Program-made: the position numbers and the translations under genes | Notes under the pieces: generated by a model | Databases searched by the model: none | Told to the model about the DNA's origin: nothing | What the model saw: the letters and a program-made list of their open reading frames with translations, nothing else | Part shown: piece by piece, positions 1 to 64,000 of the stretch | Layout: every line of letters begins with the position of its first letter | Numbering within the stretch: position 1 is the first letter of the stretch | From: Flavobacterium crassostreae | GTDB taxonomy: Bacteria > Bacteroidota > Bacteroidia > Flavobacteriales > Flavobacteriaceae | Reading direction: 5' to 3' | Assembly: GCF_001831475.1 (NCBI RefSeq) | Contig: NZ_CP017688.1 | Location: 2,728,001-2,792,000, forward strand | Length of the DNA: 64,000 nt

Positions 1-1
1 A

Positions 2-775
2 GAAATTGATGCTGACAAAATTTCAAAAATCGACATTTCTTCTGCAACACCAATTGTTGAAACTGTTATTACAGGAGTACTAGAACCGACAGGAATTGTA
101 ATTGACGGCGACTATTTATATATTGCTGAATATAATGCTCAAAAAATTTCAAAATTAAACTTAACAACTTTAGTGAAGACAGATTATTTAATCGGTTTAT
201 CTGGACCAACAGGTTTAGTAATAAGCAATAATATTCTTTATTTTTCTGAATTTGACACAAATGTTATTTCAAAAGTTGACTTAACGGCAGCTGTACCTGT
301 AGTTACTCAAATGGGCAGTGGATTTAATGAACCCGCGTTTTTGAATTTAGTGGGGTCTGAATTATATTTTGCTAATTATGGGTCAGGAAAATTATCAAAA
401 ATGAATATTACAAATCAAATAGTTAGTGACGTTGCTACTAGTTTAGGTGGTGTTTATGGTTTAGTAAACAACGGAGCATTTCTTTTTCTATCTCAACGAG
501 ACACAAATAAAATATCAAAAATAAGTTTAACAAATTTATCAACGGCAAATTTTGATATTGAAAATCAAGTTTCAATTTATCCAAATCCAACATCAAACTA
601 TTTAACTTTGCAAAATGTTTTGAAAAATAGTGAAATCACAATTTCTGATTTTAGCGGTAGAATTATCAAGCAATTTAAATATCAAAAACCTACTATTGAC
701 TTACAAAGCTTTGAAAAAGGTATTTACTTTTTGACAATAGATAAAAATAAAACAATAAAATTTATAAAGAACTAA
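2..775 (+). CDS. Secreted beta-propeller-like repeat protein with T9SS sorting domain (5' partial)
   Basis: The reading frame is already open at base 2, so the gene starts before the window; the GTG at 173 is internal. The visible part holds degenerate repeats of about 45 residues with the core 'KISKIDL/KISKLNL' and 'PTGLVI..LYFSE', like NHL or YncE-type propeller blades. The last 75 residues ('SIYPNPTSNYLTL' to 'GIYFLTI...KFIKN') match the type A C-terminal sorting domain of Bacteroidota type IX secretion, so the protein should be exported through T9SS. It is the cargo of the first, partial cassette; its stop lies 10 bp before attC1. Ligand or role unknown. Confidence 0.8.
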   Translation, partial: EIDADKISKIDISSATPIVETVITGVLEPTGIVIDGDYLYIAEYNAQKISKLNLTTLVKTDYLIGLSGPTGLVISNNILYFSEFDTNVISKVDLTAAVPVVTQMGSGFNEPAFLNLVGSELYFANYGSGKLSKMNITNQIVSDVATSLGGVYGLVNNGAFLFLSQRDTNKISKISLTNLSTANFDIENQVSIYPNPTSNYLTLQNVLKNSEITISDFSGRIIKQFKYQKPTIDLQSFEKGIYFLTIDKNKTIKFIKN

Positions 776-785
776 AAATTTACTT

Positions 786-920
786 CTGCCAACAGCAGTT
801 TGGCAAAATGGCGGGTTCAGTGCTAAATTGAACATTCGGTTTTCAAATGAAGTTTTGTGCTAATTTGAAAGTAAGTGCTTCTAAATCCGCCACTTCGCCA
901 AGCTGCAAATCGTTGTAGGC
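786..920 (+). other. attC: attC site 1, end of cassette 1
   Basis: R'' CTGCCAAC at 786-793; R' GTTGTAGGC at 912-920. Inner arms GTTTGGCAAAATGGCGG and CCGCCACTTCGCCAAGC are complementary with a few bulges, the form of a folded integron recombination site. The R' does not fit the RRRY consensus well, and cassette 2 does not end with its complement. Confidence 0.8.
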
Positions 921-1530
921 AAGTTGCGCCCAAATCGCGCATAATTAACCTTTTAATTAAGAAAAAACTGTTTATAATTTTAAGGTTTAGAGTTCTTAAT
1001 TCCTAAAAAAGTGTATAAAAAACTGGATTCTTAAAATCCAAAAAAAAGGTTATATTGTTTAAAGAGTATTGCTTAAAAACAGAAAATAATCCAAAACAAA
1101 ATAATGACCTAAAACAGCGTGATTTGTGGTTTACAGAGTGATTTTTTAAAACAATAAAATCCCCAAGTTGAAGCGCAAACGGCATTTTATCAGCTTTACG
1201 GAAAAAATTAAATGAGTATAATTTGTTCCTTACAAAGTGATTATTCAAATAAGAAAAACCTCGGATTTAAATCTTAAAAAAAATCAACAAGGAAAATTAA
1301 AAAGCTGAAATAGAGTGATTTGTTTTTTAAAGAGTGAGAATCTAAATAAAAAAATCTCGAATTTAAAGTAGGAATTTGTTTGTGTTTTTAGGTTTGTGAA
1401 GAAAAAACCAGCCCATAACAATCGTCTTAACTAATTTGCAGATTCTGTGGAATTACCGTTTTTAATTGTATATTCGTTATGAAGAAAAACATCCGTATCC
1501 AAAGCCTGCAAACTAGTTAAGGCGGGAACG
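913..1530 (+). repeat. Cassette 2, ORF-less family A (variant left end)
   Basis: A 618-bp unit with no credible ORF. From about 950 on it is nearly identical to cassette 3. Its first about 40 bp (TTGTAGGCAAGTTGCGCC...) differ from the TTATGGGC start of the other family A members, and its end box GCCCATAAC is not complementary to that start, so the left end has been replaced or has drifted. Confidence 0.7.
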
Positions 1531-1538
1531 TTATGGGC
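1411..1538 (+). other. attC: attC site 2
   Basis: R'' GCCCATAAC 1411-1419, R' GTTATGGGC 1530-1538, perfect complements. Arms CGTCTTAACTAATTTGCAG and CTGCAAACTAGTTAAGGCG pair around a variable centre of about 60 bp. Confidence 0.88.
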
Positions 1539-2147
1539 TAGTTTTGCCCATTTTGCGCAGATAATGCCGTTTTTATAAGAAAAAACTGTTTATAATTTTA
1601 AGGTTTGGAGTTCTAAATTCTTAAAAAAAGCGCAAAAAAATGGATTCTTAAAATCCAAAAAAAATATTTTGTTGTTTAAAGAGTGTTATTTAAAAATAGA
1701 AAATAATCCAAAACAAAATAATGACATAAAACAGCGTGATTTGTGGTTTGCAGAGTGATTTTTTCAAACAATAAAATCCCCAAGTTGAAGCGCAAACGGC
1801 ATTTTATCAGCTTTACGGAAAAAATTAAATGAGTATAATTTGTTCCTTACAAAGTGATTATTCAAATAAGAAAAACCTCGGATTTAAATCTTAAAAAAAA
1901 TCAACAAGGAAAATTAAAAAGCTGAAATAGAGTGATTTGTTTTTTAAAGAGTGAGAATCTAAATAAAAAAATCTCGAATTTAAAGTAGGAATTTGTTTGT
2001 GTTTTTAGGTTTGTGAAGAAAAAACCAGCCCATAACAATCGTCTTAACTAATTTGCAGATTCTGTGGAATTACCGTTTTTAATTGTATATTCGTTATGAA
2101 GAAAAACATCCGTATCCAAAGCCTGCAAACTAGTTAAGGCGGGAACG
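1531..2147 (+). repeat. Cassette 3, ORF-less family A
   Basis: A 617-bp cassette that starts TTATGGGC and ends GCCCATAAC. It carries three spaced copies of a module with the core GTGATTTGT..TTTA.AGAGTGA (around 1735, 1835 and 1935), each followed by a run such as AAATAAGAAAAACCTCG. There is no start codon with a credible frame on either strand. Promoter, small RNA or purely structural roles are all possible. Confidence 0.8.
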
Positions 2148-2155
2148 TTATGGGC
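2028..2155 (+). other. attC: attC site 3
   Basis: R'' GCCCATAAC 2028-2036, R' GTTATGGGC 2147-2155. Same arm type as site 2 and nearly identical to it over the whole length. Confidence 0.88.
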
Positions 2156-2767
2156 TAGTTTTGCCCATTTTGCGCAGATAAAGCCGTTTTTATAAGAAAA
2201 AACTGTTTATAATTTTAAAGTTTAGGGTTCTTAATTCCTAAAAAAACGCAAAATAACTGGATTTTTAAAAGCCAAAAAAAAATATTTTGTTGTTTAAAGA
2301 ATATTATTTCCAACCTGAAAATAATTCAAAACAAAATAATGACATAAAACAGCGTGATTTGCGGTTTACAGAGTGATTTTTCAAACAAGAAAATCCCAAA
2401 AGTTGAAGCGCAAACGGCATTTTATCCGCTTTACGAAAAAATTAAATGAGTGTAATTTGTGTTTTACAAAGTGATTTTACAAATAAGAAAAATCTCGGAT
2501 TTAAATCTTAAAACAGGATTTTACCAGCGTTACGTGAAAAATTAAAAAAGTGTGATTTGTTCTTTACAAAGTGAGTATCTAAATAAAAAAATCTCGAATT
2601 TAAAGCCAAAAAATATTTGCGTTTTTAGGTTTGTGAAGAAAAAACCAGCCCATAACAATCGTCTTAACTAATTTGCAGATTCTGTGGAATTATCGTTTTT
2701 AATTGTATATTCGTTTCGAAGAAAAACATCCGTATCATAAGCCTGCAAACTAGTTAAGGCGGGAACG
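2148..2767 (+). repeat. Cassette 4, ORF-less family A (diverged)
   Basis: A 620-bp unit of the same plan as cassette 3 with scattered substitutions. The repeated module is clearest here: ATTTTATCCGCTTTACG, then GTGTAATTTGT, then TTTACAAAGTGATTTT and ATCTCGGATTTAAATC, repeated about 100 bp later with small changes. Conservation of the module while other bases drift argues for function. Confidence 0.78.
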
Positions 2768-2776
2768 TTATGTGGC
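2648..2776 (+). other. attC: attC site 4
   Basis: R'' GCCCATAAC 2648-2656; the junction R' GTTATGTGGC 2767-2776 belongs to the next cassette. Arms are of the CTTAACTAATTTGCAG type. Confidence 0.87.
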
Positions 2777-3376
2777 ATAGCTCCGAAAATTCATTTTTAA
2801 AATAGAAAATTAACGTTTTTAAGTATATATTTTTTAAAAGTAATGTAAGTCAAAACTCCCCTCCTTTTCTCTTAGAAACGGTTTTTTATCACTGAAAAAT
2901 CGGTCGAATTAGTATAATTTTTCACCAAATAATATTTAAGGAAAATAAAGTATAAAAGGAATAAATGTTGCGATTTAAAGCCGAAAAAATCAATCAAAAT
3001 AAGTTGCATAAAAGAGAGTGACCAGAAATTTAAGCCCAAAAGCGAAAAAGGTTATACGGAATTGAAACGGATTTTTTTTGCGACGTCAAAAGTGTATAAT
3101 GGTATTTTCAGAGTGTTTATTTTACAAAATAAAATCTTTAATTTTATAAGAAAAACTACTCAATAATGTGTTTTTTAAATGGAAAATGTTTCTGTTTTTA
3201 AAGATAATTCCCGCAAATAAAAACGAGATAGAAGTACTTTGTGGCTATTGCTACGCCACATAACACACGTCTCAAGCAATTTGCAGATTCTGTGGAATTA
3301 CCGTTTTTAATTGTATATTCGTAATGAAGAAAATAATCGCATCCAAAAGCTGCAAACTGCATGAGGCGCGAAGACG
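2768..3376 (+). repeat. Cassette 5, ORF-less family B
   Basis: A 609-bp unit that starts TTATGTGGCATAGCTCCG and ends GCTACGCCACATAAC. Conserved landmarks shared with six other cassettes: CTCTTAGAAACGG (2869), GTTGCATAAAAGAGAGTG (3002) and GATTTTTTTTGCGACGTC (3069). No ORF; the minus-strand frames that cross its right end are shadows of the attC. Confidence 0.8.
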
Positions 3377-3382
3377 TTAGCC
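3255..3382 (+). other. attC: attC site 5
   Basis: R'' GCCACATAAC 3255-3264, R' GTTAGCC 3376-3382. Arms CGTCTCAAGCAATTTGCAG and CTGCAAACTGCATGAGGCG pair. Confidence 0.87.
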
Positions 3383-3418
3383 GTCAGTTTACCCAAAATC
3401 ACGCAAAAAAAGTCGAAA

Positions 3419-4042
3419 ATGATAATTACAATTGATGGAAAATCTTGCACAGGTAAAAGTACAATAGCTCTTTTATTATCAAAAAAAATTAACTTTTCAT
3501 ATATAAATAGTGGACTTCTGTATAGAGCAATCACTCACGAAATTTTGAAAAATAAAATAGATTTAATTAATTTCAAAAATAAAGAAGAACAAATAAAATT
3601 ATTAATAAATCACTATAATTTTGATCTACAAAAAATAAACGAAAATATTTCAATTTTTAAAACTATTGAAATCAGTAAGTTTGGAACAGAGATTGCAAAA
3701 TTGCAATTTGTAAGAGACAAAGTGAATGATTATATTTCAGAAATAAATTCAAAATATAAAAATATCATAATTGAGGGTAGAGATATCGGAACAAAAGTTT
3801 TCCCAAATGCAGATTTTAAATTTTTCTTTATTGCAGATATAGATATACGAGCAAATAGATTGGCTTTAGAAAGAAATTCAAAAGAAATAAATAAAATTAA
3901 AATAGAAATCCAAAAAAGAGATCTTGAAGATGAAAATAGAAAAAATTCGCCTTTAAAAAAAGCAATTAGTGCAATATTAATTGATACATCTAAATTAACA
4001 ATTGAAGAAACGGTAAATATATTAGAACAACATTTAAAATGA
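3419..4042 (+). CDS. Cytidylate kinase family protein
   Basis: A 207-residue P-loop nucleoside monophosphate kinase of the CMP kinase family. Visible motifs: the P-loop with GKST at 12-15, NSGLLYRAIT at 30-39 (NMP-binding region), GRDIGT at 120-125, and a C-terminal RDLEDENRKNSPL segment (lid region). The family transfers phosphate from ATP to CMP or dCMP. A second, housekeeping copy is expected elsewhere, so this looks like a specialised paralogue. It is the first gene of cassette 6 (ATG 42 bp after the R' box) and overlaps the radical SAM gene by 4 bp, so the two are probably co-translated. It may act on a precursor or product of that enzyme (inference). Confidence 0.85.
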   Translation: MIITIDGKSCTGKSTIALLLSKKINFSYINSGLLYRAITHEILKNKIDLINFKNKEEQIKLLINHYNFDLQKINENISIFKTIEISKFGTEIAKLQFVRDKVNDYISEINSKYKNIIIEGRDIGTKVFPNADFKFFFIADIDIRANRLALERNSKEINKIKIEIQKRDLEDENRKNSPLKKAISAILIDTSKLTIEETVNILEQHLK

Positions 4043-5304
4043 ATAAACTGAACAATTTAGTAATTTTATTACAACCACCAAACTTATGTAAAACATTCAC
4101 AAGGTCAGGTTCGGTTTATCCACCATTAGGGCTTTGTCAATTGGCAGCAGTAGACAAAAATGATGTAATAGAAGTATTTGATGCAGAAGGAGAAGGGTTA
4201 AACATTGAAGAAACTCAAACAAAATTAATACGAAAAAAACCTAAAATTATTGGTCTTTCAGCAACATCATTCACTCTTGTAATTGTTGAAAATTGGGCAA
4301 AGTTTGCTAAATCAATTGGTGCAATTGTTATAGTTGGTGGTCCACATCCAAGCTTAAGTCCAAGAGATACTTTTGACAAATGTCCAAGCGTAAAATATAT
4401 TGTTAGAGGTGAAGGAGAAGTAATTATTAATGAATTGATTGAAAACCTCTTAAACAATAAAAATAATTTAAATTTAAGTGGAGTTTGTGAAAGATTAAAT
4501 GATAAATATCATATTTCTGATGAAATTTTGAAAGTAGAAAATTTCGAAAATTTACCTTTTCCAAATCTTTCAAAAATGCCAATCAAAAATTATTGGTGTC
4601 CAGACTCTAAAAGTAGTCCGATGGTTACAATGATGACAACAAGAGGATGCCCATATAAATGTGGTTTTTGCAGTAGTCCAGCTGTAATGGGAAAAAAAAT
4701 AAGAAGTTGGAGTGTTGATAAAGTAATAAAAGAACTGAAATATTTACACTTTGAATTAGGTGTAAATGAAATTTCATTTGTTGATGATGTATTTACAATT
4801 AATCGTAAAAGAACAATTAATTTATGTAAAGAGATAATAAAAAATAAAATAAAAATTACTTGGTTTTGTAATGCTCGAGCCGATCATATAGACGAGGAAA
4901 TGGCAAAAGTTATGAGTGAAGCAGGTTGTCATCAAACTTATTTAGGTTTTGAAAGTGGGGCGCAAATAATTTTAGATAATGTCCAAAAAGGCACAACCAT
5001 AGAAAAGTTAGTTAATGGCGCAAAAATATTGAAAGAAAACAACATATCAAGAAGTATAGGCTTTGTTTTAGGATTACCTGGTGAAACAGATGAAACAGTA
5101 ATTCAAAGTATAGAACTAGCTAAAGTATTAAAACCTGAACGTCTACAATTCACTAGATTTACACCGCTAGTTGGCTCACCATTAGAAAACTACTCGTATG
5201 AACAGAATGGTTTTCATACAAAAGGAGAAGATATTGTAGGTAGATGGGTTAAATTTGCATACGAAAGTTGCGAGAATGATAATTGGGGTAAAGAAAGTTG
5301 GTAG
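4039..5304 (+). CDS. Cobalamin-type radical SAM enzyme
   Basis: 421 residues. Residues 1-140 look like a B12-binding Rossmann domain (SATSFT, then VGGPHPSLSP at 99-108), but the usual D-x-H-x-x-G cobalt ligand is replaced by DAEGEG at 48-53, so any cobalamin would lack the His ligand. Residues about 195-400 form the radical SAM barrel with C204, C208 and C211 in the CxxxCxxC [4Fe-4S] motif. The usual 'GFESG' (SAM-binding) and 'GLPGET' segments follow. Known relatives methylate or rearrange unactivated carbons; OxsB, for example, contracts the deoxyribose ring of a nucleotide. Being paired with a CMP kinase suggests a nucleotide substrate, which is inference only. Confidence 0.85.
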   Translation: MNKLNNLVILLQPPNLCKTFTRSGSVYPPLGLCQLAAVDKNDVIEVFDAEGEGLNIEETQTKLIRKKPKIIGLSATSFTLVIVENWAKFAKSIGAIVIVGGPHPSLSPRDTFDKCPSVKYIVRGEGEVIINELIENLLNNKNNLNLSGVCERLNDKYHISDEILKVENFENLPFPNLSKMPIKNYWCPDSKSSPMVTMMTTRGCPYKCGFCSSPAVMGKKIRSWSVDKVIKELKYLHFELGVNEISFVDDVFTINRKRTINLCKEIIKNKIKITWFCNARADHIDEEMAKVMSEAGCHQTYLGFESGAQIILDNVQKGTTIEKLVNGAKILKENNISRSIGFVLGLPGETDETVIQSIELAKVLKPERLQFTRFTPLVGSPLENYSYEQNGFHTKGEDIVGRWVKFAYESCENDNWGKESW

Positions 5305-5314
5305 AAAAAACCGA

Positions 5315-5450
5315 ACGGCTAACAGCGGTTTCAAGAAATGGCGAAAAATGTGCTAAATTGATTTATTTCTTCCGCAAGAAATATTATCTTAGAAGAAAAT
5401 ATGCGGTTACGAAATTCCCCACTTCTTGAAGCCACGAAACGTTATGTGGC
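5315..5450 (+). other. attC: attC site 6, end of cassette 6
   Basis: R'' ACGGCTAAC 5315-5323 is the exact complement of GTTAGCCGT at the start of cassette 6 (3376). Junction R' GTTATGTGGC 5441-5450. Arms GTTTCAAGAAATGGCG and CCACTTCTTGAAGCC. Confidence 0.87.
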
Positions 5451-6049
5451 ATAGCTCCGAAAATTCGTTTTTTAAATAGAAAATTAACGTTTTTAAGAAT
5501 GTATTTTTTAAAAGTAATGTAAGTCAAAACTCCCCTCCTTTTCTCTTAGAAACGGCTTTTTATTGCCGAAAAATCGGGCGAATTAGTATAATTTTTCACC
5601 AAATAATATTTAAGGAAAATAAAGTATAAAAGGAATAAATGTTGCAATTTAAAACAGAAAAAATCAATCAAAATAAGTTGCATAAAAGAGAGTGAACAGG
5701 AATTTAAGCCCAAAAGAGAAAAAGGTTAGACGCAATTGAAACGGATTTTTTTTGCGACGTCAAAAGTGTGTGATGATATTTTCAGAGTGTTTATTTTACG
5801 AAAGAAAATCTTTAATTTTATAAGAAAAACCACTCAATAATGTGTTTTTTAAATGGAAAATGTTTCTGTTTTTAAAGAGAATTTCCGCAAAAAAAGCAAG
5901 ATAGAAGTACTTTGTGGCTATTGCTACGCCACATAACACACGTCTCAAGCAATTTGCAGATTCGGTGGAATTACCGTTTTTAATTGTATATTCGTAATGA
6001 AGAAAATAATCGTATCCAAAATCTGCAAACTGCATGAGGCGCGAAGACG
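5442..6049 (+). repeat. Cassette 7, ORF-less family B
   Basis: A 608-bp family B unit (TTATGTGGC start, GCCACATAAC end). It differs from cassette 5 by scattered substitutions, for example GTGAACAGG for GTGACCAGA in the central block. Confidence 0.8.
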
Positions 6050-6058
6050 TTATGTGGC
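5928..6058 (+). other. attC: attC site 7
   Basis: R'' GCCACATAAC 5928-5937, R' GTTATGTGGC 6049-6058. Arms as in site 5 with ATCTGCAAACTG on the right. Two family B cassettes are adjacent here. Confidence 0.87.
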
Positions 6059-6657
6059 ATAGCTCCGAAAATTCGTTTTTAAAATAGAAAATTAACGTTT
6101 TTAAGCATCTATTTTTTAAAAGTAATGTAAGTCAAAACTCCTCTCCTATTCTCTTAGAAACGGCTTTTTATTGCCGAAAATCGGGCGAATTAGTATAATT
6201 TTTCACTAAATAATATTTAAGGAAAATAAAGTATAAAAGGAATAAATGTTGCAATTTAAAACCGAAAAAATCAATCAAAATAAGTTGTATAAAAGAGAGT
6301 GACCAGAAATTTAAGCCCAAAAGAGAAAAAGGTTAGACGGAATTGAAACGGATTTTTTTTGCGACGTCAAAAGTGTGTAATGATATTTTCAGAGTGTTTA
6401 TTTTATAAAAAATAATCTTTAATTTTATAAGAAAAACTACTCAATAATGTATTTTTTAAATGGAAAATGTTTCTCTTTTTAAAGAGAATTCCCGCCAAAA
6501 AAAGCAAGATAGAAGTACTTTGTGGCTATTGCTACGCCACATAACACACGTCTCAAGCAATTTGCAGATTCTGTGGAATTACCGTTTTTAATTGTATATT
6601 CGTAAAGAATAAAATAATCGCATCCAAAAGCTGCAAACTGCATGAGGCGCGAGGACG
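6050..6657 (+). repeat. Cassette 8, ORF-less family B
   Basis: A 608-bp unit directly following cassette 7. The conserved central block with GCGACGTCAAAAGTGTG lies at about 6360. No ORF. Confidence 0.8.
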
Positions 6658-6665
6658 TTGGTAGC
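6536..6665 (+). other. attC: attC site 8
   Basis: R'' GCCACATAAC 6536-6545, R' GTTGGTAGC 6657-6665. Arms are of the CTCAAGCAATTTGCAG type. Confidence 0.87.
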
Positions 6666-6681
6666 AATTAAACATAAAACA

Positions 6682-7404
6682 ATGGAAATAAGCACTTTAT
6701 CTGGACTCTTAATTGGAATTTTTGGAATTGTTTTGTCAATTATTTTTTACTTAAAAGGTTCGAGAAAGAAAAATCCTGCTTTTGAAATTTCTGGTCTAAA
6801 TATCATATCCGAAAGTATAAACAACAAAGTAAATGATATAAAAATAATTTATAAAGACAGTGAAATTAAAAACCTTACAGTTACTAAAGTAGCTATTTGG
6901 AATGCAGGCAATGATACTATATGGGAAAAAGATATTCCTAACTCGAATAAATTTAGAATAAACCTAAGCCGAATTAATACAATATATGAAAGTGAAATAA
7001 TTTTAAAAGATAAAGATTCAACTTTAGAATTACATAAAATTGATAATTCTATAATTTGCAACTTTAACTTTTTAGAAGCTAACTCAGGTTTTATTATAAA
7101 AATAATACATTCTGGAATTAATTCGGACTCTATAAGTGTTATGGGAAAAGTTATTGGTGGCGGAGAAATGAAAAGAATAAATGATTTTGGGCGTAAGTCA
7201 GAAAAAAGAGAAAAAGAATTTTGGAAATATATAGGAATTGGATTTTTCTCTATTTTTGGGTACTTCTCTTTTATTTCAACAATGCCATTTTTTTTGAAAA
7301 TTATGGTTCTATTCACTTGTGGATTAATGTTAACACTTGTAATCACACAAATATTTCAAAAGAAAGTTCCAAACAGATTAAAAGAAAAGTTCTATCAAGA
7401 TTAA
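6682..7404 (+). CDS. Membrane protein of unknown function (cassette 9)
   Basis: 240 residues from ATG 6682; a TTG at 6658 lies inside the R' box and is rejected as start. One N-terminal hydrophobic helix (about 5-24, LLIGIFGIVLSIIFYL) is followed by KGSRKK, then a beta-rich soluble part of about 150 residues (VAIWNAGNDTIWEKDI), and two C-terminal helices (about 180-225). The topology suggests a soluble central domain bounded by membrane anchors. No family recognised. It is the only gene of its cassette and its stop abuts R''. Confidence 0.7.
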   Translation: MEISTLSGLLIGIFGIVLSIIFYLKGSRKKNPAFEISGLNIISESINNKVNDIKIIYKDSEIKNLTVTKVAIWNAGNDTIWEKDIPNSNKFRINLSRINTIYESEIILKDKDSTLELHKIDNSIICNFNFLEANSGFIIKIIHSGINSDSISVMGKVIGGGEMKRINDFGRKSEKREKEFWKYIGIGFFSIFGYFSFISTMPFFLKIMVLFTCGLMLTLVITQIFQKKVPNRLKEKFYQD

Positions 7405-7406
7405 CT

Positions 7407-7534
7407 GCTACCAACAGCCGTTTGGCAAGATTGGGGCTTTAGTGGAATTAACGGTTTTTATCATATCTTCGTTTAGTCGAAAATACACGGTTTAAAAATC
7501 CCCAACCTCGCCAAGCGACGGGACGTTATGTGGC
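7407..7534 (+). other. attC: attC site 9, end of cassette 9
   Basis: R'' GCTACCAAC 7407-7415 is the exact complement of GTTGGTAGC opening cassette 9. Junction R' GTTATGTGGC 7525-7534. Arms GTTTGGCAAGATTGGGG and CCCAACCTCGCCAAGC. Confidence 0.88.
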
Positions 7535-8133
7535 ATAGCTCCGAAAATTCGTTTTTAAAATAGAAAATTAACGTTTTTAAGCATATATTTTTTAAAAGTA
7601 ATGTAAGTTAAAACCTCCCTCCTATTCTCTTAGAAACGGCTTTTTATTGCCGAAAATCGGGCGAATTAGTATAATTTTTCACCAAATAATATTTAAGGAA
7701 AATAAAGTATAAAAGGAATAAATGTTGCGATTTAAAACCGAAAAAATCAATCAAAATAAGTTGCATAAAAGAGAGTGAACAGGAATTTAAGCCCAAAAGC
7801 GAAAAAGGTTTGATGGGATTGAAACGGATTTTTTTTGCGACGTCAAAAGTGTGTGATGATATTTTCAGAGTGTTTATTTTACAAAAGAAAATCTTTAATT
7901 TTATAAGAAAAACTACTCAATAATGTGTTTTTTAAATGGAAAATGTTTCTGTTTTTAAAGAGAATTCCTGTCAAAAAAAGCAAGATAGAAGTACTTTGTG
8001 GCTATTGCTACGCCACATAACACACGTCTCAAGCAATTTGCAGATTCTGTGGAATTACCGTTTTTAATTGTATATTCGTTACGCAGAAAATAATCGCATC
8101 CAAAAGCTGCAAACTGCATGAGGCGCGAAGACG
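7526..8133 (+). repeat. Cassette 10, ORF-less family B
   Basis: A 608-bp unit, closest to cassette 16: both have GTAAGTTAAAACCTCCC near position 80 and AAGGTTTGATGG in the middle. Confidence 0.8.
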
Positions 8134-8141
8134 TTAGCACC
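8012..8141 (+). other. attC: attC site 10
   Basis: R'' GCCACATAAC 8012-8021, R' GTTAGCACC 8133-8141. Confidence 0.87.
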
Positions 8142-8160
8142 AATTTTAGAAAACCGAAAA

Positions 8161-9656
8161 ATGACGAAAATAACAACACTTTTTTTAATATTTTTTATTT
8201 CATTTTGCACATTCGGACAATCAATTGATGAGCGGTTTACCCAGAAGAAAATGAAACAAGATTTTGAAATTTTTAAACAAATATCAAAGCAAACAAATTC
8301 AGGGCTTTATAAATACCGAACCAAACAACAGATTGATAGTATTTATAATTGGGGAAATCTTCAAATTGAAAAGTTAATAACTTACAGAGATTTTTATAAT
8401 CTAATTTGCACAATTTCAAATTTTGAAGGAAGTGTACACAATAATGTTTCTTTGCCGAAAATTTGAAAAATGAAATTTACGGCTATTTTCCATATCCTAT
8501 TAAATGGATTGATGACAAGTGGCTTATAAATATTGATAGTGAACAAATTCCTTTGGGTGCAGAAATTATTGAACTAAACGACACAAAAACAGAAAAAATT
8601 ATTCCTGAACTTTATAAATATTATTCGACCGATGGAAATAATCTAACAGGTAAAAGAATAGGTTTAATGACTAGTTTTTCAAAGTATTACAGACTTCATT
8701 TTGGCTTAACTCAAAACTTCAAAATAAATTATGTAAATCCAATTTCAAAACAGTTAGAAACAAAAAATGTAGAAGGTGTTGATTACAAAACATATATAGA
8801 AAACTTTCGTAAAATGCATTCAATGTCTGTTGACCAATATTATTATGCAGATTTAAAAGAAAATCAAAAGTATAAATACAAACAGTTGGATTCAATTACT
8901 GGAATTCTAACTATTCAAACTTTCGATATGGGAAATGAAACAACAAAAGAACATTTAAAATACAATCAATTTTTAGACAGTATTTTTGCAGATATTAAAA
9001 CAGAAGGATTGAAAAATTTAATCGTTGATGTTCGTAACAATGGTGGCGGAACAGACCCAAATGATTTGATAACATATTCATATTTAACAAATAGAAAATT
9101 TCAAGAAAATATTCAAGCGTGGATAAGCTTTAACAAAATTCCAATGTTAAAATACATCGACCATAAAGTTCCGAGTTTTATAAGACCTTTATTCATTGGT
9201 AAATTTAATAAAGAATTTCAACAAATTTTCCCACAAGAAAAAAATGGTAAGTTTTATCAAGATGAAAATTCGGACGACCATAAAATTAGAACCCCAAATC
9301 AAAATGCCTTTACAGGCAATGTTTATCTTTTAACAAGTCCAAAAATTGCATCAGCAGGAAGTCTTTTTGCAGCAATGCTAGCGGGTAATGAAAATACAAC
9401 AACAATTGGAGAAGAAACAATGGGAGGTTATTACGGACACAACGGACATACATCATTAGAATATAAATTACCAAAATCTAAAATCATTATACAATTTTCA
9501 GTAGTAAATTTAGAACAAGATGTTCCGAAAAAAGAAAATCAAAAATACAACAGAGGTATTATTCCAGATTATAATATTACTCAAACTTTTAGTGACTTCC
9601 TAAATAATACAGACACGCAAATGAATTTTACTTTGAAACTAATTAAGAAAAAATAA
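8161..9656 (+). pseudogene. S41-family (C-terminal processing-like) peptidase, frameshifted
   Basis: Two frames make one protein of about 495 residues. Frame 1 (8161-8466) gives a signal peptide (MTKITTLFLIFFISFCTFGQ) and the N-terminal region; it stops at TGA 8464. Frame 2 (from 8463, only a TTG to start) continues with 'NEIYGYFPYPIKW', a PDZ-like region, then S41 landmarks LIVDVRNNGGG and SPKIASAGSLFAAMLAG (the Ser region), and GEETMGG. The join falls at an A-rich run (TTTGAAAAATGAAA), so a 1-base indel or a sequencing error explains it. The family cleaves secreted or periplasmic proteins. Sole cargo of cassette 11. If the overlap TTGA were used for re-initiation, two polypeptides would form, but the second would lack a signal peptide. 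Confidence 0.75.
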
Positions 9657-9661
9657 AAACT

Positions 9662-9797
9662 GGTGCTAACAGCAGTTTGGCAAAATGGCGGGTTCGGTGC
9701 TATATTGAAGATTTGGTTTTCAAATAAACATTAGTGCTAAAATGAAAGTAACTGCTTCTAAATCCGCCACTTCGCCAAGCGGCAAAACGTTAGCGGT
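9662..9797 (+). other. attC: attC site 11, end of cassette 11
   Basis: R'' GGTGCTAAC 9662-9670 matches GTTAGCACC opening the cassette. R' GTTAGCGGT 9789-9797. Arms are of the same type as site 1 (GTTTGGCAAAATGGCGG). Confidence 0.88.
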
Positions 9798-9830
9798 CAG
9801 GCAAAAAAAAACGGAACTAATCAACTGAAA

Positions 9831-10487
9831 ATGAAGAGAATATTTATATCAATAATGGCAATTACACTATTTGCAAACTGCAATAATTCGAACAATAATA
9901 CTGTTGATAAATCTGACCGATTTGAATTAGTTCCAGAAGCCGACAAAGATATAAGAGAAGAATATGAAAAACAGAAGGATTTAAAGCAGATTAATTGTTC
10001 CTTTTCTAATCCTGATACTTCAGTTATTGGAATTAAAATTCGTAATGTTGAAAGTACTATAAAAATTTTGGGAGAAAAGACGAAATTACAAGGTGACTCT
10101 TCTCATATTTTTATTTCTAGAGACAATAATCAAAAACTTAGTTTAACGGTACATCCTGGAGATTTACATAACCAAATAAGTATTTTTAAAATTTCTTATT
10201 TTAAAAACTCAAATCACAACTACAAAAAAATAAATTCAAAGGAATTTGAAACCGAAAAAGGAATTAAATTAGGAATAAACAAAAAAGAAATTATTGAAAA
10301 ACTTGGAAATTGTTATGTAGCAAAAGACAGCGTACAAACTTCGATTACACTTAATTACAGACTTGAAAGTCCAGCTGACAGCAAAACAAAATTACTAAAA
10401 AGTAATAATATGCCAATTTATTACGCAACATATATGCTGAAAAATGATAAACTAGAAAGAATTGAATTTGGATTTGAGTATCCATAG
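9831..10487 (+). CDS. Lipoprotein of unknown function (cassette 12)
   Basis: 218 residues. A lipobox (LFANC, Cys17) ends a short signal peptide and is followed by an Asn-rich linker. The mature part alternates beta-strand-like segments. A GIKLGINKKEIIEKLGNCY stretch near 150 resembles the SmpA/OmlA-type 'G.t.eeV...LG' turn found in small outer-membrane lipoproteins. Function unknown; likely on the outer membrane or facing the periplasm. Only gene of its cassette. Confidence 0.7.
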   Translation: MKRIFISIMAITLFANCNNSNNNTVDKSDRFELVPEADKDIREEYEKQKDLKQINCSFSNPDTSVIGIKIRNVESTIKILGEKTKLQGDSSHIFISRDNNQKLSLTVHPGDLHNQISIFKISYFKNSNHNYKKINSKEFETEKGIKLGINKKEIIEKLGNCYVAKDSVQTSITLNYRLESPADSKTKLLKSNNMPIYYATYMLKNDKLERIEFGFEYP

Positions 10488-10501
10488 AACGTAAAAGCCC
10501 G

Positions 10502-10632
10502 ACCGCTAACACACGTCTTGCGCCATTTGCGAATTTAGTGGAATTATCGTTTTTTTATCGTATTTTCGTTCAGCCGAAAATACTCGTCTTCGTAAGTCGC
10601 AAACGGCGCAAGGCGCGAGAACGTTACAGGGC
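10502..10632 (+). other. attC: attC site 12, end of cassette 12
   Basis: R'' ACCGCTAAC 10502-10510 complements GTTAGCGGT at the cassette start. Junction R' GTTACAGGGC 10623-10632. Arms CGTCTTGCGCCATTTGCG and CGCAAACGGCGCAAGGCG pair almost perfectly. Confidence 0.9.
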
Positions 10633-10648
10633 ATAGCTACGCAGATTC

Positions 10649-11848
10649 GGAGAATTCAATAACCTAGCGCAACAAATGATAAATTTTATCTTTGTTGAAT
10701 TATGGAAAAAAAGTACAAGCGATTATCCTTAGAAGAACGTATTATAATTGAGACATTACTTAAGGAAAACAGGACCGAAAACTACATTGGAAAGCAATTA
10801 AATCGAAATCGATCTACCATAACCCGAGAAGTAAATCTTTGGGTAAGAAACCCAACCGATATTTACAAGGCTGATTTAGCACATTGGTATGCTTTAGAAA
10901 CCAATAAAAACAAAAGAACTCAAGACAAAATAAATTCATATCCTAAACTTAAGATATTCGTTTACAGAAGCTTATTAAAAGGAACGAGCCCTGAATTAAT
11001 GGCTGGACAAATCAAGTTATTATATCCAAATGACCCTATCATGTCTATTTCTTATGAATCTATATATAAACATATTTATAGGTCTAGGCAGTCTACTTTA
11101 GGCAAAAAACTAATCAAACTCCTCCCCTATCATCATCACAAAAGACGAGACAAAAGAAAATTTGGTAAAAAAAGAACACGGATCAAAGACCAAGTCAGTA
11201 TTGACCTAAGACCTATTGAAATTGAAAAACGTCTGGAAGCAGGGCACTTAGAAGGTGATTTGATGATTGGTGTCGGACACAAAAGTGCCATTGGAACCAT
11301 CGTAGATAGAAAAACTAGATATGTTATTATTGTACCAATCAGCAACAGAAAATCAAAAACAGTAACTCATGAATTTGCAAAGCTGTTAAATAAACATCCT
11401 CAATACCTCAGAAAAACAATGACTTACGATAACGGAATGGAAATGGCTAATCATAAATGGCTCTCTGAAAAGACTGGAATGGATATTTATTTTGCACATC
11501 CTTACTCCTCATGGGAAAGAGGCACAAATGAAAATACTAATGGACTAATTAGAAGGTTTTTACCCAAAGGAACCGACTTTAACACAATAACTACTGAAGA
11601 GCTGAAACGAATAGAAAACAACCTAAATAACAGACCTAGAAAGGTTTTAGGTTTCAAAACACCTAATGAAATGAGGAACCAAGAAATTAATAAAATCAGT
11701 AACACACAGGCTTAATTTTGGAAATAACTTTTGGCTCCTTAAAAAGCCAAAAAAGTTATTCTAAAATTAAGCACATTATCTAAGAAAAATACTAAATTTG
11801 ATTTATTAAAAATAACTAACGATGTTGCGCTAGACCCTTGAATCCGCC
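10649..11848 (+). mobile_element. IS30-family element, copy 1 (1200 bp, complete)
   Basis: Bounded by 26-bp imperfect inverted repeats (GGAGAATTCAATAACC... and, reverse-complemented, GGCGGATTCAAGGGTC...; 20 of 26 match, with CTAGCGCAACA shared). A 3-bp direct repeat TTC flanks it (10646-10648, 11849-11851). A TATCTTTG box at 10687 may drive the transposase, and a long stem-loop (11711-11770) follows the gene. It sits 17 bp inside cassette 13, between the cassette's left end and its PnuC-like gene. Confidence 0.88.
10702..11715 (+). CDS. IS30-family transposase, copy 1
   Basis: 337 residues. An N-terminal HTH (LSLEERIIIETLLKENRTEN... NRNRSTITREV, residues 7-45) precedes an rve-type DDE core. 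Catalytic residues visible: D in LEGDLMIG, D in TYDNG, and E277 in GTNENTNG, with 33 residues between the second D and E277, as in IS30. All three acidic residues are intact. The ATG gives MEKKYKRLS, typical of the family. Confidence 0.93.
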   Translation: MEKKYKRLSLEERIIIETLLKENRTENYIGKQLNRNRSTITREVNLWVRNPTDIYKADLAHWYALETNKNKRTQDKINSYPKLKIFVYRSLLKGTSPELMAGQIKLLYPNDPIMSISYESIYKHIYRSRQSTLGKKLIKLLPYHHHKRRDKRKFGKKRTRIKDQVSIDLRPIEIEKRLEAGHLEGDLMIGVGHKSAIGTIVDRKTRYVIIVPISNRKSKTVTHEFAKLLNKHPQYLRKTMTYDNGMEMANHKWLSEKTGMDIYFAHPYSSWERGTNENTNGLIRRFLPKGTDFNTITTEELKRIENNLNNRPRKVLGFKTPNEMRNQEINKISNTQA

Positions 11849-11904
11849 TTCAGGAGAATTCAAGAATCTAACACAATTTTTAACTTACATTATTTTATAA
11901 TTTT

Positions 11905-12156
11905 ATGGCAAACATATTTGAATATTATTTAGTTGACTGGCTCGGAATATCACTTAGTCTTTTATCAGTTTATATGTTAGGTAATAAAAATAAATGGGGG
12001 TTTATAATTTTTGCTATCTCAAATGTGGTATGGATGTTTCTAGGATTTGTTTTAATGAACAGTTTGGGAACAGCAATTGGAAATGCCGTATTTCTAGTAA
12101 TAAATATTCGTGGATACATAAACTGGAAAAATGTACCCGAAGAAAAAAGTTGTTGA
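11905..12156 (+). CDS. Short PnuC-like membrane protein (cassette 13)
   Basis: 83 residues with three hydrophobic helices (about 12-30, 32-52, 54-71). The pattern LGISLSLLSVYMLGNKNKWG and the final NIRGYINWKN resemble the repeat unit of PnuC nicotinamide (mononucleotide) transporters, which are normally about 190-240 residues. At this size it would be a half-transporter that must oligomerise, or a different small membrane protein of that fold. It is the native cargo of cassette 13, separated from its attC by an IS30 copy. Confidence 0.6.
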   Translation: MANIFEYYLVDWLGISLSLLSVYMLGNKNKWGFIIFAISNVVWMFLGFVLMNSLGTAIGNAVFLVINIRGYINWKNVPEEKSC

Positions 12157-12468
12157 TTATTAGACATAGATGATGAATTCGGATTTTAGTAGAAAATATT
12201 CTTTAATGAATTTTATCTAAAAGCTTCTCTACTATTTTGAAAGGTAGAAATCTCAAAATAAACATTGAGTTGAATTTACATTGCCGAAAAAAAGAAACTT
12301 TAACGGCACTATAGATGAAAAAAAGTTTTGTCAAAAATTAAACTTAACTTTGATAAAAGTCAAAAAAGAAGCTGTTTTAAAAGTAGATAACAATCAAATA
12401 AATCTTTGTCTAAATTAAAATATTGAGCGAAATTAACAGAAACTGACAAGTTTGACACATATTGCTAC
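12157..12468. other. Non-coding tail of cassette 13
   Basis: 312 bp of AT-rich sequence between the PnuC-like gene and attC13. I see no ORF, and no clear terminator or repeat. Unlike most gene cassettes here, where the stop codon lies close to R'', this one has a long 3' tail. Confidence 0.5.
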
Positions 12469-12606
12469 GCCCTGTAACACACGCTACAAGCAATTTGGGT
12501 ATTAGGCTTAATTTGAAGTTGGTTTTGTATTTGGAAGATTTGGCAAATCCGAAGAATAGGCTTAATTTAGTCCCAAACTGCTTGTAGCGCGGGGACGTTA
12601 CAGGGC
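12469..12606 (+). other. attC: attC site 13, end of cassette 13
   Basis: R'' GCCCTGTAAC 12469-12478 complements GTTACAGGGC at 10623, showing that cassette 13 is intact apart from the IS. R' GTTACAGGGC 12597-12606. Arms ACGCTACAAGCAATTTGGG and CCCAAACTGCTTGTAGCG are perfect complements apart from one bulge. Confidence 0.9.
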
Positions 12607-13207
12607 ATAGCTCCGAAAATTCGTTTTTAAAATAGAAAATTAACGTTTTTAAGCATATATATTTTAAAAGTAATGTAAGTCAAAACTCTCCCCTCCTTTT
12701 CTCTTAGAAACGGCTTTTTATTGCCGAAAAATGGGGCGAATTAGTATAATTTTTCACCAAATAATATTTAAGGAAAATAAAGTATAAAAGGAATAAATGT
12801 TGTAATTAAAAACAGAAAAACTCAATCAAAATAAGTTGCATAAAAGAGTGTGACCAGAAATTTAAGCCCAAAAGCGAAAAAGGTTAGACGGAATTGAAAC
12901 GGATTTTTTTTGCGACTTCAAAAGTGTGTAATGATATTTTCAGAGTGTTTATTTTACGAAAGAAAATTTTTAATTTTATAAGAAAAACCACTCAATAATT
13001 TGTTTTTTAAATGGAAAATGTTTCTGTTTTAAAGAGAATTCCCGCCAAAAAAAGTAAGATTGAAGTGTTTTATGGCTATTGCTACGCCCTGTAACACACG
13101 TCTCAAGCAATTTGCAGATTCTGTGGAATTACCGTTTTTAATTGTATATTCGTTATAAAGAAAATAATCGCATCCAAAAGCTGCAAACTGCATGAGGCGC
13201 GAGGACG
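12598..13207 (+). repeat. Cassette 14, ORF-less family B (TTACAGGGC subtype)
   Basis: A 610-bp family B body with a changed end pair: start TTACAGGGC and end GCCCTGTAAC, in place of TTATGTGGC/GCCACATAAC. Both ends changed together, so the cassette keeps a matching R''/R' pair. Confidence 0.82.
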
Positions 13208-13215
13208 TTGTGCGT
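13086..13215 (+). other. attC: attC site 14
   Basis: R'' GCCCTGTAAC 13086-13095, R' GTTGTGCGT 13207-13215. CTCAAGCAATTTGCAG-type arms. Confidence 0.87.
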
Positions 13216-13258
13216 CAGTTTAGAACGACAGAAATCCGAAAGAAAATTGATTACCAAA

Positions 13259-13819
13259 ATGAAATTTAAGATAAAATATATTTTACCGCTTTTTGTGGCT
13301 CTACTTTTTTTAAGTTTCAAAAACTTATCAAATCCAGTTTTCATAATTGGTCATTTAAAGCCAAAAAATGCAGAACTGAAAAATGATATAATTGGTCTGA
13401 AAATTTTTGTGAAAGCAGATGGAAAAATATTAGCAGAAAGTTATACTGACCAAAATGGAGATTTCAATTTGACATTTACACCCGAAAACGAAAAATCATT
13501 TGACTTTTTTTGTAGCGGTATTGGAATTGGAACAATTTTGCTAAAATCTGTAACTAATTTTGAAAGTGAAAATATAGAAATGAGTTTGGATTATACTGCA
13601 AAATATAAGAAAACTATTTTAGGTAAAGTTATTTGTCTAAAATGCAAAAAAGCCGACAAAGTATACGAAATACTATATTCAGATCCACCAATTGTAACCC
13701 GAAAAATCAATAAATTTGGAGACACAATTTACAGCAAAATTTATAAAAACAAATATAGAGAAGGTTGCATAGTTGAACCTGCAAAATATTATTGCGAAAG
13801 AGATGATGTTAAATTTTAA
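13259..13819 (+). CDS. Secreted protein with carboxypeptidase-regulatory-like domain (cassette 15)
   Basis: 186 residues from ATG 13259; the upstream in-frame TTG at 13208 is in the R' box. Signal peptide (KYILPLFVALLFLSF). Residues 25-95 read like a CarboxypepD-reg-like beta-sandwich (GLKIFVKADGKILAESYTDQNGDFNLTF). The C-terminal half holds a Cys pair (CLKC) and later Cys residues (GCIVEPAKYYCE) that could form disulfides. Exported; role unknown. Confidence 0.68.
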   Translation: MKFKIKYILPLFVALLFLSFKNLSNPVFIIGHLKPKNAELKNDIIGLKIFVKADGKILAESYTDQNGDFNLTFTPENEKSFDFFCSGIGIGTILLKSVTNFESENIEMSLDYTAKYKKTILGKVICLKCKKADKVYEILYSDPPIVTRKINKFGDTIYSKIYKNKYREGCIVEPAKYYCERDDVKF

Positions 13820-13834
13820 TAAATAAAAAACCGA

Positions 13835-13963
13835 ACGCACAACAGCTGTTTTGAGCTAGCTGGAGTTTAGTGGAATTACCGTTTCGCATCAATTTTCTGC
13901 AAAGCCGAAAATTGAGCGGTTACGAACTTCCAGCCATCTCAAAGCAGCGGGACGTTATGTGGC
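13835..13963 (+). other. attC: attC site 15, end of cassette 15
   Basis: R'' ACGCACAAC 13835-13843 complements GTTGTGCGT. Junction R' GTTATGTGGC 13954-13963. Arms GAGCTAGCTGGAGTTTAG and TTCCAGCCATCTC. Confidence 0.87.
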
Positions 13964-14563
13964 ATAGCTCCGAAAATTCGTTTTTAAAATAGAAAATTAA
14001 CGTTTTTAAGCATATATTTTTTAAAAGTAATGTAAGTTAAAACCTCCCTCCTATTCTCTTAGAAACGGCTTTTTATTGCCGAAAATCGGGCGAATTAGTA
14101 TAATTTTTCACCAAATAATATTTAAGGAAAATAAAGTATAAAAGGAATAAATGTTGCGATTTAAAACCGAAAAAATCAATCAAAATAAGTTGCATAAAAG
14201 AGAGTGAACAGAAATTTAAGCCCAAAAGCGAAAAAGGTTTGATGGAATTGAAACGGATTTTTTTTGCGACGTCAAAAGTGTGTAATGATATTTTCAGAGT
14301 GTTTATTTTACAAAAGACAATCTTTAATTTTATAAGAAAAACTACTCAATAATGTGTTTTTTAAATGGAAAATGTTTGTGTTTTTAAAGAGAATTCCCGC
14401 CAAAAAAAGCAAGATAAGAAGTACTTTGTGGCTATTGCTACGCCACATAACACACGTCTCAAGCAATTTGCAGATTCTGTGGAATTACCGTTTTTAATTG
14501 TATATTCGTTACGCAGAAAATAATCGCATCCAAAAGCTGCAAACTGCATGAGGCGCGAAGACG
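13955..14563 (+). repeat. Cassette 16, ORF-less family B
   Basis: 609 bp, nearly identical to cassette 10 through the left 300 bp. Confidence 0.8.
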
Positions 14564-14571
14564 TTATGGGC
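14442..14571 (+). other. attC: attC site 16
   Basis: R'' GCCACATAAC 14442-14451, R' GTTATGGGC 14563-14571; joins a family B to a family A cassette. Confidence 0.87.
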
Positions 14572-15183
14572 TAGTTTTGCCCATTTTGCGCAGATAAAGC
14601 CGTTTTTATAAGAAAAAACTGTTTATAATTTTAAGGTTTAGAGTTCTAAATTCTTTAAAAAAGCTCAAAAAAAATGGATTCTTAAAATCTAAAAAAACAG
14701 GTTTTGTTGTTTAAAGAGTATTACTAAAAAACTGAAAATAATCCAAAACAAAATAATGACTTAAAACAGCGTGATTTGTGGTTTTCAGAGTGATTTTTTT
14801 AAACAAGAAAATCCCCAAGTTGAAGCGCAAACGGCATTTTATCAGCGTGACGTAAAAAATTAAATGAGTGTAATTTGTTCCTTACAAAGTGATTATCCAA
14901 ATAAGAAAAATCTCGGATTTAAATCTTAAAAAAAATCAATAAGGAAAATTAAAAAGCTGAAATAGAGTGATTTGTTTTTTAAAGAGTGAGTATCTAAATA
15001 AAAAAAATCTCGTATTTAAAGCCAAAAAATGTTTGCGTTTTTAGGTTTGGGGAGAAAAAACCAGCCCATAACAATCGTCTTAACTAATTTGCAGATTCTG
15101 TGGAATTACCGTTTTTAATTGTATATTCGTTATGAAGAAAAACATCCGTATCCAAAGCCTGCAAACTAGTTAAGGCGGGAACG
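14564..15183 (+). repeat. Cassette 17, ORF-less family A
   Basis: 620 bp, TTATGGGC start and GCCCATAAC end, with the three GTGATTTGT/GAGTGA modules at about 14770, 14870 and 14970. Confidence 0.8.
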
Positions 15184-15191
15184 TTGCCTGC
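15064..15191 (+). other. attC: attC site 17
   Basis: R'' GCCCATAAC 15064-15072, R' GTTGCCTGC 15183-15191. CTTAACTAATTTGCAG-type arms. Confidence 0.87.
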
Positions 15192-15280
15192 AAGCGTAGA
15201 GCGACACAACTCTAAAAGACAGCGGACAAATATAGACAACAAAAACCTACATTTGTCCAACTTTCAAATACAATTAAGAA

Positions 15281-15676
15281 TTAACAAGCACATTCAATTT
15301 TTTGACCACTTGGACTTGACTTTGTTCCTTCGGTAGCATAACCGTCAAATTTCCACCATTCAATACCGCCCATTAACTCTTTTACTTTGAAACCAAGTTT
15401 TGACATATTTAAAGCCCCTTTTGTAGAAGCATTACAGCCAATTCCATCGCAATAAGTTACGTACAAAATGTCTTTATCCAAATGTTTGGTACTTTCCTCA
15501 TTCATTTCACGATGCGGAATATTTATTGCCATTAGAATATGTTCAGCTTCAAAACCAAATGCTTTTCTTGCATCAAGTGGAACAACTTTTTCATTGTTAT
15601 TTAAGGCATCAAATAAATCAGACGGGTCCATTTCAAATGCTAACTTGTTTTCGTAATGTTTAATTTGTAAATCCAT
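15281..15676 (-). CDS. Rhodanese-like domain protein
   Basis: 131 residues from ATG at 15676 (minus); a longer in-frame extension to 15751 crosses the likely promoter and is rejected. Single rhodanese domain: VPLDARKAFGFEAEHILMAINIPHRE, then YVTYCDGIGCNASTKGA with candidate active-site Cys, then LMGGIEWWKFDGY. The family moves sulfur as a persulfide, or acts as a sulfur or redox sensor. It is the only clearly antisense gene of the array, divergent from a LysR-type regulator with about 146 bp between the start codons, so it is probably that regulator's target. A GGACAAAT/ATTTGTCC inverted repeat (15224-15258) lies past its stop and could act in termination. Confidence 0.85.
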   Translation of the reverse strand: MDLQIKHYENKLAFEMDPSDLFDALNNNEKVVPLDARKAFGFEAEHILMAINIPHREMNEESTKHLDKDILYVTYCDGIGCNASTKGALNMSKLGFKVKELMGGIEWWKFDGYATEGTKSSPSGQKIECAC

Positions 15677-15705
15677 TTTTCTAAATTTTAAGATTAATAA
15701 TGATG

Positions 15706-15713
15706 CAAAACTA
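15706..15713 (-). promoter_or_regulatory. Candidate -7 box for the rhodanese gene
   Basis: On the minus strand the bases read TAGTTTTG, a perfect match to the Bacteroidota -7 consensus TAnnTTTG, 29 bp from the start codon. The -33 position is a weak match (TTTT). It lies in the divergent gap where a LysR-type protein would bind. Confidence 0.4.
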
Positions 15714-15822
15714 AAACAACTTTGTAAGCCATAAAAACGAAAATAATTCATTATTTATAACGATTATTTTCATACAAATCTGACTGTTTAATTTCGTTTC
15801 TTTGTGAAAATTTAAAGTTAAA

Positions 15823-16722
15823 ATGGAAATTCGACATTTACGCCTTATCAAAGCAATTGTAGAAGAAGGTAGCATTACAAAAGCTATCGACAAACTTCAT
15901 TTGACACAATCCGCATTAAGTCATCAATTGAAAGAAGCCGAATATCAATTGGGAACAAAAATATTTTTGAGACAGAACAAAAAATTAATTTTAACCAAAG
16001 CTGGAGAAAAATTATATGCCACAGCCAACGAAATATTAGATAAACTTTCCGACACTGAAAAAGAAATTAAACAATTGATTTTTGGAGAAGTTGGCGAAAT
16101 AAGAATTAGCACTGAATGTTATTCAAGTTACCATTGGTTGCCTTCTGTTTTAAAGCAATTTCATCTTTTATACCCAAACATTGAGTTTAAAATTGTGATG
16201 GAAGCTACTCATTATCCTTTACAAAAATTACAAGAAAATATTTTAGATATTGCCATTATTAGCGACCCAATAAAAGACGAAAATATTAAGTATGTAGAAC
16301 TTTTTCAAGACGAGATGATGATGGTAGTTTCTGAAAATCACTCTTGGGCAAATAAAAAGTATGTCGTTGCTGAAGACTTTATAAATGAACATTTATTGAT
16401 ACATTCTTTGCCAATGGAAACCGTTACTATTCACCAGTTTTTATTAGCACCAGCAAAAGTTACCCCTAAAAAAATAACGCCATTACCACTTACAGAAGCA
16501 TCAATTGAAATGGTAAAAGCCGATATGGGAATTATGGCAATGGCAAAATGGGCATTACAACCCTATTTAAAAAACAACTCAATAAAAGCAATAAAAATTG
16601 GCAAAAATGGATTAAAAAGAAAGCATTACATTGCCTATATGAACAATAAAACCTATCCCGATTATTTTCAGCATTTTATTGAATTTTTACAAACCGAAAT
16701 CAACCAACAATGGACTATATAA
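15823..16722 (+). CDS. LysR-type transcriptional regulator
   Basis: 299 residues, standard for the family. Winged HTH at 1-65 (MEIRHLRLIKAIVEEGSITKA... LTQSALSHQLKEAE), then a periplasmic-binding-like effector domain (GEIRISTECYSSYHWLPSVL from about 88). Sequence features in the effector domain are closest to MetR-type members (sulfur amino-acid regulation), which would fit a rhodanese target, but this is only a resemblance. It overlaps the downstream acetyltransferase gene by 13 bp. Confidence 0.88.
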   Translation: MEIRHLRLIKAIVEEGSITKAIDKLHLTQSALSHQLKEAEYQLGTKIFLRQNKKLILTKAGEKLYATANEILDKLSDTEKEIKQLIFGEVGEIRISTECYSSYHWLPSVLKQFHLLYPNIEFKIVMEATHYPLQKLQENILDIAIISDPIKDENIKYVELFQDEMMMVVSENHSWANKKYVVAEDFINEHLLIHSLPMETVTIHQFLLAPAKVTPKKITPLPLTEASIEMVKADMGIMAMAKWALQPYLKNNSIKAIKIGKNGLKRKHYIAYMNNKTYPDYFQHFIEFLQTEINQQWTI

Positions 16723-17159
16723 TCAGAAAGTTAGAGGAAAAAGATTTAGCAACTTTGGTAGAATTATGCCAAAACCACGCTGACTATGAACAAGCAACAT
16801 ATAAATCTATTGGTAAAGAAAAACAACTCAAAAATGCAATTTTTTCACAAAATCCGAAGTTGTATTGCTATGTAATTGATAGTGGAACTGAATTAGCAGG
16901 TTATTTTTCATTCACTTTTGACTTTTCGACTTGGGACGCACAGACATTTTTATATTTGGACTGCCTATATTTAGAACCAAATTTTAGAGGAATAAAAATT
17001 GGCGAACAAGTTTTTGAAAAATTAAAACAAATCGGACAGGAAAATAATTGTGTAAATATTCAATGGCAGACACCAAATTTTAACGAAAGAGCTATCAAAT
17101 TTTACAACAAAATTGGTGCAGTAGGAAAAGACAAACGTAGATTTTTCATAGATTTGTAA
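16710..17159 (+). CDS. GNAT-family N-acetyltransferase
   Basis: 149 residues. It shows the GNAT plan: the N-terminal IIRKLEEKDLATLVELCQ, a central beta-strand region ending LYLDCLYLEPNFRG, the acetyl-CoA-binding turn RGIKIGEQVFEKL (R/Q-x-x-G-x-G/A type), and the C-terminal NFNERAIKFYNKIGA. Its start lies inside the LysR gene, so it is translated from the same mRNA. Substrate unknown. Confidence 0.87.
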   Translation: MDYIIRKLEEKDLATLVELCQNHADYEQATYKSIGKEKQLKNAIFSQNPKLYCYVIDSGTELAGYFSFTFDFSTWDAQTFLYLDCLYLEPNFRGIKIGEQVFEKLKQIGQENNCVNIQWQTPNFNERAIKFYNKIGAVGKDKRRFFIDL

Positions 17160-17177
17160 CGTGTAGAAAAAACGCCA

Positions 17178-17313
17178 GCAGGCAACACACGCTACAAGCA
17201 ATTTGGGCATTTGGCTTAATTGAAAAATTGGTTTGTATTTGGAAGATTTGGCAAATCCGAAAGATAACGCTGATTTAATCCCAAACTGCTTGTAGCGCGA
17301 GAACGTTGGTAGC
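17178..17313 (+). other. attC: attC site 18, end of the 2.1-kb cassette 18
   Basis: R'' GCAGGCAAC 17178-17186 is the perfect complement of GTTGCCTGC at 15183, so rhodanese, LysR and GNAT travel as one cassette. R' GTTGGTAGC 17305-17313. Arms CGCTACAAGCAATTTGGG and CCCAAACTGCTTGTAGCG. Confidence 0.9.
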
Positions 17314-17360
17314 AAGCAAAAAAAAAACAGAGAAAAGAATGTCTTGTTTGAGATAATTCG

Positions 17361-17368
17361 TAATTTTG
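17361..17368 (+). promoter_or_regulatory. Candidate -7 box for the toxin-antitoxin pair
   Basis: TAATTTTG matches TAnnTTTG and lies 16 bp before the antitoxin ATG, with TTG triplets upstream at 17344 and 17348. A promoter inside the cassette would fit the need of toxin-antitoxin cassettes for autonomous expression. Spacing to a -33 box is not ideal. Confidence 0.35.
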
Positions 17369-17384
17369 ATAAAAATATTTTGTT

Positions 17385-17624
17385 ATGGATATTCAAAGTA
17401 GAAAAATAGAATTTATGCAAGCTTTCCTTAAACTCCAAAGTGAAGAAGTAATTTCTCAATTAGAACATATTTTAAGAAAGAAATCTACTATTGATTTAGA
17501 ACTAGATTCAGAATTTAAACCTATGTCAATAGAAGAATTTAACGACCGAATTGATAAGTCCGAGAATGATTTTAAAAACGGTAGATATAAAAGTACTTCT
17601 GAACTTTTTAAGAAGTATAATTAA
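17385..17624 (+). CDS. Antitoxin partner of a RelE/ParE toxin (cassette 19)
   Basis: 79 residues. Helical N-terminus (FMQAFLKLQSEEVISQLEHILRKK), then a linker and a C-terminal DDRIDKSENDF-type helix ending STSELFKKYN, like the short antitoxins that precede ParE-type toxins in Bacteroidota (M-x-I-E-E-F pattern). It overlaps the toxin gene by one base (TAATG). Confidence 0.75.
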   Translation: MDIQSRKIEFMQAFLKLQSEEVISQLEHILRKKSTIDLELDSEFKPMSIEEFNDRIDKSENDFKNGRYKSTSELFKKYN

Positions 17625-17941
17625 TGAGTTACTCAATAATTTGGTCAAACTTTGCTGAGAGGGAACTTGATAAAATTTTTCAATATTATATTGAAAAAGC
17701 AAATTTAAAAGTTGCTAAAAGCATACTTCAGAAAATTTTAGTCGAACCAGAAAGACTTATACAAAATTCAGAATTATTTCAAATCGAAGATTTGTTAATT
17801 GATAGAGTCTATAATTATAGATATATAGTTTGCGATAATTATAAAATAATATATTCAGTCGATATAGAATTAAAACTTATAAAAATTGCAGACGTATTTG
17901 ATACTCGTCAAAATCCAATTAAAATTAAACGAATTAAATAG
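17624..17941 (+). CDS. RelE/ParE-family toxin
   Basis: 105 residues. The fold signature is visible: IIWSNFAERELDKIFQYYIEKA at the N-terminus, EDLLIDRVYNYRYIVCDNYKIIYSV in the central sheet, and IADVFDTRQNP at the end, as in RelE/ParE toxins that act on ribosome-bound mRNA or on gyrase. The sequence does not say which. Coupled to the antitoxin; both lie in cassette 19, whose loss would be selected against. Confidence 0.85.
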   Translation: MSYSIIWSNFAERELDKIFQYYIEKANLKVAKSILQKILVEPERLIQNSELFQIEDLLIDRVYNYRYIVCDNYKIIYSVDIELKLIKIADVFDTRQNPIKIKRIK

Positions 17942-17948
17942 ATTGCCA

Positions 17949-18074
17949 GCTACCAACAGCCATTTTGATATAGCTGGAATTTAGTGGAATTATCGTTTCG
18001 CATCAAGTTTTCGTTAGGCAGAAAATTTAGCGGTTACGAATTTCCAGCCATCTCAAACTGGCGAAACGTTGTGC
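17949..18074 (+). other. attC: attC site 19, end of cassette 19
   Basis: R'' GCTACCAAC 17949-17957 complements GTTGGTAGC. R' GTTGTGC 18068-18074. Arms GATATAGCTGGAATTTAG and TTCCAGCCATCTC. Confidence 0.87.
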
Positions 18075-18108
18075 AACATATAACCAAAAAACTGAAATTA
18101 AACTACAA

Positions 18109-18750
18109 ATGAAAATTAAAGTATTAATTTTAAACTTATTATTTTTATCATTATTAATTTCTTGTAAACGAGCAGACGTCAGTTTTGGAGAAACACAACC
18201 TCAAAATGTTAAAGAAATCAAGGCGTTTCCTAATAAAATTATTGGAATATATTACAATTCAGAAAATAACGCTGAAATACAAATTTCCGAATATTTTATT
18301 TTTAAGAAAATAAAAATTGAAGATACTTTGAAAACAAGTGAATTACATAACTATGAAGTGATTGAAAACAATAATTTAATTAACTTGAAAACAAAAGAAA
18401 AATATAAAATCAGAAAAATAAATGACACATTATTCTCGGGTTATGTTTATTCTGACACTATTTTTGAAATTAGTAAGAAGAATGTTTTGAAGAAATTTAA
18501 AGGTTATTTTTTTTTAAATAAGCTTGTTGAAGAAACTGGATTTTGGGAAGTTGAAAAATTGTATCTATCAAATGGAATTTTACGGCTTAATGGAATAGAA
18601 ACAGAAAATGAATTAGAATTGCTACAAAATATAACCGAAACTAAAAAGGATACGTTGAAACCGTTTAGAATCAATCCAACTAAAAAACAGTTTAAAGAGT
18701 TTATAAAAAAGAATGGATTTACTAACGGAGAAATTTATCTAAAAAAATAA
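18109..18750 (+). CDS. Lipoprotein of unknown function (cassette 20)
   Basis: 213 residues. Signal peptide with lipobox LLISC (Cys19). The mature part is Lys/Glu/Asn rich with beta-strand periodicity; two similar stretches (KTKEKYKIRKINDTLFSGYVY and the GYFFLNKLVEETGFWEVEKLYL region) may be repeats of a beta-meander that binds a partner. No family recognised. Confidence 0.68.
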   Translation: MKIKVLILNLLFLSLLISCKRADVSFGETQPQNVKEIKAFPNKIIGIYYNSENNAEIQISEYFIFKKIKIEDTLKTSELHNYEVIENNNLINLKTKEKYKIRKINDTLFSGYVYSDTIFEISKKNVLKKFKGYFFLNKLVEETGFWEVEKLYLSNGILRLNGIETENELELLQNITETKKDTLKPFRINPTKKQFKEFIKKNGFTNGEIYLKK

Positions 18751-18758
18751 AATACGTC

Positions 18759-18885
18759 GCACAACAGCCATTTTGAGCTAGCTGGAGTTTAGTGGAATTA
18801 CCGTTTCGCATCAAGTTTTCGTTAAACCGAAAATTGAGCGGTTACGATTTTCCAGCCATCTCAAAGTGGCATAACGTTACAGGGC
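18759..18885 (+). other. attC: attC site 20, end of cassette 20
   Basis: R'' GCACAAC 18759-18765 complements GTTGTGC. Junction R' GTTACAGGGC 18876-18885. Arms as in site 15. Confidence 0.86.
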
Positions 18886-19486
18886 ATAGCTCCGAAAAAA
18901 TCGATTTTTAAATAGAAAATTAACGTTTTTAAGCATATATTTTTTAAAAGTAATGTAAGTCAAAACTCCCCTCCTTTTCTCTTAGAAACTGCTTTTTATT
19001 GCCGAAAAATGGGGCGAATTAGTATAATTTTTCACCAAATAATATTTAAGGAAAACAAAGTATAAAAGGAATAAATGTTGCGATTTAAAACAGAACAAAT
19101 CAATCAAAATAAGTTGCATAAAAGAGAGTGACCAGAAATTTAAGCCCAAAAGGGAAAAAGGTTAGACGGAATTGAAACGGATTTTTTTTGCGACGTCAAA
19201 AGTGTATAATGGTATTTTCAGAAAGTTTATTTTACAAAAGAAAAACTTTAATTTTATAAAAAAAACCACTCAATAATGTGTTTTTTAAATGGAAAATGTT
19301 TCTATTTTTAAAGAGAATTCCCGCCAAAAAAAGCAAGATGGAAGTGTTTTGTGGCTATTGCTACGCCCTGTAACACACGTCTCAAGCAATTTGCAGATTC
19401 TGTGGAATTACCGTTTTTAATTGTATATTCGTTACGAAGAAAATAATCGCATCCAAAAGCTGCAAACTGCATGAGGCGCGAAGACG
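18877..19486 (+). repeat. Cassette 21, ORF-less family B (TTACAGGGC subtype)
   Basis: 610 bp. It shares the changed end pair with cassette 14. The central block at about 19170 is conserved, although CAGAGTG has become CAGAAAG at 19218. Confidence 0.8.
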
Positions 19487-19494
19487 TTATGGGC
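19365..19494 (+). other. attC: attC site 21
   Basis: R'' GCCCTGTAAC 19365-19374, R' GTTATGGGC 19486-19494. Confidence 0.87.
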
Positions 19495-20105
19495 TAGTTT
19501 TGCCCATTTTGCGCAGATAAAGCCATTTTTATAAGAAAAAACTGTCTATAATTTTAAGGTTTAGCGTTCTAAATTCTTAAAAAAGCGCAATAAAAATGGA
19601 TTCTTAAAAGCCAAAAAAAAGCGTTTTGTTGTTTAAAGAATATTATTTCCAACCTGAAAATAATCCAAAACAAAATAATGACATAAAACAGCGTGATTTG
19701 TGGTTTAAAGAGTAAATCTGAAAATAAGAAAACTCCCAAGTTGAAGCGCAAACGGCATTTTATCAGCTTGACGGGTAAAAATAAATGAGTGTAATTTGTT
19801 CCTTACAAAGTGATTTTGCAAATAAGAAAAATCTCGGATTTAAATCTTAAAACGGGATTTTATCAGCGTTACGGGAAAAATTAAAAAAGAGTGATTTATT
19901 CTTTACAAAGTGAGAATCTAAATAAAAAAATCTCGAATTTAAAGCAGAAATTTGTTTGTGTTTTTAGGTTTGTGAAGAAAAAACCAGCCCATAACAATCG
20001 TCTTAACTAATTTGCAGATTCTCTGGAATTACCGTTTTTAATTGTATATTCGTTACAGCGAAAGTAATCGTATCCAAAGCCTGCAAACTAGTTAAGGCGG
20101 GAACG
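19487..20105 (+). repeat. Cassette 22, ORF-less family A
   Basis: 619 bp, most like cassette 4 (both read GAATATTATTTCCAACCTGAAAA in the left third, split here as GAATATTATTTCC and AACCTG). Three modules present. No ORF. Confidence 0.8.
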
Positions 20106-20113
20106 TTGTGAGA
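19987..20113 (+). other. attC: attC site 22
   Basis: R'' GCCCATAAC 19987-19995, R' GTTGTGAGA 20105-20113. Confidence 0.87.
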
Positions 20114-20146
20114 AATTTTAGAAAACCGAAAACCGAAAAAAAACAT

Positions 20147-20872
20147 ATGAAATATAAATTCCTAATTATAATTATTGCATTAATTTCCTTGAACGTTAAT
20201 GCACAAAAAATAAAATTTAAAGATAAAAATTTGAAAAGTGCATTAATTGAACTTGGTTATGATTTTAATAAAAATAACGAAATCGAAATTAGCGAAATTG
20301 ATACTGTAACTAAAATTAAAGTCAATAAACAAAACATAAAAAGTTTATATGACTTGAAATTCTTTAAAAGTTTAAAAATCTTAAACGTAATGACTAATGA
20401 TATATCCGATTTAAAAGTTTTCTATGGAAATACAACAATTGAAGAACTTTATGTTGGAGAAAACAAATTAGGAGAAAAACTTGTAATTAAAGAAATGCCA
20501 AACTTACAAGGATTATACGCTTTTAGAAATGGATTAAAGGAGCTAGAGTTTATTGGCAAATATGATAAATTAAAATCCTTATACATTCAAGGAAATCCAG
20601 TTGAAAACCTTAATCTTCAAAATTTGCCGAATTTGGAAAATCTCCAACTTTTTGAATGTGATGATTTGAAAACTATTAATTTTTTCATAGGGACAAAACT
20701 CAAACAGTTTTTTTTACTTGATACGAAAGTTGTAAATGTTTTGAAAAAAGAAAGCACCACAACAGTTTACTTAGAAAAGAATTCAGACCCAAAAAATAGT
20801 CCGAAAATTGATAGTATTAAAACTGCTCCTGTTATCAAAATCACAAAAGATATGATTATTAAAGCTAATTAA
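20147..20872 (+). CDS. Secreted leucine-rich-repeat-like protein (cassette 23)
   Basis: 241 residues from ATG 20147; the in-frame GTG at 20108 overlaps the R' box and would block the signal peptide. Signal peptide MKYKFLIIIIALISLNVNAQ. The body holds irregular repeats of about 22 residues (LKSLYIQGNPVENLNLQNLP, LENLQLFECDDLKTI), like the Bacteroidota LRR proteins with an EF-hand-like 'DFNKNNEIEISE' leader. Probably exported and involved in binding; function unknown. Confidence 0.72.
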   Translation: MKYKFLIIIIALISLNVNAQKIKFKDKNLKSALIELGYDFNKNNEIEISEIDTVTKIKVNKQNIKSLYDLKFFKSLKILNVMTNDISDLKVFYGNTTIEELYVGENKLGEKLVIKEMPNLQGLYAFRNGLKELEFIGKYDKLKSLYIQGNPVENLNLQNLPNLENLQLFECDDLKTINFFIGTKLKQFFLLDTKVVNVLKKESTTTVYLEKNSDPKNSPKIDSIKTAPVIKITKDMIIKAN

Positions 20873-20876
20873 AAAC

Positions 20877-21006
20877 TTCTCACAACAGCCAGTTTGATAT
20901 AGCTGGAGTTTAGTGGAATTACCGTATCGCATTAAGTTTTCGTTAAGCAGAAAATTGAGAGATTACGAACTTCCAGCCATCTCAAACTGGCGAAACGTTG
21001 GCAGTA
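20877..21006 (+). other. attC: attC site 23, end of cassette 23
   Basis: R'' TTCTCACAAC 20877-20886 complements GTTGTGAGAA over 10 of 10 bases. R' GTTGGCAGTA 20997-21006. Confidence 0.9.
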
Positions 21007-21050
21007 ATACGAAAGTGTAATCGAGAACTTAACGTAATTTTTAATTTAAA

Positions 21051-22085
21051 ATGATAGATTTATTTAGAAATATTGTGAGTGATGATAAATTAAATCCAAA
21101 ATTCAAACTACTTCAAACAGCAAAGCAATTAAATCCAGCTAAATTATTAATTGAAGAAATTGCAATTGAAATGGAAGACAATGACGGAAATTTTATCGAA
21201 CAATTTCAGACAACAGGATTTCTATCAAGATTATGGGAAATATTTTTGTTCAAATTCTTCAAAGAGAATGGATTTAGTTTTGATACAACTAAAAATAGAC
21301 CAGATTTCAATGTTAAAAAAAATGGTATTAATTTCTTTGTAGAGGCAAGTCTTTCAAACGAAATAGTTGAAGAAAAATTCACAAAAAAATATATTCACAA
21401 CGCAGAAATAAATAATGATTTAAATGCTCAAGAAGAGTTAATCGAACATTATGTAATGCGAATGGGAAGTGTGCTTTACTCTAAACTAAAAAAAAGATAT
21501 TGGGAATTGGAATGGGTTAAAGGAAAACCATTAGTTTTAGCAATTACACCTGCACATAATTATCTATCAAGTTTTTTACCAGATGCAAAAATAATCGAGT
21601 ACTTATACGGAATAAGTTATGATTCTTTAGATAAAGAAAATGAACCCGTAAAAGTTGTTCGTACTGAAACTCATAAGCTTGGTGAAAAAGAAATACCACC
21701 TAATTTTTTTCAATTACCTGAAACAGAGAATATCAGTGCTGTAATATTTACCAACAATAGTGATATTCATAAGTTTAACCGAATGGGTTATCAAAGTGGT
21801 ATATCCAAAGAATTTATTATAATGGAAAGGGCGGGGTTTGTTTTTGAAGCAAAACTAAGTGATTATCCTGCTGAATTTTCACAATCAATTATTCCAGGCG
21901 ATATAAAAGAAGATTGGAATGAAGCAGTTTGCATTTTTCATAACCCAAAAGCATTAATTCCATTAAGTCGTGATTTAATCAAAAACGTTAGACAAACTTG
22001 GATAGATGAAAATGGAGATTTAGAAGGAACAATGCCTTCCTTTTATCCTTTTAACTCAAAAACCCTGTGTGCATCATTGATATAA
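21051..22085 (+). CDS. PD-(D/E)XK-like uncharacterised protein (cassette 24)
   Basis: 344 residues. Residues 57-100 show the order expected of a restriction-endonuclease-like fold: SRLWEIFLFKFFKENGF (E63), then RPDF (D85), then FFVEAS (E98) about 13 residues later. The Lys of the canonical motif is not evident. The C-terminal half (ISAVIFTNNSDIHKFNRMGYQSG) is conserved-looking but unknown to me. No signal peptide, so cytoplasmic. Possible roles are nuclease-based defence or repair; this is an inference from the fold pattern only. Sole gene of its cassette. Confidence 0.62.
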   Translation: MIDLFRNIVSDDKLNPKFKLLQTAKQLNPAKLLIEEIAIEMEDNDGNFIEQFQTTGFLSRLWEIFLFKFFKENGFSFDTTKNRPDFNVKKNGINFFVEASLSNEIVEEKFTKKYIHNAEINNDLNAQEELIEHYVMRMGSVLYSKLKKRYWELEWVKGKPLVLAITPAHNYLSSFLPDAKIIEYLYGISYDSLDKENEPVKVVRTETHKLGEKEIPPNFFQLPETENISAVIFTNNSDIHKFNRMGYQSGISKEFIIMERAGFVFEAKLSDYPAEFSQSIIPGDIKEDWNEAVCIFHNPKALIPLSRDLIKNVRQTWIDENGDLEGTMPSFYPFNSKTLCASLI

Positions 22086-22093
22086 AAAAGTAC

Positions 22094-22230
22094 TACTGCC
22101 AACACACGCTACAAGCAATTTGGGTATTAGGCTCAATTTGAAATTGGTTTTGTATTTGGGAGATTTGGCTAATCCGAATAATGGGCTTAATTTAGTCCCA
22201 AACTGCTTGTAGCGCGGGGACGTTAGTGGC
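22094..22230 (+). other. attC: attC site 24, end of cassette 24
   Basis: R'' TACTGCCAAC 22094-22103 complements GTTGGCAGTA over 10 bases. R' GTTAGTGGC 22222-22230. CGCTACAAGCAATTTGGG-type arms. Confidence 0.9.
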
Positions 22231-22273
22231 AAGCTCCCCCGAAATCGGAGAATTCAACAACCTAAATCAACAA

Positions 22274-23548
22274 ATGATAATACTTTTAGACCTTGACGGA
22301 ACATTGACAGACACGGCTCACGAAAAGTTCAAGCCATTTAAAGACGGTAAACAACAAACCGTTATTTCAGAAATTCCACTAATTCAAGGTGCTAAAGAGT
22401 TTATTTTAGATGTTCAAGCAAAAGGACATAAACCAATTATTATTTCGGACAGTCATCCTGATTATGTAAATATTATTGCAAAAGAGATTTTTCAAATTCC
22501 AGCAGTTAGTCTCACTGACAAGCCAAATATTGAAAAAACTTCAAATTATATACAATCAAATCAAGAACTAAATGACCTCTTCGTTAATAAAGACAATTAT
22601 ATAATGATTGGAGACAGTTGGCTTGACGTCGAACTTGGACGAAGATTAAATATTACTACAGTCTTGACAAAGTTTTATAAAGCTACAAGTATAGAAGAGC
22701 GTGATGGAATTGGACAAGAATTAAAACCAATAAAAATGGGAGCAACTTATTACGCAAAAACATTTGAAGATGTAATTCAAATAATAAGTAATCCAAAAAA
22801 AAACTTATTAGCATTAGAAGCTATTTTTCAAGGAGAAACTTCGGATAAAATGGTAAGGTTTATAACAAAACATTCTAATGGAAATTTTATCGCATTTCGA
22901 TGTCTAGCAAGACAAGAAGATGGAGAGTGTGATAGATTCGCAAGAGCTGACAAATATTATCAAATAGACAATCCTCAAAGAAATCAAGATTTCATTTCAA
23001 TGCTCGCTCAATCAGTTTCCAACTACTTGGATAGAGTAAGTAAATTTCCTGAATATAAATGGGATTATTTAACCTATGTTTCAGACAAGAAAACAACAAA
23101 TCCTCCGAACAAAATGAAGGAGATTTTTGAGCTTATAAATTCAAATTTAAACAAAGTAAAGTTATTTGAGTGGTCACAAGATGTTGAAGGCAATTTAAGA
23201 AGTAGACCAAACTATCAAGCAAGAAGAGACTTTATTTCTAAATATTTAAAAACGATTGATGGAGTTGAAATTAAGGACAAAAATATCATTGTTATTGATG
23301 ACCAATTCACATCTTCGGCAACTGCTCACGAAATAGCAAAACAGTTAAAAAACAAAGGAGCAAAAAACATATTGTTTATAGCATTATTCTATTTAATTTT
23401 ACCAATAGAAAGTAAAATTTGCCCTAAATGTGGTAAACTTTTAAAAATCAAAATAAAAAAGGTAGATGGTACAAAATTTTATTCTTGTTTACTACCTAAA
23501 TTTAGAGGAGATGGATGTGGATATATTGAAAATATTGCTAAACAATGA
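22274..23548 (+). CDS. HAD phosphatase - phosphoribosyltransferase - zinc ribbon fusion
   Basis: 424 residues from ATG 22274 (a GTG at 22226 lies in the R' region). Residues 1-170 are a HAD domain: LLDLDGTLTDT (D6, D8), a Ser in IIISDSH, and IGDSWLD at 112-118. Residues about 200-380 carry a type I phosphoribosyltransferase PRPP loop, IDDQFTSSAT at 341-350. The C-terminus has a four-Cys zinc ribbon (C383, C386, C405, C415). The HAD could remove, and the PRTase transfer, phosphoribosyl or phosphate groups of a nucleotide-like molecule. It overlaps the DprA-like gene by 4 bp in cassette 25. Confidence 0.82.
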   Translation: MIILLDLDGTLTDTAHEKFKPFKDGKQQTVISEIPLIQGAKEFILDVQAKGHKPIIISDSHPDYVNIIAKEIFQIPAVSLTDKPNIEKTSNYIQSNQELNDLFVNKDNYIMIGDSWLDVELGRRLNITTVLTKFYKATSIEERDGIGQELKPIKMGATYYAKTFEDVIQIISNPKKNLLALEAIFQGETSDKMVRFITKHSNGNFIAFRCLARQEDGECDRFARADKYYQIDNPQRNQDFISMLAQSVSNYLDRVSKFPEYKWDYLTYVSDKKTTNPPNKMKEIFELINSNLNKVKLFEWSQDVEGNLRSRPNYQARRDFISKYLKTIDGVEIKDKNIIVIDDQFTSSATAHEIAKQLKNKGAKNILFIALFYLILPIESKICPKCGKLLKIKIKKVDGTKFYSCLLPKFRGDGCGYIENIAKQ

Positions 23549-24546
23549 GAGATAATAACAAAATCGTCGGAATAATTGCATTGTCAGAATTAAAAGGCAT
23601 TGGTCCTGCTTTTGTAAAAAAAGTAGTTTCAAATAACACTTTTGAAACTGGCGACATAATTCAAGAAATTAAAAAAATCACTTCTGCTAATAACAAGCAA
23701 TTTGATGATGATATAATTTTCGAAGCAATAGAAAGCGCCAATGAAATTGTTTTCAAATGTAAAGATGAAGGGATTACAATAATTGAATTTACAAGTAAAG
23801 ACTACCCTACTCTTTTAAAAGATATAAAAGACCCACCTTCAGTAATTTATTGTAAAGGTAATCTTGATTTACTTTACAATAAAACTGTTTGCATAATAGG
23901 CACAAGAGAACCTAATGAAAATGCTATAAAAATTTCCGAAAGAATTGGTTCTTTTTATTCTGATTTGAGTTGGGCAATTTGCAATGGACTTGCAGAAGGA
24001 GTTGATAATTTTTCTATTAAAGCAAACTATAAAATTCATAATAAAGTTATTGGTATTTTGGCAGGCGGATTAAACTACAATACAAAAAAAACATTGCTAA
24101 AAAAGACTGTTGAAAACGCTGAAAAAACTATTGAAGGTGGAGGGCTTTTGATTTCTGAAATGCCACCTGACAAAAAAGAAGATACATTTACCGTTGTAAA
24201 ATCTTGTAGAATACAAGCGGGACTTTCTAACGGATTAATTTTAATTCAAAGTTCTTTGAATGGTGGTTCACGTTTTACAACAAAATCATTTTGCGAAACT
24301 CAAAGACCAATTGCCATAATAAATCCAGTCCCATCTGATTTTGAATTACCTACTTATAACGCCAACAAAGAAATTATTCAAAATAGTAAAAAAGGACTTT
24401 CTAAATTCACAGAATTAAAAGAAGACAAAATACAGACTTCAAAAATTTTTGTAATCAAATCAAAAGATAATTACAAAGAATTTGAAAATTTAATGTCATA
24501 CAACGCAAAAAATATTGAACAATCTAACACAACATTATTCGGATAA
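23545..24546 (+). CDS. DprA/Smf-like Rossmann protein
   Basis: 333 residues. An N-terminal helix-hairpin-helix-like stretch (ALSELKGIGPAFVKKVV) leads into a DprA fold: CIIGTREPNENA (116-127), NGLAEGVD (147-154), IGILAGGLNY (169-178), then SEMPPD and GGSRFTTKSF. Natural-transformation DprA loads RecA on single-stranded DNA. This one is translationally coupled to a HAD-PRTase instead, as in predicted stress or defence operons where the DprA/LOG-like Rossmann fold may bind a nucleotide ligand. Not the housekeeping dprA, judging by its partner and cassette location. Confidence 0.8.
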   Translation: MRDNNKIVGIIALSELKGIGPAFVKKVVSNNTFETGDIIQEIKKITSANNKQFDDDIIFEAIESANEIVFKCKDEGITIIEFTSKDYPTLLKDIKDPPSVIYCKGNLDLLYNKTVCIIGTREPNENAIKISERIGSFYSDLSWAICNGLAEGVDNFSIKANYKIHNKVIGILAGGLNYNTKKTLLKKTVENAEKTIEGGGLLISEMPPDKKEDTFTVVKSCRIQAGLSNGLILIQSSLNGGSRFTTKSFCETQRPIAIINPVPSDFELPTYNANKEIIQNSKKGLSKFTELKEDKIQTSKIFVIKSKDNYKEFENLMSYNAKNIEQSNTTLFG

Positions 24547-24557
24547 AAAAAGAGCCA

Positions 24558-24685
24558 GCCACTAACACACGTCTTGCGCCATTTGCGAATTTAGTGGAAT
24601 TATCGTTTTTTATCGTATTTTCGTTTAGCCGAAAATACTCGTCTTCGTAAGTCGCAAACGGCGCAAGGCGCGAGAACGTTAGCTG
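24558..24685 (+). other. attC: attC site 25, end of cassette 25
   Basis: R'' GCCACTAAC 24558-24566 complements GTTAGTGGC. R' GTTAGCTG 24678-24685. Arms as in site 12. Confidence 0.89.
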
Positions 24686-24703
24686 TTATTTTAGAAAACC
24701 GAG

Positions 24704-25903
24704 GGAGAATTCAATAACCTAGCGCAACAAATGATAAATTTTATCTTTGTTGAATTATGGAAAAAAAGTACAAGCGATTATCCTTAGAAGAACGTATTAT
24801 AATTGAGACATTACTTAAGGAAAATAGGACCGAAAACTACATTGGAAAGCAATTAAATCGAAATCGATCTACCATAACCCGAGAAGTAAATCTTTGGGTA
24901 AGAAACCCAACCGATATTTACAAGGCTGATTTAGCACATTGGTATGCTTTAGAAACCAATAAAAACAAAAGAACTCAAGACAAAATAAATTCATATGCTA
25001 AACTTAAGATATTCGTTTACAGAAGCTTATTAAAAGGAACGAGCCCTGAATTAATGGCTGGCCAAATCAAGTTATTATATCCAAATGACCCTATCATGTC
25101 TATTTCTTATGAATCTATATATAAGCATATTTATAGGTCTAGGCAGTCTACTTTAGGCAAAAAACTAATCAAACTTCTCCCCTATCATCATCACAAAAGA
25201 CGAGACAAAAGAAAATTTGGTAAAAAAAGAACACGGATCAAAGACCAAGTCAGTATTGACCTAAGACCTATTGAAATTGAAAAACGTCTGGAAGCAGGGC
25301 ACTTAGAAGGTGATTTGATGATTGGTGTCGGACACAAAAGTGCCATTGGAACCATCGTAGATAGAAAAACTAGATATGTTATTATTGTACCAATCAGCAA
25401 CAGAAAATCAAAAACAGTAACTCATGAATTTGCAAAGCTGTTAAATAAACATCCTCAATACCTCAGAAAAACAATGACTTACGATAACGGAATGGAAATG
25501 GCTAATCATAAATGGCTCTCTGAAAAGACTGGAATGGATATTTATTTTGCACATCCTTACTCCTCATGGGAAAGAGGCACAAATAAAAATACTAATGGAC
25601 TAATTAGAAGGTTTTTACCCAAAGGAACCGACTTTAACACAATAACTACTGAAGAGCTGAAACGAATAGAAAACAACCTAAATAACAGACCTAGAAAGGT
25701 TTTAGGTTTCAAAACACCTAATGAAATGAGGAACCAAGAAATTAATAAAATCAGTAACACACAGGCTTAATTTTGGAAATAACTTTTGGCTCCTTAAAAA
25801 GCCAAAAAAGTTATTCTAAAATTAAGCACATTATCTAAGAAAAATACTAAATTTGATTTATTAAAAATAACTAACGATGTTGCGCTAGACCCTTGAATCC
25901 GCC
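24704..25903 (+). mobile_element. IS30-family element, copy 2 (1200 bp)
   Basis: Same ends and length as copy 1, with only a handful of substitutions. Flanking trinucleotides are GAG on the left and CAG on the right, so there is no target duplication. The left flank starts with GTTAGCTG, but the cassette to the right ends with ACGCACAAC, which would pair with GTTGTGCGT. The element therefore joins two different cassettes. Confidence 0.87.
24757..25770 (+). CDS. IS30-family transposase, copy 2, catalytic Glu changed to Lys
   Basis: 337 residues, nearly identical to the copy 1 protein. Residue 277, the third acidic residue of the DD(33)E triad, is Lys here (AAA at 25585-25587; motif GTNKNTNG). 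A second change is P-to-A in the DKINSYAKLK segment. The protein should fold but be unable to catalyse transposition, though it might still bind the ends. Confidence 0.9.
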   Translation: MEKKYKRLSLEERIIIETLLKENRTENYIGKQLNRNRSTITREVNLWVRNPTDIYKADLAHWYALETNKNKRTQDKINSYAKLKIFVYRSLLKGTSPELMAGQIKLLYPNDPIMSISYESIYKHIYRSRQSTLGKKLIKLLPYHHHKRRDKRKFGKKRTRIKDQVSIDLRPIEIEKRLEAGHLEGDLMIGVGHKSAIGTIVDRKTRYVIIVPISNRKSKTVTHEFAKLLNKHPQYLRKTMTYDNGMEMANHKWLSEKTGMDIYFAHPYSSWERGTNKNTNGLIRRFLPKGTDFNTITTEELKRIENNLNNRPRKVLGFKTPNEMRNQEINKISNTQA

Positions 25904-25932
25904 CAGAAATCCGAATAAAAATTGATTACAAA

Positions 25933-26535
25933 ATGAATATTGAAAGAAAAGAATTAATCGAACTTTGTGATAAATTTCTAAATAGGGAAATTACGAAATC
26001 CGAATTGGAATTCTACGCTTTTAATGCGATTATGTCTGACGAATTCGATTGGGACGATGACGATAATGTAATTTCTGAAACAATATTTGATTGGGATAAC
26101 GAAATAATTAATTTTCCAATAAACGAAGTTAATATGAAACTTTGGAAAAAGCGATTAGAAACTAATGTTGACGAATTATTAGAACATAATAATTGGAATG
26201 TTCACATAGAAAAGCAGAAAGATATTTGTGAAAAGTACAAATCGAAATGGAAACCAATTAGCCGAAACTTGAAAGTTGGAATATCTGAAAACTTAAATCT
26301 TGAAAAACTGAACGGATTAAGACATAAAACAGAAAAAGGAAAAGTTTGTTGGTATATTTGGAGCGGAGATTATTCCGAAAACGACGATTTTTTTAAACCA
26401 ATTTGTGCTGAACATTTACTGCAAAGAAATCCAAAAATAATAAAATATTTAGGATTAGATGATGGATTTAGATTCTTAATAACAGAAAGTGGATATGAAG
26501 ATGTTTGGTTTGACGAAAATTTATTAAAATCATAA
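25933..26535 (+). CDS. Immunity-protein-like cytoplasmic protein (cassette 26)
   Basis: 200 residues, acidic, without signal peptide. The C-terminal part (VCWYIWSGDYSENDDFFKPICAEHLL... KYLGLDDGFRFLI... YEDVWFDENLL) resembles DUF2185/Imm33-type immunity domains, which bind and neutralise secreted toxins. The N-terminal half is a helical acidic region (DEFDWDDDDN). No toxin gene is adjacent, so it could be an orphan immunity gene; moderate confidence. The leader before its ATG (CAGAAATCCGAA..AAAATTGATTAC) is almost the same as that of cassette 15. Confidence 0.5.
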   Translation: MNIERKELIELCDKFLNREITKSELEFYAFNAIMSDEFDWDDDDNVISETIFDWDNEIINFPINEVNMKLWKKRLETNVDELLEHNNWNVHIEKQKDICEKYKSKWKPISRNLKVGISENLNLEKLNGLRHKTEKGKVCWYIWSGDYSENDDFFKPICAEHLLQRNPKIIKYLGLDDGFRFLITESGYEDVWFDENLLKS

Positions 26536-26550
26536 AAAAAGAAAAAGCGA

Positions 26551-26685
26551 ACGCACAACAACCGTTTGGCAAGATTGCGAATTTTGTGGTAAATTCACGT
26601 TTACGTTTCGCAAGAAATTTTATCTTTAACAGAAAATAATCGGTTACGAAGTTCGCAACCTCGCCAAGCGGCAAAACGTTAGCAG
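26551..26685 (+). other. attC: attC site 26
   Basis: R'' ACGCACAAC 26551-26559, R' GTTAGCAG 26678-26685. Arms CGTTTGGCAAGATTGCGAA and TTCGCAACCTCGCCAAGCG. Its R'' does not match the GTTAGCTG that opens the present cassette (see IS30 copy 2). Confidence 0.86.
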
Positions 26686-26766
26686 AAATACGCTAAAAAA
26701 TGAGGAAATTTAGAATAAATTATATAACTCAAATTTGTTTTTATTACTTTTATAAAAAATAGAAAA

Positions 26767-27069
26767 ATGAATTTAATTGAAAGTCATATAAAAGACATTT
26801 TAAACTTATGTAAATCACATAAAGTAAAATCATTGTATGCTTTTGGTTCAGTTTTAACTGATAAATTTAATTCTGAAAGCGACGTTGATTTAATCGTTGA
26901 TTTCCAACAATTAGATGTTCTCGATTATGGAGATAATTATTATGATTTAAAATTTTCTTTAGAGAATATTTTTAAACGAAGTGTTGATTTACTTGAAGAA
27001 AAAGCAATTAAAAATCCTTTTTTTAGAAAAACTATAAATCAAAAAAAACAGTTGATTTATGGACAATAA
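26767..27069 (+). CDS. mntA: MntA-like nucleotidyltransferase antitoxin
   Basis: 100 residues. Minimal nucleotidyltransferase domain with the motif GS(27-28)-x10-DxD (D39, D41): AFGSVLTDKFNSESDVDLIV. In HepT/MntA type VII systems this protein adds AMP groups to a Tyr of the HEPN toxin and so neutralises it. It overlaps the HEPN gene by 11 bp, in the usual order seen for some of these pairs. Lies in cassette 27. Confidence 0.88.
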   Translation: MNLIESHIKDILNLCKSHKVKSLYAFGSVLTDKFNSESDVDLIVDFQQLDVLDYGDNYYDLKFSLENIFKRSVDLLEEKAIKNPFFRKTINQKKQLIYGQ

Positions 27070-27397
27070 TATTAAAACTTGGCTTTATGATATTTTGAGC
27101 TCAATCAATGAAATAGAAAGTTATTATATTGATACTCCTAAAATATTTGAGGGTTATCAAAACGATTTAAGAACAAAAAGAGCGGTTGAAAGAAATATCG
27201 AAATAATTGGAGAAGCTATGAATCGAATTCTGAAACTTGATAGCGAAATTGTAATCTCGAACTCAAGAAAAATTGTCGATGTAAGAAATAGAATTATTCA
27301 CGGTTATGATTCAGTTTCTGACGATGTAATTTGGGGAATAGTGATTAGAAATTTACCTGTTTTACAAAAAGAGGTAGAAGAATTACTGGGTGAATAA
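27059..27397 (+). CDS. hepT: HepT-like HEPN toxin
   Basis: 112 residues, DUF86-type HEPN domain. The RNase motif R-x4-H is R76 to H81 in VRNRIIHGYD, and the Tyr two residues after His (Y83) is the residue modified in characterised pairs. Predicted to cleave RNA when free of the antitoxin. Start overlaps mntA. Confidence 0.88.
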   Translation: MDNNIKTWLYDILSSINEIESYYIDTPKIFEGYQNDLRTKRAVERNIEIIGEAMNRILKLDSEIVISNSRKIVDVRNRIIHGYDSVSDDVIWGIVIRNLPVLQKEVEELLGE

Positions 27398-27403
27398 TAG
27401 TAC

Positions 27404-27532
27404 TTCTGCTAACAGCCATTTTGATATAGCTGGAATTTAGTGGAATTACCGTTTCGAATCAAGTTTTCGTTAAGCAGAAAATTTAGCGTTTATGAACTTC
27501 CAGCCATCTCAAACTGGCGACACGTTAGCAGT
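27404..27532 (+). other. attC: attC site 27, end of cassette 27
   Basis: R'' TTCTGCTAAC 27404-27413 complements GTTAGCAGAA. R' GTTAGCAGT 27524-27532. Arms as in site 19. Confidence 0.89.
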
Positions 27533-27545
27533 AATACGCCAAAAA

Positions 27546-27794
27546 ATGGAGAAAAACACATTAATTAAATTAAAAACTTTTCACGGAACTTTAAAACCGA
27601 CAAATAAAGTAAAAATTGGGGAAAATTATTGGAGATTAATTGGTGAAAAAGGCATAGTAGTTGAAATTGCTGATTTCAATCCGGAGAAAATTTTGGTAAT
27701 ATTTGAAAAAAATCTTGATGATTTTGATTTAGTAAACCATAATCCAATTAAGAATTCTTTATATATCGATAAAAAAGATCTGGACTTATATTAA
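27546..27794 (+). CDS. Small protein of unknown function (cassette 28, first gene)
   Basis: 82 residues from ATG 27546; a longer frame starting at 27492 would run through attC27. Beta-rich composition (TFHGTLKPTNKVKIGENYWRLIGEKGIVVEI), possibly a small SH3-like barrel. No family recognised. Its stop is followed at once by the attC scar at 27797. Confidence 0.6.
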   Translation: MEKNTLIKLKTFHGTLKPTNKVKIGENYWRLIGEKGIVVEIADFNPEKILVIFEKNLDDFDLVNHNPIKNSLYIDKKDLDLY

Positions 27795-27796
27795 TT

Positions 27797-27808
27797 TGCT
27801 AGCAGTAA
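27797..27808 (+). other. Probable scar of a deleted attC site
   Basis: TTGCTAGCAGTAA merges a cassette end (..TGCTA of a TGCTAAC R'') with a cassette start (TTAGCAGTAAT, as at 27525). The roughly 120 bp of attC arms that should lie between are missing, fusing two cassettes that both began with TTAGCAGTAAT.CG into cassette 28. Confidence 0.55.
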
Positions 27809-27841
27809 TGCGTTCGTAGAATCAGAAATTTAACGATCAAA

Positions 27842-28243
27842 ATGAAAGAAATTGAGAAAATATCTAACGAAAAAGGAAATTGGTTTATTGTAGAAATTAT
27901 TGAAAAACGTGAACCTGTTGAACGTAAAAAAGATAATGATTTACGCCGAGTTGTCACTTGGGGAAATTTTCATTTAATAAAAGCTGAAAATCCAAAGCTA
28001 GCCTATGAAAAAGCGGTTAAAATTGGAAAAGATGCAGAAATTAAATTTACTAACTCCGACAATATTGAAATGGAATATACTTTTGTTGGAATTGCAGATT
28101 TAATTCCAATCTATGACGATAATATTGAAGATGGATGCGAAATAATGTGGACAGATTATGGATCGATAAGTAATCAAAAAGCTGAAAAATTCGCACGTAC
28201 TGAAAAAGAAATTTTAGCAAATATTAAACTGAAAAACAAATAA
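27842..28243 (+). CDS. DUF4288-type protein (cassette 28, second gene)
   Basis: 133 residues. It starts EKGNWFIVEIIEKREPV and continues with VTWGNFHLIKAENPKLAYEKAVKIG..., FVGIADLIPIYD, the pattern of DUF4288 proteins, small cytoplasmic proteins often found near toxin or immunity loci and of unknown biochemical function. Its leader (TTAGCAGTAATG.G-like) shows it was once a separate cassette. Confidence 0.65.
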   Translation: MKEIEKISNEKGNWFIVEIIEKREPVERKKDNDLRRVVTWGNFHLIKAENPKLAYEKAVKIGKDAEIKFTNSDNIEMEYTFVGIADLIPIYDDNIEDGCEIMWTDYGSISNQKAEKFARTEKEILANIKLKNK

Positions 28244-28248
28244 GTACT

Positions 28249-28385
28249 ACTGCTAACAGCCATTTAGCAATATTGCGATTTTTGTGGTAAATTCACATTT
28301 ACGTTTCGCAAAAAGTTTTATCTTTAACGGAAAATAAACGGTCACGAAGTTCCCAACATCGCTAAGTGGCAAAACGTTACAGGGC
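28249..28385 (+). other. attC: attC site 28, end of cassette 28
   Basis: R'' ACTGCTAAC 28249-28257 complements GTTAGCAGT. Junction R' GTTACAGGGC 28376-28385. Confidence 0.88.
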
Positions 28386-28446
28386 ATAGCTCCGAATGTC
28401 GAGTCCTAAAATAGGTTGACTAAAACTTAAACACCTTTAGCAACCA

Positions 28447-28830
28447 ATGGAAACACCCGAAAATCAGCCCGTCCGAAGAAGAAACGGAAAACAAGTAAGT
28501 TTTGAATACAAACTTTCTGTAATTCAACAAATCAATAATGGACAAATTTCTTTAAATTACGCTTCTAAAAAATACGCTATTTCAAAAAGCACAATCGAAT
28601 ACTGGATGAAGAAACTAACCAATTACGAGCAAACCAATAAATCTATAAGTAAAGACGATGAAATTCGTTTGCTAAAAAATAAAATAGAAGATTTAGAGGG
28701 AATTAAAGCATTTCAACAAGAGGTAATCATTGAATTTGAGTCTGTTACTGGGGAGGAACTTTCAAAAAAGTACTTGCCCGATTGGTTAGCAAACGAAATT
28801 CAGAAAAAGAAGAAAAAGCTTTTAAAATAA
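28447..28830 (+). CDS. IS3-family OrfA (helix-turn-helix)
   Basis: 127 residues. HTH region SFEYKLSVIQQINNGQISLNYASKKYAISKSTIEYWMKKL, then a leucine-zipper-like helix (IRLLKNKIEDLEGIKAF). It ends in a Lys-rich tail (KKKKKLLK) coded by an A-rich run, where a -1 frameshift into OrfB is expected for this family. Confidence 0.88.
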   Translation: METPENQPVRRRNGKQVSFEYKLSVIQQINNGQISLNYASKKYAISKSTIEYWMKKLTNYEQTNKSISKDDEIRLLKNKIEDLEGIKAFQQEVIIEFESVTGEELSKKYLPDWLANEIQKKKKKLLK

Positions 28831-29690
28831 AATGGATTTACGAATCAATCGGGATTAGTAAACAAGCTTATTATCAAAGAATTGAATCCTATAAAATCAA
28901 AGAAATACGCAATAACATTGTGATTGATTTGGTCTTGGAAATACGCGAAAGAATGCCAGGAACAGGAACAAGAAAACTCTTAGATCATTTAAAAGAAAAG
29001 TTTGTTCAACATAACATAAAAATGGGCAGAGATGCGCTGTTTGATTTGCTCAGAGTTAGAGGTTTATTCATAAAGAGAACCAAACGTTTTCACATCACAA
29101 CGGACTCTAAACACTATTTTTACAAGTCTCCTAACCTACTCTATAACTTAGCAATAACACACGCTGAACAAGTTTTTGTTGCAGATATAACTTATGTAAA
29201 AACCGATGCAGGACACGCTTATTTAGCCTTGGTAACAGATGCCTATTCTCGAAAAATAATGGGTTGGTCATTAGAGAACAATATGCGGGTAGAAATGGTT
29301 AAAAACGCACTTAATATGGCTTATAAAAATTGTATTTTTAACCATAAAAACATAATTCATCATAGCGATAGAGGCATACAATATTGCTGTCCAGACCATA
29401 GTGAATTTGCTGAAAACAAGGGGTTTATATTAAGTACAACGCAAAAATATGACCCTTACGAAAATGCAATTGCAGAGCGTATTAACGGAATTTTAAAATA
29501 TGAATTTGGACTAAAAAAAACAATTAAATCCATTCAAATAGCAAAAGCAATGACCAAAGAAGCTGTAGAAATTTACAATAACGAAAGAACTCATTGGAGT
29601 TTAGACTTAAAAACACCACAATCTGTTCATTTACAATACAATAAACAGAAAAATAAATCTTATAAAAAGACAAAAAAAATTGCTATTTAA
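28782..29690 (+). CDS. IS3-family OrfB (DDE integrase domain)
   Basis: 302 residues, overlapping OrfA by 49 bp. Catalytic triad regions: VADITYV (D), HHSDRGIQY (D) and NAIAERINGILKYEF (E). Probably made mainly as an OrfAB fusion by frameshifting in the AAAAAG runs around 28803-28820. All catalytic residues look intact. Confidence 0.9.
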   Translation: MVSKRNSEKEEKAFKIKWIYESIGISKQAYYQRIESYKIKEIRNNIVIDLVLEIRERMPGTGTRKLLDHLKEKFVQHNIKMGRDALFDLLRVRGLFIKRTKRFHITTDSKHYFYKSPNLLYNLAITHAEQVFVADITYVKTDAGHAYLALVTDAYSRKIMGWSLENNMRVEMVKNALNMAYKNCIFNHKNIIHHSDRGIQYCCPDHSEFAENKGFILSTTQKYDPYENAIAERINGILKYEFGLKKTIKSIQIAKAMTKEAVEIYNNERTHWSLDLKTPQSVHLQYNKQKNKSYKKTKKIAI

Positions 29691-30010
29691 ACACCGATTT
29701 ACTACTATTGTAATGCTATGTGAGGATGGAAACGAGCAATACTGAGGAGCAACTCGAAGAGTGCTAAAATCATAGTCAAAGAAAATGAAGATGGCATTTT
29801 CAAAATGCCACTTCTTTAATCTTCATTTTTTTTGAAGAAAAAACTAAAAAAACCTAAACCAAAATTGGCAAACGGATTTGGTCATTTTTAACCTAATTTT
29901 TAACAAAAAAAAAGGTCAACATAGGCTAGGACAAGACGGGTTATTTTTAAATTGAAAAACACAGGAATTTTAACACGCTACTAACCATACACAAACCGTT
30001 AGCAACAATT

Positions 30011-30415
30011 ATGAAGAACTATAGTATTATAATAATTATTTTATTTTGGTTACAGACAAATGCACAAGGTGATCTTTCATCTAAACACTTTAAGTTCAAA
30101 GGCAAATTAGAAAAAAACACATTGTTGGAAACTTGTGGTAGTGAATACTCTAAAGAAATAGCAATAGTTTTAGAAATTACCATAACAAGTCCTGAAGATA
30201 TTAAAAGATTTGGAGAAAAAATTTATGTCGCTCAAATTTGTTATGAAATACCGGGAGAAGGTGTTTTTAACGGCAAAGAACATGACATAGAAATACGTGA
30301 TAAACAAATGTGGCAATGGAAAATTTCAATATTAAACCCTCAACTTTTTGAAAAAAATCGTGATAAAAAAGAATATTGGCTGGAAGATGTAAGTAGAAAA
30401 GTTACTATACATTAA
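30011..30415 (+). CDS. Small secreted protein (cassette 30)
   Basis: 134 residues. Signal peptide MKNYSIIIIILFWLQTNAQ, then a beta-rich body with two Cys (ETCGSEY, QICYEIPGEG) that may form a disulfide. Ends LEDVSRKVTIH. Starts 13 bp after a GTTAGCAAC R' box (29998-30006), but the attC arms before that box are missing. Family unknown. Confidence 0.6.
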   Translation: MKNYSIIIIILFWLQTNAQGDLSSKHFKFKGKLEKNTLLETCGSEYSKEIAIVLEITITSPEDIKRFGEKIYVAQICYEIPGEGVFNGKEHDIEIRDKQMWQWKISILNPQLFEKNRDKKEYWLEDVSRKVTIH

Positions 30416-30426
30416 CAATAATAACT

Positions 30427-30562
30427 GTTGCAAACAGTCGTTTATCGCAATTGCGCATTTTGTGATAAGTTCACGTTCACATTTCGCAAGAAATTTATCT
30501 TTAACGGAAAATAACCGTCTCCAAAGCCTGCAAACTGCTTGAGGCGCAAGAAAGTTAGTACC
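30427..30562 (+). other. attC: attC site 29 (mosaic)
   Basis: R''-like GTTGCAAAC 30427-30435 (one base off the complement of GTTAGCAAC), R' GTTAGTACC 30554-30562. The left arm (CGTTTATCGCAATTGCGCA) matches the site 26 type and the right arm (GCCTGCAAACTGCTTGAGGCG) the site 5 type, so the two arms do not pair well. Probably a recombinant or decaying site. Confidence 0.7.
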
Positions 30563-30567
30563 ATGGA

Positions 30568-31032
30568 ATACTTCTTGGTTTTTCATCCTTACTTTTGACT
30601 ACATCTGTTTTTTCACAAAGTGAAAAGTCAAAAACTGAAATTGTTGAAAAGAAATCCAATAATAATCTAAATCAAAAAAGCTCTATAGAATTTATCGAGT
30701 TCAATAGAAAAATATTGGAAAAACTAAAAAATAATGATTAGAAAAGCTATCCTATTCTAGGAATTAATATTGTTCAAAAAGGCACGAAAAACAATGTGCA
30801 ATCAAATATTGATGGAGACTTTTTAATCAAAATACCTATTGAGGATTTCAAAGATAGCGTTGTTCTCATATTTAGTTATATTGTTATGGAAACAAAAGAA
30901 GTTGAAGTTTATAAAACTAAAAGCGACCTAAAAATAGAAATGATTTTAAGTGATGCATTATTGGGTTCGATAATAATTCTCAAAACCAAGAAAAAAAATA
31001 TTTTTACAAGAGTTGGAAATCTATTCCAATAA
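30568..31032 (+). pseudogene. Remnant of a secreted CarboxypepD-reg-like protein (cassette 31)
   Basis: In one frame: a signal-peptide-like start without ATG (ILLGFSSLLLTTSVFSQSEKS from 30568), an amber stop at 30739, then YPILGINIVQKGTKNNVQSNIDGDFLI, the typical CarboxypepD-reg-like/TonB-plug sequence of Bacteroidota surface proteins, ending at 31032. The nonsense codon and missing start mark it as broken. Confidence 0.65.
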
Positions 31033-31040
31033 ATAGTACC

Positions 31041-31130
31041 AGCCGCAAACAGCAACTATAACAGATTTGGACATTGGGCTTAATGGAAAGATTGTTTTGT
31101 ATTTGGGGAAATTGGCTAAATTCATCTAAC
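31041..31130 (+). other. Degenerate attC remnant (right end of array)
   Basis: GCAAACAGCAACTATAACAG then ATTTGGACATTGGGCTTAAT and TTTTGTATTTGGGGAAATTGG follow the left two thirds of the site 18/site 24 type. The right arm and R' box are gone. Confidence 0.55.
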
Positions 31131-31258
31131 TGTAAATTAAAAAAATGAATTCATGTTATCTTTTATTTTTTTTCTCTGTTTGTTGCCTTAGTAAAGACAT
31201 ACACATTTGTAATTTTGGTCTGCGTAATGGCTTGTACAAATTGTAGGTTTATCGGTCT

Positions 31259-32116
31259 TTATGCTTTGGATTTTATATAATATTCTTGATCTAGTCCTTT
31301 TTTTTCTGAATTTATTATCAATATCAAATCTAAGATTTTTTTCTCTTGTATCTTTTTAAGATCAAAGTTTGCTTTTTGGTTGTCAAATCGTGCTCTATTA
31401 CCGTATTTACAAATATCCATTTTAATATTTTTAGGTATATAAAATGAGGCTTTATTTAATAAATGACATTTGTATTCATTAAGATATATTCCAATTCCTG
31501 CCATATCAAAGTCTCCAAAATGCAGGTAATTATTTGGTATAGACTGCATCCATTTTATAAAATCCTTGTTTTGGTTTTGTGGATAACGGGATATGAACAA
31601 AGGTTTAATGTTTTTAAAAAGGTACTCTTGTTCTTGAATACAACTAAAGTTTTTAGCATTTTCGACACCAACTATAGTTATATCTGTTGGAATTTTAAAG
31701 GTTTCATAATCATAGATAAAAGTAAAGCTTCCAAATACTGGATAAATAGTTAGGTTTTCATTATTCAATTTGGCGTTTATTACGATATAACTGTTTATCA
31801 AAAAACCTTTAAATGCTCTTTCCTTTGAATATTTGGAATCTGTGGTAATTTTTACGAATTCTGCACGAGTAGAATCATGATTTTCTAACGCAAATATATA
31901 CTCGTTCAGGTTGTTAATTTGTAATTGATTAGATAAGTATATTCGTAAGCTTTTTTCATTAATGAGTTCTAAAGATTTTTTGTGTTTTCCTTTCCTGAAT
32001 AGAATGTTTTCAGCAATTAAGTCTTCAATAAGCTTACTTTTAGCTGTACTATTAGAGATGGTCTCCCCATTGATTAATCGAGCTAGTACTTTTGCTATAT
32101 TTAAGGATAACTTCAT
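31259..32116 (-). CDS. jetD: Wadjet protein JetD (Toprim nuclease subunit)
   Basis: 285 residues. The C-terminal half has Toprim signatures: VGVENAKNF (E152) and HFGDFDMAGIG (D202, D204). JetD is the nuclease that cuts plasmid DNA after JetABC loop extrusion. The N-terminal half is helical (likely winged-helix/arm). Shorter than many JetD proteins (about 350-400), so the N-terminal part may be reduced. Overlaps jetC by one base; last gene of the operon. Confidence 0.85.
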   Translation of the reverse strand: MKLSLNIAKVLARLINGETISNSTAKSKLIEDLIAENILFRKGKHKKSLELINEKSLRIYLSNQLQINNLNEYIFALENHDSTRAEFVKITTDSKYSKERAFKGFLINSYIVINAKLNNENLTIYPVFGSFTFIYDYETFKIPTDITIVGVENAKNFSCIQEQEYLFKNIKPLFISRYPQNQNKDFIKWMQSIPNNYLHFGDFDMAGIGIYLNEYKCHLLNKASFYIPKNIKMDICKYGNRARFDNQKANFDLKKIQEKKILDLILIINSEKKGLDQEYYIKSKA

Positions 32117-35100
32117 TAATTAAGAACTTTAGCGTTTACTTTTACCAATTTATTGATTTTTGTAATATATTTTTTTGTGTCTATTTTAGATGGTTCTTTT
32201 GCTAACTTATAGGTATATTTATAATCCGTAGCATTTTGACTAGTTGGCGAACCATTAATCAATAATATATTTCTTTCGTTTGCAAACCTTAAAATACCAC
32301 TAACGTTATTCGGATGAAGCCTTCCTATTTCATCCATCATACAATGCAATTTGAAGTCTTTGAAGTTTCTGGAAGCATTATCTTTAAATACATTTAAAAG
32401 CAGAATGTTAATCATTGCCTTTACCAAAACATCTGTTCCTTCACTACCCACATTTGAAAGTTTTTCAACCCAACCTGAATCATTATCATTTTCAACTATT
32501 CTAAATTGTAAATCAAAAGATTCGGATAAGGTTAATGTGGAACTTTTTGTTTTCTCAATTTCTTCTATCAATTTTTTTAATAAATCTATTGCTTTTTGAT
32601 TCTTTGAATTTCTATCTGATGTTGTAAATAGGTTTGTTTCGCCCATTACCAAGCTATTCTCATCATTAAAATCTTTTATTTGGACTAACAATTTTACTAT
32701 TGGATTAGAACTCTCCTTTGTTCGCATTTCCATTTCCTTAATGGCTTGAACAAAATTCTTAGTAACAAAATCATTATTTATTTTTCGGATTATTTTTTCA
32801 ATTTCGGCTTCTTTAGAATTTAGTTCGGTGGTTTCTCTTCCTATTAAGTGAATAATATTTGCAAAGCGTTCGTTAACTCTTTTTTCAAATTCGACTATTT
32901 TGTCTTCTTCAATAAATTCTTTGAGGTCGGACGCAAAGTTTAAATAATCGTCATCTTCATTAAGTTTCACTCTAAAACTAAAGATATTTTGTTCGCCAAA
33001 ATTTCCTATAAAAGTATTAGTGGCTTGCTGCAATTCTTTAAAAGTATCCATCTCTCTATAGTAATTACTATTTATTTCTGCAATAACTGAAACCGCAGTT
33101 TTGGTGTATTCTAACTCTTTTACTTCAGCTAACAAATATTTTTGAATACTAGAAAAAGTATCTGATATTTTGAATGCTTCATACTTATCTAGGTCTGAAT
33201 CAAATTCAGCAATATCAGATTTTATTATTTTTACAGCATCCTCTTGTTTGGAACACTTATGATTCATTTTGTTCATTTCAATTTTATGCTCGTCTGTAAT
33301 TATTTCCTGTTTCTTTTCTTCGCTAACTTTGTTTGCTTTTAACTTTGGTACACTATCAAAAAGTTCTCTTTTGTCTTTTTCATATTCAATTACAAGGCGT
33401 TCGTTTTCTTTAATAAACGCTAAGCCTTTTTGAATTTCTTCTAATCTACCATCAATTACAGAAAGTCTTTTCGTATCAGCACCTTTATGATCCAGTTCTT
33501 TAGTTTGCTTTTCTTTTAATTCTTGAATACGTTTGGCTGTTGCTGTATTGTTTGCTAAAATGGAAGCTTTCAAAACAGTAACCTTATCATTTTTAACTTT
33601 TTCCAAGTTTTCTAATTCGGCATTTCTCTCGTTTTCTTTTAAAGTTATTTTCCTTTTTATTCCATTTTTAATACTGTCGAGATTAATTTGCTCTTTCAAT
33701 TTTTCAGAAGCAAATTCTTCTAAATTATTTTCTAATTGCCGTAACAGGGCGTCTTTCTCCTGTTCGGATTTTTCAATCCATTGGTCTAATTCGACTTTAT
33801 TTTTCTTAAGTTTATTTTCGTTTTGCGATATAATATATTCGTTTTCTGAGATAGCATCTTGGTATATATTGATTTTTTTACCGAATTTTATTTTTAGCTT
33901 TTGTAGGTTATGGTCCTTTTCCGAACTTAATTGATGGATCTTATTTTGAATTGCTGCAATCTGTTTTTTATAATCGGATACTTCTTGGTTATATTCTTTA
34001 ACAGTTTTAACACGACTGCTTAATGAGTTTAAATTGAGTTCAATACCAAAAAGAGAGGTCGTTTTTAAATCCACTAATTTTGGATTTAATTCGGTGTTAA
34101 AAAGTACATTTTCTTCATCTATCACTTTTCCTACACTGTTTTCCCAATTTGGATACTTATCGTTTAACCATCCATAGAGTGATACTTTACTTTGGTTAAT
34201 TTTGTTTTCTATTTTTTGGATTTTTTCTGATAGCTTTTGATTTTTTTCTGTTTGCTGGTCTAATACCATTTGAAAATCTCTTTGGACTTCCTTAGCCTCA
34301 AACTCCCCTTCTTTGCGAGTGGTTGTGATTTGATTTTTAGAATCTAAAATCGTGCTTTTAGACTTTGCAATATTCACTTCAAACTTTTTCTTAGCATCCT
34401 TGCAATTCTCAATATCTTGAATAAAAAAAGTTTGGTGTTTTAATTCCGATTTTTTGTTTTTGACCTTGTTTTCATTATCCGAAATTGTGTTTAAAGTATG
34501 TATTGCCTTTTCTTTTTCAGCCTTATTGTCTTTATTAATTTGGTTAATTATTTCTTGATAATTGCTAAGGATTGTAGTTTTAGTATCTGCAAAGCTACTA
34601 TTGAGATTATTGATTTCAGCAGTTTTTTGATTTGCAAATTCTTGATTTTGATTTTGGGATTGTGCAATTAAAGCCTCATATTTTTGGTTAAGTTCTGAAA
34701 ATTTAGAAGTAAGCAGTTGCTTTTCTTCTTCTAAGGCTTTGAGTTCATTGGTTAAAGCGTCTTTTCGATACACTTTTTGAATAATTTGATCAATATCCAA
34801 ATTGCTATATTCCGCTTGCTTATCCTTTGCTTTTGAGAGTTCTTTTTTAATATAATCTATTTCCGAAATTAATTTTTGTTCTCTTTTTTTATGAATTTCA
34901 TTTAATTTTTCTCTTTGATTCCAAAATTTGATTAAGACTTCGTTTTTGCGTATATGGTCAGAATCTAAAATTGGTTTTTTTCTACGTATAAATTCAATTC
35001 TGGATGCCAATTCAATTGCAAGCACCTTTTTTTCTCGTCTAAGTAAGTTCCGTATTCTGTATTTATCAATTACTTTATGCGCTTGATCTCTTATGATTAT

Positions 35101-35814
35101 TTGTCCTTTTTTGTTCTCTTTAAACCATATCCTAATATCATTTATTTGAGTTTCAAAATCACGTAAGTGGTTTTTGGAATAATTCTCAATATCAATAATA
35201 AATTCATCTTCATTTAAGGATTTTATAATGGTGTCTTTGATGAATTTAGCTTCCAAATTTGTATTTAAAAACACATTCTGAATCGTTCTTGGGATATTTT
35301 GGAATTGTTTACTTTCAATTAGTGCGTATTTTCTAAAATCGGGCTTTAGCCCTTTATTATCTCCATATATTATCTTTCTAAATTCTTCATAACTAGTTAC
35401 CAAAGAGCTGTAATGAACCTCCCTACCAAATGCATTCCTTATTTTCTCCCAACTTTCAAAAGCTCTATTATTTTCATCAATGAATAGTTCTCTTTTGTAT
35501 GCAGAATTGAAAAATCTAAAAGCGACTTTGCCATTGAATTTATATGCTAACACGCAATAAGGAATAGTGTCTTTTATGATTTCATAAATAATGTACGAGT
35601 TTTGAAATTCAAAATAATAATCATCAAAACCTTTCTTCTCTCTTGGAATACCGAGTTTGGTTTTGTTTGTATTGTAAAAAAATAAAATAGCACGAAGCAA
35701 TGTGCTTTTTCCCACACCTTGTGTGCCAATCAAATGCACATTACCATCCAATTCAATCTCAGTATATTTTACCGAAGCACTATTTATAAATATTATTTTA
35801 TTCAGGTATCTCAT
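32116..35814 (-). CDS. jetC: Wadjet protein JetC (SMC-like ATPase)
   Basis: 1232 residues, MukB-like. Walker A GTQGVGKS at 30-37, two long coiled-coil arms around a central hinge (about 240-580 and 650-1000, rich in E/K/Q heptads), ABC signature-like GSEGTD at 1123, and Walker B LHCMMDE with DE at 1161-1162. Forms the motor of the plasmid-restricting condensin. Overlaps jetB by 17 bp. Confidence 0.92.
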   Translation of the reverse strand: MRYLNKIIFINSASVKYTEIELDGNVHLIGTQGVGKSTLLRAILFFYNTNKTKLGIPREKKGFDDYYFEFQNSYIIYEIIKDTIPYCVLAYKFNGKVAFRFFNSAYKRELFIDENNRAFESWEKIRNAFGREVHYSSLVTSYEEFRKIIYGDNKGLKPDFRKYALIESKQFQNIPRTIQNVFLNTNLEAKFIKDTIIKSLNEDEFIIDIENYSKNHLRDFETQINDIRIWFKENKKGQIIIRDQAHKVIDKYRIRNLLRREKKVLAIELASRIEFIRRKKPILDSDHIRKNEVLIKFWNQREKLNEIHKKREQKLISEIDYIKKELSKAKDKQAEYSNLDIDQIIQKVYRKDALTNELKALEEEKQLLTSKFSELNQKYEALIAQSQNQNQEFANQKTAEINNLNSSFADTKTTILSNYQEIINQINKDNKAEKEKAIHTLNTISDNENKVKNKKSELKHQTFFIQDIENCKDAKKKFEVNIAKSKSTILDSKNQITTTRKEGEFEAKEVQRDFQMVLDQQTEKNQKLSEKIQKIENKINQSKVSLYGWLNDKYPNWENSVGKVIDEENVLFNTELNPKLVDLKTTSLFGIELNLNSLSSRVKTVKEYNQEVSDYKKQIAAIQNKIHQLSSEKDHNLQKLKIKFGKKINIYQDAISENEYIISQNENKLKKNKVELDQWIEKSEQEKDALLRQLENNLEEFASEKLKEQINLDSIKNGIKRKITLKENERNAELENLEKVKNDKVTVLKASILANNTATAKRIQELKEKQTKELDHKGADTKRLSVIDGRLEEIQKGLAFIKENERLVIEYEKDKRELFDSVPKLKANKVSEEKKQEIITDEHKIEMNKMNHKCSKQEDAVKIIKSDIAEFDSDLDKYEAFKISDTFSSIQKYLLAEVKELEYTKTAVSVIAEINSNYYREMDTFKELQQATNTFIGNFGEQNIFSFRVKLNEDDDYLNFASDLKEFIEEDKIVEFEKRVNERFANIIHLIGRETTELNSKEAEIEKIIRKINNDFVTKNFVQAIKEMEMRTKESSNPIVKLLVQIKDFNDENSLVMGETNLFTTSDRNSKNQKAIDLLKKLIEEIEKTKSSTLTLSESFDLQFRIVENDNDSGWVEKLSNVGSEGTDVLVKAMINILLLNVFKDNASRNFKDFKLHCMMDEIGRLHPNNVSGILRFANERNILLINGSPTSQNATDYKYTYKLAKEPSKIDTKKYITKINKLVKVNAKVLN

Positions 35815-36370
35815 TTTCTATTTCTTCAGGGATATTTATAATTGAAATAACATCTTTAAGGTAATTGAATGAAGTTAGTACTTTATACGTTTCGGACATT
35901 TCGTTTTCCAAAGTTATAAAGTTGTCTTTTTCTAACTTTTCAATTATTTTTTTTATTCTATCGGTATAATTCTTTTTATCGGTACCTATTTTTTTGAAAT
36001 TATCCAATTTAGACTTCAAATCCGCATTGTTTTTCAACTGATTAACAACATCCGAAGGGGAAAATCTATAGCCAACATCAAATGAAGAATCAAACGTTTT
36101 GAAAAAATCTAACATATCGATCCAACCAAATGCTTTATCCAATTTTCTGTCTAAATCTACATTTCTTTCATTTCGGGTAAAATAAAAATATTCGTTGCCT
36201 TGTTCTAAAATATAATTAATTTGATAGAAATAGTGGTATAAATCCTCAAAAGTATCGCTATCTTCTAAAATTTTATAGAGTGTTTGGATGTGTTCGTTCG
36301 GACTGTTTGAACAGATAAATTGTCCTTTACGAAGCACATCAAATATATCTGAAGTGTATTTAGTTATCAT
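35798..36370 (-). CDS. jetB: Wadjet protein JetB (MukE/kite-like subunit)
   Basis: 190 residues, mostly helical with winged-helix character (KGQFICSNSPNEHIQTLYKIL ... EDLYHYFYQINYILEQGNEYFYF). The position between jetA and jetC and the size match the kite subunit that bridges kleisin and SMC heads. Starts 4 bp after the jetA stop. Confidence 0.85.
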   Translation of the reverse strand: MITKYTSDIFDVLRKGQFICSNSPNEHIQTLYKILEDSDTFEDLYHYFYQINYILEQGNEYFYFTRNERNVDLDRKLDKAFGWIDMLDFFKTFDSSFDVGYRFSPSDVVNQLKNNADLKSKLDNFKKIGTDKKNYTDRIKKIIEKLEKDNFITLENEMSETYKVLTSFNYLKDVISIINIPEEIENEIPE

Positions 36371-36374
36371 AAAT

Positions 36375-37571
36375 CTATTTTGCCATTACAATTGCATATT
36401 CTATATCATTGGTTGTTTGAAAATTGTTTTTTATGTCTAAATCTTGCTCGTAAAGTGAAATGACATGGCAGAAGATGGTAACCCGCTCATTAAACTCAAC
36501 ATTTTTTGAAAAGTCATAATTCAAAATAAAATGGAATAAGTTATCGCTAGTTGCAATAAAACTATTTTTGATTTCCTCATAATTTATCATTATTTCTTCT
36601 ACAGTACTATTTTCGAGAAATTCATTAGAAATACTATCCGCCAATTCTGTCTTAAAGAGTTTTCGGTCTTTATGGTTTTTTGCATTTCTTTTAATTAGTT
36701 CAAAAGCTTTTTCATCTTCTCTTAAAAAATCTAAGGATAGATTTAAAGGTTCACTAGTTCTGGTTTCAAAAATTACGTGATTTTTATTGGATACAATTTG
36801 TTTAATATCGGTTTCGGCTTCAATTAAGAAATGGTCTTTTAGGTATTTTAATTTTCGTAACTTTTCTAAGAATTTGCCGTGGATTTTTATTTGATTCAGA
36901 TAATCAATTATCTGTTTTTCTATCTCTATTAAATTGTGTGAACATTCTCCTAGTTGAAGTTTTAGGTCAATAATGATTATATTTAATTCTTCATCTAACG
37001 CTCTGTTAAAAAAGGTGACTTCCTCTTGGTTTACAATCTTTAATGTTTGCCTTATCAAATTTTTGATTCCTGTTCGTTTTTCATCTAGGCTTTCTAGTTT
37101 TAATTGTTTGTTTTTGTAATTCGATTCGTTTTTAAAAGTGTTATCCGTATTTCGTCTTAAATCCACAACGCTTCTTAGTGTAACGAGCCCAATTTTTCGA
37201 AACGCCTTTTTTATAAACCGTAGATACCCATATTTGGTGTTTTCATTATTTTCATTTAGGAAATAATGAATATTTTCTTTTATGTTTTTAATATTTTCAT
37301 CAATATATGATAAATTGATTTCCTCATTAACATCTAAAACCTGTTCAAAAAACTCTAAAAATAGGTCGTCAAGTTCTAATATTGCTCCATTTTCTCTTAT
37401 TACAGACCTTTGTATTAAGAAGTCTATTCTATTTTCGTCATAATCAACCAACTCTATTGCATCACTCAATTTATAATCAATAGATTTTCTTTTGCTAAAC
37501 ATTTCAGAAATCAGTTTTGACTCCCTATTCAAAGCGAAAACCAGTTCTTTTATGTCATTAAATGTATTCAT
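36375..37571 (-). CDS. jetA: Wadjet protein JetA (MukF/kleisin-like subunit)
   Basis: 398 residues from ATG 37571; a longer frame to 37694 has a poor N-terminus (MAKCCITYQKTSRTN) and is rejected. Helical throughout, with an N-terminal winged-helix-like part and long helices in the middle, as in kleisin subunits. First gene of the operon; about 290 bp of leader separates it from an inverted attC. No strong -7 box was identified in the leader. Confidence 0.83.
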   Translation of the reverse strand: MNTFNDIKELVFALNRESKLISEMFSKRKSIDYKLSDAIELVDYDENRIDFLIQRSVIRENGAILELDDLFLEFFEQVLDVNEEINLSYIDENIKNIKENIHYFLNENNENTKYGYLRFIKKAFRKIGLVTLRSVVDLRRNTDNTFKNESNYKNKQLKLESLDEKRTGIKNLIRQTLKIVNQEEVTFFNRALDEELNIIIIDLKLQLGECSHNLIEIEKQIIDYLNQIKIHGKFLEKLRKLKYLKDHFLIEAETDIKQIVSNKNHVIFETRTSEPLNLSLDFLREDEKAFELIKRNAKNHKDRKLFKTELADSISNEFLENSTVEEIMINYEEIKNSFIATSDNLFHFILNYDFSKNVEFNERVTIFCHVISLYEQDLDIKNNFQTTNDIEYAIVMAK

Positions 37572-37857
37572 TCTCTTGTTTTTTTTAACGTGGGCAAAAA
37601 ATAGCTTTTTTTTAGCCTTGGGTTGTGTTTCGGCAATACCAAATATGCTGTTTGTGCGGCTGGTTTTTTGGTATGTAATACAACATTTCGCCACCTTGAG
37701 TTGTGGCGGATTAAAAAAGTCTAAACTTTCGTTTAAATACTAACTTCAAATTAAGTCCGAAAGTCAATTTTAATAATTTTACATTTGTTTTAATTAATAT
37801 TTAAGTTTGTTTTAATTTAGGGTTTCTTTTTCTGTTTTCCATTTTTTACGTCCAATG

Positions 37858-37985
37858 TCTGCCAACGCTCCCGCCTTAACTAGTTTGCAAGTTTTAGATA
37901 CGATTATTTTTGGTCTAACGAATATACAATTAAAAACGATAATTTCACAGAATCTGCAAATTGGTTAAGACGATTGTCATGTGTT
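37858..37985 (-). other. attC: attC site in inverted orientation upstream of the Wadjet operon
   Basis: Read on the minus strand it has ATGACAATCGTCTTAACC, ATTTGCAGATTCTGTG, ATTGTATATTCGTT, TTGCAAACTAGTTAAGGCG and a GTTGGCAG R' box, the same type as sites 2-4 and 17. The R'' box is ATGAC, one base off AAC-ended consensus. The R' end faces jetA, so jetABCD stands where a cassette would begin. Confidence 0.8.
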
Positions 37986-38034
37986 TCGAACCCTAGATAA
38001 CAAGAGCATTATTGTAAATCTCCAAAACGTTGCT

Positions 38035-38241
38035 CTAAATCAAATTGCTCTTCGATCCAAAATTATATTTCCCTGTGCATAAATCGCAATAACATTTTAA
38101 TTCTTGAGTAAAAACGGACGTATCTTTTTTTATCGCTCGTACTATTTCGCTTTCGCTGAAATGCTGCTCTACTAGTATATCTTTGGTCACGGGTCTAAAT
38201 AGCTCATTATCTAGAACTTTGATCCACAATAACTGAAACAA
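38035..38241 (-). CDS. Small uncertain ORF
   Basis: 68 residues with only a TTG start. Contains CYCDLC, a Cys cluster, and an acidic-helical part (HFSESEIVRAIKKDTS). No family recognised; may be a remnant of a larger gene. The rest of 37986-38407 shows no other gene. Confidence 0.2.
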   Translation of the reverse strand: MFQLLWIKVLDNELFRPVTKDILVEQHFSESEIVRAIKKDTSVFTQELKCYCDLCTGKYNFGSKSNLI

Positions 38242-38407
38242 TTTACTTCTTTAGAAAGAGACGAATTTTAGGGCCTTTCTGTCCAAAAAATAGCATATCT
38301 CTTTTTTGGAAAATTGTATTAATTAATTGAATCTAGTATTCTAACGCATAACATATACGAAAAATCAATAAAATCAATAAAATCAATGGAATAAAAACGC
38401 TGGCTTA

Positions 38408-38520
38408 AAAAGCTGTTTGGATATAGTGGGTTTTAGCGGTATTACTACTTCGCAACCACATTCTACAAAGCAGAAATTTGAGAGATTACCAAGTCCGCAA
38501 CAGCCACAAACACTAGAGCA
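38408..38520 (+). other. Degenerate attC remnant
   Basis: AGCTGTTTGGATATAGTGG, then TTTTAGCGGTATTAC, CTTCGCAACC, AAGCAGAAATTTGAGAG, ATTACCAAGTCCGCAAC follow the order of sites 15 and 20, with many changes and no clear R' box. Plus orientation. Confidence 0.5.
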
Positions 38521-38722
38521 TTGTGGTGCCGTATAAAAAAATTTTCCTTATTTTTAAACTTCTTGAAATAATAATTCCAATTCAGAACAATGTTTCTTAA
38601 AATAAGCCCCTATTTGATAAGCATAACAGATCAATTACCTACAGGGATAAAGATTTAAACCTGACAAGTGACATATTTCATTTCTTCTCTGGCGGATTTG
38701 AAGCTTTTTGAATAATTTTGCA

Positions 38723-38730
38723 TATTTTTG
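38723..38730 (+). promoter_or_regulatory. Candidate -7 box for the aldolase gene
   Basis: TATTTTTG fits TAnnTTTG and lies 40 bp before the ATG. A TTTG at 38697-38700 is 22 bp upstream, slightly far for a -33 box. Confidence 0.4.
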
Positions 38731-38770
38731 TAAAAAAATTTATTGACATAATTTTACATTAAGAATTAAT

Positions 38771-39739
38771 ATGAAAGAAACAAATAATTTAGACTGGAGA
38801 TATAGCGTTATGCCGGCTGTTTTTACATGGCTGAAAGAGTCCGAATCCGGTGCTCTTGAAATTGACCTAGAAGCAACAAAAAAATTCGCTTCAGATATTT
38901 TAAAAGTTCAAGGAAAAGGAGGAAGTAGAATGGGCGGACTTGTTGGTTCTGGTACTCTAGGTGAGAATAGCTACCTAAGCTCAGAACAACGTCTTTCGTT
39001 ACTTAAAGCCCTTTCTGAAGTTGCTAAAGAGTACAATGTACCATTGATCAGTGGAGCTGCAGCAGAAACCAAAGAAGAGCTAGCCAAAATCGTTGCAGAT
39101 CTTGCAACCGTTGGAGTGGATACTGTTATGGTAATGCCACCAAAAACTACAGCGGTTCCTTCTGAAGAAGAAATGTATGCGTACTATGAACTTGCTGAAG
39201 TAACAGCAAGAGGTGCAGGCATAACCATCATGCCTTATAACAATCCTGATGCAGCCGGATACCATGCACTTTCAACAGATATTCTTAGAAGAATTTCTGT
39301 TCTTCCTAATGTAACTGCTCTTAAAATATCAACTATAGATGTTTCTGTTATTGAAACACTAATGTTAGAGAACAAAGATTTAAAGGTATTAGCAGGAGTT
39401 GACACCGTAACGGTACACGCAGGACTTGCTGGAGCATGTGGTGGCATTACAGGTGTAGGTTGTATCTTCCCAAAAGCTAGTGTTACTATGCAAGAGTATG
39501 TAGTAAATGGAGAATGGGCTAAAGCAAACCAAATTTCTCAGGCTATGAATTCTATTTCATACCTAGATGCGCAGCCATTACTTATGGAATATCTTAAATA
39601 TGCCTTTGGAATTCATCATAATGATGCCACAGGTGGACTTCGTACCCTTGGTAAAAAATTAACGCCAGAACAAATTGAGGATGTTCGTGCGAGATATATT
39701 TTAGCAAAAGAACGACTTGAAGTTTTAGACTTAATATAG
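38771..39739 (+). CDS. DapA/NanA-superfamily class I aldolase
   Basis: 322 residues. TIM-barrel aldolase of the dihydrodipicolinate synthase/N-acetylneuraminate lyase superfamily: GTLGENSYLS (like GTtGE..), GAAAETKEE, IMPYNNPD with Y156, and the Schiff-base Lys K185 in TALKIST. The exact reaction cannot be told. Base composition is higher in GC than the neighbours, and the gene has its own promoter-like box and terminator, so it looks like native chromosome between two mobile regions. Confidence 0.85.
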   Translation: MKETNNLDWRYSVMPAVFTWLKESESGALEIDLEATKKFASDILKVQGKGGSRMGGLVGSGTLGENSYLSSEQRLSLLKALSEVAKEYNVPLISGAAAETKEELAKIVADLATVGVDTVMVMPPKTTAVPSEEEMYAYYELAEVTARGAGITIMPYNNPDAAGYHALSTDILRRISVLPNVTALKISTIDVSVIETLMLENKDLKVLAGVDTVTVHAGLAGACGGITGVGCIFPKASVTMQEYVVNGEWAKANQISQAMNSISYLDAQPLLMEYLKYAFGIHHNDATGGLRTLGKKLTPEQIEDVRARYILAKERLEVLDLI

Positions 39740-39765
39740 ACTAATTCTTTTACTTATTAAAAAAG

Positions 39766-39796
39766 AAAAAGCTCCGTTTTTACGGGGCTTTTTTTG
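39766..39796 (+). terminator. Rho-independent terminator of the aldolase gene
   Basis: Stem AAGCTCCG / CGGGGCTT with a TTTTTA loop, flanked by A and T runs, 27 bp after the stop. Confidence 0.85.
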
Positions 39797-39814
39797 TGCC
39801 CAACATTATTGTAT

Positions 39815-41244
39815 GGATCAATCCCAAAACCTGTGGAGCAGCAAAAATTAGGCATAAATAGTAGTTAGCCTAAAAAGAAAGAATTCTACATTTCGAACCC
39901 CTCTAAATTGAGATCTAAATGCTTTTATTTTTGCATTGAACGATTCTGCTGATGCATTAGTACTTCTGTTATCAAAATAGTTTAATATGCTTTGATAATG
40001 ATTCATTATCGATCTTGAGATTGTATTGAAAGACTTAAATCCAGATTGATTTACTTTTTCATGCCATTTAGCTAGTCTGGCAAAACCAATGATTTTATCG
40101 GTTGTGTTTTCAAAAATGTTCCGTAATTCTTGAGATAGATTGTAAGCTTCTTTTATGTCGGGATATAATTCAAACAACAATAATGCTCGTTGTAATTGAT
40201 TCGCCGTCCATTTTGATTTATTCTTGTATAAGAAATACCTACTTCTAGCAAGTAACTGCTTAATAGTATCTCCATTAGTCAATACTTCAGGCTCAAATCT
40301 TTTCTTGTTTTTCTTCGCTTTTTCTATTGCCTGATTTTCTTGGTCTATAGCTTGCCAACGGTATTTAATTCTTATTTCCTGTAAAGCTTCTGTAGCCAAT
40401 TTTTGAACGTGGAACCGGTCGATTACGCGAGTTGCATTAGGAAAGGATTTCTTGGCAATGAGCCCCATATTTCCTGCCATATCTAGGGTTATCTCGGTGA
40501 CTAGATTTCGTTGTTTAAGAGGGATTCTTTCAATGATAGCGATTACCGTTTCAGCTTTGGTTCCTGCAATCATAGCCACTATAGTTCCTTTCTTTCCCTT
40601 TCCAGCTTTGTTGGTCAAAATAGTATAGAGTTCGCCATTGGACAAGGAGGTTTCGTCAATTGATAAGCGTTTGCCTATGTTTTCTGGAAATATAAGCCAT
40701 TGTTTTGCGTGTAGTTTTTGATCCCATATTTTGAAATCACTTAGAAAATCTTTGTATTGATGTTGTAGATTTTTACCGCTAACGCCATAGAAAGAGGCGA
40801 TAGCATTACAATCATTTGGGCTGGAATCTATGGATCTCTTTTAAAAAAGACGCAAACTCCTGGGTTACACGAGTTCCGTCTGCTACTAAATTCCAATCTC
40901 TAAAAACTACTTTTCCAGTATCTTCATTCAGCCATCTTCTTCGAGTGATATGAAGATATACCTGATGCCCACGGATAGGGAAATCCTGAACTGTTATTTC
41001 ATCAAAGAACCCTTTTGAACTTAATTTAGATTGTCGATGTTCTTTAGGAATTGAATTAATCTCCTTTAAGTAAAGATGAAGTATCTCTTCCTCTTTTTTA
41101 TAGGAAGTCAGTTCAAAGTATTCAACTATGATTTCAGGAAGTAACAACTTGAGAAGGTCGACAAAAGAATCTTGCATTTGTATCTGATTTGGAAATACAA
41201 ATATCTCTATTTTTATATTTCCCCACAACTTTTAGACTTGATCC
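39815..41244 (-). mobile_element. ISL3-like element, copy 1 (1430 bp, complete)
   Basis: Inverted ends GGATCAATCCCAAAACCTG (left) and GGATCAAGTCTAAAAGTTG (right end, reverse-complemented). A perfect 8-bp target duplication TATTGTAT flanks it (39807-39814, 41245-41252), the length expected for ISL3. Transposase on the minus strand. Confidence 0.88.
39848..41177 (-). CDS. ISL3-family transposase in two frames, copy 1
   Basis: The N-terminal part (MQDSFVDLLKLLLPEIIVEYF..., to HRFQPK) ends at TGA; the DDE part is in the +1 frame. Shifting at CAG CCC AAA TGA restores PNDCNAIASFYGVSG ... RLSIDETSLSNG (first D), then EITLDMAGNM (second D) and SAESFNAKIKAF (E). The same arrangement in copy 2 shows that the split is a property of the element, probably a programmed frameshift. 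Confidence 0.82.
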
Positions 41245-41540
41245 TATTGTATCTAAACTAAAAAAACACCTATTTATTAGTTTAAGTATTTGATCGTGAT
41301 TTTTGTTTTGGTATGAAGCAAATACTAAAGAGGTATATGCTATTTTATAACAATACTAGGTTACATATTCTTTTAAGACGCATTATCCCAATGCAGAAAT
41401 GGAACTAGGACAAGCATCTAATTTTAATAAAAAATTAAGCGCATAAATAAGAATCAAAATTTACAATAATACGCTTGTTTTATTGGGCTAGAAAACAATT
41501 ATTTGCTTATTCTCCAACTTTTATTCCTGATCCTAATACA
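41245..41540. other. Spacer between ISL3-like copies
   Basis: About 300 bp without a gene. A short open stretch ends ELGQASNFNKKLSA and may be the tail of a lost coding sequence. No regulatory signal identified. Confidence 0.4.
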
Positions 41541-41663
41541 AGTACGAATGCTTCAGCGGAATCCTTTAATGCTAAAATAAAAGCTTTTAGATCGCAATTT
41601 AGAGGTGTTCGAAATGTAGAATTCTTTCTTTTTAGGCTAACTACTATTTATGCCTAATTCTTG
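41541..41663 (+). pseudogene. ISL3-like transposase 3'-end fragment
   Basis: Codes the last 40 residues or so (NASAESFNAKIKAFRSQF to TTIYA) of the transposase, with about 5% base differences from copy 2, and stops 12 bp after the stop codon where copy 2 begins. A truncated older copy. Confidence 0.8.
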
Positions 41664-43091
41664 GATCAAGTCTAAATGTTGTGGGGAAATATTAAATTTA
41701 GATATTTGCATTTTAAAATTTAATACAAATGCAAGATTCTTTTGTCGACCTTCTCAAGTTGTTACTTCCTGAAATTATAGTTGAATACTTTGAACTGACT
41801 TCCTATAAAAAAGAGGAAGAGATACTTCATCTTTACTTAAAGGAGATTAATTCAATTCCTAAAGAACATCGACAATCAAAATTGAGCTCAAAAGGATTCT
41901 TTGATGAAATAACAGTTCAGGATTTCCCTATTCGTGGGCATCAGGTATATCTTCATATCACTCGAAGAAGATGGCTGAATGAAGATACTGGAAAAGTAGT
42001 TTTTAGAGATTGGAATTTAGTAGCAGACGGAACTCGGGTGACACAGGAGTTTGCGTCTTTTTTAAAAGAGATCCATAGATTCCAAGCCTAATGATTGCAA
42101 TGCTATCGCCTCTTTCTATGGCGTTAGCGGTAAGAATCTACAACATCAATACAAAGATTTCTTAAGTGATTTCAAAATATGGGATCAAAAACTACACGCA
42201 AAACAATGGCTTATATTTCCAGAAAACATAGGCAAACGCTTATCAATTGACGAAACCTCCTTGTCCAATGGCGAACTCTATACTATTTTGACCAACAAAG
42301 CTGGAAAGGGAAAGAAAGGAACTATAGTCGCTATGATTGCTGGAACCAAAGCAGAAACAGTAATTGCTATTATCGAAAAAATACCGCTTAAACTACGAAA
42401 TTCTGTTACCGAAATAACTCTTGACATGGCAGCAAACATGGGATTGATTGCTAAAAAATGTTTCCCTAATGCTACTCGCGTCATCGACCGGTTCCATGTT
42501 CAAAAATTGGCTACAGAAGCTTTACAGGAAATAAGAATTAAATACCGTTGGCAAGCTATAGACCAAGAAAATCAGGCAATAGAAAAAGCGAAGAAAAACA
42601 AGAAAAGGTTTGAGCCTGAAGTATTGACTAATGGAGATACTATTAAGCAGTTACTTGCTAGAAGTAGGTATTTCTTATACAAGAATAAATCAAAATGGAC
42701 GGCGAATCAATTACAACGAGCATTATTGTTGTTTGAATTATATCCCGACATAAAAGAAGCTTACAATCTATCTCAAGAATTACGGAACATTTTTGAAAAC
42801 ACAACGGATAAAATCATTGGTTTTGCCAGACTAGCTAAATGGCATGAAAAAGTAAATCAATCTGGTTTTAAGTCTTTCAATACAATCTCAAGATCGATAA
42901 TGAATCATTATCAAAGCATATTAAACTATTTTGATAACAGAAGTACTAATGCATCAGCAGAATCCTTTAACGCCAAAATAAAAGCTTTTAGATCTCAGTT
43001 TAGAGGTGTTCGAAATGTAGAATTCTTTCTTTTTAGGCTAACTACTATTTATGCCTAATTCTTGTCGCTCCACAGGTTTTGGGATTGATCC
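41664..43091 (+). mobile_element. ISL3-like element, copy 2 (1428 bp, opposite orientation)
   Basis: Starts GGATCAAGTCTAAATGTTG and ends GGTTTTGGGATTGATCC. It is bounded on the left by an element fragment and on the right by extra copies of its own end, so no target duplication can be recognised. Confidence 0.83.
41729..43058 (+). CDS. ISL3-family transposase in two frames, copy 2
   Basis: First frame 41729-42091 (ends HRFQA at TAA), second frame continues PNDCNAIASF at +1 and runs to 43058. Differs from copy 1 by a few residues (IEKIPLKLRNSVT, LDMAANM, KKCFPN). In this copy the shift site reads GCC TAA TGA. DDE residues intact. Confidence 0.8.
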
Positions 43092-43401
43092 AATTCTTGT
43101 CGCTCCACAGGTTTTGGGATTGATCCTAAATCAATCTGGTTTTAAGTCTTTCAATACAATCTCAAGATCGATAATGAATCATTATCAAAGCATATTAAAC
43201 TATTTTGATAACAGAAGTACTAATGCATCAGCAGAATCCTTTAACGCCAAAATAAAAGCTTTTAGATCTCAGTTTAGAGGTGTTCGAAATGTAGAATTCT
43301 TTCTTTTTAGGCTAACTACTATTTATGCCTAATTCTTGTCGCTCCACAGGTTTTGGGATTGATCCTAATTCTTGTCGCTCCACAGGTTTTGGGATTGATC
43401 C
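43056..43401 (+). repeat. Tandem duplications of the ISL3-like right end
   Basis: A unit of about 35-36 bp (ATTCTTGTCGCTCCACAG + GTTTTGGGATTGATCC) is present four times (ending 43091, 43126, 43365 and about 43400). Between the second and third lies a 239-bp direct duplication (43127-43365) of the element's last 239 bp (42853-43091). Confidence 0.85.
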
Positions 43402-43495
43402 CATTAATAATTAATGGTTAACCAAATTTACTTAATAGTGATAAGCTTTACAACAAAATATTTTTATAAAAAACATGGGGATATTCATCAAACAA

Positions 43496-43533
43496 AAAAC
43501 CCTAACTAATTGACAATCAATCGTTAGGGTTTT
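43496..43533 (-). terminator. Stem-loop terminator next to the tRNA-Ser scar
   Basis: AAAACCCTAAC / GTTAGGGTTTT with a 16-base loop. On the minus strand it lies just after a tRNA 3' end, where a tRNA terminator belongs. Confidence 0.75.
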
Positions 43534-43537
43534 AATT

Positions 43538-43552
43538 CTGCGGAGAAAGAGG
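43538..43552 (-). other. tRNA-Ser 3'-end fragment, probable attachment-site scar
   Basis: On the minus strand CCTCTTTCTCCGCAG matches the acceptor-stem end of flavobacterial tRNA-Ser (..CCTCTTTCTCCGCA). The T-arm and the rest are absent. Conjugative elements of Bacteroidota often integrate at tRNA 3' ends, leaving such a copy; the other end is outside the window. Confidence 0.55.
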
Positions 43553-43821
43553 CTCCACAGTATATTTTATAAACCCCAGTAAATACTGGACTTTTCAGTG
43601 TTTAATTAGAACTTGCGTACTTAAAAGTGTACTTCAAAATTTTTGTAAAAAATACTGTGTAAATGTACTATAATTTTATATAAATTATGATTGTTTAAAT
43701 TGAATTTTAAGATAAATGCAACTTTGTTGGTTATTTGATTTTTATTCCTTTTGGCCCAGGGAAATCTTTGCCTAAATGGCTGTAAAGGCGTCTTACTTTT
43801 GAACGCCAACTTATTTTTGCT

Positions 43822-44484
43822 TCAATCCAAGTTTTGCTTCCCTCTATGATTTGTATGTGATGGAAACTTTGAATAATCGGAATTATTATCAAACTTTAAT
43901 AATAATTCCGGATTGTCAATTGGTGTTTTGTTTTTGCTTAAATCAAATATAGTTTTATCTTCTTCTTTGTTGAATTTAAGTGTTTTGACTTTTAAGTCTT
44001 CATATAAATCGATTAATGAAACTGTATCGGTTATGAAGTCTAAATCATAAATATCTTTTTTGGTAGAACGGTTTGATGTACTGATTAATTTGAACAGACC
44101 AATGTCTTTTTTTGAAAGTAATCTTATTCCTTGATTTACTTCTACATCGAATAAATTCTTCATATTTTGAAGTATTTCCACTTTTATGGTTACCCCATCT
44201 TCTAAATCAAGAAAGAAACGCAGAAAGCAATATTGGTCGTTTATATCACAAGGATCGTCAAAGCTTTTTGCTTTTGTACCAAAGTAGTTTTTAACTTCAT
44301 TTTCGATATTTTTAAATTCCTCTTTGCCAATTATTCCATCGAAAAAGAAATCTACATCATCAGAAACTCTATGATTGAATTGTAATGCCAGATTTGTGCC
44401 ACCCCCTAAAGTAAATTTTGATACTGTTGGTAATGTTTGTAATTCTATGATGGCTAAAATTATTGCTGGAGTAACTGCCTTAAT
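43822..44484 (-). pseudogene. AbiEii/AbiGii-type nucleotidyltransferase without a recognisable start
   Basis: The frame is open for about 220 codons and contains the nucleotidyltransferase motif GGGTNLALQFNHRVSDDVDFFF, then GVTIKVEILQNM and a C-terminal helical region, as in AbiEii toxins. Going upstream it meets the TAA of the neighbouring gene in the same frame, with no ATG, GTG or TTG before the motif; only an ATT at 44484 could serve. Either it is inactivated or it starts at ATT by coupling. Confidence 0.65.
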
Positions 44485-44487
44485 AAA

Positions 44488-44775
44488 TTATAGCGAAAAA
44501 CGAAGAAATGGCTTTACATTGTATCTTTTTGCTACACTTATACAAACTTTGTTACTGATATTCTCTGTTGTTAATTTTAGGTATTTAACAATGTCTTTAG
44601 TGGAATATAGTGCTTCTAATTTTAGAATGTCTGCTTCAAATGTTTCTGGAGTTGTTGCATACAAAGCCCTTGGTATAATAATAGCCTTGTCTTTGGAAAG
44701 ACTAAGTTTAGTATAATCCATATCCCAAAACAAGTGTTTGGGAAAAATTGTCGCTATGTTTACTGAATGTTTCAC
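44488..44775 (-). CDS. DUF6922-like small protein, partner of the AbiEii-type gene
   Basis: 95 residues: MKHSVNIATIFPKHLFWDMDYTKLSL, ... TPETFEADILKLEALYSTKDIVKYLKLT ... SVAKRYNVKPFLRF. The pattern (PKHLFWDvd, then KRYnvKPF at the end) is that of DUF6922 proteins that precede AbiEii-like genes in Bacteroidota, probably as the antitoxin-like partner. Cytoplasmic. Confidence 0.65.
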   Translation of the reverse strand: MKHSVNIATIFPKHLFWDMDYTKLSLSKDKAIIIPRALYATTPETFEADILKLEALYSTKDIVKYLKLTTENISNKVCISVAKRYNVKPFLRFSL

Positions 44776-44941
44776 TATGCAAAATTACTGAATTTAGTGA
44801 TAAATAGTGCACTGATATATAAAATATTAACCTTAAGTTTAACTATATTTGTAAGGATTGGAATGTTTCTACATCAAATTTATCCGCATAATTCCTCTCT
44901 TCCTTTTCCATTATTTAATAACAAAAAAACACCCGTAAAAG

Positions 44942-45673
44942 ATGAATGAGATTAATTTGAATGAAAGTTTTGGAACATTATCTGAAACTATAAATGGTTT
45001 AGCCAAGTTAGGTTACAGTCATGATTTTAATATTCATGAAGAATGTATTGTATGTCGACAAACCAATGTTACTTTATCACCAGATGATTTTCAAATTGAC
45101 AAAATTTATAGATTCGAAGGCACTTCTGATCCCGATTATCAGTCTATATTATATGCTATTTCTTCAGAAAAATTTGCAGTAAAAGGACTTTTAGTCAATG
45201 GTTACGGCATTTCGTCGGACGATGTGACTTCAACCTTAATTGAAAAATTACAACTTAACACTAATAATAAAAATATGGAAAATAAATCAAATGAATCGAC
45301 CTCTCAACGCCCAGAAGGCGACAGAGTTTTGAATGCTCAATTAGTAGAGATGGATTTGAATATATTTATTGAACAAATAAAAAATGAACCAACATGGAAA
45401 ACGAACGACCGTAATTCTGTTACTGTTTTCAAATCAGAAACTATGCGAATCGTTTTAATGGGATTGCACGAAAATGCAGAATTAAAATCGCATAAAGCAA
45501 ATGGAGTTATCAGTATTCAAACCTTAGAAGGGAAAATAAATTTTGTTACTGAAATGCAAAGTGTAATTCTAGAAAAAGGGCAAATGATAGCATTAGAAGA
45601 AAACATTATCCATAGTGTAATGGCTCTAAAAGAAAGTTTCTTTTTATTAACACTTTCTATGAATAAAAAATAA
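44942..45673 (+). CDS. Fusion of a small PRPP-synthetase-like domain and a cupin
   Basis: 243 residues. Residues 1-105 (TLSETINGLAKLGYSHDFNIHEECIVC ... YAISSEKFAVKGLLVNGYGISSDD) match the small 'phosphoribosylpyrophosphate synthetase'-annotated Bacteroidota proteins. Residues about 125-243 form a cupin (VLMGLHENAELKSHKANGVISIQTLEGKINF ... GQMIALEENIIHSVMAL). These are usually separate neighbouring genes; the second would start at Met112 here, so loss of the intervening stop is likely. Confidence 0.7.
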   Translation: MNEINLNESFGTLSETINGLAKLGYSHDFNIHEECIVCRQTNVTLSPDDFQIDKIYRFEGTSDPDYQSILYAISSEKFAVKGLLVNGYGISSDDVTSTLIEKLQLNTNNKNMENKSNESTSQRPEGDRVLNAQLVEMDLNIFIEQIKNEPTWKTNDRNSVTVFKSETMRIVLMGLHENAELKSHKANGVISIQTLEGKINFVTEMQSVILEKGQMIALEENIIHSVMALKESFFLLTLSMNKK

Positions 45674-45702
45674 TTGCTCTTTAATTTGTATAAAATAATA
45701 CA

Positions 45703-45804
45703 ATGAAAGAAAAAAATTATGCCAAGATAACCAGTCAGAAGATTAATAAAGACATGGATTTAATATCGCATAAATTTAAGTCAATGGAAAAAGCCTTTAC
45801 TTAA
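45703..45804 (+). CDS. Possible 33-residue peptide
   Basis: MKEKNYAKITSQKINKDMD.., Lys-rich, 30 bp after the cupin fusion and 30 bp before a terminator. Could be a small gene or remnant; nothing recognised. Confidence 0.25.
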   Translation: MKEKNYAKITSQKINKDMDLISHKFKSMEKAFT

Positions 45805-45835
45805 ACCATTTGATATTTAGAATAACAATGATAGT

Positions 45836-45865
45836 AAGCAGAACTTAACGGTTCTGCTTTTTTTA
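45836..45865 (+). terminator. Rho-independent terminator
   Basis: AGCAGAAC / GTTCTGCT stem with TTAACG loop region and a T7 run. Confidence 0.82.
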
Positions 45866-46459
45866 TGCCCACACTTTTTATCCCCAAAACACATTTATTT
45901 CCTTTCCTCACCCCCTTCGCATAAAAGAGCTTTGGTTGGATATACTGAAAAACATATTCAAAAATTTAGAAAAAACCCCAGTCAAAATTTTCCAATATCT
46001 TTTTAGTGGCTTTCATAGCCACCAACACTTAAAAATAGTTAAAAATTCTGCCAGATAAATGCTGGTTTTGTAATCACATAGACCAGTTCTTAATGCCTTT
46101 TCCATTGGCTTCCACACAGGTTTTTATCCAAGAGCCAGTATGCTGTTTTGTCCCATTTCAAGAGCAAAGGTATTTCCGTGTTCTTTACGCAACAGCAAGG
46201 TCAAGCCCTGCGGGTTTGCCAAAAAATCTCCACCCATTCGGGTCGTATTTTTTGTCAAAACCTTGCTGTTGCTAAACACGAACCTTTTATGCTCGTGAAA
46301 CGAAACAAAGCATACTCCGGCTCTTTAGACGAATAAAAAAAATGTCAGAAATGAAAAAATACAGCATTAGAAATGGTAAAAGAGAAACGAAACTTCAGCA
46401 CCTCCTCTCATTACCGAATAAATTAAAAAAAAAATTAATAACTCAAAAAAGTAGAAATC
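45866..46459. other. Non-coding leader region of the SSB gene
   Basis: About 590 bp without a convincing gene; two overlapping frames at 46093-46336 are Cys/Phe/Pro-rich and out of step with each other, so rejected. Contains the 13-bp inverted repeat at 46189-46272. Confidence 0.5.
46189..46272. repeat. Perfect 13-bp inverted repeat upstream of ssb
   Basis: GCAACAGCAAGGT at 46189-46201 and ACCTTGCTGTTGC at 46260-46272, separated by 58 bases. A transfer or single-strand origin, or a structured leader RNA, are possible; neither is shown. Confidence 0.7.
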
Positions 46460-46852
46460 ATGAACATCACAGGACGATTGACGAGAGATGCGGAAGTACG
46501 CACAACGTCACAGCAAAAACAAGTAGTAAACTTTTCAGTAGCAATCAACGACAGCTACCGTAACAAACAGGGCGAACGCATAGAACAGACGACTTATTTC
46601 GACTGCTCCTATTGGATAAGCCCAAACGTAGCCTTGCTACTCACAAAAGGCACTTTGGTAGAACTATCGGGAAGAGTAAGTACAAGAGCGTGGACAGGTA
46701 ATGACGGAGAATTAAGAGCAGGACTGAATTTTCATACCTCACAAATCAAACTACACGGAGGCAGTAGAAAAACTGATACCGTACAAGCTACTGTGCAAAC
46801 TGAAAGTAACAAAACTACAAAACAAGGTACGGAAGACGACCTCCCATTTTAA
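46460..46852 (+). CDS. ssb: Single-stranded DNA-binding protein (element-encoded)
   Basis: 130 residues. OB fold from residue 1: MNITGRLTRDAEVRTT, VVNFSVAINDSYRNKQGER, TTYFDCSYW, GTLVELSGRVSTRAW, and a short acidic tail ending EDDLPF, the partner-binding tip of SSB. Protects ssDNA during conjugative transfer or replication of the element. First gene of the plus-strand PRTRC-containing operon. Confidence 0.93.
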   Translation: MNITGRLTRDAEVRTTSQQKQVVNFSVAINDSYRNKQGERIEQTTYFDCSYWISPNVALLLTKGTLVELSGRVSTRAWTGNDGELRAGLNFHTSQIKLHGGSRKTDTVQATVQTESNKTTKQGTEDDLPF

Positions 46853-46896
46853 CAACGAGTATTTAATCATTTTTCAAACTATAAATTTTAAGCATT

Positions 46897-47970
46897 ATGG
46901 CACATAATATCAATTTCAACGAGAGAACAGGACGTTATTCATTCTTTAGCGTTCAACAAAAAGCGTGGCACGGTTTAGGGCAAATCGTAGAGCAGTACCC
47001 AACGAGCGAGGAAGCTATAAAACACGCAGGGTTAGATTACGAAGTGGTAAAAAGACCTTTATATACTAATGGCTCAGGAATTATTCAAATAACCGAGGGT
47101 ATTGTTATGCAAGATACTGAAATTGAAGTTCCTAACTATTTTGCAAACATCCGTAACGATAACAACGCAGTATTGGGCGTGGTGGGTAAAGATTACCACA
47201 TCGTACAAAACCGTGAAGCATTCAATTTCTTTGATGCTATTGTAGGAGGTGGCGAGGGTATTCTGTATGAAACCGCAGGAGCGTTAGGCAACGGAGAGCG
47301 CATATTTATCACAGCCAAATTGCCCGACTATATCCGTGTAGGTAATGGCGATGATGTAACAGAAAAGTACATTTTCTTAACTACTTCGCACGATGGTAGC
47401 GGAAGTATCACAGCCGCATTTACACCTGTTAGAATAGTTTGCCAAAATACGCTGAATGCTTCGCTACGTAGTATGACCAATGTAGTTCGTATCAAACATA
47501 CTTCGGGAGCAAAACAACGTATCGAAAACGCCCATAAAATTATGGGACTAGCGAACACTTTGAGCAACCAATTAGAGAATATTTTTAATGAGTGGGCAAG
47601 CGTAAAAGTTACAGACCGAGAAGTAAGAAAGCTAATCCAATTGGCACTTTGCCCGAATAAAGAAACGCTTGAGTTAATTAAAAAAGGTGCAGAAGATGAA
47701 ATTTCAACCTTATTTAAAAACACCGTTGACGATGCTTTTTCTTACGCAATGATGAGCGACACGCAACAAATGGACACTACAAAAGGAACATTGTTCGGAG
47801 CATACAATGCCGTTACAGGATACTATCAGAATGTACGCAATTACAAAAATGATGAAGCCAAGTTGCAGAGTATTGTATTGGGTGGAACAGCTCAACTCAA
47901 ATCTCAAAAAGCATTTGAATTGTGTACTGCCTTTGCATTGGACGGTGCGGAAATCTTAAACCTCAATTAA
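46897..47970 (+). CDS. DUF932 phage/plasmid-like protein
   Basis: 357 residues. Begins MAHNINFNERTGRYSFFSVQQKAWHGLGQIVEQYPT, followed by VGKDYHIVQNREAFNFFD and RIVCQNTLNASL, hallmark stretches of DUF932 (TIGR03299-type) proteins common on plasmids and conjugative elements. Biochemical role unknown. Confidence 0.88.
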   Translation: MAHNINFNERTGRYSFFSVQQKAWHGLGQIVEQYPTSEEAIKHAGLDYEVVKRPLYTNGSGIIQITEGIVMQDTEIEVPNYFANIRNDNNAVLGVVGKDYHIVQNREAFNFFDAIVGGGEGILYETAGALGNGERIFITAKLPDYIRVGNGDDVTEKYIFLTTSHDGSGSITAAFTPVRIVCQNTLNASLRSMTNVVRIKHTSGAKQRIENAHKIMGLANTLSNQLENIFNEWASVKVTDREVRKLIQLALCPNKETLELIKKGAEDEISTLFKNTVDDAFSYAMMSDTQQMDTTKGTLFGAYNAVTGYYQNVRNYKNDEAKLQSIVLGGTAQLKSQKAFELCTAFALDGAEILNLN

Positions 47971-48020
47971 ATAACTATAGGCTACCGCCTTAAGCGGTGA
48001 TAGCCTACCATAAAACAGCT

Positions 48021-48215
48021 ATGAACGTAACAGACATAAATGGTTGCCAAATCGAAGTAACAGATTTAAAGGAAGCTATAAAAATAGCAAGGCGATACAA
48101 AGAATATAACCACGAGGACAGCAATTTTTCGGAGTTTGACAAAAGACAAAAAACCTATTGGTCAGATATGTACGAAAAACTAAGAGCAATCAATACGCAA
48201 TTAACAACATCTTAA
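48021..48215 (+). CDS. Conserved small element protein
   Basis: 64 residues from ATG 48021 (an ATG-less extension to 47997 is rejected): MNVTDINGCQIEVTDLKEAI... RQKTYWSDMYEKL. Of the kind found between DUF932 and PRTRC genes in Bacteroidota elements. Function unknown. Confidence 0.6.
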   Translation: MNVTDINGCQIEVTDLKEAIKIARRYKEYNHEDSNFSEFDKRQKTYWSDMYEKLRAINTQLTTS

Positions 48216-48226
48216 ATTTTATAGCA

Positions 48227-48835
48227 ATGAATACTAATTTTTTCAATCAGATAGCACAGTTGGACTTTACAGGAGTATTACAACTGAATATTTCAAAAGG
48301 AGCAGAAAACAACCTAATTGTTTCGGTTATCCTCAACAACGAACAATGCGGAGATAACGCCAAAAACTTAATTCCGCCATTGACATTTAATGCAACGCCA
48401 CAAGAGTTTGACGATGGATTTTTTGATCAAATAACCGCACCTATCCAAACCGTTTCGGGTTTAATGATGGATATGGAGAAATTTCTAAAACAAATGGAAG
48501 AAGTCAAAAAACAATCGGCTATGGAGAAAGAAAAAGCCGATAAACAGAAGAAAGAACAAGAAGCCAAAGACAAGAAATTTAAAGATGGAATGGCAAAGGC
48601 GGAAGAACTAGAAAAAGAAGGCAAATTCCGTGAAGCGTGGATGAAAGTACCCGAGATAACAGAGTTTCCCGAAAAAGGGGACGAGATACGCAAACGTAAA
48701 AACGCATTGTCTGAAAAGTTTGCAACACCGAGCCTTTTTGGAGCAATGGAAGAAGTAAAACCCGAACTGCAACAAGAGGAAGAAGTTGCAGTAAATTATC
48801 CTACCGATGAAACGGACGAAAAACAAGAATATTAA
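48227..48835 (+). CDS. PRTRC system protein E
   Basis: 202 residues from ATG 48227. N-terminal beta-rich part (FTGVLQLNISKGAENNLIVSVILN ... IPPLTFNATPQEFDDGFF), then a long charged coiled coil (about 90-140) and an acidic tail. Matches PRTRC system protein E of Bacteroidota conjugative elements. Part of the ParB-related/ThiF-related cassette whose function is unknown. Confidence 0.8.
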   Translation: MNTNFFNQIAQLDFTGVLQLNISKGAENNLIVSVILNNEQCGDNAKNLIPPLTFNATPQEFDDGFFDQITAPIQTVSGLMMDMEKFLKQMEEVKKQSAMEKEKADKQKKEQEAKDKKFKDGMAKAEELEKEGKFREAWMKVPEITEFPEKGDEIRKRKNALSEKFATPSLFGAMEEVKPELQQEEEVAVNYPTDETDEKQEY

Positions 48836-48852
48836 TCCAAAAAATCAGAGTT

Positions 48853-49071
48853 ATGTTAGTAGCAACGCAATTAAAGCGAGTTTTTATACTCAAAGATAAA
48901 GGACAGGACATTAGACTGACCGACCCCGAACCACGTTGGAGCGTGGAAGCCGTAATGAATTTTTACGCCAATTTGTATCCGATACTTACAACGGCAAAAG
49001 TATCTGCACCGCTAATAAAAGACGATGCAATTGAGTACAAATTTGAAAGCGTAATGGGTACAAAAGGTTAA
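48853..49071 (+). CDS. PRTRC system protein C
   Basis: 72 residues: RVFILKDKGQDIRLTDPEPRWSVEAVMNFYANLYPILTTA ... EYKFESVMGTKG, typical of PRTRC protein C, a ubiquitin-like small protein that may be a substrate of the ThiF/E1-like protein of the set. Confidence 0.85.
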   Translation: MLVATQLKRVFILKDKGQDIRLTDPEPRWSVEAVMNFYANLYPILTTAKVSAPLIKDDAIEYKFESVMGTKG

Positions 49072-49087
49072 ACCAAAAATCAAAACG

Positions 49088-50263
49088 ATGAATTATGCAA
49101 TCACATATCCTATCGGGAATTATCAGCATACCCGAACAGAAAAGACAACGGCAATTGCACCGACAATTGGGCGAGTTCGCACAATGGATGCAAAGACCAA
49201 AAGATGCAAACCAAGTACAAAAAGACAAGCGGAAAGCCGTACCAATAGCAATGTTGCCAATGGTTTTCTAAAGTGTGTATTCCTGCCTAAACTGAAAACG
49301 GAACAATCCGTACAGGCTTGTAAGGAAACTGCAAAAACAGAGAGGGATTTTTATCAATCCCTTTCCAAACTTGCCGAGCATTATGGCATAGAACCGATGC
49401 AAACCCAAATTTACGGCTATCCTTACAATATCGCTTTGGCGATTTGTGATATAGAAAGCAAGTTAAAACGAACCAATGCAAATTTGGATAGTTTGCTATT
49501 GGTACAGGACAGTAAGAAAACATTTTTTATTAGTGAAGAACGATACGATACAAAAACGACCTTGTATTATATTCCTATCGTTCCGCTCTTTAAAATGCTC
49601 AAAGACAAAAGGCGTAAAAAGACCGCTCAATTAGTGGTTTCCGTATGTAGTTATCTGTATCACATTGCTGATATTCCGTATTACAGACAAGAAAATAGTT
49701 ATCTGTATTGGATGTATGAAATGATGACCGATTGGGTGGAACAGGACAATGAAACGGACGAAACGGAGAAATATAAAAGTGAGTTAAGGCAAGCCGAACA
49801 AATTGGCGACAAAATAGAACAGAAAATATTCAACCGTATCAATTTACAACTATTTGAAGAGCGTTTAAAAAACTTCAAAAAACTTGATGAATTTGACCAA
49901 GAATGTTGGCAAGTAGCTTGTAAAGTTTTTGAACTTTTTACGGAATATCCAATAGCAAGTATTTTTAAAAATGCACCCATTTCCGAACAAGACCCTTACG
50001 ACAATGATTACGACAATGAAATCCTTGGAATGGAAAAGTACATTTCATTTGTAGCAGATACCAAAGGTTGGCTGTATGAACGTCTTTCAGATAGCATTAA
50101 CAATGAATTTAATGAGTATGGAGCAATGGCAGAACCAACGATTAGCAAACCCTTTGACGAAAGCGAGAAAACATATACTAACCTTGATTTTGAAAACCGC
50201 TTGTTTCCCATATTAAACGATTTATGCGGATTGCTTTATGAATATAAAACAACAGAAAAATGA
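49088..50263 (+). CDS. PRTRC-associated protein (PRTRC F position)
   Basis: 391 residues as the longest frame. The region from about residue 60 on (FLKCVFLPKLKTEQSVQACKETAKTERDFYQSLSKLAEHYG...) looks like a helical globular protein. The first about 58 residues are low in hydrophobics and odd (TEKTTAIAPTIGRVRTMDAKTK), while an overlapping +1 frame at 49095-49271 reads a more protein-like sequence, so the true N-terminus is uncertain. Lies between PRTRC C and B. Confidence 0.65.
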   Translation: MNYAITYPIGNYQHTRTEKTTAIAPTIGRVRTMDAKTKRCKPSTKRQAESRTNSNVANGFLKCVFLPKLKTEQSVQACKETAKTERDFYQSLSKLAEHYGIEPMQTQIYGYPYNIALAICDIESKLKRTNANLDSLLLVQDSKKTFFISEERYDTKTTLYYIPIVPLFKMLKDKRRKKTAQLVVSVCSYLYHIADIPYYRQENSYLYWMYEMMTDWVEQDNETDETEKYKSELRQAEQIGDKIEQKIFNRINLQLFEERLKNFKKLDEFDQECWQVACKVFELFTEYPIASIFKNAPISEQDPYDNDYDNEILGMEKYISFVADTKGWLYERLSDSINNEFNEYGAMAEPTISKPFDESEKTYTNLDFENRLFPILNDLCGLLYEYKTTEK

Positions 50264-50982
50264 AAAATCTAACTGACATAACCGAGAATTTTGGCACATT
50301 ATACCACCCGAAATCTGCTTTGGTTTTTTATGAAACCAAAGGTATAAATACAAATATGTATGTAGAGCATTTTGATATGGATAGAAACGGAAACCCTATC
50401 AATGCACACCCTTTGACCGTAAAAGAAGCCAATGTGTTAGCAAAATCATTACAGACCGATGAAGAAAAGAACACAGCCTTTTTAAAACCAAAGGGAATTT
50501 TTCCGACTAACATTCTACATATCAATCCAAGTGAAAAAGGTACGGTACTTTGGTACACCAAAGCACAGCAACGGCAACTATATTTTGTAAACGGTTTGGG
50601 CGTACCCAACGGCAAAGCACAAGTACCTCCAATGCTTTGGTTAGCGAGTAAAAGTAGTCTTATGGTATTTGCTTTGACAAACGACAGAAGACCCACCGAG
50701 AAAACGCTACTGCATTACGCACCTTTCTTCAATATTTACGAAAAGGGCAATGTATGTATGGGAACAGTAAATATTGATATTCAAAATTCGGCTTCGGTGG
50801 AAGAATTTATACAAGCGTGGGAAAGCTATTTTTTCAACAGTTATTTCAGCCATTTATTGGGGAATTACAATCCGATAAAAGGAAATTGTGTAACCATTTG
50901 GAAAGACCTAATTGGTACAGACACCCCCTTTCCAAAAGAAGTATTGAAACCAAATAACAAAACACTTAAAAACCTATTGTGA
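50260..50982 (+). CDS. PRTRC system protein B
   Basis: 240 residues. FGTLYHPKSALVFYETK ... VLWYTKAQQRQLYFVNGLGVPNGKAQVPPMLWLA ... LHYAPFFNIYEKGNVCMGTV match PRTRC protein B. Overlaps the upstream and downstream genes by 4 bp each, so it is translationally coupled. Confidence 0.85.
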   Translation: MKNLTDITENFGTLYHPKSALVFYETKGINTNMYVEHFDMDRNGNPINAHPLTVKEANVLAKSLQTDEEKNTAFLKPKGIFPTNILHINPSEKGTVLWYTKAQQRQLYFVNGLGVPNGKAQVPPMLWLASKSSLMVFALTNDRRPTEKTLLHYAPFFNIYEKGNVCMGTVNIDIQNSASVEEFIQAWESYFFNSYFSHLLGNYNPIKGNCVTIWKDLIGTDTPFPKEVLKPNNKTLKNLL

Positions 50983-51788
50983 TGAATACAGCTAAACAAA
51001 AAATACATTTTACAGACAGAGATTTAATCAATCCTACCAATCCGATTTTGATAAATGTAATCGGTGCAGGTGGAACAGGTTCAAAGGTTTTGACCGCCTT
51101 AATGGAAATGAACCACAGTTTAACTGAGTTGGGACACGCAGGACTACAAATCCGCCTTTGGGATGATGATGTAATTACCCAAGCAAATTTGGGCAGACAG
51201 CGTTTTGCAGAATGTGAAATTGGATTGTACAAATCCGTTGCACTAATTAACAGAGCCAACCGATTTTCGGGAACAAATTGGAAAGCCGAAACGGTAAAAT
51301 TTGAAAAAGACCGTTTGGATAAATTGCCCGAAAATGCAGGAGCAAGTATTTATATTTCTTGCGTGGACAGCGTAAAAGCAAGGTTTGGGATTGCGGATAT
51401 TTTGAATATTCTGAACAACGGTAAAGCCTATTCCAACCGCCCACGGTATTGGTTAGATTTCGGTAACAGCCAGCACACAGGACAAGTGCTACTATCTACA
51501 ATAGGAAGAATTAAACAACCCAATTCCGAGAAATACGAAACGGTGGCAAGCCTGCCATTGGTTACCGATGAATTTGGCGAACTTTTAAAACAGTCTGAAG
51601 AGCAGGACGACACGCCAAGTTGCAGTTTAGCTGAAGCATTGGAAAAACAGGATTTATTTATTAATTCGTCATTGGCGCAAATGGGTTGTTCTTTGCTTTG
51701 GAATTTGTTTCGTTATGGAATGACGGAATACAGAGGATTTTTTCATAATCTGAAAGACTTCCGCACCCACCCGATAAAAGTCCCTTGA
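50979..51788 (+). CDS. PRTRC system ThiF/E1-like protein
   Basis: 269 residues. Rossmann nucleotide-binding loop NVIGAGGTGSKVLTAL, LWDDDVITQANLGRQRF (E1 'D..D...NLnRQ' motif) and YISCVDSVKARF. ThiF/E1-like enzymes adenylate the C-terminus of ubiquitin-like proteins; here protein C is the likely partner (inference). Last gene of the plus-strand operon. Confidence 0.88.
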   Translation: MMNTAKQKIHFTDRDLINPTNPILINVIGAGGTGSKVLTALMEMNHSLTELGHAGLQIRLWDDDVITQANLGRQRFAECEIGLYKSVALINRANRFSGTNWKAETVKFEKDRLDKLPENAGASIYISCVDSVKARFGIADILNILNNGKAYSNRPRYWLDFGNSQHTGQVLLSTIGRIKQPNSEKYETVASLPLVTDEFGELLKQSEEQDDTPSCSLAEALEKQDLFINSSLAQMGCSLLWNLFRYGMTEYRGFFHNLKDFRTHPIKVP

Positions 51789-52129
51789 CACGAAAAATCG
51801 GGTGGCAAAAATGCAATTCCTCGCTACGGTCGGAAACGCATTTTTGCATATAATAAGGTGCAACCACTTTGTCAAAAATCTTCCATTTCATTCTTTCATT
51901 TCCCTATTTTTCCCAAACAGGTTGCGAGATATTTTCGTGGGATATTCAGTATCCCATTATTGATTTTAACGGACTTCTTTTCTTTTCACATCTGCGACCA
52001 AAGAAAAGAAGCAAAAGAACGTCGCTTAATTATGTTTGGTTTTTGACTTAGTACTTTTTAATTAATATTTTTAATTCATTAAATTTGTTGCTATTTCGAT
52101 GGCTAGAAATCATTTAATATACCATGTCC
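51789..52129. other. Intergenic region after the PRTRC operon
   Basis: 340 bp between convergent genes. Two short overlapping frames here have no family resemblance. An inverted pair GGAATT.. / .. was not found; nothing further to report. Confidence 0.4.
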
Positions 52130-52519
52130 CTAATTGATAACCCCTTCAATGACTTTTCTAAAATCATCTTTACCACTTCCGATAAGCAAATAACTCGAAA
52201 AACCAATATCTAACAAATCTTTACCGACTTTCTGATCATCAATATCACTATGAGCAATAAGTTTTATTGTTGGATATTGTGTTTTCAATTCTTGAAGTTG
52301 CGACAGCACATTCCTGTCGTAAAAATCAAGATCAATGATACAGATTTGAGGAAGTTCTTTTAATGCTGATAATTGAAATAATCCGTCTTCGATATTTTCT
52401 GAGCGGAATATAATCTCCATTCCTGAAGCAACGAGGTCGTTGCAAGTTATATCCAAAATTGGACTTTTGTCATTTATAAAAGCTAAGGTAATTTTTTCTT
52501 GTGTTGTACCAGTTTCCAT
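52130..52519 (-). CDS. Receiver-domain response regulator-like protein
   Basis: 129 residues from ATG 52519 (METGTTQEK). Single CheY-like receiver domain: KITLAFINDKSPILDI, ICIIDLDFYDRN with probable phosphoacceptor D63, KLIAHSD in place of the usual T/S strand, and a helical end. No output domain, so it would act by protein contact or as a phosphate sink. A common gene at this place in related conjugative elements. Confidence 0.7.
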   Translation of the reverse strand: METGTTQEKITLAFINDKSPILDITCNDLVASGMEIIFRSENIEDGLFQLSALKELPQICIIDLDFYDRNVLSQLQELKTQYPTIKLIAHSDIDDQKVGKDLLDIGFSSYLLIGSGKDDFRKVIEGVIN

Positions 52520-52590
52520 ATCATCATACTTTTGTGAAGTTGATGTAGCCCTGCACAAAAAATAAGGCGCAGACCACTACACTTAACGCA

Positions 52591-52696
52591 CATTGAGGTA
52601 CTGGTATACCCGACAACGAATAAGCGAGCACCTACGCCTATGGCATAGGTGTTCTTTCTTATTGTCCCGTTGTCTAAAAATTACCAGTTTTCAATG
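52591..52696. repeat. Long imperfect palindrome (about 106 bp)
   Basis: Arms pair in order: CATTGA/TCAATG, TACTGGTA/TACCAGT, CGACAACG/CGTTGTC, AATAAG/CTTATT, GCACCTA/TAGGTG, with a short GCC-TAT-GGC tip. No T-run follows. The arms are interrupted by small bulges, so it could fold as a single-stranded DNA or RNA cruciform. Confidence 0.75.
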
Positions 52697-52804
52697 TGGG
52701 ACTTAAAGTAAAAACACTTTAAGATTTTCTATATTTCGTTACAAAGATACTAAACTGCTTTAGATACTCATCATATCTTTAAAACCAATTGGGGCAAAAA
52801 CCTA

Positions 52805-52996
52805 TTAGTTACTGGCTTTATTCTTTAAATAATTATGCTCTAGTTCAGTGAGTATATTTGTTTGTTTAAAAATGATTTTGCCCCCTATTTGGATGTAGGG
52901 CAGTAATTTATCTTCTCTTTTCGCCATTTCTAAAGGCTCCTTCAGTTCATTTTTATTTCCATCCAATGAAGATTTCTGTATTGCGATTACTTCCAT
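52805..52996 (-). CDS. Truncated HTH/excisionase-like protein
   Basis: 63 residues: MEVIAIQKSSLDGNKNELKEPLEMAK then LPYIQIGGKIIFKQTNILTELEHNYLK. The first and last parts match element-borne helix-turn-helix (excisionase-like) proteins, but the HTH itself seems deleted. Probably a remnant. Confidence 0.5.
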   Translation of the reverse strand: MEVIAIQKSSLDGNKNELKEPLEMAKREDKLLPYIQIGGKIIFKQTNILTELEHNYLKNKASN

Positions 52997-53111
52997 TTCT
53001 GCTCAATTTTGGTATGAAATCTAATTTATTAAAGGCTTTTAAAAGGATTGATAAAGTTTGAATTGGTTGGAATTTAAACGAAATATGTGGCTTTTACTAA
53101 CCGGAACAAAA

Positions 53112-53144
53112 AAAATCGGATAACCTTTTGGGTTATCCGATTTT
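53112..53144 (-). terminator. Terminator after the distal minus-strand gene
   Basis: AAAATCGGATAACC / GGTTATCCGATTTT stem, 5-base loop, 25 bp past the stop of the 95-residue gene on the minus strand. Symmetric, so it may work both ways. Confidence 0.85.
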
Positions 53145-53168
53145 CTTAGAACCGTATTTTAAAAATCA

Positions 53169-53456
53169 CTATCTGCGTTGGTCGCTTGGTTCAGTTTCTA
53201 TCTCCACTTTCTGTTTTTCCTTATCATTTTTCTCCCGGGAATAAACCCATAATGACAATAGTCCGAAGATAATCAAGGCATAAGCTATCCATTTACCAAC
53301 TCTTTCAATAAATTTAATGCCAATCGATTTTTCGTAAGAAGAAAAACTTTCTGCGCCCATAGGACTTCGCCTGTAAAACTTTCTACGATTAATCCAGTAG
53401 CGAAGCGCCAAACCTAAAACCAAAAATAGTATTCCTATAACTAATGATGCAACCAT
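53169..53456 (-). CDS. Small membrane protein of the conjugative element
   Basis: 95 residues with two hydrophobic helices (ASLVIGILFLVLGLALRYW and WIAYALIIFGLLSLWVYS) and a charged C-terminal tail. Unknown function; lies after the tra operon terminator, so it is a separate unit. Confidence 0.65.
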   Translation of the reverse strand: MVASLVIGILFLVLGLALRYWINRRKFYRRSPMGAESFSSYEKSIGIKFIERVGKWIAYALIIFGLLSLWVYSREKNDKEKQKVEIETEPSDQRR

Positions 53457-53554
53457 AATAATAGCTATTACATTTATAAATATGAATTTACAAAAAAAAT
53501 ATTTTTATTTCACTACATCACAAAAATATAAAATGTATGCGTGATAGCATAAAA

Positions 53555-53579
53555 AAAACCTGTCTTGTGGACAGGTTTT
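53555..53579 (-). terminator. Terminator of the tra operon
   Basis: AAAACCTGTC / GACAGGTTTT with a TTGTG loop, 6 bp past the traQ stop on the minus strand. Confidence 0.87.
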
Positions 53580-53584
53580 ATTTG

Positions 53585-54034
53585 TTAATCGCTACTATTG
53601 AATTGGAAAGTGAGTTTCTTCTCATTACCAAAACTATCAGAAATCCATACATCAAATGATTGCGACACAGTGGATGAAGAAGTGTAATACAATCGGAACT
53701 GCTTTGTTGGTAAAGGATATAAATCGTTTGGTAAGTACGCAGATTCATTAGAATATCTTAAAGTTCCCTGCCCGTCAAACTGAAAGTAACGGATAAAATA
53801 TTGCGTATCGCTGTAATTACCGCTTCGCTTTATTGCCATCCTTATTTCAACGGTTTGCCCATTCAATACATCTTTTGGAATTGGCATAACCTGCACTTCA
53901 AAAGGAAAATCGTTCTGTACTTCGAGTTTGTCATCTTTGCTACAAGATACCAAAGTAACCGAACTTGTGAGGATTGCCAGCAATACATATGCTGGCAGTA
54001 ATCCTCTTTTGAATTGTTTGAAAAATATTGTCAT
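53585..54034 (-). CDS. traQ: Conjugal transfer protein TraQ (DUF3872)
   Basis: 149 residues. N-terminal lipoprotein-like signal (LTSSVTLVSC), then beta-rich domain NDFPFEVQVMPIPKDVLNGQTVEIRM ... YFIRYFQFDGQGTLRY. Matches TraQ/DUF3872 of CTnDOT-type elements. Follows traO by 11 bp; the traP gene usually found between them is absent. Confidence 0.85.
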   Translation of the reverse strand: MTIFFKQFKRGLLPAYVLLAILTSSVTLVSCSKDDKLEVQNDFPFEVQVMPIPKDVLNGQTVEIRMAIKRSGNYSDTQYFIRYFQFDGQGTLRYSNESAYLPNDLYPLPTKQFRLYYTSSSTVSQSFDVWISDSFGNEKKLTFQFNSSD

Positions 54035-54045
54035 TATTATACGTT

Positions 54046-54606
54046 TTAAAAATTAAACCTTAATCCCACACCTGCGGACGGTCGGAATTGTTTCATATCC
54101 GTACCCCATAAAACCTTTGTACGTCCTTGCAGGACTAATACAAATCGGTCGGATAGATACGTTTCAAAAGTCAGCCGACCGCCAGCTCCGTAAATGAAAT
54201 TGTCTTCACTCACTATTTTCGCTCCGTCATCCAACATTGCTTCGCCACGGTTGATGCTTTCATAACCGAGTACGCCAGTTATTCCGGCATTTAGCGTTAT
54301 GTTTTTTCGGGCGTCACCCAAGAGGAATAAACTGTAACCGCCTTCGGCTGTGTAAGTTTCTTGCGGGATACGCAGTCCTTTATAAGAATGGTATTGGTGC
54401 GTATATTCCAACGCCCAAAATTGGTAATTGCCGTTTTTGCCATTTACGGTCATTGCTAAATTGATATAATAATCGTTTCCGATTTTATCGCCAGATAACA
54501 CACCAGCACTTACTTCCAAGCCTTTTTGCTTAGGTAACATTCGTTGTGCTTGTGCAAACGTAATGCCTATTAATACGAACATTACGGTATAGATATACTT
54601 TCTCAT
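54046..54606 (-). CDS. traO: Conjugal transfer protein TraO
   Basis: 186 residues. Signal peptide (YTVMFVLIGITFAQAQ), then an outer-membrane beta-barrel-like sequence with alternating aromatic strands and the C-terminal FRPSAGVGLRFNF ending in Phe. Matches TraO of Bacteroides conjugative transposons. Confidence 0.87.
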   Translation of the reverse strand: MRKYIYTVMFVLIGITFAQAQRMLPKQKGLEVSAGVLSGDKIGNDYYINLAMTVNGKNGNYQFWALEYTHQYHSYKGLRIPQETYTAEGGYSLFLLGDARKNITLNAGITGVLGYESINRGEAMLDDGAKIVSEDNFIYGAGGRLTFETYLSDRFVLVLQGRTKVLWGTDMKQFRPSAGVGLRFNF

Positions 54607-54627
54607 ATTATTACTTTAAAAGGGTTA

Positions 54628-55524
54628 TTAAAATTTCAGGTGCATATCATTATTAATCAAGCGAGCCTTGATTAAATCCGAATTTTCTACCTGAAGCGTT
54701 TGGTGTCGGCCACCGTTTTTCTCAAAGATTTCAATCAACAAAACCTTGTCATTGGCAATGGTAAACTGGTCTAAAAGGAATACGTTTTGTTCGATGGAAT
54801 TTCCACCAATTTTACCCAACGGTTTATAAGTACGTAGCGGTATCATTGGTCTTTCCTGCACCACGGTACGTTTGGCTACCTTTTTATCTACTACTTTGAA
54901 ATTGATAAAATCAATTCCAAAAGGCACATTGGTACGGTTTCTCAATTCGGTATGGAAATAGTATTTGCCGTTGTGAATGTAAATTCCTTTTAGAACAAAC
55001 TGAATACCAAAACTTTTAGCACCGATATGCTTTACAATTCGATTATTGTTCTTGTAAATCGTTTCCAAAAGCAAGCCCGCCAATGATGGCGAATTGTTAC
55101 CCAATTCTTCAAAAAGCACATCGTTTCCGTTCTTTTTATCTACTGCTTTTTGCATTGTGATTAGGTCGTAACTCAACGCTTCCGGACAGGTACTGTAATA
55201 TACATTGAAGCTGTAAAAGCGACCGTCATTTGTAATGACCGAAAAATTGGTTTCTGTTTCAAAATCTTTTACCGATGCTTTTACACGAAGTACATTTTCT
55301 GCATCGTCTGCCTTTCCTGCAATCAGGTATTCGCTACCCAAATCCACATATCGTATAGCGGTTGGGAAAATCAAATGAGTAGTCTTGTCATAGGTTACTT
55401 GCATTTGGTACGGTTCTATCTTGCCTAAATTTAGTTTTGCTTTTATACTTTCTTGTGCAAAAGTGTTTACGGCAAAGCCGATGACAAGGGCAAAAGCCCA
55501 TAAAAATTTTATATGATTTTTCAT
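54628..55524 (-). CDS. traN: Conjugal transfer protein TraN (DUF4138)
   Basis: 298 residues. Signal peptide, then KIEPYQMQVTYDKTTHLIFPTAIRYVDLGSEYLIAGKA, the DUF4138 hallmark, and ELRNRTNVPFGIDFINFKVVDKK. Corresponds to a VirB9-like outer part of the transfer channel. Confidence 0.9.
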   Translation of the reverse strand: MKNHIKFLWAFALVIGFAVNTFAQESIKAKLNLGKIEPYQMQVTYDKTTHLIFPTAIRYVDLGSEYLIAGKADDAENVLRVKASVKDFETETNFSVITNDGRFYSFNVYYSTCPEALSYDLITMQKAVDKKNGNDVLFEELGNNSPSLAGLLLETIYKNNNRIVKHIGAKSFGIQFVLKGIYIHNGKYYFHTELRNRTNVPFGIDFINFKVVDKKVAKRTVVQERPMIPLRTYKPLGKIGGNSIEQNVFLLDQFTIANDKVLLIEIFEKNGGRHQTLQVENSDLIKARLINNDMHLKF

Positions 55525-55548
55525 CTTTTTAATTATTTGAGTTCAATA

Positions 55549-56865
55549 TTATTTTTTAGAAACAAGGAAAACTTGATGTCCTGCTTTTAGCGTAACCTTT
55601 GATGTTCGTATTTTTTTTGCGAAATAACCCGAAATGCCTTGTACCGCACTTTTACTAAGGTCGGAACCAATCTGTTGACCTGTTGATGAGTTCATACTAA
55701 AACTTGAACCTGTGGAGTTTCCCATATTGGCTACAATATCGGTAACAGCATTACGTTCTGGCGAATAGGGAACGAACAAACCTTGTTGTCCGTCGAGGTC
55801 GTAGATGGTTATATCTACAGGGACAATATTACCCTCCAATTCTATGGAAGTAACTTTTAGCTGTAACCTGCCACCTTGAAATTTTCCGATTGCCGTTAAA
55901 ATTGTTCCCTTAGGAATGGTGCGGTTAGGCGTTTGAGCAGGTTCTAATAAACGCAGTCGTACACCGCTTTCGCCAATTATGGTCTGTGTTTCTTGTACAC
56001 TGGCTTTTACGCTATTTTTTGGCTGAGCCACTTGTTCTATAGCTCCTGGAGTATAGAAACCTCGGTTCTTGTTTTCGCTCCTTTCTGCTATAAAAGTACT
56101 ATCCGTAGGTTCTCTGTACAAAGCTGATACAGCATTCTTTTTTGTTGGTGTGAATGACGTAAAATATTCATTCTGCGACTTTGAAGTAGATCCTCGAATA
56201 TTACCGTCGGTGCTTAGAGGTTCTTCGGTATTGCCGCCTGAAGGCAGATACTTTGAAGCCATCTGAAACGACTTTTCCATCAATACCAATTGGTCATTTA
56301 CAGTTGCAGATTTAGGAATATCTTTTTCTGCCAATTGTTCTTTTAATTCGTCCAATTGTTTGCGTAGTTCTTGTGTTTCGCTGTTATTATCCTGATAAAA
56401 TGAACCTAATGTACTTTGTGCATTTCGGTAACTATTTAATGTAGAAGTGCCTGATTTTCCGGTTATCATACCATTGTTTTGGTCTTCTTCGGTCAATTCT
56501 TCTTTACTTTGCTGTATGCTATCGATATTCCAATAATCGGATAAAGTAGTTAGCGCATTTCGCTTTTCCTGGTCTTTCTGTTCCAGCATATCTAGCTCAT
56601 AAGCTTTTTGTTTATCATCCTGCATCTCTTCTTCAGTAGCCTGTGGGAAAGCACCGTTTAGTCCGATATTTTCCATTTCCTTTTTGTCTTCCGAGGGTTT
56701 AAATATAAGGTATAAACAACCGATAAAAACGACCCCTATTAAACCAAAAATGAGTGGTTTTTTAAATCGCTCTATAGCACTCTTTTTATCCTCCGTACCG
56801 TTGGAAGCTTTGTTTTGGTCGCCTTCTTCAACCAGAATGCTGACCCTTTTTTCATTTTCTTTCAT
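55549..56865 (-). CDS. traM: Conjugal transfer protein TraM
   Basis: 438 residues. N-terminal cytoplasmic stretch, one transmembrane helix (PLIFGLIGVVFIGCLYLIF, about 37-55), a coiled-coil periplasmic stalk, and a C-terminal VirB10-like domain (VRLRLLEPAQTPNRTIPKGTILTAIGKFQGGRLQ ... GHQVFLVSKK). Spans inner and outer membrane. Overlaps traL by 14 bp. Confidence 0.9.
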   Translation of the reverse strand: MKENEKRVSILVEEGDQNKASNGTEDKKSAIERFKKPLIFGLIGVVFIGCLYLIFKPSEDKKEMENIGLNGAFPQATEEEMQDDKQKAYELDMLEQKDQEKRNALTTLSDYWNIDSIQQSKEELTEEDQNNGMITGKSGTSTLNSYRNAQSTLGSFYQDNNSETQELRKQLDELKEQLAEKDIPKSATVNDQLVLMEKSFQMASKYLPSGGNTEEPLSTDGNIRGSTSKSQNEYFTSFTPTKKNAVSALYREPTDSTFIAERSENKNRGFYTPGAIEQVAQPKNSVKASVQETQTIIGESGVRLRLLEPAQTPNRTIPKGTILTAIGKFQGGRLQLKVTSIELEGNIVPVDITIYDLDGQQGLFVPYSPERNAVTDIVANMGNSTGSSFSMNSSTGQQIGSDLSKSAVQGISGYFAKKIRTSKVTLKAGHQVFLVSKK

Positions 56866-57139
56866 AAAATTTATTTTTAAAAATTGTTGTTAATGTATCC
56901 TGCAACTTTTTAGGATTTACTTTCTTTTTGAGGACAGGATTTTCGATATGCTCGATGTCCAAACTGCTATCAGCTTTACCTGCATCAGACCATACTTTTA
57001 AAATAACTCCTGCGGTAAGCAGGAGATAGCCTATAAAAAAGTACAAGGTGTATTTATGCTGTTTGCCAACAGGTAATACCCGCCATTGTTCGTCCAACTT
57101 GTTAAAATACCCTTCCATGTTTACTCTTAATTTTTTCAT
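56852..57139 (-). CDS. traL: Conjugal transfer protein TraL-like (DUF3989)
   Basis: 95 residues with one central transmembrane helix (YTLYFFIGYLLLTAGVILKVW). The position between traK and traM and the size fit TraL. Contains EQWRVLPVGKQHKYT, a conserved pre-helix segment of the family. Confidence 0.72.
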   Translation of the reverse strand: MKKLRVNMEGYFNKLDEQWRVLPVGKQHKYTLYFFIGYLLLTAGVILKVWSDAGKADSSLDIEHIENPVLKKKVNPKKLQDTLTTIFKNKFYERK

Positions 57140-57150
57140 ACTGTTGGTTT

Positions 57151-57774
57151 TTAGCGCTGAACAACTTCAATATCCTTATTCTCTAACACGGCAAATTTTT
57201 CAATGTTGAAACCTTGCGGATTATTGTCTGAACGGACAGAGTTTACAAGGAAACAGGACGTTATCAAGCTTCGCCTTGTCACATTGCTGGAACGGATGAT
57301 GAATTGCTTAGCGTAAGTACGCACTGCATAAGGATGATTATCGAAATTGCAGACTACACTATCCACCTCGATACGTTGCTGTACATTTCCCGATATGATG
57401 CGGTTGTAATACCCTTTTTCCGAAAGGTCTTTGTAATAATCAAAGGCACTTTTATCGGCTAGATTGAATGCCCGTTTCATATTACTTTCAATAGCGTTTT
57501 TATCGGGTGCAAGTGTAAAAAAGAGTTCGTGAAAACGTCTGACGTGTTCCCTTGCCTCCACTGGACGGTTGATGGATGCATCTTGCGACAGCGCCAACAT
57601 CAATGATTTTCCATTGTCCAGTAAATAAATTTTTTGGCGTTGTTCGGTTGCAAAACTGTAGGATTTCCATACAGCATACCCGACAACGCTAATGCAGAGA
57701 ACGGCAAATACAATGGCGTACAGCCTTATCTGTTTAAAGCTGTTTTCTATATTTCTGAGTGTTTTAAATTCCAT
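57151..57774 (-). CDS. traK: Conjugal transfer protein TraK
   Basis: 207 residues. N-terminal helix (LYAIVFAVLCISVVGYAVW) and a VirB8-like periplasmic domain (HVRRFHELFFTLAPDKNAIE ... FIIRSSNVTRRSLITSC). Matches TraK of CTnDOT-type elements. Confidence 0.9.
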   Translation of the reverse strand: MEFKTLRNIENSFKQIRLYAIVFAVLCISVVGYAVWKSYSFATEQRQKIYLLDNGKSLMLALSQDASINRPVEAREHVRRFHELFFTLAPDKNAIESNMKRAFNLADKSAFDYYKDLSEKGYYNRIISGNVQQRIEVDSVVCNFDNHPYAVRTYAKQFIIRSSNVTRRSLITSCFLVNSVRSDNNPQGFNIEKFAVLENKDIEVVQR

Positions 57775-57795
57775 TTCTTAAGTGATTAATGTTGT

Positions 57796-58791
57796 TTACT
57801 TATTGATTAACCTGCCACCAATATTACCTGCAACAGATCCAGCTCCAGCACCAGCAAGATTTCCTGATTTCATTGCCGTTTGGTTAACATTTCGGGTAAA
57901 GTTTCCTGCACCGCCAGCCTGAATAATCCAGCCTGTCACTGTTGGTATAGTAAAATATCCTACGATTCCGATAATCATAAAGATGATATACACGGTATTT
58001 GAGGTATCAGGTATATAGGTTGGGTCATTCAGCATTTCGATGTCCCGTTCTAATATCAGCGATTGTATTCTTGCCAACATCGAACTGAACAAATCGGATA
58101 CGGGAAGCCATAGATAAACGCTCACATATCTTGTGAACCATTGGGTAAGCGTAGATTGAAAACCATCCCATACTGATATAGCAAAAGCAATTGGACCTAG
58201 TATGGACAAAACGATTAAAAAAAATGTTCGGATTGTGTCAATAACCAGTGCTGACGCCTGAAAAAGTATTTCAAGTAAATTGCGAAACCATTCTTTTATT
58301 GCCTTCTCAATCTTGTAAGATTGCCTATCCATATACATTCCTGCCATTGTTCCCACATCAGATGGCGACCAACCCAATTCATCCAATTTCTTGTCGAATT
58401 CTTCATCCGATGCCATATAAGCGGTTTCAGGATTTCTTACTATTGCTTCATATTCCAATTGGTCTTTCTGCTGTTGTAACTTGTTGAGATCAAGTACCTG
58501 GTCTTCGAGAATAGAATGGGTTCCAGTTACTATTGGAGTGAGTACGGCATTGATAGTTCCCAACACGATTGTAGGGAAAAACATAATGCAAAGTCCCAAG
58601 GCAAACGGACGTAACAACGGAAACATATCGATTGGTTCGGCTCGGCTCAAAGCCTGCCAAACCTTTAATGCCACATAGAACAAAGCGCCTAATCCGGCCA
58701 CACCTTTAGCTACTCCTACCATATCTCCAGCAATTGGCATCATATCATCGTACAGCGAACGCAGTACTTCGTGAAGATTATTCCATTCCAT
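57796..58791 (-). CDS. traJ: Conjugal transfer protein TraJ
   Basis: 331 residues with several membrane helices (ALGLCIMFFPTIVLGTINAV, ... TVYIIFMIIGIVGYFTIPTVTGWIIQ). VirB6-like channel protein; the RPFALGLCI and GWSPSDVGTM stretches are typical. Confidence 0.9.
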   Translation of the reverse strand: MEWNNLHEVLRSLYDDMMPIAGDMVGVAKGVAGLGALFYVALKVWQALSRAEPIDMFPLLRPFALGLCIMFFPTIVLGTINAVLTPIVTGTHSILEDQVLDLNKLQQQKDQLEYEAIVRNPETAYMASDEEFDKKLDELGWSPSDVGTMAGMYMDRQSYKIEKAIKEWFRNLLEILFQASALVIDTIRTFFLIVLSILGPIAFAISVWDGFQSTLTQWFTRYVSVYLWLPVSDLFSSMLARIQSLILERDIEMLNDPTYIPDTSNTVYIIFMIIGIVGYFTIPTVTGWIIQAGGAGNFTRNVNQTAMKSGNLAGAGAGSVAGNIGGRLINK

Positions 58792-58794
58792 TTT

Positions 58795-59427
58795 TTACCA
58801 GTATTTTTGGTTAGCAGTTCCATAAAGTTCAAGCACTCTTTTGGCATCATTTTTCTTTTTCGCTCTCAAATAGCTGACAGAAATATTTTTGTTGGTGTAA
58901 TAGCGAACAAGGCTGTGATAGTCTTTTACCTCTTTAAAAACACGGTCGATAACATCCATTCGCTCTTTGTCATTTAGCGAAAGACTTGATGAGGTGATGA
59001 TCTGCTTCAATTCTTTTAGCAGTTCCGTACTTTCATTTAGCAATGCTGAATAACCGTTGCCGATGGCTACCAATTCTTGTGGCGAAAAATTGGGGTCATT
59101 CATCATCTTGCCAAAATTCTGCACATATATTTCCGAAACATCGCCTACCAGCAAAACAGTCAGTTGCACTTTACGAGCATCTTTTACAAGGTTGTTTATA
59201 GCCTGTAGTTTGTCGTAATATTCTTTGCCTTGCTTATATACTTTTTCTACTTCTTTGAAATTCTTAATCACATTACTCACAGTAGAAGAAGTCTGTATGA
59301 TTTCGTTGGCACTGTTAAGAATACCTGAAGCTAGGTTCGTGGGGTCTGTAACTACCCATTGGGCTTTTGCAGACGGTGCTACTGCAAGTGTTAATACAGT
59401 ACATACCATAAAAAATATTTTTTTCAT
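58795..59427 (-). CDS. traI: Conjugal transfer protein TraI (DUF4141)
   Basis: 210 residues. Signal peptide ending AKAQ, then WVVTDPTNLASGILNSANEIIQTSSTVSNVIKNFKEVEKVYKQGKEYYDKL, the DUF4141 hallmark, followed by helical segments. VirB5-like periplasmic or surface component. Confidence 0.88.
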   Translation of the reverse strand: MKKIFFMVCTVLTLAVAPSAKAQWVVTDPTNLASGILNSANEIIQTSSTVSNVIKNFKEVEKVYKQGKEYYDKLQAINNLVKDARKVQLTVLLVGDVSEIYVQNFGKMMNDPNFSPQELVAIGNGYSALLNESTELLKELKQIITSSSLSLNDKERMDVIDRVFKEVKDYHSLVRYYTNKNISVSYLRAKKKNDAKRVLELYGTANQKYW

Positions 59428-59454
59428 TTTCTTGAATTTTAAATTATTAATGAA

Positions 59455-61959
59455 CTATTGATTTGCACTATCACGCCGTTGCATAGCGATGTGTTTTATA
59501 GCAAATTCTACATTACCCTCCAGTTCTGATGCGAGTTGCATCACTTCGAGTTTTTCGGTTTCTTCGGTGGTGTATGCGAGATATTCCTCCAAACTAACTT
59601 CTGTGGCATATACCGCAGAGTGTGTTCCGCCCAAGCCAATCCATACTTCCTTATAAAGCCGTGATGGGTCGTTATTCATATTGATAGAAAGTACCTGCGC
59701 TTTTTCTTTATCAGTCAAACCTAACATTGCCTGTATATCATCGAACTTGTTCATATACTTTCGCTGGTCGAGCAGGATTTTACAATCACTATTATTGATG
59801 ATACTTTCCTTTACGATGGGCGATTGAATAATGTCGTCCACTTCTTGGGTTACCACGATGGCTTCGCCAAAAAACTTTCTGACAGTTTTGAATAAGTATT
59901 TGATGTATTCAGCCATTCCCTCTTTGGCGATGGCTTTCCAAGCTTCTTCAATCAGTATCAGTTTTCTGATACCTTTTAGTCTTCTCATTTTGTTGATGAA
60001 GACCTCCATAATGATGATGGTCACGATTGGAAAGAGGATTTTGTGGTCTTTAATAGCATCAATCTCAAACACAATAAAGCGTTTGGAAAGAAGGTCTAAT
60101 TGTTTATCAGAGTTCAATAAATAATCATATTCGCCACCTTTATAATAAGGTTCCAAAACATTGAGGAAATTGGCAATGTCAAAGTCTTTTTCCCTTACCT
60201 TTTTTTCTTCCAATACTTTACGATAATCGCCTTTCACATATTCATAGAAACCATTGAAAGATGGAAAAATAACATCTTGTTTGATTCGTTCGATATAACC
60301 GCTTACGGCATTTGATAAAGCCACTTCTTCCGAACGGGTCGGTGGTTCATCATCACGTTTCCAAAGGGTAAGTATCAAGGTTTTGACACTCTCTCTTTTT
60401 TCAATATCAAACACACCATCATCAGTGTAAAAAGGATTAAAAGCAATGGGATTGTCTTCGGTATACGTAAAGTAAACACCGTCTTCTCCTTTGGTTTTGC
60501 CTTTGATGAGTTCGCATAAACCCTGATAAGAATTACCGGTATCAACCAACAAAACGTGAGCACCTTGCTCATAATATTGGCGAACCATATGGTTAGTGAA
60601 AAACGATTTTCCACTTCCCGAAGGACCAAGTATAAACTTGTTCCGGTTCGTGATGATACCCCGTTTCATCGGTAAATCGGATATATCCAAGTGAATAGGC
60701 TTTCCGGTCAATCGGTCAGCCATCTTAATGCCAAATGGCGATGGCGAATTGTGGTAATTGGTTTCTTCAGTAAAAAAACACAAAGCAGGTTCAATGAACG
60801 TGTAAAAACTTTCCTCACTCGGAAAATCGCCTGCATTACCCGGCATTCCTGCCCAATATAGTGTTGCTACATCCGTAGTGTTGTGGCGTGGTTTGCATTC
60901 CATTAATGCCAAAGCGCTACCACTATCATTTTTTATTTGTTTGAGTTCGTTGGCATCATCTGACCAAGCCATAATATTGAAATGCGCTCTGATGGATGAC
61001 AGTCCAAAACTATGTGCCTCATTCAGGTATTTTTCTATCCACTCTTTGTTGATTTGATTTGCCCGACTGTAGCGAGCCAACGAGTGCATATTTCTTGCTG
61101 ACTTTTCAAACTTTTGCAGATTGGCTTCGCTGTTATCCAAAAACAAATACTGGTTGTAAATATGATTACAGCTTAACAGCAATCCCACAGGTGCAGCGAA
61201 CGACAAACGGCAGTCGCTTCGGTCGGTCGATAATTTTTCAAAACGGGTATCAGCAGATACTGTTCCAGGTAAATCGTCGGTATCGGATAAAGTGTGCAGG
61301 CACAACCTTTTATTTCCGATACGGACTTCTTCACCACCCATTGCAATGTCTTGCATCGGTGTTCCAGCTTCCTTTGATAATGTTAGGTATTGTTCCAATA
61401 AACCCTGTTTCTCCTCTGTACCGATAATTTCGTCTTCTGTAAGGCGTTGCATTTTGATAAACCCGCTATCGTTTACAATGCGTTCAAATTGTGCAATGGC
61501 TTCCATAAAGCGATGTATCACTTCCTTATCTCTGATTTCCTTCGGTATCAGTGTTCCTTTGCAAAGCGAACTAAAATTACTCTGCATTCGCATCCGCTCT
61601 TTGCTCGTTTTGGTTAGAAACAGATAACAATAATGGTTCAGAAACGGACGTTCATTGAAATGGCGTTGGTAGGATTTTGCCAAAAAACTTTGATCCTCTT
61701 TTGCCAAATCGGGTGCATAATTTTCTTTGATGTACCAATCCTGTTTATGGACTATCGTGAAATCTGGCAAGGTTTTAATAGCCTTATGCCAAGCGGAATG
61801 GATGGCTTCATATTCAGCTGAAGCCACGGTAAAGAGCTCCGGCAGATGTACTTCAAAGCAGGCAGTAATTTCCGCATCCTTTGATATAATACAATTGTTT
61901 TCTACCGCCAATAATGGAAACTTGCTTTCCAAAGTTGTGGATTTTGCTGTGTTTATCAT
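59455..61959 (-). CDS. traG: TraG-family conjugation system ATPase
   Basis: 834 residues, VirB4-like. Walker A GPSGSGKSFF at about residue 450 and Walker B-like LILIEEAW at about 665, with the N-terminal non-catalytic domain (ACFEVHLPELFTVASAEYEAIHSAW). Energises the type IV secretion channel. Overlaps traF by 4 bp. Confidence 0.93.
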   Translation of the reverse strand: MINTAKSTTLESKFPLLAVENNCIISKDAEITACFEVHLPELFTVASAEYEAIHSAWHKAIKTLPDFTIVHKQDWYIKENYAPDLAKEDQSFLAKSYQRHFNERPFLNHYCYLFLTKTSKERMRMQSNFSSLCKGTLIPKEIRDKEVIHRFMEAIAQFERIVNDSGFIKMQRLTEDEIIGTEEKQGLLEQYLTLSKEAGTPMQDIAMGGEEVRIGNKRLCLHTLSDTDDLPGTVSADTRFEKLSTDRSDCRLSFAAPVGLLLSCNHIYNQYLFLDNSEANLQKFEKSARNMHSLARYSRANQINKEWIEKYLNEAHSFGLSSIRAHFNIMAWSDDANELKQIKNDSGSALALMECKPRHNTTDVATLYWAGMPGNAGDFPSEESFYTFIEPALCFFTEETNYHNSPSPFGIKMADRLTGKPIHLDISDLPMKRGIITNRNKFILGPSGSGKSFFTNHMVRQYYEQGAHVLLVDTGNSYQGLCELIKGKTKGEDGVYFTYTEDNPIAFNPFYTDDGVFDIEKRESVKTLILTLWKRDDEPPTRSEEVALSNAVSGYIERIKQDVIFPSFNGFYEYVKGDYRKVLEEKKVREKDFDIANFLNVLEPYYKGGEYDYLLNSDKQLDLLSKRFIVFEIDAIKDHKILFPIVTIIIMEVFINKMRRLKGIRKLILIEEAWKAIAKEGMAEYIKYLFKTVRKFFGEAIVVTQEVDDIIQSPIVKESIINNSDCKILLDQRKYMNKFDDIQAMLGLTDKEKAQVLSINMNNDPSRLYKEVWIGLGGTHSAVYATEVSLEEYLAYTTEETEKLEVMQLASELEGNVEFAIKHIAMQRRDSANQ

Positions 61960-62288
61960 CGTACATCAGGTTTAGTAGTAAACTTTAAATAGCGATGTAC
62001 AGCCTTGCGACAAATGATATATCGGGGATGTCTTTTTCTTGCGCCCACTTTCATTAGTCCGTGTTCGCCGTACTTTCTATTCAGTGAAAAGGTCTGCCAC
62101 ACAATCAACGAAGCACAGCCTGAACCAAGAAACAAGCAGATATAAGAATTAACCCCGATGATATATAGAATCATCACGAGAATTAGTGTACCGAGCAGTC
62201 CACCTGCGAAAATGAACAAGTATTGTGCTTTCAACCCTTTAAATTCCACCGTTCTTCCAATACCCTTATTGATGTTATAATTACTCAT
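61956..62288 (-). CDS. traF: Conjugal transfer protein TraF (DUF4133)
   Basis: 110 residues from ATG 62288 (MSNYNINKGIGRTVEFKGLKAQYLF, the DUF4133 hallmark); a longer frame to 62363 overlaps traE and is rejected. Two membrane helices. VirB3-like. Confidence 0.9.
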   Translation of the reverse strand: MSNYNINKGIGRTVEFKGLKAQYLFIFAGGLLGTLILVMILYIIGVNSYICLFLGSGCASLIVWQTFSLNRKYGEHGLMKVGARKRHPRYIICRKAVHRYLKFTTKPDVR

Positions 62289-62299
62289 AAGGCAAGGGA

Positions 62300-62605
62300 T
62301 TAAAGAAAGAATGAACGTAGAACAGTGGCCGCAACGATCAAGAAGATACACGCACCGAACCACGAAGCCGCCGTTTTGCTTGTATCAGGATCACCTGAAC
62401 TAAATTTGTTGTACACCTTAACTCCTCCGATGAGACCTACTACGGCACCAATGGCGTAAATGAGCTGTGTGGCGGGGTCGAAATAAGACGTTACCATTTG
62501 GGTTGCTTCAGTGATTCCAGCAGTACCATTTCCCTGTGCGAAAACACCAATTCCTGATAGCAATGTAATGACTGCCACCAAAATTTTTTTACTTTGTTTT
62601 TTCAT
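62300..62605 (-). CDS. traE: Conjugal transfer protein TraE (DUF4134)
   Basis: 101 residues. Signal peptide, then TQMVTSYFDPATQLIYAIGAVVGLIGGVKVYNKFSSGDPDTSKTAASWFGACIFL, the DUF4134 hallmark; VirB2-like pilin candidate. First gene of the tra operon present here; no traA-D lie upstream within the window. Confidence 0.92.
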   Translation of the reverse strand: MKKQSKKILVAVITLLSGIGVFAQGNGTAGITEATQMVTSYFDPATQLIYAIGAVVGLIGGVKVYNKFSSGDPDTSKTAASWFGACIFLIVAATVLRSFFL

Positions 62606-62787
62606 AATTGAAACACATTAAATTGTTGTTCTTTCCCACACCTTGTGGGCTTTCGTGACAAAGGTGTTTCAGAAATTGAGGCGAGATAACAATTTGGCAG
62701 TGAGTGGAATTACTTGGCGGTGGGTGGCATTTACTTTAGGATTATAATAATCACTAAATTTCAGGAATCACATATTTGTATATCGAA

Positions 62788-62866
62788 AATCGCAATATGC
62801 AATATGAAGAATTAAAAAAATTTGCTTATACTATATTTTATAGTTAATATTGCATATCGCAATATG
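62788..62866. promoter_or_regulatory. Repeated GCAATAT operator-like sites
   Basis: CGCAATATGCAATATG at 62791-62806 (direct repeat of GCAATAT) and the palindrome ATATTGC-ATATC-GCAATAT at 62848-62866, just before the HTH gene at 62877. The layout suggests autoregulatory operators for the HTH protein. Confidence 0.6.
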
Positions 62867-62876
62867 AAATATTAGA

Positions 62877-63398
62877 ATGGCACAAGCAAAAAATAATCTC
62901 AAACCGCAAGACATTGTAATTTTGTTGAAAATAATTGCACTAGGTGAAAAATCTTGGTTTCATCATACTATTGCTCAGGAATTAGGCATGAGTCAATCGG
63001 AAGTAAGCCAGTCGTTAAATCGTTCCAAATATGCAGGACTAATTGATGATGCCCGAAAAAAAGTGAATAAAATTGCTTTTAACGAATTTTTAATTCATGG
63101 TGTAGCCTATACATTTCCGCAACAACCAGGAGCTTTGGTTAGGGGAATGCTAACAGCTCATTCAGCGGAACCTTTAAATAAAATCATTCAAGCAACGGAT
63201 AACTATGTTTGGCCATATGCAAAAGGATTAGACCGTGGTCAAGCAATAGAACCTTTATATCCCACTATGGTGGAAGCTTCATTAAAAGACACTGATTTAT
63301 ACGAATTGTTAACTTTAGTGGATGCCATTAGAGTGGGAAGAGTAAGAGAAAAAGAAATGGCAAAACGAGAATTAGAAAAAAGGATACTGAATGCATAA
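62877..63398 (+). CDS. HTH regulator, antitoxin-like partner of an AbiEii-type protein
   Basis: 173 residues. N-terminal winged HTH (PQDIVILLKIIALGEKSWFHHTIAQELGMSQSEVSQSLNRSKYAGLI, about 10-57); the rest is helical with no family I can name. Overlaps the downstream nucleotidyltransferase gene by 8 bp. The pairing suggests a toxin-antitoxin or phage-defence module carried by the element. Confidence 0.7.
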   Translation: MAQAKNNLKPQDIVILLKIIALGEKSWFHHTIAQELGMSQSEVSQSLNRSKYAGLIDDARKKVNKIAFNEFLIHGVAYTFPQQPGALVRGMLTAHSAEPLNKIIQATDNYVWPYAKGLDRGQAIEPLYPTMVEASLKDTDLYELLTLVDAIRVGRVREKEMAKRELEKRILNA

Positions 63399-64000
63399 TA
63401 AAATAATCAATCTGGCATTAGTAGCTCAAGTGGCGAAAGGTTTAAAGGAATTAAATGAAAAGATGGTCTTCATTGGAGGAGCAGTAATTAGCTTATATAC
63501 AGATGATCCTGCTGCAGAAGAAATTCGTCCCACTTCTGATATAGACATGACCATTAACTTAGCTAATTATTATGAATGGACTCAAATGCAAGAACGATTA
63601 GCGGAACTTAATTTCTATCCAGATCCTCAAGGACAATCCATCTGTTCTTATCAGTTTGAAAATATTGCAATAGACATTATGCCTGCTGACGACAGTAGTA
63701 TTGGCATATCTAATAAATGGTACAAGCCTGGATTCAAATACTTGCAACAAATAGAATTGCCCGAAGGAATTACAATCAACGTATTGCCATCTCCTTATTT
63801 TCTAGCTACTAAATTAGAAGCATTCAAAGACCGAGGGCAAAATGACTTTTATGGAAGCCATGACTACGAAGATATCATCTATCTTATTGACAATAGAACA
63901 ACAATAGTAGAAGAAATCCTAGCGAGTGAAGATGACTTGAAACAATACATCAAGCAAGAACTTACAGCCATTAAAAAACATCCACAAGCTAACGAAATTT
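63391..64000 (+). CDS. AbiEii-type nucleotidyltransferase (3' partial)
   Basis: The frame starts ATG 63391 (MHNKIINLALVAQVAKGL) and is open to the window edge (203 residues visible). Nucleotidyltransferase motif FIGGAVISLY... RPTSDIDMTI (GG/A..., D-x-D) and DIMPADD, then PSPYFLATKLEAFKDRGQNDFYGSHDYEDI, which matches the later motif of AbiEii/AbiGii and nucleotidyltransferase-like proteins. Likely the toxin or effector partner of the HTH protein. Confidence 0.78.
   Translation, partial: MHNKIINLALVAQVAKGLKELNEKMVFIGGAVISLYTDDPAAEEIRPTSDIDMTINLANYYEWTQMQERLAELNFYPDPQGQSICSYQFENIAIDIMPADDSSIGISNKWYKPGFKYLQQIELPEGITINVLPSPYFLATKLEAFKDRGQNDFYGSHDYEDIIYLIDNRTTIVEEILASEDDLKQYIKQELTAIKKHPQANEI

What the first reader, a model, noticed from the sequence alone, without database searches (positions are those of the whole stretch)
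1..31130. Integron-type cassette array of 29 attC sites in a Bacteroidota genome, without an integrase in view
Sites of 125-137 bp have R''/R' boxes ending in AAC and starting with GTT and complementary arms; single or coupled genes lie between them, nearly all in one direction. In at least 20 cassettes the first bases are the reverse complement of the last, as expected for cassettes that excise as circles. Integron arrays are best known from Proteobacteria; to my knowledge arrays of this size in Flavobacteriaceae are little described. No tyrosine recombinase with an integron-type insert is in the window.
Basis: partly seen in the sequence, partly recalled or inferred. Interest (0 to 1): 0.92.

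Follow-up and report, generated by a model that had tools for sequence, protein, structure and literature searches.

The report
Integron-like cassette bank with new recombinase
A bacterium of the Flavobacterium kind stores 172 exchangeable gene cassettes, six percent of its chromosome, in two arrays that look like an integron, but the enzyme at their head lacks the part that defines integron integrases, and the same system recurs in many Bacteroidota.

Summary
Confirmed and enlarged. The window holds 29 full attC-like sites plus a cut-off terminal one; they are half of a 58-site array that starts 29 kb upstream. A second, 114-site array lies 0.5 Mb away, directly behind a tyrosine recombinase gene (P0001). 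Both arrays begin at similar 106-bp attI-like sequences (94 of 106 bases alike). Of 172 cassettes delimited, 152 have a start complementary to their own end, usually with an A.C mismatch after seven variable bases. Eleven near-full-length duplicate pairs of coding cassettes exist; in nine the whole unit matches at 98.7-100% while the flanks differ, three of them across the two arrays: units have moved. Site arms covary. The recombinase, attI and polarity signature recur in Flavobacterium and other Bacteroidota (199 signature pairs, 0 reversed, in 584 kb of chosen loci); 15 canonical IntI loci of the same phylum (291 kb) show 3 in both orientations. The recombinase lacks the ~41-residue IntI-specific insert (spacing 64-65 against 106 residues) and has an N-terminal, possibly HARP-like, domain instead. 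It works like an integron on sequence evidence but fails IntI's defining test: an unrecognised, perhaps independently evolved, integron class. Activity is not shown; published Riemerella transformation data fit it.

The parts
1..30556 (+). part of the orphan cassette array that lies in the window (array = genome 2699014-2758556, 58 cassettes; window starts at genome 2728001)
791..914 (+). attC-like site 1
1417..1532 (+). attC-like site 2
2034..2149 (+). attC-like site 3
2654..2769 (+). attC-like site 4
3262..3378 (+). attC-like site 5
5321..5443 (+). attC-like site 6
5935..6051 (+). attC-like site 7
6543..6659 (+). attC-like site 8
7413..7527 (+). attC-like site 9
8019..8135 (+). attC-like site 10
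9668..9791 (+). attC-like site 11
10508..10625 (+). attC-like site 12
12476..12599 (+). attC-like site 13
13093..13209 (+). attC-like site 14
13841..13956 (+). attC-like site 15
14449..14565 (+). attC-like site 16
15070..15185 (+). attC-like site 17
17184..17307 (+). attC-like site 18
17955..18070 (+). attC-like site 19
18763..18878 (+). attC-like site 20
19372..19488 (+). attC-like site 21
19993..20107 (+). attC-like site 22
20884..20999 (+). attC-like site 23
22101..22224 (+). attC-like site 24
24564..24680 (+). attC-like site 25
26557..26680 (+). attC-like site 26
27411..27526 (+). attC-like site 27
28255..28378 (+). attC-like site 28
30433..30556 (+). attC-like site 29
31048..31130 (+). 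cut-off terminal attC-like site (left part only; right end approximate); end of the array
   Evidence: (family D19)
1530..2036 (+). non-coding cassette, family GTTATGGGCT (others in the window: 2147-2656, 14563-15072, 19486-19995)
2767..3264 (+). non-coding cassette, family GTTATGTGGC (others: 5441-5937, 6049-6545, 7525-8021, 13954-14451; sister arm GTTACAGGGC: 12597-13095, 18876-19374)
3376..5323 (+). cassette: cytidylate-kinase-like gene and B12-binding radical SAM gene
6657..7415 (+). cassette with a 240-aa ORF (from ATG); 100% identical over 868 bp, site included, to cassette 62 of the other array (genome 2244694)
8133..9670 (+). cassette: S41-type peptidase, here split over two ORFs; a copy in the other array (genome 2271598) has one 502-aa ORF
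9789..10510 (+). cassette with a 218-aa ORF; 100% copy at genome 2720014
10623..12478 (+). cassette with a transposase gene (IS30-type by recall) and a small NMN-transporter-like ORF
15183..17186 (+). cassette: rhodanese gene (reverse), LysR-type regulator, GNAT acetyltransferase
17305..17957 (+). cassette: ParE-type toxin with upstream partner ORF; 99.7% copy at genome 2708621
20997..22103 (+). cassette: PD-T7-1-like defence gene (339 bits)
22222..24566 (+). cassette: HAD/phosphoribosyltransferase gene and DprA-like gene (ShosTA/PsyrTA-like pair)
26678..27413 (+). cassette: nucleotidyltransferase/HepT-like pair
27524..28257 (+). cassette with two small genes (one DUF4288); 100% copy in the other array (genome 2246181)

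Best explanation
This is a chromosomal cassette bank run by an integron-like recombination system that uses a different tyrosine recombinase from IntI. Inferred cycle: the recombinase P0001 (346 aa; N-terminal possibly HARP-like domain, SAM-like core-binding domain, tyrosine recombinase catalytic domain) is made from genome 2188970-2190010. A cassette excises as a circle by recombination between the sites on its two sides. In the circle its start arm (GTT + 7 variable bases + A + ~4) pairs with its own end arm, so that one strand, the bottom strand because the usual A.C mismatch is a T.G wobble there, folds into a long hairpin. The folded strand is recombined with attI, just behind the recombinase gene, at or within GTT, so new cassettes enter in one orientation. 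A promoter just behind the recombinase gene's stop codon probably drives the first cassettes. The window's array grew at a second copy of attI without a recombinase gene and would be served in trans. Shown from sequence: sites, arms, polarity, moved units, attI, similar attI of both arrays, recurrence in relatives. Inferred: circles, single-strand reaction, the recombinase as the agent, promoter activity.
For: 172 cassettes in two arrays, 152 with >=6 bp own start/end complementarity; in these the eighth base is A at the start and its top-strand partner at the end is C in 132, G in 19, T in 1. Nine of eleven duplicate pairs match over the whole unit with different flanks. Hairpin covariation. 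Both arrays start at similar attI-like sequences, 94 of 106 bases. Recombinase directly upstream of attI and array in the own genome and in relatives. Signature pairs in recombinase loci: family 128 and genus 71, reversed 0 and 0; 15 canonical IntI loci 0 and 3. Named loci: pairs downstream of the recombinase in 21 of 80, upstream in 0 of 80. Free-circle form folds better on the bottom strand in 148 of 152. The residues that I take as catalytic (recalled) are invariant or nearly so in 30 aligned relatives. attI repeats covary. Published: in Riemerella anatipestifer a gene with 27 bp 5' and 140 bp 3' inserts without homology, attC-like fold suspected, the words recombinase and integrase absent from the main text (passages).
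Against: No recombination was observed. The integrated sites alone show hardly any strand preference (bottom lower in 98 of 172). Four of 20 family loci show no signature in chains (L044, L045, L054, L055), L044 with a 73%-identical recombinase; 18 of 20 have at least one signature pair anywhere. In 5 of 20 genus loci none was found. Between species no recent cassette transfer was seen: among the loci held only 4 had a match of 200+ nt, at 64-68% identity in the rows printed. P0001 itself has no HARP match at E<=1. Two of the 11 duplicate pairs are not clean: one covers 1668 of 1941/3281 bp, one is a tandem pair with different end sites. On the covariation tests, the number of pairs with double changes and of pair types is not, or only mildly, above shuffles.
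Confidence: 0.85

Rival explanations
1. An ordinary integron: the sites are canonical attC sites and are served by an IntI-type integrase that was overlooked or lost.
For: AAC/GTT boxes, hairpins, uniform orientation, attI next to a tyrosine recombinase; one of the names given to close homologues is 'site-specific tyrosine recombinase/integron integrase'.
Against: No protein over the integron cut-off in the own genome (one contig, 99.98% complete); the recombinase at the array head lacks the IntI insert (K-to-H spacing 64-65 in 78 of 79 family proteins, 106 in 19 of 20 IntI, one of each not measurable) and lies outside the 100/100 IntI branch; canonical R boxes in only 7 of 172 cassettes; the polarity signature is nearly absent from 15 IntI loci (3 pairs in 291 kb).
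Confidence: 0.08
2. A family of ~120-bp hairpin repeats (REP/MITE-like) that spread into intergenic gaps, with no cassette recombination.
For: Sites are similar, palindromic and intergenic; transposase genes of two types lie among them.
Against: Cassette starts match their own ends, not the ends of others (25 of 29 against 57 of 812); whole units are duplicated with different flanks; both arrays begin at attI, one of them beside a recombinase gene.
Confidence: 0.03
3. Each cassette is its own transposon with private terminal inverted repeats, moved as double-stranded DNA.
For: The first and last ~15 bp of a cassette are inverted repeats.
Against: 60 different arms in 172 cassettes; strict tandem order with a shared ~120-bp site; mostly uniform orientation (90 of 96); asymmetric mismatch. 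Transposase genes were seen in only three of the window's 29 cassettes.
Confidence: 0.03

Closest known systems
Sedentary chromosomal integrons (IntI, attI, attC); details of Vibrio superintegrons recalled
   Same: Tyrosine recombinase with attI at an array head, one-way cassettes each with an imperfect-palindrome site with AAC/GTT ends, own start/end complementarity, non-coding and defence-type cassettes.
   Different: Recombinase lacks the IntI-specific insert and has an extra N-terminal domain; arms extend to GTT+7+A+4 with a usual A.C mismatch and are rarely GTTRRRY; attI has three covarying copies of a species-specific repeat; the recombinase gene points the same way as the cassettes.
CALIN elements (clusters of attC lacking integrases; passages of PMC9668308 read)
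   Same: The window's array has many sites and no recombinase gene nearby.
   Different: It starts at a close copy of the attI at the recombinase, so it looks like a second platform rather than debris.
[not shown]
   Same: Core-binding and catalytic domains without the IntI insert.
   Different: N-terminal domain, attI and cassette array. Two further Xer-like genes of 299-305 aa exist in the genome, so chromosome-dimer resolution need not fall to this one (inference).
Homology-independent gene uptake in Riemerella anatipestifer (PMC13148043, passages read)
   Same: Unit = gene + short leader + ~140 bp attC-like tail; insertion without homology; same order of bacteria (recalled).
   Different: No recombinase, attI or array was named in the passages; whether that species carries this recombinase was not tested here.

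Membership tests
Integron (IntI type) | IntI-specific additional domain around patch III of the recombinase | tested here: not met
   K-to-H spacing 64-65 residues in 78 of 79 family proteins, 106 in 19 of 20 IntI (one of each not measurable); the IntI4 alignment skips 60 of its residues where P0001 has 18
Integron (IntI type) | Score over the curated integron-integrase cut-off (TIGR02249, 265 bits) | tested here: not met
   P0001 207 bits; 0 over cut-off in the own genome
Integron (IntI type) | attI site beside the recombinase gene, cassettes inserted in one orientation | tested here: met
   by sequence:
Integron (IntI type) | attC sites: imperfect palindromes with R''/R' boxes, arms that pair | tested here: met
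Integron (IntI type) | Canonical R boxes GTTRRRY / RYYYAAC (consensus recalled) | tested here: not met
   7 of 172 starts and 7 of 172 ends
Integron (IntI type) | Cassettes are mobile units | tested here: met
   nine duplicated whole cassettes with different flanks; by sequence only
Integron (IntI type) | Bottom-strand single-strand recombination by the recombinase | not testable with these tools
   folding bias only, 148 of 152 in circle form
Integron (IntI type) | Recombinase falls in the IntI clade | tested here: not met
   (19 IntI, 28 of 79 family proteins, 19 others): IntI plus one Calditrichia row form a 100/100 branch without the family; forks below have only moderate support (93/72, 86/87) and the program warns of long branches
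CALIN | Several attC sites without a nearby integrase, found by the IntegronFinder model | not tested
   that model was not available; own model R1 used
HARP domain (PF07443) at the N-terminus | Pfam match over the gathering score | tested here: inconclusive
   [not shown]

The most novel reading that the evidence does not exclude
Bacteroidota carry a second, independently evolved class of integron: a HARP-domain tyrosine recombinase that recognises folded cassette strands by its N-terminal fork-binding domain instead of IntI's inserted helix, with its own attI architecture (three covarying repeats) and a built-in strand mark (the A.C mismatch). It would be a main gene-exchange platform of this phylum and would explain homology-free uptake of genes by Riemerella and its kin.
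Probability: 0.5. Interest if true: 0.94.

Novelty: new variant of a known kind. Interest (0 to 1): 0.9.

Why it matters
Integrons are searched for by IntI's extra domain (passage of PMC9668308); the survey passage read names a single complete integron in Bacteroidetes proper, in Salinibacter (PMC9024848). Here a recombinase family without that domain heads arrays with integron anatomy. The recombinase is found in 55 of 150 sampled genomes of the genus (E 1e-90), and relatives of it in 127 of 199 of the family sample (1e-40; not all of these were checked for arrays). If it is active, folded-strand cassette capture works without the helix thought essential to it, which makes the origin of integrons testable, and it gives a concrete vehicle for defence and toxin-antitoxin genes and a candidate for the unexplained homology-free gene uptake of Riemerella.

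Tried and rejected
Rfam gave no match in the window and ARAGORN no tRNA. Shuffled-sequence controls for cassette chains are not empty (10-25 chained cassettes against 72 in the longest stretch; in L044, L045 and L055 no more than in shuffles), so I rely on the polarity count, which has no reversed case in the recombinase loci. Within-species strain comparison was not possible (one genome per species is held). Recent cassette sharing with other species was looked for in the loci held and not found; loci fetched later were not compared. A common chromosomal site was looked for: uvrA was found upstream of the recombinase in the own locus and in none of 48 others with about 1.5 kb or less upstream. 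Non-coding cassettes as promoter cassettes: not supported, 1 of 76 has the TTTG/TAnnTTTG signature forward and 2 reverse; as structured RNA: z -3.3 and -1.4 in the two folded, paired arms included, so unclear. VIA-align rows for the N-terminal domain list no HARP entry. How loci were chosen: the 20 family loci (19 genomes) were taken from the best matches with long contigs, five of them (L058-L062) also because the site model had matched nearby; the 20 genus loci (19 genomes) from the top of the list. Rows dropped: L175 (attI end not found by the script) and L183 (137 nt) were left out of the attI alignment, so 18 of 20 genus loci plus the two own copies were used; one main-array site without a clear GTT was skipped; one IntI row of 814 aa was left out of the tree. 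Print: four searches pairing integron with Bacteroidetes, Bacteroidota, Flavobacteriaceae or Flavobacterium and six others listed no paper on integrons or cassette arrays of Flavobacteriia by title or abstract start; several lists were cut (25 of 183, 20 of 247, 10 of 212 and 12 of 25 papers shown), only open-access PMC papers were searched and no preprints.
Full report
What is there. The window is genome 2728001-2792000 of a 3.03-Mb chromosome in one contig. It holds 29 full attC-like sites between 791 and 30556 and a cut-off one at about 31048. Reading upstream stretches shows that the array starts at genome 2699014; it has 58 sites. Searching the own genome with the integron-integrase profile gave no protein over the cut-off but a best match at 2189189. 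That gene, P0001, is followed at once by a second array, which runs to 2314505 with 114 sites. A covariance model of 30 sites lists 150 places in the genome, the number the tool scores; six of them lie outside the two arrays. Together the arrays cover 184 kb, 6.1% of the chromosome. The genus is probably Flavobacterium: a same-genus genome has a contig of the same length (100,844) as a homologue named Flavobacterium sp. UMI-01 (inference).

Cassette anatomy. A cassette runs from GTT to the AAC at the left end of its own site. Of 172 cassettes 152 have at least six further bases of the start complementary to the own end. In the window 25 of 29 reach four or more, against 57 of 812 non-own pairings, and no permutation of 20,000 reaches the observed sum. 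In the 152, the eighth base after GTT is A at the start; its partner at the end (top strand) is C in 132, G in 19, T in one; pairing then usually resumes for about four bases. The commonest case is an A.C mismatch on the top strand and a T.G wobble on the bottom strand. There are 60 different seven-base arms. Two non-coding families whose bodies are 93% alike differ in the arm at both ends together, which suggests that the arms are kept complementary by selection or by hairpin-templated repair (inference), while the mismatch is spared. 96 cassettes have an ORF of 80 aa or more, the longest one on the forward strand in 90 of them; 76 have none. The start codon lies a median 53 bases from GTT and the stop a median 17 bases from the AAC end.

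Sites. AAC to GTT is 114-127 bp, median 117, over both arrays. The thirteen consensus pairs all show changes on both sides; 106 cells against 36.5 +/- 4.4 in shuffles, at most 15 in slid registers; the number of pair types is not above shuffles (22 against 23.4). Taken alone, the integrated sites fold about equally on both strands (bottom lower in 98 of 172), well below shuffled sequence on average (-18.4 against -8.3 kcal/mol); with the own start joined on, as in a free circle, the bottom strand is lower in 148 of 152.

Moved units. The 96 coding cassettes (GTT to the base before the next GTT) were compared with each other; 11 near-full-length pairs were found. In nine of them the whole unit matches at 98.7-100% (five at 100%) while the 40-base flanks printed differ on both sides but for the last few site bases; three of the nine link the two arrays, among them window 6657-7524 and 27524-28375, both 100%. 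The crossover base inside (A)CGTT cannot be resolved because nearly all sites end in ACGTT; the attI copies end in AGTT, which puts it at or right of the G (inference).

attI. Both arrays begin with a 106-bp sequence, 94 of 106 bases alike, once right after the recombinase stop codon and once alone. The first cassettes of both arrays also match their own ends. In 14 of 20 genus loci an own-matching first cassette begins 100-104 bp behind the recombinase stop. An alignment of 20 attI copies (the two own ones and 18 of the 20 genus loci) shows a conserved end, mostly TATATACnAGTT, and three copies of a species-specific repeat, direct, inverted, direct. Both possible helices covary: 42 and 43 cells changed on both sides against 12.7 and 13.6 in shuffles, scores 0.83 against at most 0.20 in slid registers; the counts of pairs and of pair types are within shuffles. 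They could be recombinase-binding repeats, like those upstream in attI1 (recalled), or alternative hairpins. A TAnnTTTG box lies 10-15 bp behind the stop in 15 of 21 loci, with a TTTG box 17-23 bp upstream of such a box in 12 of 21, against 50 of 4200 random windows. That fits a Bacteroidetes promoter (consensus recalled) reading into the array; the upstream TTTG partly coincides with conserved codons of the recombinase, so the evidence is moderate.

Distribution. Matches to P0001 at 1e-40 occur in 127 of 199 genomes of the family sample; at 1e-90 in 55 of 150 genomes of the genus sample. Named close homologues are mostly Flavobacterium, some Lutibacter and one Paludibacter. Of 20 chosen family loci 16 show the polarity signature in cassette chains and 18 at least one signature pair. 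Over all pairs these loci have 128 of one polarity (119 distinct starts) and none reversed in 340 kb, the genus loci 71 (68 distinct starts) and none in 244 kb, with at least one in 15 of 20, while 15 canonical IntI loci of the same phylum, 291 kb, have 0 and 3. Among 80 named loci, 21 have signature pairs downstream of the recombinase, none upstream and none reversed; many had little downstream DNA. The 21 include Flavobacterium aciduliphilum, Algoriphagus ornithinivorans, Winogradskyella ursingii, Rufibacter, Aquiflexum and Zunongwangia. Of 395 phylum genomes 105 have an IntI over the cut-off; of the 107 genomes listed with a match all but one lie outside the own class. Relatives of the present recombinase (116 of 395 at 1e-70) include many of the own genus, family and class, but one search also takes in relatives that were not checked for arrays, so its tally is not a count of systems.

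Cargo. Window cassettes carry a PD-T7-1-like defence gene, a ShosTA/PsyrTA-like pair, a nucleotidyltransferase-HepT pair and a ParE toxin, plus a radical SAM/kinase pair, a LysR/GNAT/rhodanese cassette and genes without a family match.

Print. IntegronFinder 2.0 (passages) reports one complete integron for Bacteroidetes proper, in Salinibacter ruber. The archaeal integron paper (passages) says that IntegronFinder identifies IntI by the IntI-specific domain. The Natural History review (passage) lists Bacteroidota among phyla with integrons. The recombinase survey (passages) notes that the insertion is not fully conserved in its integron-like subgroup, so insert-less relatives as proteins are not new; arrays and attI for them are what I did not find. 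The Elizabethkingia paper (passages) ran IntegronFinder and found no integron in the outbreak strains. The Riemerella paper (passages) describes homology-free insertion of a gene with an attC-like 140-bp tail and calls the mechanism yet to be fully elucidated. I did not test whether Riemerella has the recombinase.

Verdict. It works like an integron on the sequence tests that I could make; it is not a member of the IntI family by the defining protein test. I call it a new variant of a known kind and leave open, at about even odds, that it is an independent class.

Noticed in passing
window 31259-37694 (-): Directly behind the array end lies a gene block with a 1232-aa DUF3584 (JetC-like, weak PADLOC match) gene and a DUF7281 gene, which may be a Wadjet-type defence system.
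   Followed up: partly
window 1530-2036, 2767-3264 and copies; 68 of 172 cassettes: Non-coding cassettes of almost constant length (496-514 bp) in a few families make up 40% of all cassettes; no ORF of 80 aa, hardly any promoter signature, function unknown.
   Followed up: partly
window 12597-13095 against 2767-3264: Two sets of cassettes with 93% identical bodies carry different seven-base arms, changed at both ends together.
   Followed up: partly
window 37862-37977 (-): A lone attC-like site on the opposite strand, 7 kb beyond the array.
   Followed up: no
window 10649-11838 and 24704-25900; also L011 near 9188-10201: A transposase element (IS30-type by recall) sits a few dozen bases inside cassette starts, three copies seen in this array, nearly identical.
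   Followed up: no
window 8161-9656 against genome 2271598: The S41 peptidase cassette exists as one ORF and as a split copy in the two arrays.
   Followed up: no
L090 (contig labelled Spirochaetota): A recombinase with a HARP match over threshold and one signature cassette pair downstream in a metagenome bin labelled Spirochaetota; wider spread or misbinning.
   Followed up: no
phylum sample: True IntI integrases are common (105 of 395 genomes) in this phylum as the genome set defines it, nearly all outside the own class.
   Followed up: no
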